A model generated the notes under the pieces. The model saw only the letters and a list, made by a program, of their open reading frames with translations, searched no databases and had not been told where the DNA came from. A DNA stretch of 64,000 nucleotides from Astropecten irregularis (lineage: Eukaryota > Echinodermata > Asteroidea > Paxillosida > Astropectinidae), in assembly GCA_963971285.1 (NCBI GenBank), contig OZ020246.1, forward strand, positions 14,119,217 through 14,183,216, read 5' to 3'. Within the stretch, counting starts at the first letter, position 1; each line of letters opens with the position of its first letter. Below, one piece after another: positions 1 to 64,000 of the stretch. The position numbers and the translations under genes were made by a program.

Positions 1-497
1 AGCGATATTCAGACGAATTAAACATTATATGTGTAGTATAAATTCACTGCGAAGACACAAAAAACAACAAGGATCATGTAATATTTCTATACAATAAACT
101 TGAATGCCATTCAACCTCTGATATTGGGCGGGGGGGGGGGGGGGGGGTATATCCCCCATCCCCCAGGGATCGACACCCATGTCTCTGTCTATTATGCTGA
201 AAATATAGGTTGTGATTTGTCACAGAAACTGGAACTTTTTCAAACCAGCGAATCTACTTCCGAACCGCAGCCCAAAGCCTCTATTTTGATATTTTTAGAA
301 TGGAAATAATGGAGCGGTCGGAGTTGAGTCAAGGATTAGAAAAGTCCGATCCAGTTTGCGACTTGCTTGCAAAAGTTGACGAGCGCCCTCTATGCACTGA
401 TTTTAAAACATTATTTTCAGACCGACGCGGACAACATAGCCCCCCCCCCAAAAAAAAAAAAAAAATCCGATCTTTTTCGAAAGAATTTATGTAGGCC
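1..497. other. Non-coding host DNA with homopolymer runs
   Basis: I see no supportable gene here. There is an 18-base G run at 130-147 and a C10 run followed by A16 at 440-465. Two short reading frames cross these runs and look like chance. Confidence 0.5.
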
Positions 498-777
498 TAA
501 AGGTAGTATCATACTTTGGTAAGAAACCGAAATAGAAATGTTCACAGATTTACGTATAACTTACAGGGTATGAAGATGCTGGTGTTAGAAACATACCGTT
601 AACATTTTTCCGCCTGAAATGGTGTCAAGTTTATCCAGAAATGAGTAAAACAACGACCGAAAATCTTTTTGATCTTTTAAAAGATCAGATGACTGTTACT
701 GTATCTGTCAGTCTAGATATTTTTGCCCATGAATCTGTATTTCTTTGATAAAAACCAAAGTATGATATTACCTTTAA
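498..777 (+). mobile_element. TTAA-type MITE, family 1, copy 1 (internally deleted)
   Basis: The ends are inverted copies of each other. The left end reads (c)TAAAGGTAGTATCATACTTTGG and the right end reads CCAAAGTATGATATTACCTTTAA. The element is flanked by TTAA or a one-base variant, as expected for piggyBac- or Kolobok-type target duplications. It is shorter than the copy at 8186-8550, so the middle is deleted. It has no coding capacity. Confidence 0.85.
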
Positions 778-1229
778 AGAAAAATACGATTTTTGACAGA
801 AAATGCTAGATTTCCTAGCATTCCTTGGGCTGACGTTTGATTATCGTATTCGGCAGTTTTCAGTCATTTCTTGACCTACGATGTAGACAAAGCAAAATTG
901 AGCATTTCAGACGGAAACAAGGAGAAAGACCCATTGTAGACGAACGAAGAGGGGAAAATGTGAATTTTGACCCAAAATGTATGATTTCGTATTACTCCTT
1001 ATAGGCTGATAATGGATTCTAGTATAATTGCAATATAATATTCTGCCTGAACTCCTTCTTCAACGCGAAAAAGAACAAAATAATGAATCATTTCGGACGG
1101 GGAAAAAACTTTTCCAAATTATTTTTTGGACTACACTTTGCGAATGTGTTAGAATAAAATTTATCTTATTATTCCTTAGGCTATAAAATATGGTGAACTA
1201 TCGTAATCAGTCAATAGTAAAATTACGTA
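778..1229. other. Intergenic spacer
   Basis: AT-rich sequence between two MITE copies. I see no gene, RNA or repeat here. Confidence 0.4.
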
Positions 1230-1566
1230 TTAAAGGTAATATCATACTTTGGTTTTTATCAAAGAAATACAGATTCATGGGCAAAAATATCAAGACAGAT
1301 ACAGTAACAGTCCCATACGGTGCCCACTTTTTTGACAAAACAGTGAAAAACAGCCACAGTATTTTCTCTTTTATTTTTGATCTTTTAAAAGATCAAAAAG
1401 ATTTTCGGTCGTTGTGTTAATCATTTCTGGATAAATACACCATTTCAGGCGGAAAAACCTTAACAGTAAGTTTCTACCACTACCATCTTCATACCCTGTA
1501 AGTTGTACGTAAATCTGTGAACATTTTCTGTTTTGGTATCTTACCAAAGTATGATACTACCTTTAA
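1230..1566 (-). mobile_element. TTAA-type MITE, family 1, copy 2 (inverted)
   Basis: This is the reverse complement of the copy at 498-777, with the same terminal inverted repeats (TTAAAGGTAATATC at left, GATACTACCTTTAA at right) and TTAA flanks. It also keeps interior sequence that copy 1 has lost, such as the CCCATACGGTGCCCAC stretch shared with 8186-8550. The 76-codon frame across it is a chance frame inside the MITE. Confidence 0.87.
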
Positions 1567-2530
1567 ATACCTGTATACCGATTGAACATCCCAAAAAATA
1601 GTTTCCTGGACACAATGAAAATAAAAAATTAGTCATGATTTCACTTACAACATGAAATTTTAATACCAACAGTACCAATACGATCTTCACATAAAAAAAT
1701 GACCAAGATAGTGTATGATTATTACTCAAAATTATATATACAAATTTCAAAAGTGTATAATGATTGATTTTGAAGGCATAATGTCATCAATATAAATATT
1801 GGAAATATCACACTGCATGTGTAACGGTCGTCATAATTATGTGTGTACTCTCAGTGAAAATTGTTTGAATTCCTTACAAACATCACACAGGCAACCTGAG
1901 ATGCACAAGGTATAATATGAAGAAAAAAAATATTTCGAAACGTCAATATCTTTGGTCTCATAAAATAAAAACATTCTTTCGTTATTTATCCTTCTCCGAT
2001 TATATGAACAGATTACAAGGAATTTCTTGGTGCAATATAATTATCTATAATTATAAAACGGATTTTGCGTGACAATCAAATTATGACAAAATTTGCATTG
2101 TGTACACAAGAACCACACCTATGACTACAGTACTATTATTACTTCGCACACGATTAACGACTGTCATAAACGAAAGTCCACATGATTTGTTCAAGGGCCA
2201 CTATCCCGTTTCCCTATCCGGTTTCCCTATCCGGTTTCTCTCAATACTCGAGACAGTATCATGCTTTCAACAAATAAAAAACAAATACTCAAAAATTCAA
2301 CGCATATAGCTCCGACGTTTTACCATGATCATCAATTCCTTCCAATCAAAGCACCAGTAATAATTTCAGAATTCAAAGAACACGATATACGATGTCTTCA
2401 TTTGTAATGTTGAAGAAGGCATTACGGCAATAAAAACTTCTATTATCAGAAACTTTTGTTTCAAATCCACACCATAACGAAGTCACGTAGCCTGAATTCA
2501 TGAAGATCTTAAGCAAATAATTAAATTTAC
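1567..2530. other. Intergenic or intronic DNA
   Basis: AT-rich with no convincing gene. A 13-bp direct repeat CCCTATCCGGTTT occurs twice in tandem at 2212-2237. It may be part of an intron or 3' flank if the exon candidate at 2531-2646 is real. Confidence 0.4.
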
Positions 2531-2646
2531 AGCTCCATACGTTTCCAACACGAATGCTACAACCTGTCTATTCCTTGCGCCTTGTTCTATGCTGTCTGTG
2601 GCTTTCAAGTACACACTAACATTCCTTCTAATAACTGTCATGAAAT
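2531..2646 (-). CDS. Candidate internal exon of an unrecognised gene
   Basis: On the minus strand a pyrimidine-rich acceptor ending ATTCCCTTCAG precedes 116 nt of open frame, followed by a possible donor GCT|GTAAAT. The exon would start with the last two bases of a split codon and end on a codon boundary. It encodes 38 residues beginning FMTVIRRNVSVYLKATDSIE and ending VVAFVLETYGA. The composition is protein-like: mixed charged and hydrophobic residues, not low complexity. I do not recognise the family. No partner exon with matching phase was found nearby and the donor is weaker than consensus, so this could be a chance frame or part of an unknown mobile element. It lies on the same strand as the membrane-protein gene at 5025-8082 but downstream of that gene's stop codon and likely polyA signal, so it would be a separate gene. 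Confidence 0.3.
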
Positions 2647-4293
2647 CTGAAGGGAATTTAAATGTTGGGTCTTTTTTTAATACAAAAATGGGATATAATG
2701 CCTTTCTGTGCATAATGTACTACTTTAAAGTAGTTGGCTAGAAGCATTTCACGCATTCGGACGGTGGCGTCAGAGAACAGTGCAATGATAAAAACAAATC
2801 AATGGGAACTAATCTTGAATCACTACCCGGCTAGTTTATAAAATATTATTTTGAAACAGAAATTAATATTTTTAACCTACTATCTATAATTGGACTTTTT
2901 CGTTTCTCCTATATTGTTCTCTGTTGTGCTAAGGTCCTAATACAATATGCATTGAGCTTGTTTTATATTGCCAAATTCATTTATTTTTAAACTTGAAATT
3001 TAGTTAAGGCCAACATTTAAACCACTGAAAACATAAGGCCCCCCTTATTTTGGTTTAAAATTCATATCCACTAGAAATGTACAAATTAAAATAAGGTAAG
3101 CGCAGCACACACACAAAAAAGATGAAAACAAATTAGTAAAAAATACTCATTATTTCAGTGAACAAAGCTTGAACAGTACTGGGCATACAATTATACAATC
3201 AAGTATACCTGACCAAAAGAATGTATAAAAAATAACCTACTAGAACATTCTTTCATGCAATATCACCACCAAAAGACAAAAAAAGACAACTGTCCTAAAA
3301 TCTACCTTGAATATCTGAATTTTTAAAAGTACGAGAGATTCGAAATTTTATAGCAAATTTTATTTAAGTATTATACGTAGATAGCAAAGTAGATACAAGT
3401 ACGTGGTAAATATCTTGTTTATTTTCACCTCCCCTTCATCTGCAAGACTCCCTCCCCCAAATGTCATGGATTAAAATTTATGATGAAATTAAAAAATCTC
3501 TTTCAATGTAGCCTATTAAGTATGATATCGAATTCTTATAATAATCCGGTTGGAATTGCGCACACGCTAATCTGTGACCTTAACTTAATTGATTTTCCAG
3601 CAATTCCTTTCTTTGCAAAAACCGTCAGACAGTCTTTTATGAATATCATGAAGCAATATCATAATTATTTAAAAAATGTGGTACCTTTATTTTTCTTCAA
3701 GCAAGAGAAATGATTAAGCTCTAGGCTATACTACACGGCCGGCAAGTTTCGATTCAGAATATTTACACCTTCACTTTCGAGCAAAATGTAACTATATGGA
3801 CACAACATTTGTCACTGTGACACTAAAAGCAAGCACCTAATAAGCCTTTTTAGCATGGCCATGCAGTCTGTTGCCGTTCTACATGAAAAGGTAAGTTTTC
3901 ATGTTCATTATGCAACAGACTTACACTGTGTATACGGCGAACAACTGCAGCATAACATTCAATGCGGGTATTAAGATTGTATCACGAGAAAGTTAATAAT
4001 GAATGATCAAGTTGAAAATATCCCCTTCGTGTACTTAGCACTTATACCATTTTGATGTCGTAAAAGCACACAGTCAAATATGTTCACTACATTTTAAGGA
4101 TATTTGGATTGTGGACAAAAAAATTCCTCAAGTGAACGAATTTATCCATATTGTTTAATATAGGCCTAAGCATAGTTTTTAACGGCGTCACTTCGATGAT
4201 TAAGCTGGTTTCAAGTCTGGCCCATTCTTCGTCAATCATTACGGCCATTACGGTTTCGAAATTGAGCATAAATTGTTTCCACGTATACACAAC
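2647..4293. other. AT-rich non-coding stretch
   Basis: No recognisable gene or repeat family. One short feature stands out at 3855-3890 on the plus strand: 12 open codons from an ATG run straight into a perfect GTAAGT donor. A 77-codon minus frame at 4087-4320 partly overlaps the inverted repeat that starts at 4294 and has no splice sites I can support. Confidence 0.4.
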
Positions 4294-4440
4294 CAAGGGG
4301 TTGATTTCACGAAGCTCCACGATCGATCGTAACTCGAATTACGAAGAATATAAACCCATCGTATGATAGGGCTGCAATGCATCGTAAGTCCTATACGATT
4401 GATAGTAAGATAAAATTAAACGAGGTGAAATCAACCCTTG
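4294..4440. mobile_element. Short inverted-repeat element (147 bp MITE candidate)
   Basis: The left arm CAAGGGGTTGATTTCAC at 4294-4310 is inverted at 4425-4440 as GTGAAATCAACCCTTG, with one extra G in the left arm. The interior is rich in CGATCG and GTAAGTC-type words. It is too short to code. It could be a small MITE or a hairpin-forming repeat; no target duplication is obvious. Confidence 0.55.
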
Positions 4441-4842
4441 ATTGTTTGAAAGTTTTAATCTATTTCCACCCAATGGACTGTGAAATCGGACAATGCATCT
4501 TCAATTCAGTATTTTCTCGTATATATCTATTCATTCTGATCGTCCCATGTTTCAGGCCAATATTTGCCCTTTTATGTTTTAGGAAACTTAAATTGTCAAT
4601 TGTATTTGCATGGTATCGCCTGTATCATACTGCTTGCAAGCAAAATCAAATTTGCAGGCGTGATATACATGGTGGCGATTTTTGGCCGGTTTTATAGTTT
4701 GTGTATCAATTTAAAAAACAACAACAATACAGTACATGTACACGTATCATGACTGCATGAGGGTATAAAAATAAACTGGTTTGCAGGAAAGCATCCCCAC
4801 CTAAGAGAAATGTATGAGTGCCCCAAAACGTCTGGTATATAA
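4441..4842. other. Downstream flank of the membrane-protein gene
   Basis: No gene seen. Two overlapping plus-strand frames here are short and look like chance. Confidence 0.4.
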
Positions 4843-4848
4843 TTTATT
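4843..4848 (-). terminator. Candidate polyadenylation signal AATAAA
   Basis: TTTATT on the plus strand reads AATAAA on the minus strand, about 180 nt past the stop codon of the exon at 5025-5284. The position suits the 3' end of that transcript. It is a short motif, so support is modest. Confidence 0.45.
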
Positions 4849-5024
4849 CAAAATGATTGTCAAGAGGTAAAACTGTGACAAAGCCATCGGCTCTGTTTGC
4901 ATATCTCTTCCCATGGCGAGTAAAAAATTAAAAATTGGCAAGTTTGAAATGCCACAAATATTTTTGTGAGGGATGATTGTCCGATGATGATGATGACGAT
5001 TAATACCGAGGAACGGCACCAGTT

Positions 5025-5284
5025 CTAGGCTTTCATCTCGCCAGTGGGATGCATGGCCATCGGGGGCTGCTGCTGCTGCTGGGGGTTCTGCGACACCACC
5101 TGGTAAGTGGTGGTCTGCTGTTGAGGCTGAGATTTCTTGCAGCAGCAATGGTAGCAGATGCAGCCGACGCAGACACAGCACAGCACCACACCCACGATGC
5201 AACCCACGATGATGGCAACCAGTATACCGATGCCCAGAGAGAAAGCCTTGTTGATAGCTCCATCTATATCAATATCGAAGTCAC
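5025..5284 (-). CDS. Terminal exon of a small Cys-rich single-pass membrane protein
   Basis: The minus-strand exon begins after the acceptor GTGCATGCAG with GT, completing a Gly codon started by the exon at 7984-8082, and runs to a TGA/TAG-type stop at 5025. It encodes 86 residues: an acidic juxtamembrane piece (DFDIDIDG), a strongly hydrophobic helix of about 24 residues (FSLGIGILVAIIVGCIVGVV), a dense Cys cluster (LCC, VGCICYHCCC) at the inner membrane face that could be palmitoylated, a KK stop-transfer signal, and a Q/P/T-rich tail ending GEMKA. The layout, with Cys-rich ectodomain, one helix, Cys cluster and Pro/Gln tail, resembles Shisa- or CYYR1-like type I membrane proteins. The diagnostic Shisa Cys pattern is not visible, so I give no name. 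The in-frame ATG just upstream (5294) lies in the intron and is not the start. The exon and frame are strongly supported; the function is unknown. Confidence 0.8.
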
Positions 5285-5361
5285 CTGCATGCACACGATA
5301 TTAATACAAAATGTAAAATATTGGCCATCAGCAAAACATGCTCCTTTTTAGGCCCCAAAAC

Positions 5362-5662
5362 AAATTGTTGTGTTGCCTTCAAGTGGAAAAATTAAAATGT
5401 TGGGTCGGTCGGTCGATTTTGTGTTTTTTTCCTTTTAAGCAGACTTTCAAACATTTAAGAATAAATACAGGATGTATGGTCACCAGGGCTTATAAATCAA
5501 CGGTCTTGGGTTTCTTTTTGAGGAGACACGCTTTTTTACTGCTTAATCTTACATTTTCTGTCAAAAATTGTGAGTTTTTATGCTTTAGGACTCAGAGAAA
5601 AAAAATCCCGACCCAAAGTTTTGGCATTTTACGGTCGGTCGCTGAGGGCAACACAACAATTT
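5362..5662. mobile_element. Inverted-repeat MITE with TTGTTGTGTTGCC ends
   Basis: AATTGTTGTGTTGCC at the left is inverted at the right as GGCAACACAACAATT. Just inside are GGTCGGTCGGTCG and a related CGGTCGGTCG, and the middle contains further partial inverted repeats. It lies in the intron of the membrane-protein gene. No clear target duplication was seen. Confidence 0.75.
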
Positions 5663-5767
5663 TTTAAGCCTTATTGCAGCTGATGAATGACCACATTAAC
5701 AATGTAGAAGTCAAAAATAGAATCAGTCAAGCAAGTGGGCTCTACAAAGACCTTATAACCATGACTG

Positions 5768-6130
5768 TTAAAGGGATGGTACAGAATTGGTAAGACAAAA
5801 TACACTTCAAGATCACAGATTCACATAAACCTTACACAGTATAATGGTGATGATAGGAGAAAACATCCCATGAAATATTTTTGTCGGAAATGCCATATTC
5901 GTTGAGAAATAAATGAAACTATTTTCCGATTGGAAGAAATCGCTTCGAAGCGTTTTATTCATTCGTTGAAATGTGTAAACGGGTTTTCACTATTTTCTCG
6001 TGACCCAGATGGCTGATTGACCTCAAACTTCTACAGGTTTGTCAGTTAAGGTATATGATGGATTGCATAATGTGATTTCACTGTCAGCAACGGGTTTGTC
6101 GCAAAAACCAGTTCTGTACCATCCCTTTAA
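5768..6130. mobile_element. TTAA-type MITE, family 2 (363 bp)
   Basis: The ends are TTAAAGGGATGGTACAGAAT and its near-perfect inverse ending GTACCATCCCTTTAA. TTAA at both edges is the likely target duplication, which suits piggyBac or Kolobok. The interior has a short palindrome, CGCTTCGAAGCG. The element is inserted in, or next to, the LINE relic that resumes at 6131. Confidence 0.88.
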
Positions 6131-6293
6131 AGAACACATGGGCGTGGTATGGGCATGAATCAAGATCTCCTGGACTTGCCAAAATTATCTTGCAAGGTAC
6201 AGTAGCAGGAGGGAGAAGGCGAGGCAGACAGAACAAGAGATTGGACGACAACATCACTGAATGGACAGGTCTTAGACTGAGTATCACCTTGAT
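6131..6293 (+). pseudogene. LINE reverse-transcriptase C-terminal relic
   Basis: From 6166 the frame reads SPGLAKIILQGTVAGGRRRG, then RQNKRLDDNITEWTGLRLSIT. The GLAK-ILQGTV-G-RRRGRQ-KR--DNI-EWTGL order is the signature of the C-terminal tail of a widespread group of animal non-LTR retrotransposon polymerases. All catalytic parts upstream are missing. The frame breaks where the 47-bp tandem repeat begins, because 47 is not a multiple of three. The end of the same domain reappears at 7323-7418. Confidence 0.8.
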
Positions 6294-7327
6294 GACAACA
6301 TCACTGAATGGACAGGCCTTAGACTGAGTATCACCTTGATGACAACATCACTGAATGGACAGGCCTTAAACTGAGTATCACCTTGATGACAACATCACTG
6401 AATGGACAGGCCTTAAACTGAGTATCACCTTGATGACAACATCACTGAATGGACAGGCCTTAAACTGAGTATCACCTTGATGACAACATCACTGAATGGA
6501 CAGGCCTTAAACTGAGTATCACCTTGATGACAACATCACTGAATGGACAGGCCTCAAACTGAGTATCACCTTGATGACAACATCACTGAATGGACAGGCC
6601 TCAAACTGAGTATCACCTTGATGACAACATCACTGAATGGACAGGCCTTAAACTGAGTATCACCTTGATGACAACATCACTGAATGGACAGGCCTCAAAC
6701 TGAGTATCAACTTGATGACAACATCACTGAATGGACAGGCCTTAAACTGAGTATCACCTTGATGACAACATCACTGAATGGACAGGCCTTCAACTGAGTA
6801 TCACCTTGATGACAACATCACTGAATGGACAGGCCTCAAACTGAGTATCACCTTGATGACAACATCACTGAATGGACAGGCCTTCAACTGAGTATCACCT
6901 TGATGACAACATCACTGAATGGACAGGCCTCAAACTGAGTATCACCTTGATGACAACATCACTGAATGGACAGGCCTTAAACTGAGTATCACCTTGATGA
7001 CAACATCACTGAATGGACAGGCCTTCAACTGAGTATCACCTTGATGACAACATCGCTGAATGGACAGGCCTTAAACTGAGTATCACCTTGATGACAACAT
7101 CACTGAATGGACAGGCCTTCAACTGAGTATCACCTTGATGACAACATCGCTGAATGGACAGGCCTCAAACTGAGTATCACCTTGATGACAACATCACTGA
7201 ATGGACAGGCCTTCAACTGAGTATCACCTTGATGACAACATCGCTGAATGGACAGGCCTCAAACTGAGTATCACCTTGATGACAACATCACTGAATGGAC
7301 AGGTCTTCAACTGAGTATCACCTCGAG
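6247..7327 (+). repeat. 47-bp minisatellite, 23 copies, grown from a LINE coding segment
   Basis: The unit starts GACAACATCACTGAATGG and ends GAGTATCACCTTGAT. Unit starts run from 6247 to 7281 in exact 47-bp steps with no length change. The first unit is the in-frame DNITEWTGL segment of the LINE relic, so the array arose by tandem duplication inside it. Copies differ at a few sites (CCTTAAAC, CCTCAAAC, CCTTCAAC; ATCACTG or ATCGCTG). Copies 17-22 alternate CCTTCAAC with an ATCGCTG copy, forming a 94-bp dimer. Confidence 0.95.
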
Positions 7328-7418
7328 AAAGGCAGATAACAGACTGAAGTGGAGAATACTGGTTGAGAACCTCCTCAGTGGTGGCCCTACGGTCAACCAG
7401 ACTACGGGATGGGGATAG
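7323..7418 (+). pseudogene. LINE reverse-transcriptase extreme C-terminus
   Basis: After the last minisatellite unit the frame SRKADNRLKWRILVENLLSG continues to a TAG stop at 7416-7418. The R--DR--WR-LV pattern is the usual end of the same polymerase tail as at 6166, so the two pieces were one domain before the 47-bp expansion split them. Confidence 0.7.
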
Positions 7419-7446
7419 GGATGTGGATGGGGGTGGGGAGGGGGGG
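7406..7446 (+). other. G-rich tract, possible G-quadruplex
   Basis: GGG, GGGG, GGG, GGGGG, GGGG and a final G7 run occur within 41 bases with short loops. Within the intron of the minus-strand gene this would place C-runs in the pre-mRNA and G-runs on the non-template strand. Confidence 0.6.
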
Positions 7447-7708
7447 ATGTGGATATAGCCCTATAGAAAATACATTGCCGGCCAATGCGCCAACGATATT
7501 TTGTAAATTTTGTTCTTGTTTTTTTTTCTTAACGAATCGATTGTAAATTAACTCCTGCAAACTGCTCGTCATCCAAATTATTGACCTGAAATATATCAAA
7601 TGCTTGGAGTCAGGAGGGCCCGATGTTTCAGGATCTTTTCAGGATGTTTCAGGAGTAGCAGGATCTTTCTCAAAGGCTAAATGACAGGTGATAATAACGG
7701 TTAGAATG

Positions 7709-7798
7709 TCACAAATGACTGTTGTTATGCCTTTCTTAATATTTTGCCAATGAAACTGTATTTATTTGACAAAAACCAAAGTATGAAATAACATTTAA
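7709..7798 (+). mobile_element. Fragment of MITE family 1 (3' end only)
   Basis: ATGACTGTTGTTATG through AAAAACCAAAGTATGAAATAACATTTAA matches the right end of the copy at 8186-8550, with a decayed terminus. The left half is missing. Confidence 0.7.
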
Positions 7799-7983
7799 AC
7801 CCGAAATACATGACTGTGTATACATTTAAAAGTGACTTTCACTTTATAGATATAGAAAGTTGTTCATTCATTACGATTTCCGTTGCATTAACTGAAAACA
7901 GGCGGGCCAGGAATTGGTAAATAAAATATTCTTCCACTGATTATCTATAGGCCTATACGGCGATGTGTAACTATGTAACTTAC

Positions 7984-8082
7984 CCAATGTTGTGTCAGCT
8001 TGACAAAATCCTTCTACATACTTCAGAGATTCGTCAAAGCATCGTTCTTCGCACTCGAACTCAGAGTCCGCAGAACAAGGAA
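7984..8082 (-). CDS. Ectodomain exon of the Cys-rich membrane protein
   Basis: On the minus strand a polypyrimidine acceptor TTTCTCTCGTGCAG opens a 99-nt exon, which closes with a consensus donor G|GTAAGT. The exon begins with two bases of a split codon and ends with the first G of the next, so it is a symmetrical 1-1 exon. It encodes PCSADSEFECEERCFDESLK then YVEGFCQADTTL. Four Cys, many acidic residues and no hydrophobic stretch fit a small disulphide-bonded extracellular domain. The split codon G|GT joins in frame to the exon at 5025-5284, giving 118 residues of sequence so far. The signal-peptide exon was not found; it may lie upstream, possibly across or beyond the repeat array, or outside the window. 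Confidence 0.78.
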
Positions 8083-8185
8083 CTGCACGAGAGAAAAAAA
8101 AATCCGTTCTAAGTGAGTTCCACGGAAAGCTATAACAATTGACTTATTTGTATAGCCTAGGGTACCATAATTATACCGCTAGTAC
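8083..8185 (-). other. Upstream intron segment
   Basis: Pyrimidine-rich (minus strand) acceptor tract followed by plain sequence up to the MITE at 8186. Confidence 0.5.
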
Positions 8186-8550
8186 TTAAAGGTAGTATCA
8201 TACTTCGGCAAGAAACCAAAACAGAAATGTTCACAGATTCAAGTATAACTTACATGGTATGAAGATGGTGGTGGTAGAAACATACCGTGACAATTGTTTC
8301 GCCTTTAATTGTGTATTTATTCAGCAATTAGTAAAACAACGACCAAAAATCGTTTTCATCTTTTAAAAGATCAAAAATAAAAGAGAAAAGACTCAAGAAA
8401 TACTGTGGCTGTTTTTCACTGTTTTCTCAAAAAGTGGGCACCGTATGGGACTGAAATTTTCACAGATGACTGTTGCTGTATCTATCTTGATATGTTTGAC
8501 CATGAATCTCTATTTATTTGATAAAAACCAAAGTATGATACTACCTTTAA
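8186..8550 (+). mobile_element. TTAA-type MITE, family 1, copy 3 (longest, 365 bp)
   Basis: TTAAAGGTAGTATCATAC at the left and GTATGATACTACCTTTAA at the right are exact inverted repeats with TTAA at both edges. The middle has CTTTTAAAAG and the GGGCACCGTATGGGACTG segment that occurs inverted at 1230-1566. This copy is the best reference for the family. Confidence 0.9.
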
Positions 8551-8692
8551 GCGATTACAATCAGTTAAAATGTGGTTTTACAGAAGAATACTCCGAATAT
8601 CGTGGACAGATGACAAATGAGGAAGTGCTCGCTAAAACTAGTTGAAATAATCAGGAATAGGCAGTAAATATACAGTTTCTAGGTCATGCTTT

Positions 8693-8836
8693 ATGAAAGG
8701 AAGAATTGGAGCGACAGGAAAAATTGAAGGAAAAAGAACTAGAGGAAGGCAGAGATTCACTTTCATCTCAAGTCTCAGCCGCTGGATGAAGATCAGTAAA
8801 ATTAAAATAATAAGAACAGCAAAGGATACACGATAA
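8693..8836 (+). pseudogene. Second LINE reverse-transcriptase tail relic
   Basis: The frame from 8693 reads MKGRIGATGKIEGKRTRGRQ, then RFTFISSLSRWM, KISKIKIIRTAKD and a stop. The G-KIEGKR-RGRQR---L-SLSRWM---K-EL-R-AKDR pattern is the C-terminal tail of another non-LTR polymerase lineage, distinct from the ILQGTV type at 6166. Only this tail remains. The minus-strand 72-codon frame across it is a shadow. Confidence 0.7.
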
Positions 8837-8880
8837 TGGAAATATTTGGCCGCCAACGTTCTAGAAGAATAATGTACGTC

Positions 8881-9297
8881 TTAAAGGCAGCGTACAGGAT
8901 TTGCAAGGCCTCCAAAAACAAATTATTGAGTTTGAGACAGAAAATGGACGCAACAGTTCATAAACGGTGCAAACAGCCAGCGTGGGAAATCTGGGTTCAT
9001 CAGATGCTGGCTGGGTTTTTTTTTTAGGAAATCAAAATGTAGTGTCTTTTAAAAAGATCGATCTTACGACCGATCTTTTTAGCATTTCGAAAGCGTGGTG
9101 TAACCGTGAAGGATTCGGAGGGGGGGGGGGGGGGGGGGAGATTATTTCGGCCGTATTTCTGCTTTTCAGATGAACAAAGCGTAAACAAAAGTACATGAAA
9201 CAACGTCTGTAAGGAAGTTTAAGATCATCACTTCTGTTTAAGTACCAAATTCAGCCAAAAACGCACATCTTTGCAAATCCTATATGCTTTCTTTGAA
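8881..9297. mobile_element. TTAA-type MITE, family 3 (decayed)
   Basis: The left end TTAAAGGCAGCGTACAGGAT (continuing TTGCAA) is inverted at the right as TTGCAAATCCTATATGCTTTCTTTGAA. TTAA at the left is decayed to TGAA at the right. It contains a G19 run at 9120-9138 and a GATCGATCTTACGACCGATC palindrome. Divergence between the ends makes this older than families 1 and 2. Confidence 0.65.
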
Positions 9298-9585
9298 GAA
9301 GAAGTACTCAACCCTTTGATTTGTGAATACGAAAATCTCGTCCGCGTGCAATTCTTAATTATACGGCTGATGAAAATTACAGGGTTTTCCATAAGTAGTG
9401 CACATCGCGGTGAAGAATTACTGTGGAAATGGAACGGAGTTGAAATTGAAACCAAGTTGAAATCCGGATGGCAGCGATGGCTGGGCACAATTGCACGATG
9501 TTGATTGATGCCAAAGGGGGAGAGGGTGGGGCGATCGACTGAACTCTGACCTCGATGAGAGTGTCGGGTTTGGAAGTGGTGCGCA
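9298..9585. other. Host DNA before the element array
   Basis: No supported gene. Overlapping frames on both strands are open here (the longest 125 codons, minus), but they carry no recognisable domain, no splice support, and overlap one another. Confidence 0.4.
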
Positions 9586-9959
9586 TGTAGGGTGCACGCC
9601 GGCAAGTAAATAGTCCCAAAATCCGTCAGCCAAACTCATTAATAAAAGTTAAGCACTCAATTTATTTTATTATAAATGAGAGAGTTATGAGTGCTATGAA
9701 AATGAGGGATTGAAGAAGTATGGCACTGGATCTCCTGCCTGGACTCTGGGCTTCCATTTGTGACCATTTGTGATGCAATTGGGTGAGAAAGTGGGTCTAT
9801 TTCAGCCGCTTTGCAGAGGGATGTTGTTTTTTTTGTTTTTTTTAGTAAAAACGGCTTCTTTGACTGGAGTGATCCATACCTTGTTTTAGGGGTGGTCAGC
9901 TGAGAATGATTATTATCTCAAAAATTCAACAGTCAATCCAGCATAAAATGAAAAGAAAA
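9586..9959 (+). mobile_element. Type A element fragment, left edge of the array
   Basis: Homologous to the middle of type A1 units (ATGAATAAAAGTTAAGCACTCAAT-like, GGGTGAGAAAGTGGGTCTAT, TTGACTGGAGTGATCC). It lacks the 5' hairpin and stops at GAAAAGAAAA, where an A1 unit would continue TGAAAGG. At that point the type B element begins with CTAGACC, so B inserted between A and T of the A1 sequence. Confidence 0.75.
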
Positions 9960-10574
9960 CTAGACCTGTGTTTGTTGACAAACACTGAGCTGTTTCGCGT
10001 ATGTTTTAAAAATAATATGAAAAACAAACATGAACGCAATTGGCCCAGTACAGAGAAATAGCGGTGTTTAAATTGTCGTAAACAACTACATGTATCAGGA
10101 GCGTCGTCACTCGTCCACCCATACTCGTACACTGTATACAAATTGGTGTACATACAGTACACATGCCCATGAGAAACACAGAATAGCCGAGTCTATTATA
10201 GACCAGCGCGCGTAGTATGTATGGTTGTGCATATGGGCGGTGGAAAAAACAAAATGATTGATTTTCTAGCTATGTCGTGCTCCGTTCACGTGTACACAAT
10301 TGGCGCACTACTATAGATAGCCATATGAGCGGTCCAAAAAGTTCCAAAGACCGTGTTTTGTGTTATGTTTGACTCTAAATGGCAAAATTAATTATTCAAA
10401 AAATCAATAAAAAATCAGTCGATGACGTCATCGTGACGTTACTTCACATTTGGAATAGAAATAGCATTTCCTACCTACCCACCAAGTTTCATCATGATCG
10501 GATATTCGCTTATATGTTTTTCTGGGAAAAAATGGCAAAATTTAATATTCAAAAATCAAAAAAAAATCAGCCGA

Positions 10575-10593
10575 TGACGTCATCGTGACGTCA
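10575..10593. promoter_or_regulatory. Paired TGACGTCA sites, 11-bp spacing (type B example)
   Basis: TGACGTCATCGTGACGTCA holds two full cAMP-response-element palindromes whose starts are 11 bp apart, about one helical turn. The same spacing recurs in all element types here. Confidence 0.6.
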
Positions 10594-10804
10594 CTTCAGA
10601 TTGAGGATACTAGTACCATTCCCTACATATCCACCAAGTTTCATCACCATCGGATATTCCCTTATATGTGAATCAGAAAATCGGCTTTTTGATGACGTCA
10701 TCATGACGTCACCACTTTTTGGTATTTTATGGCACGTGCCTATAGCCTAACAAACATTTTACCGAAAAAATTTCGAAAATACGATTTGTCGTTCATGAGA
10801 TATA

Positions 10805-11392
10805 ATAATAATAATAATAGTTTATTTTTATAAAGCGCATTACATCATTAAAATAAAATCTCAATGCGCTTAACAAAGTAAGTTAATAACATGATCATAA
10901 AACATAGAAGTTCATTAAGGGTCATTTAAAATATTTTAGAAAACAATTATTAATAATACTACACATTAAGCACTCATTAGAAAAACATTTAGAATAATTA
11001 AAATCTAAGGTGAAACAGAAACATTGATTAAAATACACATTTAGACTCAATGGACAAAAAAATAAAATATACACACAATTATTTTACGGTTGATCAGAAA
11101 CCAACAAGTTAAGACTCATTTAAAATGCATTTAAAATACAAAAGTTTACAGTGGATTAGAAATTCATTTAGATTAAAATCACAATCACTGGAATATTACT
11201 TAAAAACCTGACGAAAATAATATGTTTTAAGTGCTGATTTAAAAGATGAAAAAGAAGGTGCATTTCGAATAAAATAAGGAAGTGTATTCCACACACTGGG
11301 TGCTGAAACTGAGAATGCACGCCTGCCATAATGTTTCTGATTAAAACGAGGCTGAACTAAGCGTGTTTCAGTGGAAGAGCGAGTGAATATTA
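10805..11392 (-). pseudogene. 5'-truncated CR1/L2-like LINE inserted in the type B element
   Basis: The insertion is flanked by the 8-bp duplication GAGATATA (10797-10804 and 11393-11400); the uninterrupted site can be read at 59024-59040 in another B copy. On the minus strand the frame 11392-11196 encodes the end of a non-LTR polymerase: TRSSTETRLVQPRFNQ, then YGRRAFSVSAPSVWNTLPYF, IRNAPSFSSFKSALKTYYF and a stop. The RAFSV-AP--WN-LP--IR-A-S--SFK--LKT motif is typical of CR1/Daphne/L2-type LINEs. A 3' UTR follows, ending in a (TTA)n tail at 10805-10819. It is dead on arrival: only the last 65 codons remain. Confidence 0.9.
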
Positions 11393-11747
11393 GAGATATA
11401 AAGAAAAGGTCCAAAAATTGAATAATTCGTATAAAATCGCACGATGACGTCATCAACACGTGACTGCAATTTTTGTCTATAACACGTCCCCATATACTTA
11501 CATACCAAGTTTGAGTTGCATCGGACTTGCCGTTCCGGAGTTAAAGAGCCCTAAAATTTGCACTTTTATGATTACGTAACTGTGCACGTGATGACGTCAC
11601 GATGACGTACATACGCGGGACACTATTCGGGGTGCTGGTCTAACTATGTGCCAAGTATGAAGTTAATCGGACTTGGCATAATGGTAGAAGTGACTTGTAG
11701 AAAATCCCTGTGTTAAGTCTATGGGAAAAAAGTGGAAAAAGAAAAAA

Positions 11748-13114
11748 CTAGAGGTTGTGTCTGTTGAAAACAGAACACATGGCTTTTCCGCATATGATAT
11801 AAAATATTTCTCAAATTAAATACACATCGCTGATGTTGTTTGATTCAGCAAATAAATGATATCGTCTTCGGGAAATGATTTCTCGTTTTAATCAAAAGAG
11901 GGCGTTATTCAAAACCGTGCGCTCGGAAAACTGAATCCTGCATTACGGGTGCAGCCAAGTAAATACATGTAGTGGCAAAATGGGTCCGCCGGCCGAGCTC
12001 ATGAATAAAAGTTAAGCACTCAATATATTTGAAATAAGAGAGTTGTGAGAGCTATGAAAATGAAGGATTGAAGAAATATGGCACTGGACCTCCTGCCTGG
12101 TCTCCGGGCTTCCATTTGTGACCATTTTTGATGCAATTGGGTGAGAAAGTGGGTCTATTTCAGCCGCTTTGCAGAGGGATGTTTTTTTTTAATGGCTTCT
12201 TTGACTGGAGTGATCCGTACCTTGTTTTAGGGGTGGTCAGCTGAGAATGAGTATAACTCAAAAATTCAACGGTCACCCTACCATAAAATGAAAAGGAAAT
12301 GAAAGGTTACATGTTCATCATCATTTTTCTGTGCAACTTGAACAGCTGTGAGAGTTCTGTATATTTTTTAACGATTTTTGAAGTTTGGGGATTTATCACC
12401 GTTGTCCGCGGGAGTTTATTTACTTGGGTGCAACCTTACGTACTGAAAACGGTATAAGTAGATTGCTGCGCGTGCGTGGTTGTCTGGTCAAAACACGGCT
12501 CAAAACCAGCATTTACGCTGCATTGCTGGCAACTATGATAAGGAAGTTAATAAAAAAGCGGCATATATAATCCAGGCAATCAATCATTTGAACGCGCCTT
12601 GTATTTATGTTGTTTAAATCGTATGTTTTATTTAATGACCAATATTTTCACGTACAGAGCAACCTAAATCGATAGCATTTCGATTAAGATTTGGTGCTGG
12701 TATTTAATGATATATAAAAGGAATTACGTGCAAACTATGGCAAGTTGTAAACGACGTTTTGTGTCACGCAATCGGACATGTGCATTGTATGTTACAAACA
12801 GTGAATTGCGTACGTAGGCCTACATGTACACTGTACATAGTGCATGAGAAATTGATCGAGCTTTATGTTTAGTACAACGACCATGTTCACGTAATCTGTG
12901 TACAAAGTGAACGGGCTATAAAATATTTTTAAAAAATCATATAAAATCAAGTTTTGACGTCATGATGGTGAAAAGTTTCGGGGCACAACTACCCTATATG
13001 GACTTCATTCAGACCAAGTTTGGTTAAGATCGGCTGTTTTAAAGTAACCAAAGTGCCGCGCAGAAAAATCTGTGTACAAAGTCTATGGGCCACAGAACAA
13101 ACTCAAAAAAAATA
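11748..13114 (+). mobile_element. Type A1 hairpin element, copy 1 (1367 bp)
   Basis: Starts CTAGAGG and a 5' hairpin with arms TGTGTCTGTT / AACAG-A-ACACA and loop GAA, then GGCTTTTCCGC. By eye it matches the unit at 15267-16633 base for base, same length. It ends ACTCAAAAAAAATA just before the next CTAG, without a 3' hairpin. A 61-codon open frame in the middle recurs in copies but shows no domain and is taken as chance. Confidence 0.87.
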
Positions 13115-13381
13115 CTAGAGGTTGTGTCTGTTGAAAACAGAACACATGGCTTTTCCGCATATGATATAAAATATTTCTCAAATTAATACACATCACGTAT
13201 TTTGTTTGATTAAGACATAATGGTTTAAAAGTGACCATGTCTCAATGTAAAACTTAGTTTAACACAATTAGTTGCAGGGTTAATAGCCCCTAATTGAAGA
13301 CACTGTCATTCAGTTGGACATACAATGACATCATTATGATGACGTTGGAGAACCTGAGTGGTTTTGAGGATACATCATTAT

Positions 13382-13612
13382 ACAAATGACACAAAATCAT
13401 TTTGCGAATACAAAATCATTAGCGTATACAACATCATTCGCGAATACAACATCATTAGCCAATACAAAATCATTTGCGAATACAAATTCATTTGCAAATA
13501 GAAAATCATTAGCGAATACAAAATCATTTGCGATTACAAAATCATTGCGAGTACGTAATCATTTTTCGTATTCATTTGTCGAAGACGATATCATATGCGA
13601 ATATGCAAAATG
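13382..13612 (+). repeat. Degenerate 18-bp array (AATACAAAATCATTTGCG)
   Basis: About a dozen units of AATACAAAATCATT with GCG variants. The last units switch orientation, so CATATGCGAATATGCAAAATG forms partial inverted repeats. The open frame across it, rich in ANTKSF-like repeats, follows from an 18-bp period and is not evidence of a gene. Confidence 0.85.
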
Positions 13613-13625
13613 ATTTTGTTTTCGT

Positions 13626-13861
13626 AAACATTGCGTCAACTCGCAAACATTACGTCAACTCGCAAACATAACATCAACTCACAAACATTACATCAACTCG
13701 CAAACATTGCATCAACTCGCAAACATTGCGTCAACTCGCAAACATTACGTCAACTCGCAAACATTACGTCAACTCACAAACATTACGTCAACTCGCAAAC
13801 ATTACGTCAACTCGCAAACATTGCGTCAACTCAAAAACATTGCGTCAACTCAAAAACATTT
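13626..13861 (+). repeat. 19-bp array (AAACATTACGTCAACTCGC), 12 copies
   Basis: Regular 19-bp units with variants at ACG/GCG/ACA and CGC/CAC/CAA. Open frames of 64 and 79 codons cross it only because the unit lacks stops in those frames. Confidence 0.92.
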
Positions 13862-14224
13862 TGTGAATAATTCTGAAAAGTCAACAGACATACGGACTTG
13901 ACAATGAACATGTAAGTTTTACATACTGTATACAATGTTTTACACATGTTTTGGGAAATTGAGCCAATCGAGCATCACATCGTATGTTTTACTATGACCA
14001 TTATTTTCATGTCAATCGGGTAGAGTGAGAAAGATTGAACAATTTCTAAAAAATTAAGTGATGAAGTTGTCATGACTTCATAATTACAATCGCCAACCTC
14101 TATTTCCCAAACCTACCAATTTTCGAGGCGATCGGCCGTTCCTTCTATGTGTTATTAAAATTGTTTGAAAATGATATAAAAAAAAGACATACTTGCATTG
14201 TCTATGAGGGAAAATATAGTTTTG

Positions 14225-14460
14225 AGTCAACGGTCACTCGGACATCACGTCCCGGCCCAGTGCGCAAGCCACCGTTGGGCCGCCGGCGGTTCAGCAGCGG
14301 CTAAGCGGCATTGGCACGCCGCCCATTCACCGACCGTGTTCCGCCGGTGCATGGTGGTTGCCACTATGAAACGGCCGTGTAAAACGGACCACCGTGTACT
14401 AACAACGGTCGTCCAGCCGAGGTCGGGCCGATGGGGGACCGACGCTGACTGCATTTTGCA
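14225..14460. other. GC-rich segment inside type A2
   Basis: Sharp rise in GC and CpG (CCGGCCCAG, GGGCCGCCGGCGG, CCGCCGGTGCATGGTGG) in an otherwise AT-rich element, with several partial inverted repeats around CCACCGT/ACGGTGG. Both strands are open for short distances, with no domain. It recurs at 47671-47906 and, slightly diverged, at 63010-63215. Confidence 0.6.
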
Positions 14461-15239
14461 TTTAAATAGGCCTACGGAATAGAATATTATACAAAATTAT
14501 ATCGAGAACATGAAATCACTCTGATGACACTAAAGTCTAGGGGAAAGGACGTGACATATTGAATTTGTTCATGTGTAAAACTTATCATATTGCCACGTAC
14601 AGAAAAACAAAACAAATTATGGATCATTGCACTTTGCCATACAACTCTTCCAAAGAACTAAGTTGTACATTATAGCTAATATTCACGCGACCCATAAAAT
14701 TACGTACAATACTCCGCAACCTACATCGATAGCATTTCGATATTTGGTGCTGGTATTTAACGATATATAAAAAGTCTTACATGAAAATGTCTATGGCAAG
14801 ATTATAAACGAAGTTTCGATCGAGTCACGCAATCCGCGGACATTATTATGAATGCCATACACACACAGTGCAGTGAAATACATACGTGTAGTGCAGTGTA
14901 CATGTATGGGGAGAGTTGAGTCATTCGAGTATCGTATGTTTTGTACATGACCATATTGTCACGTAATCTGTGTACAAAGTTAACGGGCTGTGAGAAATAT
15001 TTAAAAATTCATATAAAATCAAGTCATAACGTCATGATGTCCAAAAGTTTCGGGAGACAACTACCCTATATGGACTTCCTTCAGACCAAGTTTGGTTAAT
15101 ATCGGCTGTCTAAAAATGACCAAAGTGGGGTCCAGAATGCCCCTGTGCTTTGTCTATGGGAATTTTGGCGACAAGAAGAGGAAGAGGAAGAAGAGGAAGA
15201 AGAAGAAGAAAAAAGAAAAAAAAACAGAACAGAAATAAA

Positions 15240-15264
15240 GGCTTTTCGCTTGCGCGAAAAAGCC
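15240..15264 (+). other. 3' terminal hairpin of A2 copy 1
   Basis: GGCTTTTCGC, loop TTGC, GCGAAAAAGCC, with one bulged base. The left arm matches the element's 5' box GGCTTTTCCGC. AA and the next CTAGA follow directly. Confidence 0.85.
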
Positions 15265-15266
15265 AA

Positions 15267-16633
15267 CTAGAGGTTGTGTCTGTTGAAAACAGAACACATG
15301 GCTTTTCCGCATATGATATAAAATATTTCTCAAATTAAATACACATCGCTGATGTTGTTTGATTCAGCAAATAAATGATATCGTCTTCGGGAAATGATTT
15401 CTCGTTTTAATCAAAAGAGGGCGTTATTCAAAACCGTGCGCTCGGAAAACTGAATCCTGCATTACGGGTGCAGCCAAGTAAATACATGTAGTGGCAAAAT
15501 GGGTCCGCCGGCCGAGCTCATGAATAAAAGTTAAGCACTCAATATATTTGAAATAAGAGAGTTGTGAGAGCTATGAAAATGAAGGATTGAAGAAATATGG
15601 CACTGGACCTCCTGCCTGGTCTCCGGGCTTCCATTTGTGACCATTTTTGATGCAATTGGGTGAGAAAGTGGGTCTATTTCAGCCGCTTTGCAGAGGGATG
15701 TTTTTTTTTAATGGCTTCTTTGACTGGAGTGATCCGTACCTTGTTTTAGGGGTGGTCAGCTGAGAATGAGTATAACTCAAAAATTCAACGGTCACCCTAC
15801 CATAAAATGAAAAGGAAATGAAAGGTTACATGTTCATCATCATTTTTCTGTGCAACTTGAACAGCTGTGAGAGTTCTGTATATTTTTTAACGATTTTTGA
15901 AGTTTGGGGATTTATCACCGTTGTCCGCGGGAGTTTATTTACTTGGGTGCAACCTTACGTACTGAAAACGGTATAAGTAGATTGCTGCGCGTGCGTGGTT
16001 GTCTGGTCAAAACACGGCTCAAAACCAGCATTTACGCTGCATTGCTGGCAACTATGATAAGGAAGTTAATAAAAAAGCGGCATATATAATCCAGGCAATC
16101 AATCATTTGAACGCGCCTTGTATTTATGTTGTTTAAATCGTATGTTTTATTTAATGACCAATATTTTCACGTACAGAGCAACCTAAATCGATAGCATTTC
16201 GATTAAGATTTGGTGCTGGTATTTAATGATATATAAAAGGAATTACGTGCAAACTATGGCAAGTTGTAAACGACGTTTTGTGTCACGCAATCGGACATGT
16301 GCATTGTATGTTACAAACAGTGAATTGCGTACGTAGGCCTACATGTACACTGTACATAGTGCATGAGAAATTGATCGAGCTTTATGTTTAGTACAACGAC
16401 CATGTTCACGTAATCTGTGTACAAAGTGAACGGGCTATAAAATATTTTTAAAAAATCATATAAAATCAAGTTTTGACGTCATGATGGTGAAAAGTTTCGG
16501 GGCACAACTACCCTATATGGACTTCATTCAGACCAAGTTTGGTTAAGATCGGCTGTTTTAAAGTAACCAAAGTGCCGCGCAGAAAAATCTGTGTACAAAG
16601 TCTATGGGCCACAGAACAAACTCAAAAAAAATA
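15267..16633 (+). mobile_element. Type A1 hairpin element, copy 2 (1367 bp)
   Basis: Indistinguishable by eye from 11748-13114 and nearly so from 48713-50079. Starts at the CTAG after the A2 3' hairpin and ends in the A1 A-rich tail with no 3' hairpin of its own. Identical A1 copies therefore flank A2 copy 1 on both sides. Confidence 0.87.
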
Positions 16634-17968
16634 CTAGAGGTTGTGTCTGTTGAAAACAGAACACATGGCTTTTCCGCATATGATATAAAATATTTCTCAA
16701 ATTAAATACACATCGCTGATGTTGTTTGATTCAGCAAATAAATGATATCGTCTTCGGGAAATGATTTCTCGTTTTCAAATCAAAAGAGGGCGTTATTCAA
16801 AACCGTGCGCTCGGAAAATACGGGTGCAGCCAAGTAAATACATGTAGTGGCAAAATGGGTCCGCCGAGCTCATGAATAAAAGTTAAGCACTCAATTTATT
16901 TGAAATAAGAGAGTTGTGAGAGCTATGAAAATGAAGGATTGAAGAAATACGGCACTGGGCCTCCTGCCTGGACTCTGGGCTTCCATTTGCGACCATTTTT
17001 GATGCAATTGGGTGAGAAAGTGGGTCTATTTCAGCCGCTTTGCAGAGGGATGTTTTTTTTGTATGGCTTCTTTGACTGGAGTGATCCGTACCTTGTTTTA
17101 GGGGTGGTCAGCTGAGAATGAGTATAACTCAAAAATTCAACCGTCACCCTACCATAAAATGAAAAGAAAATGAAAGGTTACATGTTCATCATCATTTTTC
17201 TGTGCAACTTGAACAGCTGTGAGAGTTCTGTATATTTTTTTACGATTTTTGAAGTTTGGGGATTTATCACTGTTGACCGCGGGAGTTTATTTACTTACTG
17301 AAAACGGTATAAGTAGATTGCTGCGCGTGCGCGGTTGTCTGGTCAAAACACGGGTCAAAATCAGCATTTACGCTGCTTTGCTGGCAACTATGATAAGGAA
17401 GTAAATAAAAAAGCGGCATATATAATCCAGGCAATCAAACATCTGAACGCGCCTTGTATTTATGTTGGTTAAATCGTATGTTTTATTTAATGACCAATAT
17501 TTTCACGTACAGAGCAACCTACATCGATAGCATTTCGATTAAGATTTGGTGCTGGTATTTAATGATATATAAAAGGAATTACGTGCAAACTATGGCAAGT
17601 GTAAACGACGTTTTGTATCACGCAATCGGACATGTGCATTGTATGTTATACACAGTGAATTGCGTACGTAGGCCTACATGTACACTGTACATAGTGTATG
17701 GGGAATTGATCGAGCTTTATGTTTAGTACAACGACCATGTTCACGTAATCTGTGTACAAAGTGAACGGGCTAGTTTGATAATTAAAAAAATCATATAAAA
17801 TCAAGTTTTGACGTCATGATGACGAAAAGTTTCGGGGAACAACTACCCTATATGGACTTCATTCAGACCAAGTTTGGTTAAGATCGGCTGTTTCAAAGTG
17901 ACCAAAGTGCCGCGGACAAAAATCTGTGTACAAAGTCTATGGGCCACAGAAGAAACTCAAAAAAAATA
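16634..17968 (+). mobile_element. Type A1 hairpin element, copy 3 (1335 bp)
   Basis: Same order of landmarks as copy 1, with small deletions (CTGAATCCTGCATT missing after CTCGGAAAA; GGGTGCAACCTTACG missing near 17296) and scattered substitutions. Confidence 0.87.
17566..17576 (+). promoter_or_regulatory. TATA-like word TATATAAAAGG (type A1 example)
   Basis: A good match to an animal TATA box, kept in A1 units; A2 carries TATATAAAAAG at the same place. A transcript from here would cover the last third of the unit. There is no initiator or expression evidence. Confidence 0.3.
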
Positions 17969-19319
17969 CTAGAGGTTGTGTCTGTTGAAAACAGAACACA
18001 TGGCTTTTCCGCATATGATATAGAATATTTCTCAAATTAAATACACATCGCTGATGTTGTTTGATTCAGCAAATAAATGATATCGTCTTCGGGAAATGAT
18101 TTCTCGTTTTAATCAAAAGAGGGCGTTATTCAAAACCGTGCGCTCGGAAAATACGGGTGCAGCCAAGTAAATACATGTAGTGGCAAAATGGGTCCGCCGA
18201 GCTCATGAATAAAAGTTAAGCACTCAATATATTTGAAATAAGAGAGTTGTAAGAGCTATGAAAATGAAGGATTTAAGTAATACGGCACTGGACCTCCTGC
18301 CCGGTCTCTGGGCTTCCATTTGTGACCATTTTTGATGCAATTGGGTGAGAAAGTGGGTCTATTTCAGCCGCTTTGCAGAGGGATGTTTTTTTTTTAAATG
18401 GCTTCTTTGACGGGAGTGATCCGTACCCTTGTTTTAGGGATGGTCAGCTGAGAATGAGTATAACTCAAAAATTCAACGGTCACCCTACCATAAAATGAAA
18501 AGAAAATGAAAGGTTACATGTTCATCATCATTTTTCTGTGCAACTTGAACAGCTGTGAGAGTTCTGTATATTTTTTAACGATTTTTGAAGTTTGGGGACT
18601 TATCACTGTTGTCCACGGGAGTTTATTTACTTGGGTGCAACCTTACGTACTGAAAACGGTATAAGTAGATTGCTGCGCGTGCGTGGTTGTCTGGTCAAAA
18701 CACGGCTCAAAATCAGCATTACGCTGCTTTGCTGGCAACTATGATAAGGAAGTAAATAAAAAAACGGCATATATAATCCAGGCAATCAAACATCTCAACG
18801 CGCCTTGTATTTATGTTGTTGACATCGTATGTTTTATTTAATGACCAATATTTTCACGTACAGAGCAACCTACATCGATAACATTTCGATTAAGATTTGG
18901 TGCTGGTATTTAATGATATATAAAAGGAATTACGTGCAAACTATGGCAAGTGTAAACGACGTTTTGTATCACGCAATCGGACATGTGCATTGTATGTTAC
19001 AAACAGTGAATTGCGTACGCAGGCCTACATGTACACTGTACATAGTGTATGGGGAATTGATCGAGCTTTATGTTTAGTACAACGACCATGTTCACGTAAT
19101 CTGTGTACAAAGTGAACGGGCTAGTTTGATAATTAAAAAAATCATATAAAATCAAGTTTTGACGTCATGATGACGAAAAGTTTCGGGGAACAACTACCCT
19201 ATATGGACTTCATTCAGACCAAGTTTGGTTAAGATCGGCTGTTTCAAAGTGACCAAAGTGCCGCGGACAAAAATCTGTGTACAAAGTCTATGGGCCACAG
19301 CACAAACTCAAAAAAAATA
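17969..19319 (+). mobile_element. Type A1 hairpin element, copy 4 (1351 bp)
   Basis: A1 landmarks complete, 5' hairpin intact, no 3' hairpin. Close to copy 5, with which it shares GACGAAAAGTTTCGGGGAAC. Confidence 0.87.
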
Positions 19320-20668
19320 CTAGAGGTTGTGTCTGTTGAAAACAGAACACATGGCTTTTCCGCATATGATATAAAATATTTCTCAAATTAAATACACATC
19401 GCTGATGTTGTTTGATTCAGCAAAAAAATGATATCGTCTTCGGGAAATGATTTCTCGTTTTAATCAAAAGAGGGCGTTATTCAAAACCGTGCGCTCGGAA
19501 AATACGGGTGCAGCCAAGTAAATACATGTAGTGGCAAAGTGGGTCCGCCGAGCTCATGAATAAAAGTTAAGCACTCAATATATTTGAAATAAGAGAGTTG
19601 TAAGAGCTATGAAAATGAAGGATTGAAGAAATATGGCACTGGACCTCCTGCCCGGTCTCTGGGCTTCCATTTGTGACCATTTTTGATGCAATTGGGTGAG
19701 AAAGTGGGTCTATTTCAGCCGCTTTGCAGAGGGATGTTTTTTTTTAATGGCTTCTTTGACTGGAGTGATCCGTACCTTGTTTTAGGGGTGGTCAGCTGAG
19801 AATGAGTTTAACTCAAAAATTCAACGGTCTCCCTACCATAAAATGAAAAGAAAATGAAAGGTTACATGTTCATCATCACTTTTCTGTGCAACTTGAACAG
19901 CTGTGAGAGTTCTGTATATTTTTTAACGATTTTTGAAGTTTGGGGATTTATCACTGTTGTCCACGGGAGTTTATTTACTTGGGTGCAACCTTACGTACTG
20001 AAAACGGTATAAGTAGATTGCTGCGCGTGCGTGGTTGTCTGGTCAAAACACGGCTCAAAATCAGCATTTACGCTGCTTTGCTGGCAACTATGGTAAGGAA
20101 GTAAATAAAAAAACGGCATATATAATCCAGGCAATCAAACATCTCAACGCGCCTTGTATTTATGTTGTTTAAATCGTATGTTTTATTTAATGACCAATAT
20201 TTTCACGTACAGAGCAACCTACATCGATAGCATTTCGATTAAGATTTGGTGCTGGTATTTAATGATATATAAAAGGAATTACGTGCAAACTATGGCAAGT
20301 GTAAACGACGTTTTGTATCACGCAATCGGACATGTGCATTGTATGTTACAAACAGTGAATTGCGTACGCAGGCCTACATGTACACTGTACATAGTGTATG
20401 GGGAATTGATCAAGCTTTATGTTTAGTACAACGACCATGTTCACGTAATCTGTGTACAAAGTGAACGGGCTAGTTTGATAATTAAAAAAATCATATAAAA
20501 TCAAGTTTTGACGTCATGATGACGAAAAGTTTCGGGGAACAACTACCCTATATGGACTTCATTCAGACCAAGTTTGGTTAAGATCGGCTGTTTCAAAGTG
20601 ACCAAAGTGCCGCGGACAAAAATCTGTGTACAAAGTCTATGGGCCACAGCACAAACTCAAAAAAAATA
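19320..20668 (+). mobile_element. Type A1 hairpin element, copy 5 (1349 bp)
   Basis: Close to copy 4. Ends CTCAAAAAAAATA before a type D unit, so copies 2-5 form a four-unit A1 run closed by D. Confidence 0.87.
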
Positions 20669-20759
20669 CTAGACATCTATGGCTGTTGCAAACAGCACAT
20701 AGGGCTTTTTCGCAAATGATATTATAAATTGAATTACAAATATTAACTGTTATACAAAG

Positions 20760-21310
20760 AAAGGAATCCCTGAGTGGACAATTGAAAAAGGAATCATGAT
20801 CCTAGATCTTACGAATTTGGAATGAGGAGCTACTTCCTGTTTAACCGGAAGTAGAGGTCACAGAGGTCAAGCATTGTGTCTCACAGAAAAACCTTGCCTA
20901 ACATTCACTTTTGGTGAAAGAATAATGATCCTAGCTCTTACCACTTTTAAATGAGTAGCCACTTCCGGTTTGACCGGAAGTATATGTCAATGGGGTCAAG
21001 CAATATAACAAAAATTAAAGACCTTGCCTAACATTGACCTTTGGTGAAAGAATAATGATTAAAACTCTAACCAATTTTAAATGAGGAGCTACTTCCTGTT
21101 TGACCGGAAGTAGAGGTCACAGGGGTCAACCAATGTATCACAAAGAAGGACCTTGCCTAACATTCACTTTTGGTGAAAGAATCATGATCCTAGCTCTGAC
21201 CACTTTTAAATGAGGAGCTACTTCCTGTTTGACCGGAAGTAGAGGTCACAGAGGTCAAGCAATGTGTCACAAAGAAAGACCCCGCCTAACAATCACTTTT
21301 GGTGAAAGAA
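20760..21310 (+). repeat. 129-bp tandem repeats (4 copies) in D copy 1
   Basis: The landmark GAGGAGC-like word recurs at 20824, 20953, 21083 and 21212. Each unit holds ACTTCCTGTTTGACCGGAAGT followed by AGGTCACAGAGGTCAAG, then GACCTTGCCTAACATTCAC. Confidence 0.9.
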
Positions 21311-21583
21311 TCAACTTAATATCTCAAACCGTTGATTTTTTGTTGATTTTTAAAGATTTTGATTATTAAATTTAAATCGCTTGTCACGTGACACCTGATA
21401 ACGTCATAATGATGAAAAGTTTCGGGAGACAACTACCCTATATGGACTTCCTTCAGACCAAGTTTGGTTAAAATCGGCTGTTTAAAAATGACCAAAGTGC
21501 CGCAGACATTGCCCCTGTACAAAGTCTATGGGAAATCAAAATGGAAGAAGAAGAAAAAAAAAAAAAAACAGAACAAAAACAAA

Positions 21584-21608
21584 GGGTTTTCGCTCACGCG
21601 AAAAACCC
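21584..21608 (+). other. 3' terminal hairpin of D copy 1
   Basis: GGGTTTTCGC, loop TCAC, GCGAAAAACCC, with one bulged base. Preceded by CAGAACAAAAACAAA. Confidence 0.85.
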
Positions 21609-21759
21609 AACTAGAGATTGTGTCTGTTGAAAACAGAACACAAGGCTTTTCCGTTTAATGATATTAAAATGAATTGTCAAAACCTTTAACACATAAAAAG
21701 ACATTTGATTAAGATATTTAATTAAGCCTACTTTTAAAATTCTTCGTCATTTTTCTGTC

Positions 21760-22600
21760 ACAAATGAAAGACCTTGCCTAACATTGACTTTTGGTGAAAG
21801 AATCATGTTCATAGCTCTTACCACTTTTAAATAAGAAGCTACTTCCGGTTTGACCAGAAGTAGAGGTCACAGAGGTCAAGTTATGTGTCAAAATGAATGA
21901 CCTTGCCTAACATTCACTTTTGGTGAAAGAATCATGATCATAGCTCTTACCACTTTTAAATGAGGAGCTACTTCCTGTTTGACCGGAATTATAGGTCACA
22001 GAGGTCAAGCAATGTGTGACAAATGAAAGACCTTGCTTAACATTGACTTTTGGTGAAAGAATCATGATCATAGCTCTTTTCACTTTTAAATGAGGAGCTA
22101 CTTCCTGTTTGACCGGAAGTAGAGGTCACAGAGATCAAGTAATGTGCCACAAAGAAAGACCTTGCCTAACATTGATATTTGGTGAAAGAATCATGATCCT
22201 AGCTCTTACCACTTTTAAATCAGGCGCTACTTCCTGTTTGACCGGAAGTAGAGGTCACAGAGGTCAAGCAATGTGTCACAAATGAAAGACCTTGCCTAGC
22301 ATTGTCTATTGGTGAAAGAATCATGATCATAGCTCTTACCACTTTTAAATGAGGAGCTACTTCCTGTTTGACCGGAAGTAGAGGTCACAGAGGTCAAGTA
22401 ATGTGTCACAATGAAAGACCTTGCCTAACATTCACTTTTGGTGAAAGAATCATGATCCTAGCTCTTACCACTTTTAAATGAGGAGCTACTTCCTGTTTGA
22501 CCGGAAGTAGAGGTCACAGAGGTCAAGCAATGTGTCACACAGAAAGGCCCTACCTAACAATCACTTTTGGTGAAAGAATCAACTTAATATCTCAAACCGT
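21760..22600 (+). repeat. 129-bp tandem repeats (6 copies) in D copy 2
   Basis: Same unit as at 20760; landmark positions 21833, 21962, 22092, 22221, 22351 and 22480, so spacing is 129 or 130. Contains the same ETS-like and AGGTCA pair motifs. Confidence 0.9.
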
Positions 22601-22845
22601 TGATTTTTTGTTGATTTTTAAAGATTTTGATTTTTAAATTCAAATCGCTTGTCACGTGACCCCTGATGACGTCATGATAGCGAAAAGTTTCGGGACACAA
22701 CTACCCTATATGCACTTCCTTCAGACCAAGTTTGGTTAAAATCGGTTGTATAAAAGTGACCAAAGTGCCGCAGACAAAAACCTATGGTAACTCAAACGAC
22801 AAGAAAAAGAAGAAAAAAGAAAAAAAATCAGAACAAAAACAATAC

Positions 22846-22869
22846 CTTTTCCGATTAAAATCGGAAAAG
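22846..22869 (+). other. 3' terminal hairpin of D copy 2
   Basis: An 11-bp perfect stem CTTTTCCGATT / AATCGGAAAAG with loop AA, then CCAA and CTAG. The sequence is recast compared with the A2 hairpin but fully paired. Confidence 0.88.
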
Positions 22870-23097
22870 CCAACTAGAGGTTGTGTCTGTTGAAAACAGA
22901 ACACATGGCTTTTCCGCATATGATATAAAATATTTCTGAAATTAAATACACATCGCGTATTTTGTTTTTGGTTTAAAAGTGACCATGGATCTAGTCCCTA
23001 ATTGAAGACACTGTCATTCAGTTGGACATTATACCATGACATCATTATGATGACGTTGGAGGACCTGGGTGCTTTTGAGGATACATCATTATGCGAA

Positions 23098-23530
23098 TGA
23101 CACAAAATCATTTTGCGAGTACAAAATAGTTAACGTATACAACATCATTAACAAATACAACATCATTAGCCAATACAAATTTCATTTGTGAATACAAATT
23201 CATTTGCAAATAGAAAATCATTGGCGAACACAAAATCATTGGCAAATACAAAATCATTTATTGCCAGTACGTAATCATTTTGTGTATTCATTTGACGAAG
23301 ATGATATCATATGCGAATACGGAAAATTATTTTGTATTCGTTAATAATGATCTTCTTCGACTTTCTTGAAGGCGATATCAGATGCGAATAGAAATCATTG
23401 GCAAATACTAATTCATATGTGAATACAAAATCATTTTGCGTATTCGCATATCGTCTACGACAAATGATTGCGTGAAGATGACATCTTTTGCGAATACGAA
23501 ATCAATATCGAATACCAATCATTTGGAGAA
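23098..23530. repeat. Degenerate AATACAAAATCATT array with inverted units (A3 copy 1)
   Basis: Forward units run to about 23270 and reverse-complement units (AAATGATT, GCGAATACG) alternate after that, so the region can form long imperfect hairpins. The counterpart in A3 copy 2 is at about 44500-44930. Confidence 0.75.
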
Positions 23531-24234
23531 CATGATTGCATGAAACGTATTTGCTTCCATGTAATGAACTTCAGTATTAAACTGATTGCCACGTATAGAA
23601 AAACACGCCTACAAGGTCTAGGGGAAAGGACGTGACATTTACTTGTTCATGTGTAAAACTGTATGATCAAATTGCCACGTACAAAAAGACAAAGTCTATG
23701 GATCTTTGCAGTTTTCCAATACAACTCTTTCCAAGTATTATATTAGGTTGTATGAATTTACTTAACACGCCCAATAAAATGACGTACATTACTCCTCAAC
23801 CTACATTGAAAACATTTAGATTAAGATTTTGGATGCTGGTATACGTACGTGCATTGGCAAGATGAAATACGAGTTGTAAGTCACGACATTGTTTTACACA
23901 GGGAAAGATTGACGTAGGTACAGTGTATGAGAATTCCGGAATTCGAGCAACATAATGTTTTGTACATGACCATTAATTTCACGTAAACTGTGTACAAAGT
24001 TACAGACCAGTAAATAGGTTCAAATCAGTCCGCAGAGCTCATTAATTTTTTGTATACCCTCAAAAATTTTCTTTATAAGAACATTTTCTGAACCTTACAT
24101 GGGAATTCCTGTAGAACACAATTAAACAACTTGGTCACTAGAGTTTGGACTTTTACTTTAAAGTTGTTTGGATGAAATCCGACCCTAAATTCGCTCTACT
24201 TTTGCATGCAGTGGAGGGATAATCCAGACAAACC

Positions 24235-25044
24235 AAAAATACAAGTTTTCGAACGTTAGAGGGCGTCTTACCATTTCTTTTATACGCAGTCGGAAAATTC
24301 GAAAGGCTTGCGGCGTGCATTTTCTGGACAAGTCATGCAACGCGCGCAGGGCTCCCCAAATGCCTTGAAATGAAATATTTTTAGGGTATACACAAAATGT
24401 ATGAGCATTTTCGTATTCAATCAAGATGCCGTCGTGTCGCCGTTTCACATTTAGCATCCCGGACACACATACTTAATACCCACTAATTTTCATGACGATC
24501 GGACAATGTCTTCATGACGATCGGCCTATCGGCTATTGTGTTACCAAAATCTCATTTTGATGACGTTATGATGACGTCACAGTATTTTGCTCCGAAAATG
24601 TTGATCTCTGTTGCACATTTAAGAATTACAAAAAGAATTTTAAAGATACCATCTTTCGTTCACTAGTTATCGTTAAAATAACTTTAATGACCCAAATATT
24701 CAATAAATCATAAGAAATCGGAGGATGACGTCATGATGACGTCATTGCAATTTTTTGATATAACACTTCCCGACTTAGACACGTACCAAGTTTCCACTCA
24801 GTCGAACCAAGGGTTCGCTCATAATTGGCATGCGAAGTTTGGCCATTTATGGCACTGTCACGTGACCCATGATGACGTCATGATGACGAAATTGTTCGGC
24901 ACACATCCGCACTATAGGGACTTTGTTTTGACCAAGTTTGGCTGATATTGGCTGTTTAAAACTAAACAAAGTGGGGTGTAGAAAGTCTGTGCACAAGCCT
25001 ATGACAGAACAAAAAGAAAAGCTTTTCGCTTCCGCGAAAAAGCC
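24235..25044 (+). repeat. Satellite unit 1 (divergent founder edge)
   Basis: It lacks about 104 bp after AAAATGTATGAGC compared with later units. Near its start it has TTAGAGGGCGTCTTACCATT and ACGCAGTCGGAAAATTCG, the form seen in the unamplified element at 45641, not the TTTGCAGTCCGGAGAAG form of units 2-22. Confidence 0.85.
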
Positions 25045-25639
25045 AAAAATACAAGTTTTCGAACGTTGAGGGCGTCTTACCAATTTTCGTTTGCAGTCCG
25101 GAGAAGACTTGCCGGCGTGCATTTTCTGGACAAGTCATGCAACGCGCGCAGGGCTCCCCAAATGCCTTGAAATGAAATATTTTTAGGGTATACACAAAAT
25201 GTATGAGCTGGCGAACAGAATTGGGCCTATATGCAAGTCTTGTCCCGGTAATGAAGATGCGCGCATACCGTAAAGTTAGAATTTGCTAGAGATAAAGAAA
25301 GCTTACAATTTTCATAAAATCGTAAAAAATTCAATCAAGATGCCGTCGTGTCGCCGTTTCACATTTAGCATCCCGGACACACATACTTAATACCCACTAA
25401 TTTTCATGACGATCGGACAATGTCTTCATGACGATCGGCCTATCGGCTATTGTGTTACCAAAATCTCATTTTGATGACGTTATGATGACGTCACAGTATT
25501 TTGCTCCGAAAATGTTGATCTCTGTTGCACATTTAAGAATTACAAAAAGAATTTTAAAGATACCATCTTTCGTTCACTAGTTATCGTTAAAATAACTTTA
25601 ATGACCCAAATATTCAATAAATCATAAGAAATCGGAGGA

Positions 25640-25658
25640 TGACGTCATGATGACGTCA
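25640..25658. promoter_or_regulatory. Paired TGACGTCA sites, 11-bp spacing (satellite example)
   Basis: TGACGTCATGATGACGTCA. It occurs once per 914-bp unit, with two further single full sites per unit at other positions. Across 22 units this gives about 88 perfect palindromes in 20 kb. Confidence 0.65.
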
Positions 25659-28600
25659 TTGCAATTTTTTGATATAACACTTCCCGACTTAGACACGTAC
25701 CAAGTTTCCACTCAGTCGAACCAAGGGTTCGCTCATAATTGGCATGCGAAGTTTGGCCATTTATGGCACTGTCACGTGACCCATGATGACGTCATGATGA
25801 CGAAATTGTTCGGCACACATCCGCACTATAGGGACTTTGTTTTGACCAAGTTTGGCTGATATTGGCTGTTTAAAACTAAACAAAGTGGGGTGTAGAAAGT
25901 CTGTGCACAAGCCTATGACAGAACAAAAAGAAAAGCTTTTCGCTTCCGCGAAAAAGCCAAAAATACAAGTTTTCGAACGTTGAGGGCGTCTTACCAATTT
26001 TCGTTTGCAGTCCGGAGAAGACTTGCCGGCGTGCATTTTCTGGACAAGTCATGCAACGCGCGCAGGGCTCCCCAAATGCCTTGAAATGAAATATTTTTAG
26101 GGTATACACAAAATGTATGAGCTGGCGAACAGAATTGGGCCTATATGCAAGTCTTGTCCCGGTAATGAAGATGCGCGCATACCGTAAAGTTAGAATTTGC
26201 TAGAGATAAAGAAAGCTTACAATTTTCATAAAATCGTAAAAAATTCAATCAAGATGCCGTCGTGTCGCCGTTTCACATTTAGCATCCCGGACACACATAC
26301 TTAATACCCACTAATTTTCATGACGATCGGACAATGTCTTCATGACGATCGGCCTATCGGCTATTGTGTTACCAAAATCTCATTTTGATGACGTTATGAT
26401 GACGTCACAGTATTTTGCTCCGAAAATGTTGATCTCTGTTGCACATTTAAGAATTACAAAAAGAATTTTAAAGATACCATCTTTCGTTCACTAGTTATCG
26501 TTAAAATAACTTTAATGACCCAAATATTCAATAAATCATAAGAAATCGGAGGATGACGTCATGATGACGTCATTGCAATTTTTTGATATAACACTTCCCG
26601 ACTTAGACACGTACCAAGTTTCCACTCAGTCGAACCAAGGGTTCGCTCATAATTGGCATGCGAAGTTTGGCCATTTATGGCACTGTCACGTGACCCATGA
26701 TGACGTCATGATGACGAAATTGTTCGGCACACATCCGCACTATAGGGACTTTGTTTTGACCAAGTTTGGCTGATATTGGCTGTTTAAAACTAAACAAAGT
26801 GGGGTGTAGAAAGTCTGTGCACAAGCCTATGACAGAACAAAAAGAAAAGCTTTTCGCTTCCGCGAAAAAGCCAAAAATACAAGTTTTCGAACGTTGAGGG
26901 CGTCTTACCAATTTTCGTTTGCAGTCCGGAGAAGACTTGCCGGCGTGCATTTTCTGGACAAGTCATGCAACGCGCGCAGGGCTCCCCAAATGCCTTGAAA
27001 TGAAATATTTTTAGGGTATACACAAAATGTATGAGCTGGCGAACAGAATTGGGCCTATATGCAAGTCTTGTCCCGGTAATGAAGATGCGCGCATACCGTA
27101 AAGTTAGAATTTGCTAGAGATAAAGAAAGCTTACAATTTTCATAAAATCGTAAAAAATTCAATCAAGATGCCGTCGTGTCGCCGTTTCACATTTAGCATC
27201 CCGGACACACATACTTAATACCCACTAATTTTCATGACGATCGGACAATGTCTTCATGACGATCGGCCTATCGGCTATTGTGTTACCAAAATCTCATTTT
27301 GATGACGTTATGATGACGTCACAGTATTTTGCTCCGAAAATGTTGATCTCTGTTGCACATTTAAGAATTACAAAAAGAATTTTAAAGATACCATCTTTCG
27401 TTCACTAGTTATCGTTAAAATAACTTTAATGACCCAAATATTCAATAAATCATAAGAAATCGGAGGATGACGTCATGATGACGTCATTGCAATTTTTTGA
27501 TATAACACTTCCCGACTTAGACACGTACCAAGTTTCCACTCAGTCGAACCAAGGGTTCGCTCATAATTGGCATGCGAAGTTTGGCCATTTATGGCACTGT
27601 CACGTGACCCATGATGACGTCATGATGACGAAATTGTTCGGCACACATCCGCACTATAGGGACTTTGTTTTGACCAAGTTTGGCTGATATTGGCTGTTTA
27701 AAACTAAACAAAGTGGGGTGTAGAAAGTCTGTGCACAAGCCTATGACAGAACAAAAAGAAAAGCTTTTCGCTTCCGCGAAAAAGCCAAAAATACAAGTTT
27801 TCGAACGTTGAGGGCGTCTTACCAATTTTCGTTTGCAGTCCGGAGAAGACTTGCCGGCGTGCATTTTCTGGACAAGTCATGCAACGCGCGCAGGGCTCCC
27901 CAAATGCCTTGAAATGAAATATTTTTAGGGTATACACAAAATGTATGAGCTGGCGAACAGAATTGGGCCTATATGCAAGTCTTGTCCCGGTAATGAAGAT
28001 GCGCGCATACCGTAAAGTTAGAATTTGCTAGAGATAAAGAAAGCTTACAATTTTCATAAAATCGTAAAAAATTCAATCAAGATGCCGTCGTGTCGCCGTT
28101 TCACATTTAGCATCCCGGACACACATACTTAATACCCACTAATTTTCATGACGATCGGACAATGTCTTCATGACGATCGGCCTATCGGCTATTGTGTTAC
28201 CAAAATCTCATTTTGATGACGTTATGATGACGTCACAGTATTTTGCTCCGAAAATGTTGATCTCTGTTGCACATTTAAGAATTACAAAAAGAATTTTAAA
28301 GATACCATCTTTCGTTCACTAGTTATCGTTAAAATAACTTTAATGACCCAAATATTCAATAAATCATAAGAAATCGGAGGATGACGTCATGATGACGTCA
28401 TTGCAATTTTTTGATATAACACTTCCCGACTTAGACACGTACCAAGTTTCCACTCAGTCGAACCAAGGGTTCGCTCATAATTGGCATGCGAAGTTTGGCC
28501 ATTTATGGCACTGTCACGTGACCCATGATGACGTCATGATGACGAAATTGTTCGGCACACATCCGCACTATAGGGACTTTGTTTTGACCAAGTTTGGCTG

Positions 28601-31600
28601 ATATTGGCTGTTTAAAACTAAACAAAGTGGGGTGTAGAAAGTCTGTGCACAAGCCTATGACAGAACAAAAAGAAAAGCTTTTCGCTTCCGCGAAAAAGCC
28701 AAAAATACAAGTTTTCGAACGTTGAGGGCGTCTTACCAATTTTCGTTTGCAGTCCGGAGAAGACTTGCCGGCGTGCATTTTCTGGACAAGTCATGCAACG
28801 CGCGCAGGGCTCCCCAAATGCCTTGAAATGAAATATTTTTAGGGTATACACAAAATGTATGAGCTGGCGAACAGAATTGGGCCTATATGCAAGTCTTGTC
28901 CCGGTAATGAAGATGCGCGCATACCGTAAAGTTAGAATTTGCTAGAGATAAAGAAAGCTTACAATTTTCATAAAATCGTAAAAAATTCAATCAAGATGCC
29001 GTCGTGTCGCCGTTTCACATTTAGCATCCCGGACACACATACTTAATACCCACTAATTTTCATGACGATCGGACAATGTCTTCATGACGATCGGCCTATC
29101 GGCTATTGTGTTACCAAAATCTCATTTTGATGACGTTATGATGACGTCACAGTATTTTGCTCCGAAAATGTTGATCTCTGTTGCACATTTAAGAATTACA
29201 AAAAGAATTTTAAAGATACCATCTTTCGTTCACTAGTTATCGTTAAAATAACTTTAATGACCCAAATATTCAATAAATCATAAGAAATCGGAGGATGACG
29301 TCATGATGACGTCATTGCAATTTTTTGATATAACACTTCCCGACTTAGACACGTACCAAGTTTCCACTCAGTCGAACCAAGGGTTCGCTCATAATTGGCA
29401 TGCGAAGTTTGGCCATTTATGGCACTGTCACGTGACCCATGATGACGTCATGATGACGAAATTGTTCGGCACACATCCGCACTATAGGGACTTTGTTTTG
29501 ACCAAGTTTGGCTGATATTGGCTGTTTAAAACTAAACAAAGTGGGGTGTAGAAAGTCTGTGCACAAGCCTATGACAGAACAAAAAGAAAAGCTTTTCGCT
29601 TCCGCGAAAAAGCCAAAAATACAAGTTTTCGAACGTTGAGGGCGTCTTACCAATTTTCGTTTGCAGTCCGGAGAAGACTTGCCGGCGTGCATTTTCTGGA
29701 CAAGTCATGCAACGCGCGCAGGGCTCCCCAAATGCCTTGAAATGAAATATTTTTAGGGTATACACAAAATGTATGAGCTGGCGAACAGAATTGGGCCTAT
29801 ATGCAAGTCTTGTCCCGGTAATGAAGATGCGCGCATACCGTAAAGTTAGAATTTGCTAGAGATAAAGAAAGCTTACAATTTTCATAAAATCGTAAAAAAT
29901 TCAATCAAGATGCCGTCGTGTCGCCGTTTCACATTTAGCATCCCGGACACACATACTTAATACCCACTAATTTTCATGACGATCGGACAATGTCTTCATG
30001 ACGATCGGCCTATCGGCTATTGTGTTACCAAAATCTCATTTTGATGACGTTATGATGACGTCACAGTATTTTGCTCCGAAAATGTTGATCTCTGTTGCAC
30101 ATTTAAGAATTACAAAAAGAATTTTAAAGATACCATCTTTCGTTCACTAGTTATCGTTAAAATAACTTTAATGACCCAAATATTCAATAAATCATAAGAA
30201 ATCGGAGGATGACGTCATGATGACGTCATTGCAATTTTTTGATATAACACTTCCCGACTTAGACACGTACCAAGTTTCCACTCAGTCGAACCAAGGGTTC
30301 GCTCATAATTGGCATGCGAAGTTTGGCCATTTATGGCACTGTCACGTGACCCATGATGACGTCATGATGACGAAATTGTTCGGCACACATCCGCACTATA
30401 GGGACTTTGTTTTGACCAAGTTTGGCTGATATTGGCTGTTTAAAACTAAACAAAGTGGGGTGTAGAAAGTCTGTGCACAAGCCTATGACAGAACAAAAAG
30501 AAAAGCTTTTCGCTTCCGCGAAAAAGCCAAAAATACAAGTTTTCGAACGTTGAGGGCGTCTTACCAATTTTCGTTTGCAGTCCGGAGAAGACTTGCCGGC
30601 GTGCATTTTCTGGACAAGTCATGCAACGCGCGCAGGGCTCCCCAAATGCCTTGAAATGAAATATTTTTAGGGTATACACAAAATGTATGAGCTGGCGAAC
30701 AGAATTGGGCCTATATGCAAGTCTTGTCCCGGTAATGAAGATGCGCGCATACCGTAAAGTTAGAATTTGCTAGAGATAAAGAAAGCTTACAATTTTCATA
30801 AAATCGTAAAAAATTCAATCAAGATGCCGTCGTGTCGCCGTTTCACATTTAGCATCCCGGACACACATACTTAATACCCACTAATTTTCATGACGATCGG
30901 ACAATGTCTTCATGACGATCGGCCTATCGGCTATTGTGTTACCAAAATCTCATTTTGATGACGTTATGATGACGTCACAGTATTTTGCTCCGAAAATGTT
31001 GATCTCTGTTGCACATTTAAGAATTACAAAAAGAATTTTAAAGATACCATCTTTCGTTCACTAGTTATCGTTAAAATAACTTTAATGACCCAAATATTCA
31101 ATAAATCATAAGAAATCGGAGGATGACGTCATGATGACGTCATTGCAATTTTTTGATATAACACTTCCCGACTTAGACACGTACCAAGTTTCCACTCAGT
31201 CGAACCAAGGGTTCGCTCATAATTGGCATGCGAAGTTTGGCCATTTATGGCACTGTCACGTGACCCATGATGACGTCATGATGACGAAATTGTTCGGCAC
31301 ACATCCGCACTATAGGGACTTTGTTTTGACCAAGTTTGGCTGATATTGGCTGTTTAAAACTAAACAAAGTGGGGTGTAGAAAGTCTGTGCACAAGCCTAT
31401 GACAGAACAAAAAGAAAAGCTTTTCGCTTCCGCGAAAAAGCCAAAAATACAAGTTTTCGAACGTTGAGGGCGTCTTACCAATTTTCGTTTGCAGTCCGGA
31501 GAAGACTTGCCGGCGTGCATTTTCTGGACAAGTCATGCAACGCGCGCAGGGCTCCCCAAATGCCTTGAAATGAAATATTTTTAGGGTATACACAAAATGT

Positions 31601-34600
31601 ATGAGCTGGCGAACAGAATTGGGCCTATATGCAAGTCTTGTCCCGGTAATGAAGATGCGCGCATACCGTAAAGTTAGAATTTGCTAGAGATAAAGAAAGC
31701 TTACAATTTTCATAAAATCGTAAAAAATTCAATCAAGATGCCGTCGTGTCGCCGTTTCACATTTAGCATCCCGGACACACATACTTAATACCCACTAATT
31801 TTCATGACGATCGGACAATGTCTTCATGACGATCGGCCTATCGGCTATTGTGTTACCAAAATCTCATTTTGATGACGTTATGATGACGTCACAGTATTTT
31901 GCTCCGAAAATGTTGATCTCTGTTGCACATTTAAGAATTACAAAAAGAATTTTAAAGATACCATCTTTCGTTCACTAGTTATCGTTAAAATAACTTTAAT
32001 GACCCAAATATTCAATAAATCATAAGAAATCGGAGGATGACGTCATGATGACGTCATTGCAATTTTTTGATATAACACTTCCCGACTTAGACACGTACCA
32101 AGTTTCCACTCAGTCGAACCAAGGGTTCGCTCATAATTGGCATGCGAAGTTTGGCCATTTATGGCACTGTCACGTGACCCATGATGACGTCATGATGACG
32201 AAATTGTTCGGCACACATCCGCACTATAGGGACTTTGTTTTGACCAAGTTTGGCTGATATTGGCTGTTTAAAACTAAACAAAGTGGGGTGTAGAAAGTCT
32301 GTGCACAAGCCTATGACAGAACAAAAAGAAAAGCTTTTCGCTTCCGCGAAAAAGCCAAAAATACAAGTTTTCGAACGTTGAGGGCGTCTTACCAATTTTC
32401 GTTTGCAGTCCGGAGAAGACTTGCCGGCGTGCATTTTCTGGACAAGTCATGCAACGCGCGCAGGGCTCCCCAAATGCCTTGAAATGAAATATTTTTAGGG
32501 TATACACAAAATGTATGAGCTGGCGAACAGAATTGGGCCTATATGCAAGTCTTGTCCCGGTAATGAAGATGCGCGCATACCGTAAAGTTAGAATTTGCTA
32601 GAGATAAAGAAAGCTTACAATTTTCATAAAATCGTAAAAAATTCAATCAAGATGCCGTCGTGTCGCCGTTTCACATTTAGCATCCCGGACACACATACTT
32701 AATACCCACTAATTTTCATGACGATCGGACAATGTCTTCATGACGATCGGCCTATCGGCTATTGTGTTACCAAAATCTCATTTTGATGACGTTATGATGA
32801 CGTCACAGTATTTTGCTCCGAAAATGTTGATCTCTGTTGCACATTTAAGAATTACAAAAAGAATTTTAAAGATACCATCTTTCGTTCACTAGTTATCGTT
32901 AAAATAACTTTAATGACCCAAATATTCAATAAATCATAAGAAATCGGAGGATGACGTCATGATGACGTCATTGCAATTTTTTGATATAACACTTCCCGAC
33001 TTAGACACGTACCAAGTTTCCACTCAGTCGAACCAAGGGTTCGCTCATAATTGGCATGCGAAGTTTGGCCATTTATGGCACTGTCACGTGACCCATGATG
33101 ACGTCATGATGACGAAATTGTTCGGCACACATCCGCACTATAGGGACTTTGTTTTGACCAAGTTTGGCTGATATTGGCTGTTTAAAACTAAACAAAGTGG
33201 GGTGTAGAAAGTCTGTGCACAAGCCTATGACAGAACAAAAAGAAAAGCTTTTCGCTTCCGCGAAAAAGCCAAAAATACAAGTTTTCGAACGTTGAGGGCG
33301 TCTTACCAATTTTCGTTTGCAGTCCGGAGAAGACTTGCCGGCGTGCATTTTCTGGACAAGTCATGCAACGCGCGCAGGGCTCCCCAAATGCCTTGAAATG
33401 AAATATTTTTAGGGTATACACAAAATGTATGAGCTGGCGAACAGAATTGGGCCTATATGCAAGTCTTGTCCCGGTAATGAAGATGCGCGCATACCGTAAA
33501 GTTAGAATTTGCTAGAGATAAAGAAAGCTTACAATTTTCATAAAATCGTAAAAAATTCAATCAAGATGCCGTCGTGTCGCCGTTTCACATTTAGCATCCC
33601 GGACACACATACTTAATACCCACTAATTTTCATGACGATCGGACAATGTCTTCATGACGATCGGCCTATCGGCTATTGTGTTACCAAAATCTCATTTTGA
33701 TGACGTTATGATGACGTCACAGTATTTTGCTCCGAAAATGTTGATCTCTGTTGCACATTTAAGAATTACAAAAAGAATTTTAAAGATACCATCTTTCGTT
33801 CACTAGTTATCGTTAAAATAACTTTAATGACCCAAATATTCAATAAATCATAAGAAATCGGAGGATGACGTCATGATGACGTCATTGCAATTTTTTGATA
33901 TAACACTTCCCGACTTAGACACGTACCAAGTTTCCACTCAGTCGAACCAAGGGTTCGCTCATAATTGGCATGCGAAGTTTGGCCATTTATGGCACTGTCA
34001 CGTGACCCATGATGACGTCATGATGACGAAATTGTTCGGCACACATCCGCACTATAGGGACTTTGTTTTGACCAAGTTTGGCTGATATTGGCTGTTTAAA
34101 ACTAAACAAAGTGGGGTGTAGAAAGTCTGTGCACAAGCCTATGACAGAACAAAAAGAAAAGCTTTTCGCTTCCGCGAAAAAGCCAAAAATACAAGTTTTC
34201 GAACGTTGAGGGCGTCTTACCAATTTTCGTTTGCAGTCCGGAGAAGACTTGCCGGCGTGCATTTTCTGGACAAGTCATGCAACGCGCGCAGGGCTCCCCA
34301 AATGCCTTGAAATGAAATATTTTTAGGGTATACACAAAATGTATGAGCTGGCGAACAGAATTGGGCCTATATGCAAGTCTTGTCCCGGTAATGAAGATGC
34401 GCGCATACCGTAAAGTTAGAATTTGCTAGAGATAAAGAAAGCTTACAATTTTCATAAAATCGTAAAAAATTCAATCAAGATGCCGTCGTGTCGCCGTTTC
34501 ACATTTAGCATCCCGGACACACATACTTAATACCCACTAATTTTCATGACGATCGGACAATGTCTTCATGACGATCGGCCTATCGGCTATTGTGTTACCA

Positions 34601-37600
34601 AAATCTCATTTTGATGACGTTATGATGACGTCACAGTATTTTGCTCCGAAAATGTTGATCTCTGTTGCACATTTAAGAATTACAAAAAGAATTTTAAAGA
34701 TACCATCTTTCGTTCACTAGTTATCGTTAAAATAACTTTAATGACCCAAATATTCAATAAATCATAAGAAATCGGAGGATGACGTCATGATGACGTCATT
34801 GCAATTTTTTGATATAACACTTCCCGACTTAGACACGTACCAAGTTTCCACTCAGTCGAACCAAGGGTTCGCTCATAATTGGCATGCGAAGTTTGGCCAT
34901 TTATGGCACTGTCACGTGACCCATGATGACGTCATGATGACGAAATTGTTCGGCACACATCCGCACTATAGGGACTTTGTTTTGACCAAGTTTGGCTGAT
35001 ATTGGCTGTTTAAAACTAAACAAAGTGGGGTGTAGAAAGTCTGTGCACAAGCCTATGACAGAACAAAAAGAAAAGCTTTTCGCTTCCGCGAAAAAGCCAA
35101 AAATACAAGTTTTCGAACGTTGAGGGCGTCTTACCAATTTTCGTTTGCAGTCCGGAGAAGACTTGCCGGCGTGCATTTTCTGGACAAGTCATGCAACGCG
35201 CGCAGGGCTCCCCAAATGCCTTGAAATGAAATATTTTTAGGGTATACACAAAATGTATGAGCTGGCGAACAGAATTGGGCCTATATGCAAGTCTTGTCCC
35301 GGTAATGAAGATGCGCGCATACCGTAAAGTTAGAATTTGCTAGAGATAAAGAAAGCTTACAATTTTCATAAAATCGTAAAAAATTCAATCAAGATGCCGT
35401 CGTGTCGCCGTTTCACATTTAGCATCCCGGACACACATACTTAATACCCACTAATTTTCATGACGATCGGACAATGTCTTCATGACGATCGGCCTATCGG
35501 CTATTGTGTTACCAAAATCTCATTTTGATGACGTTATGATGACGTCACAGTATTTTGCTCCGAAAATGTTGATCTCTGTTGCACATTTAAGAATTACAAA
35601 AAGAATTTTAAAGATACCATCTTTCGTTCACTAGTTATCGTTAAAATAACTTTAATGACCCAAATATTCAATAAATCATAAGAAATCGGAGGATGACGTC
35701 ATGATGACGTCATTGCAATTTTTTGATATAACACTTCCCGACTTAGACACGTACCAAGTTTCCACTCAGTCGAACCAAGGGTTCGCTCATAATTGGCATG
35801 CGAAGTTTGGCCATTTATGGCACTGTCACGTGACCCATGATGACGTCATGATGACGAAATTGTTCGGCACACATCCGCACTATAGGGACTTTGTTTTGAC
35901 CAAGTTTGGCTGATATTGGCTGTTTAAAACTAAACAAAGTGGGGTGTAGAAAGTCTGTGCACAAGCCTATGACAGAACAAAAAGAAAAGCTTTTCGCTTC
36001 CGCGAAAAAGCCAAAAATACAAGTTTTCGAACGTTGAGGGCGTCTTACCAATTTTCGTTTGCAGTCCGGAGAAGACTTGCCGGCGTGCATTTTCTGGACA
36101 AGTCATGCAACGCGCGCAGGGCTCCCCAAATGCCTTGAAATGAAATATTTTTAGGGTATACACAAAATGTATGAGCTGGCGAACAGAATTGGGCCTATAT
36201 GCAAGTCTTGTCCCGGTAATGAAGATGCGCGCATACCGTAAAGTTAGAATTTGCTAGAGATAAAGAAAGCTTACAATTTTCATAAAATCGTAAAAAATTC
36301 AATCAAGATGCCGTCGTGTCGCCGTTTCACATTTAGCATCCCGGACACACATACTTAATACCCACTAATTTTCATGACGATCGGACAATGTCTTCATGAC
36401 GATCGGCCTATCGGCTATTGTGTTACCAAAATCTCATTTTGATGACGTTATGATGACGTCACAGTATTTTGCTCCGAAAATGTTGATCTCTGTTGCACAT
36501 TTAAGAATTACAAAAAGAATTTTAAAGATACCATCTTTCGTTCACTAGTTATCGTTAAAATAACTTTAATGACCCAAATATTCAATAAATCATAAGAAAT
36601 CGGAGGATGACGTCATGATGACGTCATTGCAATTTTTTGATATAACACTTCCCGACTTAGACACGTACCAAGTTTCCACTCAGTCGAACCAAGGGTTCGC
36701 TCATAATTGGCATGCGAAGTTTGGCCATTTATGGCACTGTCACGTGACCCATGATGACGTCATGATGACGAAATTGTTCGGCACACATCCGCACTATAGG
36801 GACTTTGTTTTGACCAAGTTTGGCTGATATTGGCTGTTTAAAACTAAACAAAGTGGGGTGTAGAAAGTCTGTGCACAAGCCTATGACAGAACAAAAAGAA
36901 AAGCTTTTCGCTTCCGCGAAAAAGCCAAAAATACAAGTTTTCGAACGTTGAGGGCGTCTTACCAATTTTCGTTTGCAGTCCGGAGAAGACTTGCCGGCGT
37001 GCATTTTCTGGACAAGTCATGCAACGCGCGCAGGGCTCCCCAAATGCCTTGAAATGAAATATTTTTAGGGTATACACAAAATGTATGAGCTGGCGAACAG
37101 AATTGGGCCTATATGCAAGTCTTGTCCCGGTAATGAAGATGCGCGCATACCGTAAAGTTAGAATTTGCTAGAGATAAAGAAAGCTTACAATTTTCATAAA
37201 ATCGTAAAAAATTCAATCAAGATGCCGTCGTGTCGCCGTTTCACATTTAGCATCCCGGACACACATACTTAATACCCACTAATTTTCATGACGATCGGAC
37301 AATGTCTTCATGACGATCGGCCTATCGGCTATTGTGTTACCAAAATCTCATTTTGATGACGTTATGATGACGTCACAGTATTTTGCTCCGAAAATGTTGA
37401 TCTCTGTTGCACATTTAAGAATTACAAAAAGAATTTTAAAGATACCATCTTTCGTTCACTAGTTATCGTTAAAATAACTTTAATGACCCAAATATTCAAT
37501 AAATCATAAGAAATCGGAGGATGACGTCATGATGACGTCATTGCAATTTTTTGATATAACACTTCCCGACTTAGACACGTACCAAGTTTCCACTCAGTCG

Positions 37601-40600
37601 AACCAAGGGTTCGCTCATAATTGGCATGCGAAGTTTGGCCATTTATGGCACTGTCACGTGACCCATGATGACGTCATGATGACGAAATTGTTCGGCACAC
37701 ATCCGCACTATAGGGACTTTGTTTTGACCAAGTTTGGCTGATATTGGCTGTTTAAAACTAAACAAAGTGGGGTGTAGAAAGTCTGTGCACAAGCCTATGA
37801 CAGAACAAAAAGAAAAGCTTTTCGCTTCCGCGAAAAAGCCAAAAATACAAGTTTTCGAACGTTGAGGGCGTCTTACCAATTTTCGTTTGCAGTCCGGAGA
37901 AGACTTGCCGGCGTGCATTTTCTGGACAAGTCATGCAACGCGCGCAGGGCTCCCCAAATGCCTTGAAATGAAATATTTTTAGGGTATACACAAAATGTAT
38001 GAGCTGGCGAACAGAATTGGGCCTATATGCAAGTCTTGTCCCGGTAATGAAGATGCGCGCATACCGTAAAGTTAGAATTTGCTAGAGATAAAGAAAGCTT
38101 ACAATTTTCATAAAATCGTAAAAAATTCAATCAAGATGCCGTCGTGTCGCCGTTTCACATTTAGCATCCCGGACACACATACTTAATACCCACTAATTTT
38201 CATGACGATCGGACAATGTCTTCATGACGATCGGCCTATCGGCTATTGTGTTACCAAAATCTCATTTTGATGACGTTATGATGACGTCACAGTATTTTGC
38301 TCCGAAAATGTTGATCTCTGTTGCACATTTAAGAATTACAAAAAGAATTTTAAAGATACCATCTTTCGTTCACTAGTTATCGTTAAAATAACTTTAATGA
38401 CCCAAATATTCAATAAATCATAAGAAATCGGAGGATGACGTCATGATGACGTCATTGCAATTTTTTGATATAACACTTCCCGACTTAGACACGTACCAAG
38501 TTTCCACTCAGTCGAACCAAGGGTTCGCTCATAATTGGCATGCGAAGTTTGGCCATTTATGGCACTGTCACGTGACCCATGATGACGTCATGATGACGAA
38601 ATTGTTCGGCACACATCCGCACTATAGGGACTTTGTTTTGACCAAGTTTGGCTGATATTGGCTGTTTAAAACTAAACAAAGTGGGGTGTAGAAAGTCTGT
38701 GCACAAGCCTATGACAGAACAAAAAGAAAAGCTTTTCGCTTCCGCGAAAAAGCCAAAAATACAAGTTTTCGAACGTTGAGGGCGTCTTACCAATTTTCGT
38801 TTGCAGTCCGGAGAAGACTTGCCGGCGTGCATTTTCTGGACAAGTCATGCAACGCGCGCAGGGCTCCCCAAATGCCTTGAAATGAAATATTTTTAGGGTA
38901 TACACAAAATGTATGAGCTGGCGAACAGAATTGGGCCTATATGCAAGTCTTGTCCCGGTAATGAAGATGCGCGCATACCGTAAAGTTAGAATTTGCTAGA
39001 GATAAAGAAAGCTTACAATTTTCATAAAATCGTAAAAAATTCAATCAAGATGCCGTCGTGTCGCCGTTTCACATTTAGCATCCCGGACACACATACTTAA
39101 TACCCACTAATTTTCATGACGATCGGACAATGTCTTCATGACGATCGGCCTATCGGCTATTGTGTTACCAAAATCTCATTTTGATGACGTTATGATGACG
39201 TCACAGTATTTTGCTCCGAAAATGTTGATCTCTGTTGCACATTTAAGAATTACAAAAAGAATTTTAAAGATACCATCTTTCGTTCACTAGTTATCGTTAA
39301 AATAACTTTAATGACCCAAATATTCAATAAATCATAAGAAATCGGAGGATGACGTCATGATGACGTCATTGCAATTTTTTGATATAACACTTCCCGACTT
39401 AGACACGTACCAAGTTTCCACTCAGTCGAACCAAGGGTTCGCTCATAATTGGCATGCGAAGTTTGGCCATTTATGGCACTGTCACGTGACCCATGATGAC
39501 GTCATGATGACGAAATTGTTCGGCACACATCCGCACTATAGGGACTTTGTTTTGACCAAGTTTGGCTGATATTGGCTGTTTAAAACTAAACAAAGTGGGG
39601 TGTAGAAAGTCTGTGCATAAGCCTATGACAGAACAAAAAGAAAAGCTTTTCGCTTCCGCGAAAAAGCCAAAAATACAAGTTTTCGAACGTTGAGGGCGTC
39701 TTACCAATTTTCGTTTGCAGTCCGGAGAAGACTTGCCGGCGTGCATTTTCTGGACAAGTCATGCAACGCGCGCAGGGCTCCCCAAATGCCTTGAAATGAA
39801 ATATTTTTAGGGTATACACAAAATGTATGAGCTGGCGAACAGAATTGGGCCTATATGCAAGTCTTGTCCCGGTAATGAAGATGCGCGCATACCGTAAAGT
39901 TAGAATTTGCTAGAGATAAAGAAAGCTTACAATTTTCATAAAATCGTAAAAAATTCAATCAAGATGCCGTCGTGTCGCCGTTTCACATTTAGCATCCCGG
40001 ACACACATACTTAATACCCACTAATTTTCATGACGATCGGACAATGTCTTCATGACGATCGGCCTATCGGCTATTGTGTTACCAAAATCTCATTTTGATG
40101 ACGTTATGATGACGTCACAGTATTTTGCTCCGAAAATGTTGATCTCTGTTGCACATTTAAGAATTACAAAAAGAATTTTAAAGATACCATCTTTCGTTCA
40201 CTAGTTATCGTTAAAATAACTTTAATGACCCAAATATTCAATAAATCATAAGAAATCGGAGGATGACGTCATGATGACGTCATTGCAATTTTTTGATATA
40301 ACACTTCCCGACTTAGACACGTACCAAGTTTCCACTCAGTCGAACCAAGGGTTCGCTCATAATTGGCATGCGAAGTTTGGCCATTTATGGCACTGTCACG
40401 TGACCCATGATGACGTCATGATGACGAAATTGTTCGGCACACATCCGCACTATAGGGACTTTGTTTTGACCAAGTTTGGCTGATATTGGCTGTTTAAAAC
40501 TAAACAAAGTGGGGTGTAGAAAGTCTGTGCACAAGCCTATGACAGAACAAAAAGAAAAGCTTTTCGCTTCCGCGAAAAAGCCAAAAATACAAGTTTTCGA

Positions 40601-43600
40601 ACGTTGAGGGCGTCTTACCAATTTTCGTTTGCAGTCCGGAGAAGACTTGCCGGCGTGCATTTTCTGGACAAGTCATGCAACGCGCGCAGGGCTCCCCAAA
40701 TGCCTTGAAATGAAATATTTTTAGGGTATACACAAAATGTATGAGCTGGCGAACAGAATTGGGCCTATATGCAAGTCTTGTCCCGGTAATGAAGATGCGC
40801 GCATACCGTAAAGTTAGAATTTGCTAGAGATAAAGAAAGCTTACAATTTTCATAAAATCGTAAAAAATTCAATCAAGATGCCGTCGTGTCGCCGTTTCAC
40901 ATTTAGCATCCCGGACACACATACTTAATACCCACTAATTTTCATGACGATCGGACAATGTCTTCATGACGATCGGCCTATCGGCTATTGTGTTACCAAA
41001 ATCTCATTTTGATGACGTTATGATGACGTCACAGTATTTTGCTCCGAAAATGTTGATCTCTGTTGCACATTTAAGAATTACAAAAAGAATTTTAAAGATA
41101 CCATCTTTCGTTCACTAGTTATCGTTAAAATAACTTTAATGACCCAAATATTCAATAAATCATAAGAAATCGGAGGATGACGTCATGATGACGTCATTGC
41201 AATTTTTTGATATAACACTTCCCGACTTAGACACGTACCAAGTTTCCACTCAGTCGAACCAAGGGTTCGCTCATAATTGGCATGCGAAGTTTGGCCATTT
41301 ATGGCACTGTCACGTGACCCATGATGACGTCATGATGACGAAATTGTTCGGCACACATCCGCACTATAGGGACTTTGTTTTGACCAAGTTTGGCTGATAT
41401 TGGCTGTTTAAAACTAAACAAAGTGGGGTGTAGAAAGTCTGTGCACAAGCCTATGACAGAACAAAAAGAAAAGCTTTTCGCTTCCGCGAAAAAGCCAAAA
41501 ATACAAGTTTTCGAACGTTGAGGGCGTCTTACCAATTTTCGTTTGCAGTCCGGAGAAGACTTGCCGGCGTGCATTTTCTGGACAAGTCATGCAACGCGCG
41601 CAGGGCTCCCCAAATGCCTTGAAATGAAATATTTTTAGGGTATACACAAAATGTATGAGCTGGCGAACAGAATTGGGCCTATATGCAAGTCTTGTCCCGG
41701 TAATGAAGATGCGCGCATACCGTAAAGTTAGAATTTGCTAGAGATAAAGAAAGCTTACAATTTTCATAAAATCGTAAAAAATTCAATCAAGATGCCGTCG
41801 TGTCGCCGTTTCACATTTAGCATCCCGGACACACATACTTAATACCCACTAATTTTCATGACGATCGGACAATGTCTTCATGACGATCGGCCTATCGGCT
41901 ATTGTGTTACCAAAATCTCATTTTGATGACGTTATGATGACGTCACAGTATTTTGCTCCGAAAATGTTGATCTCTGTTGCACATTTAAGAATTACAAAAA
42001 GAATTTTAAAGATACCATCTTTCGTTCACTAGTTATCGTTAAAATAACTTTAATGACCCAAATATTCAATAAATCATAAGAAATCGGAGGATGACGTCAT
42101 GATGACGTCATTGCAATTTTTTGATATAACACTTCCCGACTTAGACACGTACCAAGTTTCCACTCAGTCGAACCAAGGGTTCGCTCATAATTGGCATGCG
42201 AAGTTTGGCCATTTATGGCACTGTCACGTGACCCATGATGACGTCATGATGACGAAATTGTTCGGCACACATCCGCACTATAGGGACTTTGTTTTGACCA
42301 AGTTTGGCTGATATTGGCTGTTTAAAACTAAACAAAGTGGGGTGTAGAAAGTCTGTGCACAAGCCTATGACAGAACAAAAAGAAAAGCTTTTCGCTTCCG
42401 CGAAAAAGCCAAAAATACAAGTTTTCGAACGTTGAGGGCGTCTTACCAATTTTCGTTTGCAGTCCGGAGAAGACTTGCCGGCGTGCATTTTCTGGACAAG
42501 TCATGCAACGCGCGCAGGGCTCCCCAAATGCCTTGAAATGAAATATTTTTAGGGTATACACAAAATGTATGAGCTGGCGAACAGAATTGGGCCTATATGC
42601 AAGTCTTGTCCCGGTAATGAAGATGCGCGCATACCGTAAAGTTAGAATTTGCTAGAGATAAAGAAAGCTTACAATTTTCATAAAATCGTAAAAAATTCAA
42701 TCAAGATGCCGTCGTGTCGCCGTTTCACATTTAGCATCCCGGACACACATACTTAATACCCACTAATTTTCATGACGATCGGACAATGTCTTCATGACGA
42801 TCGGCCTATCGGCTATTGTGTTACCAAAATCTCATTTTGATGACGTTATGATGACGTCACAGTATTTTGCTCCGAAAATGTTGATCTCTGTTGCACATTT
42901 AAGAATTACAAAAAGAATTTTAAAGATACCATCTTTCGTTCACTAGTTATCGTTAAAATAACTTTAATGACCCAAATATTCAATAAATCATAAGAAATCG
43001 GAGGATGACGTCATGATGACGTCATTGCAATTTTTTGATATAACACTTCCCGACTTAGACACGTACCAAGTTTCCACTCAGTCGAACCAAGGGTTCGCTC
43101 ATAATTGGCATGCGAAGTTTGGCCATTTATGGCACTGTCACGTGACCCATGATGACGTCATGATGACGAAATTGTTCGGCACACATCCGCACTATAGGGA
43201 CTTTGTTTTGACCAAGTTTGGCTGATATTGGCTGTTTAAAACTAAACAAAGTGGGGTGTAGAAAGTCTGTGCACAAGCCTATGACAGAACAAAAAGAAAA
43301 GCTTTTCGCTTCCGCGAAAAAGCCAAAAATACAAGTTTTCGAACGTTGAGGGCGTCTTACCAATTTTCGTTTGCAGTCCGGAGAAGACTTGCCGGCGTGC
43401 ATTTTCTGGACAAGTCATGCAACGCGCGCAGGGCTCCCCAAATGCCTTGAAATGAAATATTTTTAGGGTATACACAAAATGTATGAGCTGGCGAACAGAA
43501 TTGGGCCTATATGCAAGTCTTGTCCCGGTAATGAAGATGCGCGCATACCGTAAAGTTAGAATTTGCTAGAGATAAAGAAAGCTTACAATTTTCATAAAAT

Positions 43601-44214
43601 CGTAAAAAATTCAATCAAGATGCCGTCGTGTCGCCGTTTCACATTTAGCATCCCGGACACACATACTTAATACCCACTAATTTTCATGACGATCGGACAA
43701 TGTCTTCATGACGATCGGCCTATCGGCTATTGTGTTACCAAAATCTCATTTTGATGACGTTATGATGACGTCACAGTATTTTGCTCCGAAAATGTTGATC
43801 TCTGTTGCACATTTAAGAATTACAAAAAGAATTTTAAAGATACCATCTTTCGTTCACTAGTTATCGTTAAAATAACTTTAATGACCCAAATATTCAATAA
43901 ATCATAAGAAATCGGAGGATGACGTCATGATGACGTCATTGCAATTTTTTGATATAACACTTCCCGACTTAGACACGTACCAAGTTTCCACTCAGTCGAA
44001 CCAAGGGTTCGCTCATAATTGGCATGCGAAGTTTGGCCATTTATGGCACTGTCACGTGACCCATGATGACGTCATGATGACGAAATTGTTCGGCACACAT
44101 CCGCACTATAGGGACTTTGTTTTGACCAAGTTTGGCTGATATTGGCTGTTTAAAACTAAACAAAGTGGGGTGTAGAAAGTCTGTGCATAAGCCTATGACA
44201 GAACAAAAAGAAAA

Positions 44215-44238
44215 GCTTTTCGCTTCCGCGAAAAAGCC
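44215..44238 (+). other. 3' terminal hairpin closing the satellite array
   Basis: GCTTTTCGC, loop TTCC, GCGAAAAAGC, then CCAA and the CTAG of the next element. An internal copy closes every satellite unit. Confidence 0.85.
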
Positions 44239-44240
44239 AA

Positions 44241-46560
44241 CTAGAGGTTGTGTCTCTTGAAAACAGAACACATGGCTTTTCCGCATATGATATAAAATAT
44301 TTCAAAAATTTATACACATCGCGTATTTTGTTTTTGGTTTAAAAGTGACCATGTCTCAATGTTGTTTAACCCATTATAGTCGCATGGTTAATGGATCTAG
44401 TCCCTAATTGAAGACACTGTCATTCAGTTGGACATTATACCATGACATCATTATGATGACGTTGGAGGACCTGGGTGCTTTTGAGGATACATCATTATGC
44501 AAATGACACAAAATCATTTTGCGAGTACAAAATAGTTAGCGTATACAACATCATTAACAAAAACAACATCATTAGCCAATACAAATTCATTTGTGAATAC
44601 AAATTCATTTGCAAATAGAAAATCATTGGCGAACACAAAATCATTTGCGAATACAAAATCATTTATTGCCAGTACGTAATTATTTTGTGTATTCATTTGT
44701 CGAAGACGATATCATATGCGAATACGGAAAATTATTTTGTATTCGTTAATAATGATCTTCTTCGACTTTCTTGAAGGCGATATCAGATGCGAATAGAAAT
44801 CATTTGCAAATACTAATTCATATGTGAATACAAAATCATTGTGCGTATTCGCATATCGTCTACGACAAATGATTGCGTGAAGATGACATCTTTTGCGAAT
44901 TGAAATCAATATCGAATACCAATCATTTGGAGAACATGATTGCATGAAACGTATTTGCCTCCATGTAATGAACTTCAGTATTAAACTGATTGCCACGTAT
45001 AGAAAAACACGCCTACAAGGTCTAGGGGAAAGGACGTGACATTTACTTGTTCATGTGTAAAACTGTATGATCAAATTGCCACGTACAAAAAGACAAAGTC
45101 TATGGATCTTTGCAGTTTTCCTATACAACTCTTTCCAAGTATTATATTAAGTTGTACATGAATTTACTTAACACGACCCATAAAATGACGTACAATACTC
45201 CTCAACCTACATTGAAAACATTTAGATTAAGATTTTGGATGCTGGTATACGTACGTGCATTGGCAAGATGAAATACGAGTTGTAAGTCACGACATTGTTT
45301 TACACAGGGAAAGATTGACGTAGGTACAGTGTATGAGAATTCCCGAATTCGAGCAACATAATGTTTTGTACATGACCATTAATTTCACGTAAACTGTGTA
45401 CAAAGTTAGAGACCAGTAAATAGGTTCAAATCAGTCCGCAGAGCTCATTAATTTTTTGTATACCCTCAAAATGTTTCTTTATAAGAACATTTTCTGAACC
45501 TTACATGGGAATTCCTGTAGAACACAATTAAACAACTTGGTCACTAGAGTTTGGACTTTTACTTTTAAGTTGTTTGGATGAAATCCGACCCTAAATTCGC
45601 TCTACTTTTGCATGCAGTGGAGGGATAATCCAGACAAGCCAAAAATACAAGTTTTCGAACTTTAGAGGGCGTCTTACCATTTCTTTTATACGCAGTCGGA
45701 AAATTCGAAAGGCTTGCGGCGTGCATTTTCTGAACAAGTCATGCAACGCAGGGCTCCCCAAATGCCTTGAAATGAAATATTTTTAGGGTATACACAAAAT
45801 GTATGAGCTGGCGAACAGAATTGGGCCTATATGCAAGTCTTGTCCCGGTAATGAAGATGCGCGCATACCGTAAAGTTAGAATTTGCTAGAGATAAAGAAA
45901 GCTTACAATTTTCATAAAATCGTAAAAAATTCAATCAAGATGCCGTCGTGTCGCCGTTTCACATTTAGCATCCTGGACACACATACTTAATACCCACTAA
46001 TTTCCATGACGATCGGACAATGTCTTCATGACGATCGGCCTATCGGCTATTGTGTTACCAAAATCTCATTTTGATGACGTTATGATGACGTCACAGTATT
46101 TTGCTCCGAAAATGTTGATCTCTGTTGCACATTTAAGAATTACAAAAAGAATTTTAAAGATTCCATCTTTCGTTCACTAGTTATCGTTAAAATAACTTTA
46201 ATGACCCAAATATTCAATAAATCATAAGAAATCGGAGGATGACGTCATGATGACGTCATTGCAATTTTTTGATATAACACTTCCCGACTTAGACACGTAC
46301 CAAGTTTCCACTCAGTCGAACCAAGGGTTCGCTCATAATTGGCATGCGAAGTTTGGCCATTTATGGCACTGTCACGTGACCCATGATGACGTCATGATGA
46401 CGAAATTGTTCGGCACACATCCGCACTATAGGGACTTTGTTTTGACCAAGTTTGGCTGATATTGGCTGTTTAAAACTAAACAAAGTGGGGTGTAGAAAGT
46501 CTGTGCACAAGCCTATGACAGAACAAAAAGAAAAGCTTTTCGCTTCCGCGAAAAAGCCAA
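44241..46560 (+). mobile_element. Type A3 hairpin element, copy 2 (2320 bp, unamplified)
   Basis: CTAGAGGTTGTGTCTCTTG shows one change in the 5' hairpin arm. It has the same landmarks as 22874-24234, including the 18-bp-type region near 44500-44930. A single satellite-equivalent segment (45641-46560) and a 3' hairpin at 46535-46558 follow. It preserves the state before amplification: ACAAGCCAAAAATAC at 45634-45648 and AAAAAGCCAA at the end. Confidence 0.88.
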
Positions 46561-48712
46561 CTAGAGGTTGTGTCTGTTGAAAACAGAACACATGGCTTTT
46601 CCGCATATGATATAAAATATTTCTCAAATTAATACACATCACGTATTTTGTTTGATTAAGACATAATGGTTTAAAAGTGACCATGTCTCAATGTAAAACT
46701 TAGTTTAACACAATTAGTTGCAGGGTTAATAGCCCCTAATTGAAGACACTGTCATTCAGTTGGACATACAATGACATCATTATGATGACGTTGGAGAACC
46801 TGAGTGGTTTTGAGGATACATCATTATACAAATGACACAAAATCATTTTGCGAATACAAAATCATTAGCGTATACAACATCATTCGCGAATACAACATCA
46901 TTAGCCAATACAAAATCATTTGCGAATACAAATTCATTTGCAAATAGAAAATCATTAGCGAATACAAAATCATTTGCGATTACAAAATCATTGCGAGTAC
47001 GTAATCATTTTGCGTATTCATTTGTCGAAGACGATATCATATGCGAATATGCAAAATGATTTTGTTTTCGTAAACATTGCGTCAACTCGCAAACATTACG
47101 TCAACTCGCAAACATAACATCAACTCACAAACATTACATCAACTCGCAAACATTGCATCAACTCGCAAACATTGCGTCAACTCGCAAACATTACGTCAAC
47201 TCGCAAACATTACGTCAACTCACAAACATTACGTCAACTCGCAAACATTACGTCAACTCGCAAACATTGCGTCAACTCAAAAACATTGCGTCAACTCAAA
47301 AACATTTTGTGAATAATTCTGAAAAGTCAACAGACATACGGACTTGACAATGAACATGTAAGTTTTACATACTGTATACAATGTTTTACACATGTTTTGG
47401 GAAATTGAGCCAATCGAGCATCACATCGTATGTTTTACTATGACCATTATTTTCATGTCAATCGGGTAGAGTGAGAAAGATTGAACAATTTCTAAAAAAT
47501 TAAGTGATGAAGTTGTCATGACTTCATAATTACAATCGCCAACCTCTATTTCCCAAACCTACCAATTTTCGAGGCGATCGGCCGTTCCTTCTATGTGTTA
47601 TTAAAATTGTTTGAAAATGATATAAAAAAAAGACATACTTGCATTGTCTATGAGGGAAAATATAGTTTTGAGTCAACGGTCACTCGGACATCACGTCCCG
47701 GCCCAGTGCGCAAGCCACCGTTGGGCCGCCGGCGGTTCAGCAGCGGCTAAGCGGCATTGGCACGCCGCCCATTCACCGACCGTGTTCCGCCGGTGCATGG
47801 TGGTTGCCACTATGAAACGGCCGTGTAAAACGGACCACCGTGTACTAACAACGGTCGTCCAGCCGAGGTCGGGCCGATGGGGGACCGACGCTGACTGCAT
47901 TTTGCATTTAAATAGGCCTACGGAATAGAATATTATACAAAATTATATCGAGAACATGAAATCACTCTGATGACACTAAAGTCTAGGGGAAAGGACGTGA
48001 CATATTGAATTTGTTCATGTGTAAAACTTATCATATTGCCACGTACAGAAAAACAAAACAAATTATGGATCATTGCACTTTGCCATACAACTCTTCCAAA
48101 GAACTAAGTTGTACATTATAGCTAATATTCACGCGACCCATAAAATTACGTACAATACTCCGCAACCTACATCGATAGCATTTCGATATTTGGTGCTGGT
48201 ATTTAACGATATATAAAAAGTCTTACATGAAAATGTCTATGGCAAGATTATAAACGAAGTTTCGATCGAGTCACGCAATCCGCGGACATTATTATGAATG
48301 CCATACACACACAGTGCAGTGAAATACATACGTGTAGTGCAGTGTACATGTATGGGGAGAGTTGAGTCATTCGAGTATCGTATGTTTTGTACATGACCAT
48401 ATTGTCACGTAATCTGTGTACAAAGTTAACGGGCTGTGAGAAATATTTAAAAATTCATATAAAATCAAGTCATAACGTCATGATGTCCAAAAGTTTCGGG
48501 AGACAACTACCCTATATGGACTTCCTTCAGACCAAGTTTGGTTAATATCGGCTGTCTAAAAATGACCAAAGTGGGGTCCAGAATGCCCCTGTGCTTTGTC
48601 TATGGGAATTTTGGCGACAAGAAGAGGAAGAGGAAGAAGAGGAAGAAGAGGAAGAAAAAAGAAAAAAAAACAGAACAGAAATAAAGGCTTTTCGCTTGCG
48701 CGAAAAAGCCAA
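46561..48712 (+). mobile_element. Type A2 hairpin element, copy 2 (2152 bp)
   Basis: Aligns without length change to 13115-15266 at a constant offset of 33446. Two differences are visible: TTTTTCGTA against TTTTGCGTA near 47007, and GAAGAAGAAG against GAGGAAGAAA near 48645. It has the same 18-bp array (46828-47058), 19-bp array (47072-47307), GC-rich segment (47671-47906) and 3' hairpin (48686-48710). Confidence 0.9.
47072..47307 (+). repeat. 19-bp array, second copy
   Basis: Same 12 units in the same variant order as 13626-13861, which shows duplication of the whole element and not independent growth of the array. Confidence 0.9.
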
Positions 48713-50079
48713 CTAGAGGTTGTGTCTGTTGAAAACAGAACACATGGCTTTTCCGCATATGATATAAAATATTTCTCAAATTAAATACACATCGCTGATG
48801 TTGTTTGATTCAGCAAATAAATGATATCGTCTTCGGGAAATGATTTCTCGTTTTAATCAAAAGAGGGCGTTATTCAAAACCGTGCGCTCGGAAAACTGAA
48901 TCCTGCATTACGGGTGCAGCCAAGTAAATACATGTAGTGGCAAAATGGGTCCGCCGGCCGAGCTCATGAATAAAAGTTAAGCACTCAATATATTTGAAAT
49001 AAGAGAGTTGTGAGAGTTATGAAAATGAAGGATTGAAGAAATATGGCACTGGACCTCCTGCCTGGTCTCCGGGCTTCCATTTGTGACCATTTTTGATGCA
49101 ATTGGGTGAGAAAGTGGGTCTATTTCAGCCGCTTTGCAGAGGGATGTTTTTTTTTAATGGCTTCTTTGACTGGAGTGATCCGTACCTTGTTTTAGGGGTG
49201 GTCAGCTGAGAATGAGTATAACTCAAAAATTCAACGGTCACCCTACCATAAAATGAAAAGGAAATGAAAGGTTACATGTTCATCATCATTTTTCTGTGCA
49301 ACTTGAACAGCTGTGAGAGTTCTGTATATTTTTTAACGATTTTTGAAGTTTGGGGATTTATCACCGTTGTCCGCGGGAGTTTATTTACTTGGGTGCAACC
49401 TTACGTACTGAAAACGGTATAAGTAGATTGCTGCGCGTGCGTGGTTGTCTGGTCAAAACACGGCTCAAAACCAGCATTTACGCTGCATTGCTGGCAACTA
49501 TGATAAGGAAGTTAATAAAAAAGCGGCATATATAATCCAGGCAATCAATCATTTGAACGCGCCTTGTATTTATGTTGTTTAAATCGTATGTTTTATTTAA
49601 TGACCAATATTTTCACGTACAGAGCAACCTAAATCGATAGCATTTCGATTAAGATTTGGTGCTGGTATTTAATGATATATAAAAGGAATTACGTGCAAAC
49701 TATGGCAAGTTGTAAACGACGTTTTGTGTCACGCAATCGGACATGTGCATTGTATGTTACAAACAGTGAATTGCGTACGTAGGCCTACATGTACACTGTA
49801 CATAGTGCATGAGAAATTGATCGAGCTTTATGTTTAGTACAACGACCATGTTCACGTAATCTGTGTACAAAGTGAACGGGCTATAAAATATTTTTAAAAA
49901 ATCATATAAAATCAAGTTTTGACGTCATGATGGTGAAAAGTTTCGGGGCACAACTACCCTATATGGACTTCATTCAGACCAAGTTTGGTTAAGATCGGCT
50001 GTTTTAAAGTAACCAAAGTGCCGCGCAGAAAAATCTGTGTACAAAGTCTATGGGCCACAGAACAAACTCAAAAAAAATA
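48713..50079 (+). mobile_element. Type A1 hairpin element, copy 6 (1367 bp)
   Basis: Aligns to 15267-16633 at the same 33446 offset, with one visible substitution (C to T at 49017). Together with 46561-48712 it forms the duplicated 3519-bp block. Confidence 0.9.
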
Positions 50080-51432
50080 CTAGAGTTTATGGCTGTTGAA
50101 AACAGCACATATGGCTTTTCCGCATATGATATAGAATATTTCTCTAATTAAATACACATCGCTGATGTTGTTGTTTGATTCAGCAAATAAATGATATCGT
50201 CTTCGGGAAATGATTTCTCGTTTTAATCAAAAGAGGGCGTTATTCAAAACCGTGCGCTCGGAAAATACGGGTGCAGCCAAGTAAATACATGTAGTGGCAA
50301 AATGGGTCCGCCGAGCTCATGAATAAAAGTTAAGCACTCAATATATTTGAAATAAGAGAGTTGTAAGAGCTATGAAAATGAAGGATTTAAGTAATACGGC
50401 ACTGGACCTCCTGCCCGGTCTCTGGGCTTCCATTTGTGACCATTTTGGATGCAATTGGGTGAGAAAGTGGGTCTATTTCAGCCGCTTTGCAGAGGGATGT
50501 TTTTTTTGAAAATGGCTTCTTTGACTGGAGTGATCCGTACCTTGTTTTAGGGGTGGTCAGCTGAGAATGAGTATAACTCAAAAATTCAACGGTCTCCCTA
50601 CCATAAAATGAAAAGAAAATGAAAGGTTACATGTTCATCATCATTTTTCTGTGCAACTTGAACAGCTGTGAGAGTTCTGTATATTTTTTAACGATTTTTG
50701 AAGTTTGGGGATTTATCACTGTTGTCCACGGGAGTTTATTTACTTGGGTGCAACCTTACGTACTGAAAACGGTATAAGTAGATTGCTGCGCGTGCGCGGT
50801 TGTCTGGTCAAAACACGGCTCAAAATCAGCATTTACGCTGCTTTGCTGGCAACTATGATAAGGAAGTAAATGAAAAAACGGCATATATAACCCAGGCAAT
50901 CAAACTTCTGATCGCGCCTTGTATTTATGTTGTTTAAATCGTATGTTTTTTTTAAGGACCAATATTTTCGCGTACAGAGCAACCTACATCGATAGCATTT
51001 CGATTAAGATTTGGTGCTGGTATTTAATGATATATAAAAGGAATTACGTGCAAACTATGGCAAGTGTAAACGACGTTTTGTGTCACGGAATCGGACATGT
51101 GCATTGTATGTTATCACAGTGAATTGCGTACGTAGGCCTACATGTACACTGTACATAGTGTATGGGAAATTGATCGAGCTTTATGTTTTGTACAACGACC
51201 ATGTTCACGTAATCTGTGTACAAAGTGAACGGGCTATACAATATTTTAAAAAAATCATATAAAATCAAGTTTTGACGTCATGATGATGAAAAGTTTCGGG
51301 GCACAACTACCCTATATGGACTTCATTCAGGCCAAGTTTGGTTAAGATCGGCTGTTTTAAAGTAACCAAAGTGCCGCGCAGAAAAATCTGTGTACAAAGT
51401 CTATGGGCCACAGAACAAACTCAAAAAAAATA
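50080..51432 (+). mobile_element. Type A1' hairpin element, copy 7 (1353 bp)
   Basis: An A1 body with a different 5' hairpin: arms TATG-GCTGTT / AACAGC-A-CATA and loop GAA. Both arms changed together relative to TGTGT-CTGTT. No 3' hairpin. Confidence 0.87.
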
Positions 51433-52783
51433 CTAGAGTTTATGGCTGTTGAAAACAGCACATATGGCTTTTCCGCATAATGATATAGAATATTTCTCTA
51501 ATTAAATACACATCGCTGATGTTGTTTGATTCAGCAAATAAATGATATCGTCTTCGGGAAATGATTTCTCGTTTTAATCAAAAGAGGGCGTTATTCAAAA
51601 CCGTGCGCTCGGAAAATACGGGTGCAGCCAAGTAAATACATGTAGTGGCAAAATGGGTCCGCCGAGCTCATGAATAAAAGTTAAGCACTCAATATATTTG
51701 AAATAAGAGAGTTGTAAGAGCTATGAAAATGAAGGATTTAAGTAATACGGCACTGGACCTCCTGCCCGGTCTCTGGGCTTCCATTTGTGACCATTTTGGA
51801 TGCAATTGGGTGAGAAAGTGGGTCTATTTCAGCCGCTTTGCAGAGGGATGTTTTTTTTGAAAATGGCTTCTTTGACTGGAGTGATCCGTACCTTGTTTTA
51901 GGGGTGGTCAGCTGAGAATGAGTATAACTCAAAAATTCAACGGTCTCCCTACCATAAAATGAAAAGAAAATGAAAGGTTACATGTTCATCATCATTTTTC
52001 TGTGCAACTTGAACAGCTGTGAGAGTTCTGTATATTTTTTAACGATTTTTGAAGTTTGGGGATTTATCACTGTTGTCCACGGGAGTTTATTTACTTGGGT
52101 GCAACCTTACGTACTGAAAACGGTATAAGTAGATTGCTGCGCGTGCGCGGTTGTCTGGTCAAAACACGGCTCAAAATCAGCATTTACGCTGCTTTGCTGG
52201 CAACTATGATAAGGAAGTAAATGAAAAAACGGCATATATAACCCAGGCAATCAAACTTCTGATCGCGCCTTGTATTTATGTTGTTTAAATCGTATGTTTT
52301 TTTTAAGGACCAATATTTTCGCGTACAGAGCAACCTACATCGATAGCATTTCGATTAAGATTTGGTGCTGGTATTTAATGATATATAAAAGGAATTACGT
52401 GCAAACTATGGCAAGTGTAAACGACGTTTTGTGTCACGGAATCGGACATGTGCATTGTATGTTATCACAGTGAATTGCGTACGTAGGCCTACATGTACAC
52501 TGTACATAGTGTATGGGAAATTGATCGAGCTTTATGTTTTGTACAACGACCATGTTCACGTAATCTGTGTACAAAGTGAACGGGCTATACAATATTTTAA
52601 AAAAATCATATAAAATCAAGTTTTGACGTCATGATGATGAAAAGTTTCGGGGCACAACTACCCTATATGGACTTCATTCAGGCCAAGTTTGGTTAAGATC
52701 GGCTGTTTTAAAGTAACCAAAGTGCCGCGCAGAAAAATCTGTGTACAAAGTCTATGGGCCACAGAACAAACTCAAAAAAAATA
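51433..52783 (+). mobile_element. Type A1' hairpin element, copy 8 (1351 bp)
   Basis: Nearly identical to copy 7 (small indels near the 5' end: GCATAATGATATAG against GCATATGATATAG, and loss of one TTG), which points to recent tandem duplication. Confidence 0.87.
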
Positions 52784-54124
52784 CTAGAGTTTATGGCTGT
52801 TGAAAACAGCACATATGGCTTTTCCGCATAATGATATAGAATATTTCTCTAATTAAATACACATCGCTGATGTTGTTTGATTCAGCAAATAAATGATATC
52901 GTCTTCGGGAAATGATTTCTCGTTTTAATCAAAAGAGGGCGTTATTCAAAACCGTGCGCTCGGAAAATACGGGTGCAGCCAAGTAAATACATGTAGTGGC
53001 CAAATGGGTCCGCCGAGCTCATGAATAAAAGTTAAGCACTCAATATATTTGAAATAAGAGAGTTGTGAGAGCTATGAAAATGAAGGATTGAAGAAATACG
53101 GCACTGGACCTCCTGCCCGGTCTCTGGGCTTCCATTTGTGACCATTTTTGATGCAATTGGGTGAGAAAGTGGGTCTATTTCAGCCGCTTTGCAGAGGGAT
53201 GGTTTTTTTTGTGAAAATGGCTTCTTTGACTGGAGTGATCCATACCTTGTTTTAGGGGTGGTCAGCTGAGAATGAGTATAACTCAAAATTCAACGGTCAC
53301 CCTACCATAAAATGAACAGAAAATGAAAGGTTACATGTTCATCATCATTTTTCTGTGCAACTTGAACAGCTGTGAGAGTTCTGTATATTTTTTAATGATT
53401 TTTGAAGTTTGAGGATTTATCACTGTTGTCCACGGGAGTTTATTTACTTGGGTGCAACCTTACGTACTGAAAACGGTATAAGTAGATTGCTGCGCGTGCG
53501 TGGTTGTCTGGTCAAAACACGGGTCAAAACCAGCATTTACGCTGCTTTGCTGGAAACTATGATAAGGAAGTAAATGAAAAAACGGCATATATAAGCCAGG
53601 CAATCAAACATCTGAACGCGCCTTGTATTTATGTTGTTGACATCGTATGTTTTATTTAATGACCAATATTTTCACGTACAGAGCAACCTACATCGATAGC
53701 ATTTCGATTAAGATTTGGTGCTGGTATGTAATAATATATAAAAGGAATTACGTGCAAACTATGGCAAGTGGTAAACGACGTTTTGTGTCACGCAATCGGA
53801 CATATGCACAGTGAATTGCGTACCTGGGCCTACATGTACACTGTACATAGTGTATGGGACATTGATCGAGCTTTATGTTTTGTACAACGACCACGTTCAC
53901 GTAATCTGTGTACAAAGTGAACGGGCTATAAAATATTTTTTAAAAATCATATAAAATCAAGTTTTGACGCCATGATGGTGAAAAGTTTCGGGGCACAACT
54001 ACCCTATATGGACTTCATTCAGACCAAGTTTGGTTAAGATCGGCTGTTTTAAAGTAACCAAAGTGCCGCGCAGAAAAATCTGTGTACAAAGTCTATGGGC
54101 CACAGAACAAACTCAAAAAAAATA
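52784..54124 (+). mobile_element. Type A1' hairpin element, copy 9 (1341 bp)
   Basis: Same 5' hairpin class as copies 7 and 8, but a more diverged body (GTGAAAATGG insertion near 53211, GACGCCATGATGG near 53966). Last unit before type D copy 3. Confidence 0.87.
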
Positions 54125-55206
54125 CTAGAGTTTATGGCTGTTTGAAACAGCACATAAGGCTTTTCCGCATATGATATAAATAGCTTGTCAATCAGAATTG
54201 TGTCATTAGAAAGACCTTGCCTAACGTTCACTTTTGGTGAAAGAATCATGATCCTAGCTCTTACCACTTTTAAATGAGGAGCAACTTCCGGTTTGACCGG
54301 AAGTAGAGGTCACAGAGGTCAAGCGATGTGTCACAAAGAAAGATCTTGCCTAACATTAATATTTAGTGAAAGATCCATGATTGTAGCTCTTACCACTTTT
54401 AAATGAGGAGCAACTTCCGGTTTGACCGGAAGTAAAGGTCATCGAGGTCAAGTAATGTGTCACAAAGAAAGACCTTGCCTAACGTTCACTTTTGGTGAAA
54501 GAATCATGATCCTAGCTCTTACCACTTTTAAATGAGGAGCAACTTCCGGTTTGACCGGAAGTAGAGGTCACAGAGGTCAAGCGATGTGTCACAAAGAAAG
54601 ATCTTGCCTTACATTAATATTTAGTGAAAGAATCATGATTGTAGCTCTTACCACTTTTAAATGAGGAGCTACTTCCTGTTTGACCGGAAGTAGAGGTCAC
54701 AGAGGTCAAGTAATGTGTCACAAAGAAAGACCTTGCCTAACGTTCACTTTTGGTGAAAGAATCATGATCCTAGCTCTTACCACTTTTAAATGAGGAGCTA
54801 CTTCCTGTTTGACCGGAAGTAGAGGTCACAGAGGTCAAGTAATGTGTCACAAAGAAATACCTTGCCTAACAATCACTTTTGGTGAAAGAATCAACCTAAT
54901 ATCTCAAACCGTTGATTTTTTGTTGATTTTTAAAGATTTTGATTATTAAATTCAAATCGCTGGTCACATGACACCTGATGACGTCATGATGACGTAATTT
55001 ACGCGGGCACATCTATGCTATATGGACTTTATTTAGACCAAGTTTGGTTAAGATTGACTGTTTTAAAATGACCAAAGTGGAGCGTAGAACAATCGTGTAC
55101 AAATTCTCATAGACTTGAGGAGAAGAAAAAGAAGAAGAAGAAGAAGAAAAAAAAAAAAAATCAGAACAAACGCAATACCTTTTCCGATTAAAATCGAAAA
55201 AGCCAA
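54125..55206 (+). mobile_element. Type D hairpin element, copy 3 (1082 bp)
   Basis: 5' hairpin arms TTATG-GCTGTT / AACAGC-A-CATAA, then GGCTTTTCCGC. Five 129-bp repeats, GATGACGTCATGATGACG, the CCAAGTTTGGTTAA module, a (GAA)n/A tract, and a 3' hairpin at 55178-55204 with one broken pair. Closes a run of four A1/A1' units, as D copy 1 does. Confidence 0.85.
54200..54900 (+). repeat. 129-bp tandem repeats (5 copies) in D copy 3
   Basis: Landmark positions 54276, 54405, 54534, 54663 and 54792, exact 129-bp spacing. The first units alternate CGTTCACTTTTGG with ATTAATATTTAG, giving a 258-bp dimer. Confidence 0.9.
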
Positions 55207-56388
55207 CTAGACCTGTGTTTGTAGTTAACAAACACTGAGCTGTTTCGCGTCATGTTTTAGAAAATATATATAATATATATAAAATTGACCCAGGACAGAG
55301 AAATAGTTTATCAGCGGTGTATTGTCCTAAACAACTACCAGGAGCGTCGTCACTCATCCATCAATTATACACGTATACAGATAGATGTACATACACACGG
55401 CCATGAAAAACACAGAAATGGCAGTCTATTATAGGCCAGCGCGCATAGCATGTATGGTTGTGCTTATGGGCGGCGGAAACAGCAAAATGACTGATTTTCT
55501 AGGTTGTCGTGCTACGTTTACGTGTACACAATTGGTCCACTAGTGTTGATAGCCATATCAGCGGTCCAAAATGTTCCAAAGCCCGTGTTTTGTATTATGT
55601 TTGACTCTAAATGGTTAAATTAATTATTAAAAAAAATCAAAAATCAGTTGATGACGTCATCGTGACGTCACTTCATATTAAGGATACTAGTACCATTTCC
55701 TACCTACCCACCAAATTTCATTTCGATCGGATATTCGCTTCTATGTGTTTCCGGGAAAAAATGGCAAAATTAAATATTCAAAAATCAATAAAAAATCAGC
55801 CGATGACGTCATTGTGACGTCACTTCAGATTTAGGATACTAGTACCATTCCCTACCTATCCACCAAGTTTCATTACCATCGGATATTTTCTTATATGTGA
55901 ATCAGAAAATCGGCTTTTTGATGACGTCATCATGACGTCACCAATTTTTGGTATCTTGTGGCATGTGCCTATAGCCTAACAAACATTTTGCAGAAAGAAT
56001 TTTGAAAATACCATTTGTCGTTCATGAAATATACAGAAAAGGTCCAAAAATTTAATAATTCGTATAAAATCACATGATGACGTCATCAACACGTGACTGC
56101 AATTTTTGTCTATAACACGTCCCCATATACTTACATACCAAGTTTGAGTTGCATCGGACTTGCCGTTCCGGAGATAAAGAGCCCTAAAATTTGCATGTTT
56201 ATGATGACGTAATTGTGCACGTGATGACGTCACGATGACGTACATACGCGGGACACTATTCGGGGTGGTGGTCTTACTATGTGCCAAGTATGAAGTTGAT
56301 TGGAATTGGCATAATGGTAGAAGTGACTTGTAGAAAATCCCTGTGTTAAGTCTATGGGAAAAAAGTGGAAAAAGAAAAAAAAAAAAAA
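55207..56388 (+). mobile_element. Type B hairpin element, copy 2 (outer host of a nest)
   Basis: CTAGACC, a 5' hairpin GTGTTTGT-AGT-TAACAAACAC (loop widened) and GAGCTGTTTCGCG. The body is collinear with 9960-11747 without the LINE. Its A-rich tail is broken at 56388 by type C; more A-rich tail follows C at 58460-58488. Confidence 0.85.
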
Positions 56389-58459
56389 CTAGAAGTTTGT
56401 CTGTCAACTGACAGAGCAAATGACTTTTTCGCCATTTTTCAATTCGATTTTTTTTGCTCAAAGAACGCGCCTTCAATGAAGTATAAAACCTGAAAACAGC
56501 ATGTTAAATTTCCATTGTGATTTTTAGGCATCAATGTTTTATTTCGTTCCACTATGTATTGTCCGCTTTAACGATTATTGTGAAGCAATGTAATACCTAA
56601 AACTTTGCCACAGATTTCAATCAAAAGTTTGATGAGGTCATAGGTCAAATTTTTAATAACCACATTAGGCCTACTGCCAGAGACTGACATCGTTGAAACC
56701 AAGTTCGTATCTTGCTCCAATTTTAAATTTGACCCTTCCAGTTTTGACCGATTTTGATCACGTAAGTGTCACGAAACTTCACGCACACGAGACAAATATG
56801 TTGTTGCTTGACACATTTTTAAAAACAAGAAAGTCAAATACGATTGAATATTCAAAATTCTGTTAAAAACATTACTTGTTGACGTCATCATGTTCTTGGG
56901 TCGCCCATGTACAAAGGTTTTTCATTATTACAATTTGATGATGATCCAAACTTGAAAGAGCAATAAAGTTGTGTAAGGGGAAAAACGCATACAAACTGAA
57001 TGGGCTGTTCGCGTTTAATACTGAACACACATAGACCAGGAGCCCAGAACATTTATTCATGCGAAAAGCGCCGGAACCGTCGACCTCATATGTTGAAAGG
57101 ATATGATGGGGACATCACAAAAATGCATTGCTGCCTGGTTTAGGGCGTGGCCTAAGCTCCGAAATTACGTAATAAAGACGCCATTACCGAAAAACCTATT
57201 TTTGACAATATCTCGAAAATTATACATAACAGGGATGGGGTGAACGAACTTTGAGACAACGCACGGGTTGTGCAATGCACGAAAAATGTGTACATTGTTG
57301 GTTGACGCACGTGGTTTGTACAAGTACACATGTACACGTGAGTTGTGTTGTGTTGTTTAATTCGCCGCGTTCGAGACACAGTTAATTCGGGGTGTCCAAA
57401 TACAATTTCAAGCTTATCGCAGGGCATGTCCAAGCTCACTGATCACATAGAAACATAAATATACCACAGAACTACCTTTATCCTACTATTTATAGGAAAA
57501 TCAAGATTGTATCTCTTATGGTTGATTTTTCAGCTTTTTTAAAGAAAAAAATGGTTTTTCCATTGTAACTTCCGGACTGATGACGTCATCAATCTAAATC
57601 TTGGCACCGTTGTTGTCTGGTTGAAGCTCATCTTAAATATATATTTTGGAGCAATTATCTCAAACTTCGCCACAAATATCAACTAAAAATGCATTTTTGA
57701 ATTTGTTCAACTTGTCGCTAGAGGGCGCTCGAATGTTTGATGACGTCATCAATCAAATTGGTAAACACCTCATCAATGCCAGATACTGACATCGTTGAAA
57801 CCAAGTTAAAATCTTTCTCCAATTTTAAATTATAAGACATTTCCTGTTTTGACGTTTTCGACCGGAAGTAAGGGTCACGTGACTTCACGCACACGAGATA
57901 AAATTAAGAACTAGAGTTACTTGACACATTTTTAAAAATAGTAAGGCAAGGGAAAGTACGGTTGAATTGATATCGATTTTTGAAGATTAAAACCTATCCA
58001 TTTTTGATTGCTTGTAATATGACACCTGATGACGTCACGATGACGTCATTCTTTATGGTGATACTCTGTCATAGGATCTATGAATCCTCAAAGTTTAGTC
58101 AAAATCAGAGATTGTTTAATTGCCAAAAAGGCGAACGGAAAAATGTAAATTTATTCTTGGAAAACGTGTACAAAGTGAATGGGACAAAATAAATATTCAA
58201 AAATCTATAAAAAATCACGTGATGACGTCATCATGACGTCATTGCTTTTAGGATCATCCTTGCATTAGGGTCCTTCATTGGTATAAGTTTGATGATGATC
58301 CGAACTTGCAAAAGCACTTAAGTCGTGCTTAGAAAAAACGTGTACAAATTGAATAGGCTCATTGGAGAAGAAGAAGAAGAAGAAGAAGAAGAGGAAGAGG
58401 AAAAAAAAAAATCAGAACAAAAAGAATAACTTTTTCGCACTCGAAAGTGCGAAAAAGTC
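56389..58459 (+). mobile_element. Type C hairpin element (2071 bp), complete
   Basis: 5' CTAGAAG, hairpin arms TTTG-T-CTGTCA / TGACAG-AG-CAAA, box GACTTTTTCGCC. 3' (GAA)n tract, ATCAGAACAAAAAG box and a 12-bp perfect hairpin at 58429-58458. It sits inside the A-rich tail of B copy 2, so both termini can be read. The body has an internal duplication (about 56600-56860 and 57660-57970) and several TGACGTCA sites. Short frames on both strands show no domain. Confidence 0.87.
58429..58458 (+). other. 3' terminal hairpin of type C
   Basis: ACTTTTTCGCAC / GTGCGAAAAAGT with loop TCGAAA, the longest perfect terminal stem in the window. The left arm repeats the 5' box ACTTTTTCGC. Confidence 0.92.
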
Positions 58460-58488
58460 AAAAAAAAAAAAAAGAAAGAAAAAAAAAA
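58460..58488 (+). other. A-rich remnant of the type B tail after the C insertion
   Basis: Runs of A with two G interruptions join the end of type C to the next type B start. This is the interrupted tail of B copy 2. Confidence 0.65.
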
Positions 58489-59448
58489 CTAGACCTGTGT
58501 TTGTTGACAAACACTGAGCTGTTTCGCGTATGTTTTAAAAATAATATGAAAAATAAACATCAACGCAATTGGCCCAGTACAGAGAAATAGCGGTGTTTAA
58601 ATTGTCGTAAACAACTACATGCGTCGTCACTCGTCCATCAATACTCGTACACTGTATACAGATTGGTGTACATACACATGCCCATGAGAAACACTGAATA
58701 GCCGAGTCTATTATAGACCAGCGCGCGTAGTATGTATGGTTGTGCATATGGGCGGTGGAAAAAAAAATGAGTGATTTTCTAGCTATGTCGTGCTCCGTTC
58801 ACGTGTACACAATTGGCGCACTACTATAGATAGCCATATCAGCGGTCCAAAAAGTTCCAAAGACCGTGTTTTGTGTTATGTTTGACTCTAAATGGCAAAA
58901 TTAATTATTCAAAAAATCAATAAAAAATCAGTCGATGACGTCATCGTGACGTTACTTCACATTTGGAATAGAAATAGCATTTCCTACCTACCCACCAAGA
59001 ATTTCGAAAATACGATTTGTCGTTCATGAGATATAAAGAAAAGGTCCAAAAATTGAATAATTCGTATAAAATCGCACGATGACGTCATCAACACGTGACT
59101 GCAATTTTTGTCTATAACACGTCCCCATATACTTACATACCAAGTTTGAGTTGCATCGGACTTGCCGTTCCGGAGATAAAGAGCCCTAAAATTTGCACAT
59201 TTATGATTACGTAACTGTGCACGTGATGACGTCACGATGACGTACATACGCGGGACACTATTCGGGGTGCTGGTCTAACTATGTGCCAAGTATGAAGTCA
59301 ATCGGAATTGGCATAATGGTAGAAGTGACTTGTAGAAAATCCCTGTGTTAAGTCTATGGGAAAAAAGTGGAAAAAGAAAAAAAAAAAAAAAAAAATAAAT
59401 AAATAAAATAACGAAAACAAAAGCTGTTCCGCTGCATGCGAAACAGCT
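58489..59448 (+). mobile_element. Type B hairpin element, copy 3 (internally deleted)
   Basis: Intact 5' palindrome GTGTTTGTTGACAAACAC and box. About 280 bp present in B copy 1 are missing at CACCAAG|AATTTCG (58999). Ends with AACGAAAACAAAAG and a 3' hairpin at 59422-59448. It shows the uninterrupted LINE target ATGAGATATAAAG. Confidence 0.85.
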
Positions 59449-59490
59449 AATAACAAAAACAAAAGCTGTTCCGCTGCATGCGAAACAGCT
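59422..59490 (+). other. Two stacked type B 3' hairpins
   Basis: AGCTGTTCCGC, loop TGCAT, less one base, GCGAAACAGCT, at 59422-59448 and again at 59464-59490, separated by AATAACAAAAACAAA. The first ends B copy 3. The second is best read as the displaced end of an enclosing B element (copy 2). Confidence 0.8.
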
Positions 59491-59502
59491 CATAAAAAAA
59501 AA

Positions 59503-60655
59503 CTAGACTGTGTTTGTTGACAAACACTGAGCTGTTTCGCGTATGTTTTTATAAATAATATGAAAAACAAACATGAACGCAATTGTCCCAGTACAGAGAA
59601 ATTGCGGTGTTTTAATTGTCGTAAACAACTATTTAAGGAGCGTCGTCACTCGTCCATACACACGGCCATGAGAGACACAGAAATGGCAGAGTCTACTATA
59701 GGCCAGCGCGTAAAGTATGTATGGTTGTGCATGGGCGGTGAAAACAGCAAAATGACTGATTTTCTAGCTCGTCGTACTACGTTTACATGTACACAATTGG
59801 CCCACTACTATGGATAGCCATATCAGCAGTCCAGGAATTTCCAAGGCCCGTGTTTTGTGTTATGTTTGACTCTAAATGGCAACATTAATGATTAAAAATA
59901 ATCAATAAAAATTCAATCGATGACGTCATCGTGACGTCACTTCACATTAAGGATACTAGTACTATTTCCTACCTACTCACCAAGTTTCATTTCAATCTGA
60001 TACTCGCTTCTATGTGTTTCCGGGAAAAAATGGCAAAATTAATTATTCAAAAATCAATAAAAAATCAGCCGATGACGTCATCGTAACGTCATTTCAACTT
60101 TTTAATACTAGTATCATTCCCTACCTATCCACCAAGTTTCATCACCATCGGATATTGCCTTATATGTTAATCTGAAAATCGGCTTTTTGATGACGTCATC
60201 ATGACGTCACAACTTTTTCGTATTTTGTGGCATGTGCCTTTAGCCTAACAATCATTTTGCAGAAAGAATTTCGAAAATACCATTTGTCGTTCATGAAATA
60301 TACAGAAAAGGTCCAAAAATTGAATAATTCGTATAAAATCACATGATGACGTCATCAACACGTGACTGCAATTTTTGTCTATAACACGTCCCCATATACT
60401 TACATACCAAGTTTGAGTTGCATCGGACATGCCGTTCCGGAGATAAAGAGCCCTAAAATTTGCACTTTTATGATGACGTAATTGTGCACGTGATGACGTC
60501 ACGATGACGTACTTACGCGGGACACTATTCGGGGTGATGGTCTAACTATGTGCCAAGTATGAAGTTGATCGGAATTGGCATAATGGTAGAAGTGACTTGT
60601 AGAAAATCCCTGTGTAAAGTCTATGGGAAAAAAGTGGAAAAAGAAAAAAAAAAAA
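59503..60655 (+). mobile_element. Type B hairpin element, copy 4 (1153 bp)
   Basis: CTAGACTGTG with the 5' palindrome GTGTTTGTTGACAAACAC. The body is collinear with copy 2 and has repeated CRE-pair modules. It ends GGAAAAAGAAAAAAAAAA with no 3' hairpin, cut by the next CTAG. Confidence 0.85.
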
Positions 60656-60814
60656 CTAGAAATTGTGTCTGTTGAAAACAGAACACAAGGCTTTTCCGTT
60701 TTATAGAAAAATCAACATAACCTTATACACACAAAGACATTTTGATTAAGATCTTAAGTTTTATACTTTTGAAGTATGCACCTTTAATCATACACTCACG
60801 TGACTTGGTCATAT

Positions 60815-61170
60815 TTCTGTCACAAAGAAAGACCTTGCCTAACATTGACTTTTGGCGAAAGAATCATGATCATAGCCCTTACAACTTTTAAATCAGAAGC
60901 TACTTCCTGTTTGACCGGAAGTAGAGGTCGTAGAGGTCAAGCAATGTATCACAAATGAAAGACCTTGGCTTACATTGTCTATTGGTGAAAGAATCATGAT
61001 CATACCTCTTACCACTTTTAAATAAGGAGCTACTTCCTGTTTGACCGGATGTAGACGTCACAGAGGTCAAGCAATGTGTCACAATGAAAGACCTTGCCTA
61101 ACATTGACTTTTGGTGAAAGAATCATGATCACAGCTCTTACCACTTTTAAATGAGGAGCTACTTCCTGTT
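60815..61170 (+). repeat. 129-bp repeats (about 3 copies)
   Basis: Same unit as in type D, with substitutions (CCGGATGTAGACGTCAC in one), ending abruptly in mid-unit. Confidence 0.85.
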
Positions 61171-61870
61171 TGCCCTGTACAAGTCAATGGGCTATAGCGT
61201 GAATAATATTTTTAAAAATCATAAAAAATAAAAAAATTACGCTGTCTTGACGTAACTTCAGAATTACAATCCCGAACCTCCAATCCACCAATGTACCAAT
61301 TTTCAAGGCGATCGGCTGTTCCTACTATGTGTTATAAAAATCACATTTTTTTATGACGTCATGATGACGTCACCGATTTTTTGTCTATGCAGTGTTCATC
61401 TATGGTGTATGCTGAAGAATTATCAAAAAGAAATTCAAAGATATCTTGTTTCGTTTACAAGATATCGTAAAAAGAACTTTAATGACCCAAAATTTCAATA
61501 AATCATAAAAAATCAAGGAATGACGTCATGATGACGTCATTGCAATTTTTCGATATAACACTTCCCGACTTAGATACATACCAAGTTTCAACTCAATCGG
61601 ACTTAGTTTTCGTTCATAATTGATGTCTGAAGTTTGCCCCTTTAAGACACTGTCACGTGACACCTGATGACGTCATGATGACGAAAAGTTTCGGTGCACA
61701 TTGACGCTATTGGGACTTTGTTTTGACCAAGTTTGGTTAAGATCGGCTGTTTAAAAAGGGTCAAAGTGGGGTGCAGAATGCCCCTGTGCTTTGTCTATAG
61801 GAATTCCAAACGACAAGAAGAAGAAGAAGAAGAAGAAGAAAAAAAAAAAAAATCAGAACAAAAACAATAC

Positions 61871-61893
61871 CTTTTCCGTTGAACACGGAAAAG
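61871..61893 (+). other. 3' terminal hairpin of the chimeric element
   Basis: CTTTTCCGT, loop TGAAC, ACGGAAAAG: a 9-bp perfect stem. The 5' box of the same element is GGCTTTTCCGT, so the T after CCG is shared between the two ends. Confidence 0.88.
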
Positions 61894-61900
61894 CCAAAAA

Positions 61901-64000
61901 CTAGAGATTGTGTCTGTTGAAAACAGAACACATGGCTTTTCCGCATGATACATAAAACATTTGTCAAATTAATGCACATCCATTATTTTGTTTGATTAAG
62001 ACATATGGTTTAAAGGTATCCATATTTCAATGTAGAAAATTTAAGTTTGACCCATTTGTTGCAGGGTTTATGGAACACATTGACATTTAGAAATGTGTCA
62101 CAAAGAATAACCGTGCCTAGCATTGACTTTTGGTGAAAGAATTATGATCAAATCTCTTACCACTTTTAAATGAGGAGCTACTTCCTGTTTGACCGGAATT
62201 AGAGGTCACAGAGGTCCAGCAATGTGTCACAAAGAAAGACCTTCCCTATCATTGACTTTTGGTAAAAGAATCATGATCACTTTTGTTGAAAACATTACGT
62301 CAACTCACAAACATTGCGTCAACTCGCAAACATTACGTCAACTCGCAAACATTACGTCAACTCGCAAACATTGCGTCAACTGGCAAACATTACGTCAACT
62401 CGCAAACATTACGTCAACACGCAAACATAACGTCAACTAGCAAACATTGTGTCAACTCGCAAACATTACGTCAACTCGCAAACATTACGTCAACTCGCAA
62501 ACATTACATCAACTCGCAAACATTGCGTCAACTCGCAAACATTGCGTCAACTCGCTAACATTACGTCAACTCGCAAACATTACGTCAACTCGCAAACATT
62601 ACGCCAACTCGCAGACATTACGCCAACTCGCAGACATTACGTCAACTCGCAAACATTTTGTGAATAATTCTGAAAAGTCAACAGACATACGGATTCGACA
62701 ATGAACATGTAAGTTTTACATACTGTAAACAATGTTTTACACATGTTTTGGGAAATTGAGACAATCGAGCATCACATCGTATGTTTTACTATGATCATTA
62801 TTTTCATGTCAATCGGGTAGCGTGGGGAAGATTGAAAAATTTATAAAAGATTAAGTGATGAAGTTGTCATGACGTCATTATTAATCCTCTATTTCCCGAA
62901 CCTACCAATTTTCGATGCGATCGGCCGTTCCTTCTATGTGTTATTAAAATTGTTTGAAAATGATATAAAAAAGACGTACGTGCATTGTCTATTTGGGAAA
63001 ATATAGTTTTGAGTCAACGGTCAATCGGACATCACGTCCCGGCCCAGTGCGCAAGTCAAAGTCGGGCCGCCGGCGGTTCAGCAGCGGCTAAGCGGCATCG
63101 GCACGCCGCCCATCCACCGACCGTGGTCCGCCGGTGCATGGTGGTTGCCACATATGAAACAGCCGTGTAAAACGGACCACCATGTACTAACTAACAACGG
63201 TCGTCCAGCCGACTGTATTTTGCATTAAAAAAGGCCTACGGAATAGAATATTTATACAAAATTATATCGAGAACATGAAATCACTCTGATGACACTAAAT
63301 TCTAGGGGAAATGGCGTGACATAATTTAATTTGTTCATGTGTAAAACTTATCATTATTGCCACGTACAAAAAAAAAAATTATGGATCATTGCACTTTTCA
63401 ATACAACTCTTCCCAAGTATTAAGTTTTACATGTATAGCTAATATTAACGCGACCCATAAAATGACGTACAATACTCCACAACCTACATCGATAGCATTT
63501 CGATATTTGTTGCTGGTATTTAACGATATATAAAAAGTCTTACATGAAAATGTCTATGGAAAGATTATAAACGAAGTTTTGATCGAGTCACGCAATCCGC
63601 GGACATTATTATGAATGCCATACACACAGTGCAGTGAATTGCGTACCTACAATGCAATGTACATGTACGGGGAGAGTTGAGTCATTCGAGCATCATATGT
63701 TTTGTACACGACCATATTGTCACGTAATCTGTGTACAAAGTTAACGGGCTGTGAGAAATATTTAAAAATTCATATAAAATCAAGTCATGACGTCATGATG
63801 TCGAAAAGTTTCGGGAGACAACTACCCTATATGGACTTCCTTCAGACCAAGTTTGGTTAAAATCGGCTGTTTAAAAATGGCAAAAGTGGGGTGCAGAATA
63901 CCCCTGTGCTTTGTCTATGGGATTTTGGCGACAAGAAGAGGAAGAGGAAGGAAGAAAAAAAAAAAAAAACAGAACAGAAACAAAGGCTTTTCGCTTGCGC
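61901..64000 (+). mobile_element. Type A2 hairpin element, copy 3 (runs off the window)
   Basis: CTAGAGATTGTGTCTG 5' hairpin; one to two 129-bp repeats (62090-62285) where copies 1 and 2 have the 18-bp array; a 19-copy 19-bp array; the GC-rich segment (63010-63215); TATATAAAAAG; CATGACGTCATGATG; a purine tract; and the left part of a 3' hairpin at the window edge. More diverged than copies 1 and 2. Confidence 0.85.
62289..62657 (+). repeat. 19-bp array (AAACATTACGTCAACTCGC), 19 copies
   Basis: Same unit as 13626-13861 but expanded from 12 to 19 copies with other variants (ACGCCAACTCGCAGAC twice). The four overlapping frames here are products of the period. Confidence 0.92.

Follow-up and report, generated by a model that had tools for sequence, protein, structure and literature searches.

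Hairpin-ended elements piled head to tail in the sea star Astropecten irregularis are very probably non-autonomous Helentrons

Introduction

A stretch of 64,000 nucleotides from Astropecten irregularis (contig OZ020246.1, positions 14,119,217 to 14,183,216, forward strand), here called the window, carries elements whose terminal hairpins change their letters from type to type and keep their pairing. Which elements these are, and whether the pairing itself has been selected, is the question that the locus raises. We are nearly certain that the region consists of non-autonomous Helentrons (HINEs) piled up head to tail, with at least four related types among them. Read on the minus strand, the best-supported assignment is to gene-less elements of the HINE/DINE-1 type, in the Helitron2 branch. 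This assignment rests on the anatomy of the ends and on a partner gene, which together identify as Helentrons/HINEs what an initial annotation had taken for an unrecognised family.

Elements of the window

We took 23 junctions, at 9960, 11748, 13115, 15267, 16634, 17969, 19320, 20669, 21611, 22874, 44241, 46561, 48713, 50080, 51433, 52784, 54125, 55207, 56389, 58489, 59503, 60656 and 61901. The most complete elements begin, on the minus strand, with a 5′ TT and an inverted repeat folded as a hairpin, continue with a T-rich stretch or microsatellite and the body, and close with the 3′ inverted repeat, the 3′ hairpin, TCTAG and a T. Under this assignment the features are as follows.

9960..11747, minus strand: B-type HINE, 3′ end at 9960 (TCTAG), T-run start, no 5′ hairpin; extra sequence at about 10805-11392 is missing from the other B copies
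9960..9998, minus strand: B-type 3′ end, with 3′ inverted repeat GCGAAACAGCT, hairpin GTGTTTG/CAAACAC and TCTAG
11748..13114, minus strand: A1-type HINE of 1367 nt, 5′ end TATTTTTTTTGAG, no hairpin there
13115..15266, minus strand: A-type HINE of 2152 nt with a hairpin at either end, an AAG-type microsatellite and tandem repeats of 18 and 19 bp
15267..20668, minus strand: head-to-tail run of four A1-type HINEs (15267, 16634, 17969, 19320), no 5′ hairpin in any
20669..21610, minus strand: D-type HINE, both hairpins, 129-bp tandem repeats
21611..22873, minus strand: A-type HINE, both hairpins, ends in register with a 20.5-kb Helentron candidate on contig C14
22874..44240, minus strand: composite HINE of 21,367 nt, one two-ended copy and 21 tandem 914-nt copies
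44241..46560, minus strand: sister of the composite, 2320 nt, with the 914-nt part once and one 3′ stem pair broken
46561..48712, minus strand: A-type HINE, 99.9% identity to 13115-15266
48713..54124, minus strand: four elements with A1-type bodies (48713, 50080, 51433, 52784), no 5′ hairpin, D-type 3′ ends on the last three
54125..55206, minus strand: D-type HINE, both hairpins, 129-bp repeats
55207..56388, minus strand: B-type HINE, T run, no 5′ hairpin
56389..58488, minus strand: C-type HINE, inverted repeats identical over 12 nt (TGACTTTTTCGC)
58489..59502, minus strand: B-type HINE, 5′ hairpin twice, 42 nt apart, inverted repeats identical over 13 nt
59503..60655, minus strand: B-type HINE, no 5′ hairpin
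60656..61900, minus strand: A-type HINE, both hairpins
61901..64000, minus strand: A-type HINE, 3′ end only, remainder beyond the window

The 914-nt copies of the composite are near-identical and 3′-truncated, each with its own 5′ hairpin, and its two-ended copy (22874-25046, 2173 nt) has a deletion relative to the sister at 44241; the composite as a whole has 22 5′ hairpins for a single 3′ end. Element bodies often contain tandem repeats. One open reading frame of at least 150 amino acids with a common start is present in the window, and a Pfam search of six stretches of it gave no match over the cut-off. Viral contigs searched with two exact end patterns gave no match either.

CTAG junctions and the 3′ hairpin

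CTAGA followed within a few bases by a hairpin was found at all 23 junctions; the arm sequences quoted in the initial annotation are present in the window, and the bulged A (plus strand) that it described in A and D types was confirmed. The hairpin that it named 5′ is, by the convention for Helentron elements and on the minus strand, the 3′ terminal hairpin. Directly upstream of this hairpin, 27-34 nt from the end, all 23 ends carry the 3′ inverted repeat; at 44241 one stem pair of the hairpin is broken.

Twelve distinct 34-mers adjoin CTAG across the 23 junctions. When folded with DNA parameters, 11 of them reached -5.4 kcal/mol or lower, while the twelfth (44241), with its broken stem pair, reached -3.6 kcal/mol. 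CTAG sites elsewhere gave 91 distinct flanks, of which 5.5% reached -4 and the best -6.8, so that the junction and control ranges overlap. Compared with 4,000 random 34-mers of the window, 11 of the 12 junction hairpins fell in the best 1-5% and the twelfth at 12%. Single hairpins are therefore not extreme, and the regularity lies in their constant position adjoining CTAG. CTAGA itself occurs 74 times in the window (expected 54 ± 8), and some occurrences are not junctions: the 914-nt units have one without such a hairpin.

A T directly followed CTAG at 23 of 23 junctions, compared with 15 of the 43 distinct flanks of CTAG sites that are not junctions, and the ten bases after CTAG averaged 83% T, against 33% for the strand. 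This is weak evidence of targeting, since in abutting arrays these bases are mostly the neighbour's own start. One half empty site (9960) reads CA|TTTTC and is T-rich; an A|T insertion fits it as well as T|T. A complete empty site was not found: at 9960 an A1 body is interrupted, and its right half did not turn up in the window beside another left flank.

5′ ends and inverted repeats

At the opposite end, many elements bear another hairpin, absent from the initial annotation. A 5′ hairpin with an asymmetric inverted repeat was present in 10 of the 22 complete elements (the element at 61901 runs past the window) and absent from 12, namely nine with A1-type bodies and three of B type. Therefore, either the 5′ hairpin is dispensable or copies without it spread by duplication. 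As insertion of a neighbour might have split an element, the missing B-type 5′ hairpins were sought throughout the window with two exact motifs, which occurred only at 59422-59490. The hairpin lies behind a T run in the C element at 56389 and the B element at 58489, and behind three extra Ts in the element at 60656. Observed 5′ ends were TTGG, T runs or TATTT, not TC.

In six of the ten hairpin-bearing elements, the exact match between 5′ and 3′ inverted repeats covered 7-8 nt; one element reached 10 nt and three reached 11-12 nt (13 nt in B over a longer stretch). The six shorter matches extend to 10-12 nt when one mismatch is allowed. The family rule given in PMC4067079 is identity over at least 11 bp. 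Some 5′ ends were closer to the 3′ repeat of another type than to their own. These features of the repeats count against the assignment, as do the missing 5′ hairpins and the failure to find a complete empty site.

Paired changes in the hairpins

In the 3′ hairpins of the 12 distinct ends, both sides changed in 4 of 11 pairs, a number reached by 16 of 500 shuffles, and 92.1% of cells were paired compared with 82.6 ± 1.5% after shuffling (0 of 500 as high); with the arms slid, pairing was at most 46%. The number of pair types among these 12 ends did not exceed that of the shuffles, 323 of 500 being as high. Five stem pairs (o1, o3, i1, i2 and i6) change to another standard pair between types, although the i2 switch rests on a hand alignment and o1 is unpaired in several ends. 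The outermost pair tried is not kept, being unpaired in 5 of 12 window ends and in 34 of 100 listed genomic copies. For the 5′ hairpin, pairing was kept in 82 of 88 cells (0 of 2000 column shuffles as high), and several stem pairs also swap to other standard pairs between types. All these counts come from few independent types, and none of the controls allows for relatedness.

The genome was searched with a pattern that leaves the outer arms free and covers A- and D-like ends only. It gave 1,804 matches, on both strands, and none for the reversed control; the A-type end occurs on eight contigs. Among the 100 matches listed, the third outer pair was G-C in 51 and A-T in 46, and the first inner pair was T-A in 55 and G-C in 42. 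Three of these 100 matches combine A-T at the third outer pair with T-A at the first inner pair, and one copy among the 100 has A-T at one further stem pair.

These data bear on whether the hairpin differences were inherited from a few founder types rather than selected for pairing. Such inheritance would agree with the few independent types, with shuffles that ignore relatedness and with a number of pair types not above them, but we consider it quite unlikely, given the standard-pair switches at five 3′ and several 5′ stem pairs, the intermediate haplotype that separates two of the switches (3 copies among the 100 matches listed) and the A-T pair of the single copy. The selection on a folded strand claimed earlier is backed, at a level short of a tree-aware test, by paired changes in the window and in the 100 listed genomic copies. 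With 1,804 matches, at least four hairpin types and many uninterrupted Rep frames, both a mobilisation assay and a covariation test that takes the tree into account come within reach.

A candidate autonomous partner

The Rep domain PF14214 has 149 matches in the same genome and was found in none of 14 control genomes; many of the Rep-bearing frames are uninterrupted. On contig C14, a 20.5-kb element combines HINE-like ends with a long frame, read as two pieces, that holds OTU, Rep (PF14214), PIF1 helicase (PF05970) and endonuclease (PF03372) domains. Its ends align in register with those of the window element 21611..22873, at 88% over the left 668 nt and 76% at the right end, and its inverted repeats are identical over only 7 nt. 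HINE-type ends lay near six of the nine Rep places whose surroundings were examined; at the other three, no end lay within the stretches taken. The C14 element is the one Rep-bearing element with both ends located, and at the other five places the ends may belong to neighbours. At all six places with ends, the Rep gene was on the strand opposite to them, and in the sole partner element mapped at both ends the CTAG hairpin lay upstream of the Rep gene. The genome thus carries candidate autonomous Helentrons.

A canonical Helitron had been our first idea from CTAG and the hairpin, and it was dropped once the 5′ hairpin and inverted repeats were found. That the elements are Helitron1, with a single 3′ hairpin, a CTAG end and A/T insertion, would account for the 3′ hairpin and CTAG (of the Helitron1 CTRR type, at 23 of 23 ends) and for the half empty site CA|TTTT; it is very improbable in view of 5′ ends that are not TC, of the inverted repeats and 5′ hairpins in 10 of 22 elements, and of the endonuclease domain in the partner frame, a mark of Helentrons according to PMC5148889. 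The CTAG end is not decisive here, because the proto-Helentron and the oyster intermediates have it too. The idea of a satellite array in which the hairpins are folded RNA signals, without transposition, suits head-to-tail arrays of near-identical units and the 5′ hairpin missing from A1-type elements, but is scarcely credible beside 1,804 matches on both strands, the spread of the A-type end over eight contigs, a coding element that shares these ends and arrays that combine different types with exact ends.

How the ends may work

Helentrons are thought to replicate by rolling-circle copying. For the HINEs of the window, the partner protein would act on the ends in trans. Following the models outlined in PMC2374699 and PMC3627910, the 3′ hairpin in single-stranded DNA would mark the stop of the copy, and the 5′ hairpin may face competition from pairing between the two inverted repeats; such a stop and such a competition would therefore select pairing, not letters. 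Targeting of T runs could turn element borders into targets, which would yield abutting arrays that unequal exchange might then multiply.

Helentrons here might instead begin replication at the CTAG hairpin, so that the "3′ hairpin" would serve as origin and the 5′ hairpin as a stop that can be dispensed with. We regard this as unlikely; it draws on the Rep gene being opposite to the ends at six of six places and on arrays, seen on at least three contigs, whose elements lack a 5′ hairpin altogether. If true, loss of the stop would explain the arrays as well as the composite with its 22 5′ hairpins and single 3′ end.

Relation to known systems

Hairpins that keep pairing and change letters are a known feature of such element ends, seen here from the opposite strand: for DINE-1, an earlier paper proposed compensatory change in terminal hairpins (PMC2374699), and for Helitron2 ends such change was reported in 2013 (PMC3627910). 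An unexplained repeat family can now be filed under a known transposon kind, and it supplies a large natural data set for pairing-selected rolling-circle ends, a proposal previously based on few elements.

As HINE/DINE-1 elements are described in PMC4067079, PMC7492417 and PMC2374699, the likeness includes, in part of the elements, a palindrome-forming inverted repeat that starts 2-4 nt inside the 5′ end, and further a microsatellite and central tandem repeats, a 3′ inverted repeat followed by a palindrome, a possibly T-rich target and a coding partner with Rep, helicase and endonuclease. The window elements differ in ending with TCTAG, in the 12 of 22 without a 5′ hairpin and in the distance between the 3′ inverted repeat and the end, 27-34 nt compared with about 38-60 in mite HINEs. 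Helitron2, in the account of PMC3627910, likewise has a hairpin at each end and asymmetric inverted repeats, of which the 3′ one lies about 20-30 bp from the end; compensatory changes keep these structures, and some members have an inverted gene orientation. The partner here has the endonuclease domain that marks Helentrons (PMC5148889).

The Helitron/Helentron-featured oyster elements, compared by the description in PMC7992393, also end in CTAG and have inverted repeats both in subterminal position and at the 5′ end, but start with TC. The Phytophthora proto-Helentron shares 5′ TT, 3′ CTAG and A/T insertion; its structure is given in PMC4067079 as that of a typical Helitron, in contrast to the inverted repeats and two hairpins seen here. 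The FoHelis of Fusarium, as presented in PMC5148889, resemble the window in copies with multiple 5′ termini, in tandem and self-inserted copies and, for FoHeli1 and 2, in hairpins at both ends. FoHeli1 and 2 end in ATTTT rather than TCTAG, and the repeated 5′ parts of FoHelis are tens of nucleotides long, compared with 914 nt repeated 21 times here. This 914-nt array resembles a satellite arising from the 5′ part of an element.

Paired changes in the 3′ terminal hairpins

All 23 element junctions examined at 9960-64000 carried CTAGA followed by a hairpin, as the initial annotation had stated for nearly every junction, and the stems it quoted were present, with a single broken stem pair at element 44241. 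By Helentron convention, this is the 3′ terminal hairpin. Across 12 distinct ends, 92.1% of cells were paired, compared with 82.6 ± 1.5% in shuffles, none of 500 reaching the observed value, and 4 of 11 stem pairs changed on both sides, which 16 of 500 shuffles equalled; these shuffles take no account of relatedness, and few of the types are independent. The number of pair types in these ends was ordinary (323 of 500 shuffles as high), while sliding the partner arm lowered pairing to at most 46%. In a hand alignment of five ends, each representing a different arm type, which likewise ignores relatedness and holds few independent types, own arms formed 52 standard pairs. The true arrangement was the only one of 120 to reach this value, and the runner-up reached 51 because two D-type ends are nearly interchangeable. 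The outermost pair of the 3′ stem was not conserved, either in the window ends or in the genomic copies.

Paired changes were also seen in genomic copies (475.7-Mb genome, in which the window occupies C9:14119217-14183216). A pattern of 35 places with free outer arms, which captures A- and D-like ends only, gave 940 forward and 864 reverse matches, and its reversed control gave none. Copy-level counts refer to the 100 matches listed, which all lie on contig C1 and are not a random sample. These comprised 36 distinct sequences, of which 90.3% of cells were paired (at most 47.7% when slid), and their 19 arm haplotypes formed 96 of 114 pairs, where shuffles averaged 84.5 and none of 5000 got as high (relatedness ignored). 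Among the same 100 matches, the third outer pair was G-C in 51, A-T in 46 and unpaired in 3, the first inner pair was T-A in 55, G-C in 42 and unpaired in 3, and the outermost pair was unpaired in 34; three copies showed one switch without the other (TTATG.T with A.CATAA). With an A-type end as DNA query, there were 1,548 first-look candidates, and the 40 scored were all 100% identical over 103 nt, on eight contigs.

The elements are very probably Helentrons/HINEs

The elements abut one another, so that most junctions double as the neighbour's end, which was its own hairpin in 10 of 22 cases. Representative features were as follows.

13115-15266, minus strand: A-type element, 5′ start TTGGCTTTTTCGCG...GCGAAAAGCC, the 5′ hairpin
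13115-15266, minus strand, after the 5′ hairpin: TGTTCTG motif, T-rich microsatellite, then body
13115-15266, minus strand, 3′ side: GCGGAAAAGCC, near-inverse of the element start, then the 3′ terminal hairpin and TCTAG
58489-59502: B-type element with two 5′ hairpins, 42 nt apart

The 3′ inverted repeat lay 27-34 nt before the end in 23 of 23 elements. Counts of complete elements refer to 22, as element 61901 extends beyond the window. Ten of them had a 5′ hairpin and 12 did not, namely nine A1-type bodies starting with TATTTTTTTTGAG and three B-type bodies starting in a T run. Several bodies contained tandem repeats of 18, 19 or 129 bp, and a 152-bp repeat was present in three bodies of B type. 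Paired change was also found in the 5′ hairpins, where 82 of 88 cells were paired, a proportion that none of 2000 column shuffles reached, and 4 of 40,320 whole-arm permutations equalled the true score, some of them because two elements have an identical 3′ arm. C and B had clearly type-matched inverted repeats, exact over 12 nt in C and, depending on the stretch compared, over 11 or 13 nt in B. In A and D, exact matches spanned 7-11 nt and some 5′ ends fitted another type better, which suggests an exchange of ends.

T directly followed CTAG in 23 of 23 junctions, although much of that T is the neighbour's own start. Element 9960 provides a single half empty site, its left flank terminating within an A1-like body; intact A1 copies read on CA|TTTTC, so the target there would be T-rich, at A|T or within the T run.

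Passages of PMC3627910, PMC4067079, PMC5148889, PMC2374699 and PMC7492417 give as Helentron/HINE features a hairpin at each end, asymmetric inverted repeats, a T-rich target, tandem repeats and an endonuclease-bearing partner; by their anatomy and the candidate partner gene, the window elements are very probably Helentrons/HINEs (HINEs being non-autonomous Helentrons). One passage of PMC2374699 notes that the 3′ stem varies among species, suggesting compensatory mutation, and may be a terminator; another, in PMC3627910, states compensatory changes for Helitron2, together with two inverted repeats competing with the 5′ hairpin. Oyster elements described as possible intermediates in part of PMC7992393 combine a CTAG end with subterminal inverted repeats, as do the window elements. 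Thus, the hairpin pattern reported initially is real but of a known kind, and the suggestion of an unrecognised family was not supported. In the proposed mechanism, replication would terminate at the 3′ hairpin, the partner protein would act in trans on HINE ends and insertion would occur at the element borders.

A candidate autonomous partner

A profile search for the Rep domain (Helitron_like_N, PF14214) gave 149 genome matches among the 150 candidates scored (of 154), a count in which one gene can appear as several pieces, and no match in any of 14 control genomes. Eighteen of the 20 best matches lay in stop-free frames 3,000 aa or longer. The family's ends were near 6 of the 9 Rep places whose surroundings were examined (C11, C20, C14, C1:12.3 Mb, C15 and C10); none were found at C25, C1:9.97 Mb and C16 in the stretches examined, which are part of each neighbourhood. 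Both ends were located for one Rep-bearing element.

C14:7728821-7749365, 20,545 nt: Rep-bearing element, 5′ hairpin at its start, 3′ structure and TCTAG at its end
C14 frame, opposite strand to the ends: DUF6570, Herpes_teg_N, OTU, Helitron_like_N, PIF1, Exo_endo_phos

Its inverted repeats matched exactly over 7 nt, and the domain matches, above cut-offs, fell in two pieces of one long frame. Its left 668 nt aligned in register with 21611-22873 (88%) and with 54125-55206 (87%), and its right end with 21611-22873 (76%), so at least these two window elements appear to derive by deletion from C14-like Helentrons. Rep was on the strand opposite to nearby ends at all six places with ends, although at five the ends may be neighbours'. 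This orientation resembles the inverted genes reported, in the relevant passages, for some Helitron2 elements (PMC3627910) and one Drosophila Helentron (PMC4067079).

Three Rep-domain matches at C1:9970000-9989999, spaced by about 6.65 kb, scored lower than most (73 bits) and had no family ends in the 20 kb examined; they may represent another Helitron lineage arranged in tandem. Both OTU and Herpes_teg_N were matched within a single transposon protein, that of the C14 frame; these two families are tied to deubiquitination.

Tandem units and duplications

The composite element 22874-44240 consisted of 2173 + 21 x 914 nt. The leading 2173-nt part is a two-ended copy with a deletion relative to the sister element 44241-46560, in which the 914-nt part is present once. 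In each of the 21 units that follow, a single 5′ hairpin was present and the 3′ stem core was absent. Nineteen of these units were identical, and the other two had one substitution in common. These head-to-tail, 3′-truncated element copies resemble an emerging satellite of transposon origin. Copies bearing several 5′ termini, as in this composite and the B-type 58489-59502, are described for FoHelis in part of PMC5148889, and a passage of PMC7492417 mentions tandem Helitron copies with 3′ truncation.

The neighbouring pair 13115-16633 was repeated at 46561-50079 with 99.9% identity, and 11748-13114 was identical to 15267-16633; from these identities, recent duplication within the array is deduced. 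Outside it, a 47-bp unit was repeated in tandem about 23 times at 6247-7323, with 96% matches. At C1:12325000-12334999, the 5′ inverted-repeat motif occurred four times with a spacing of 910 nt (stretch positions 6438, 7348, 8258 and 9168), perhaps a second array resembling the 914-nt one.
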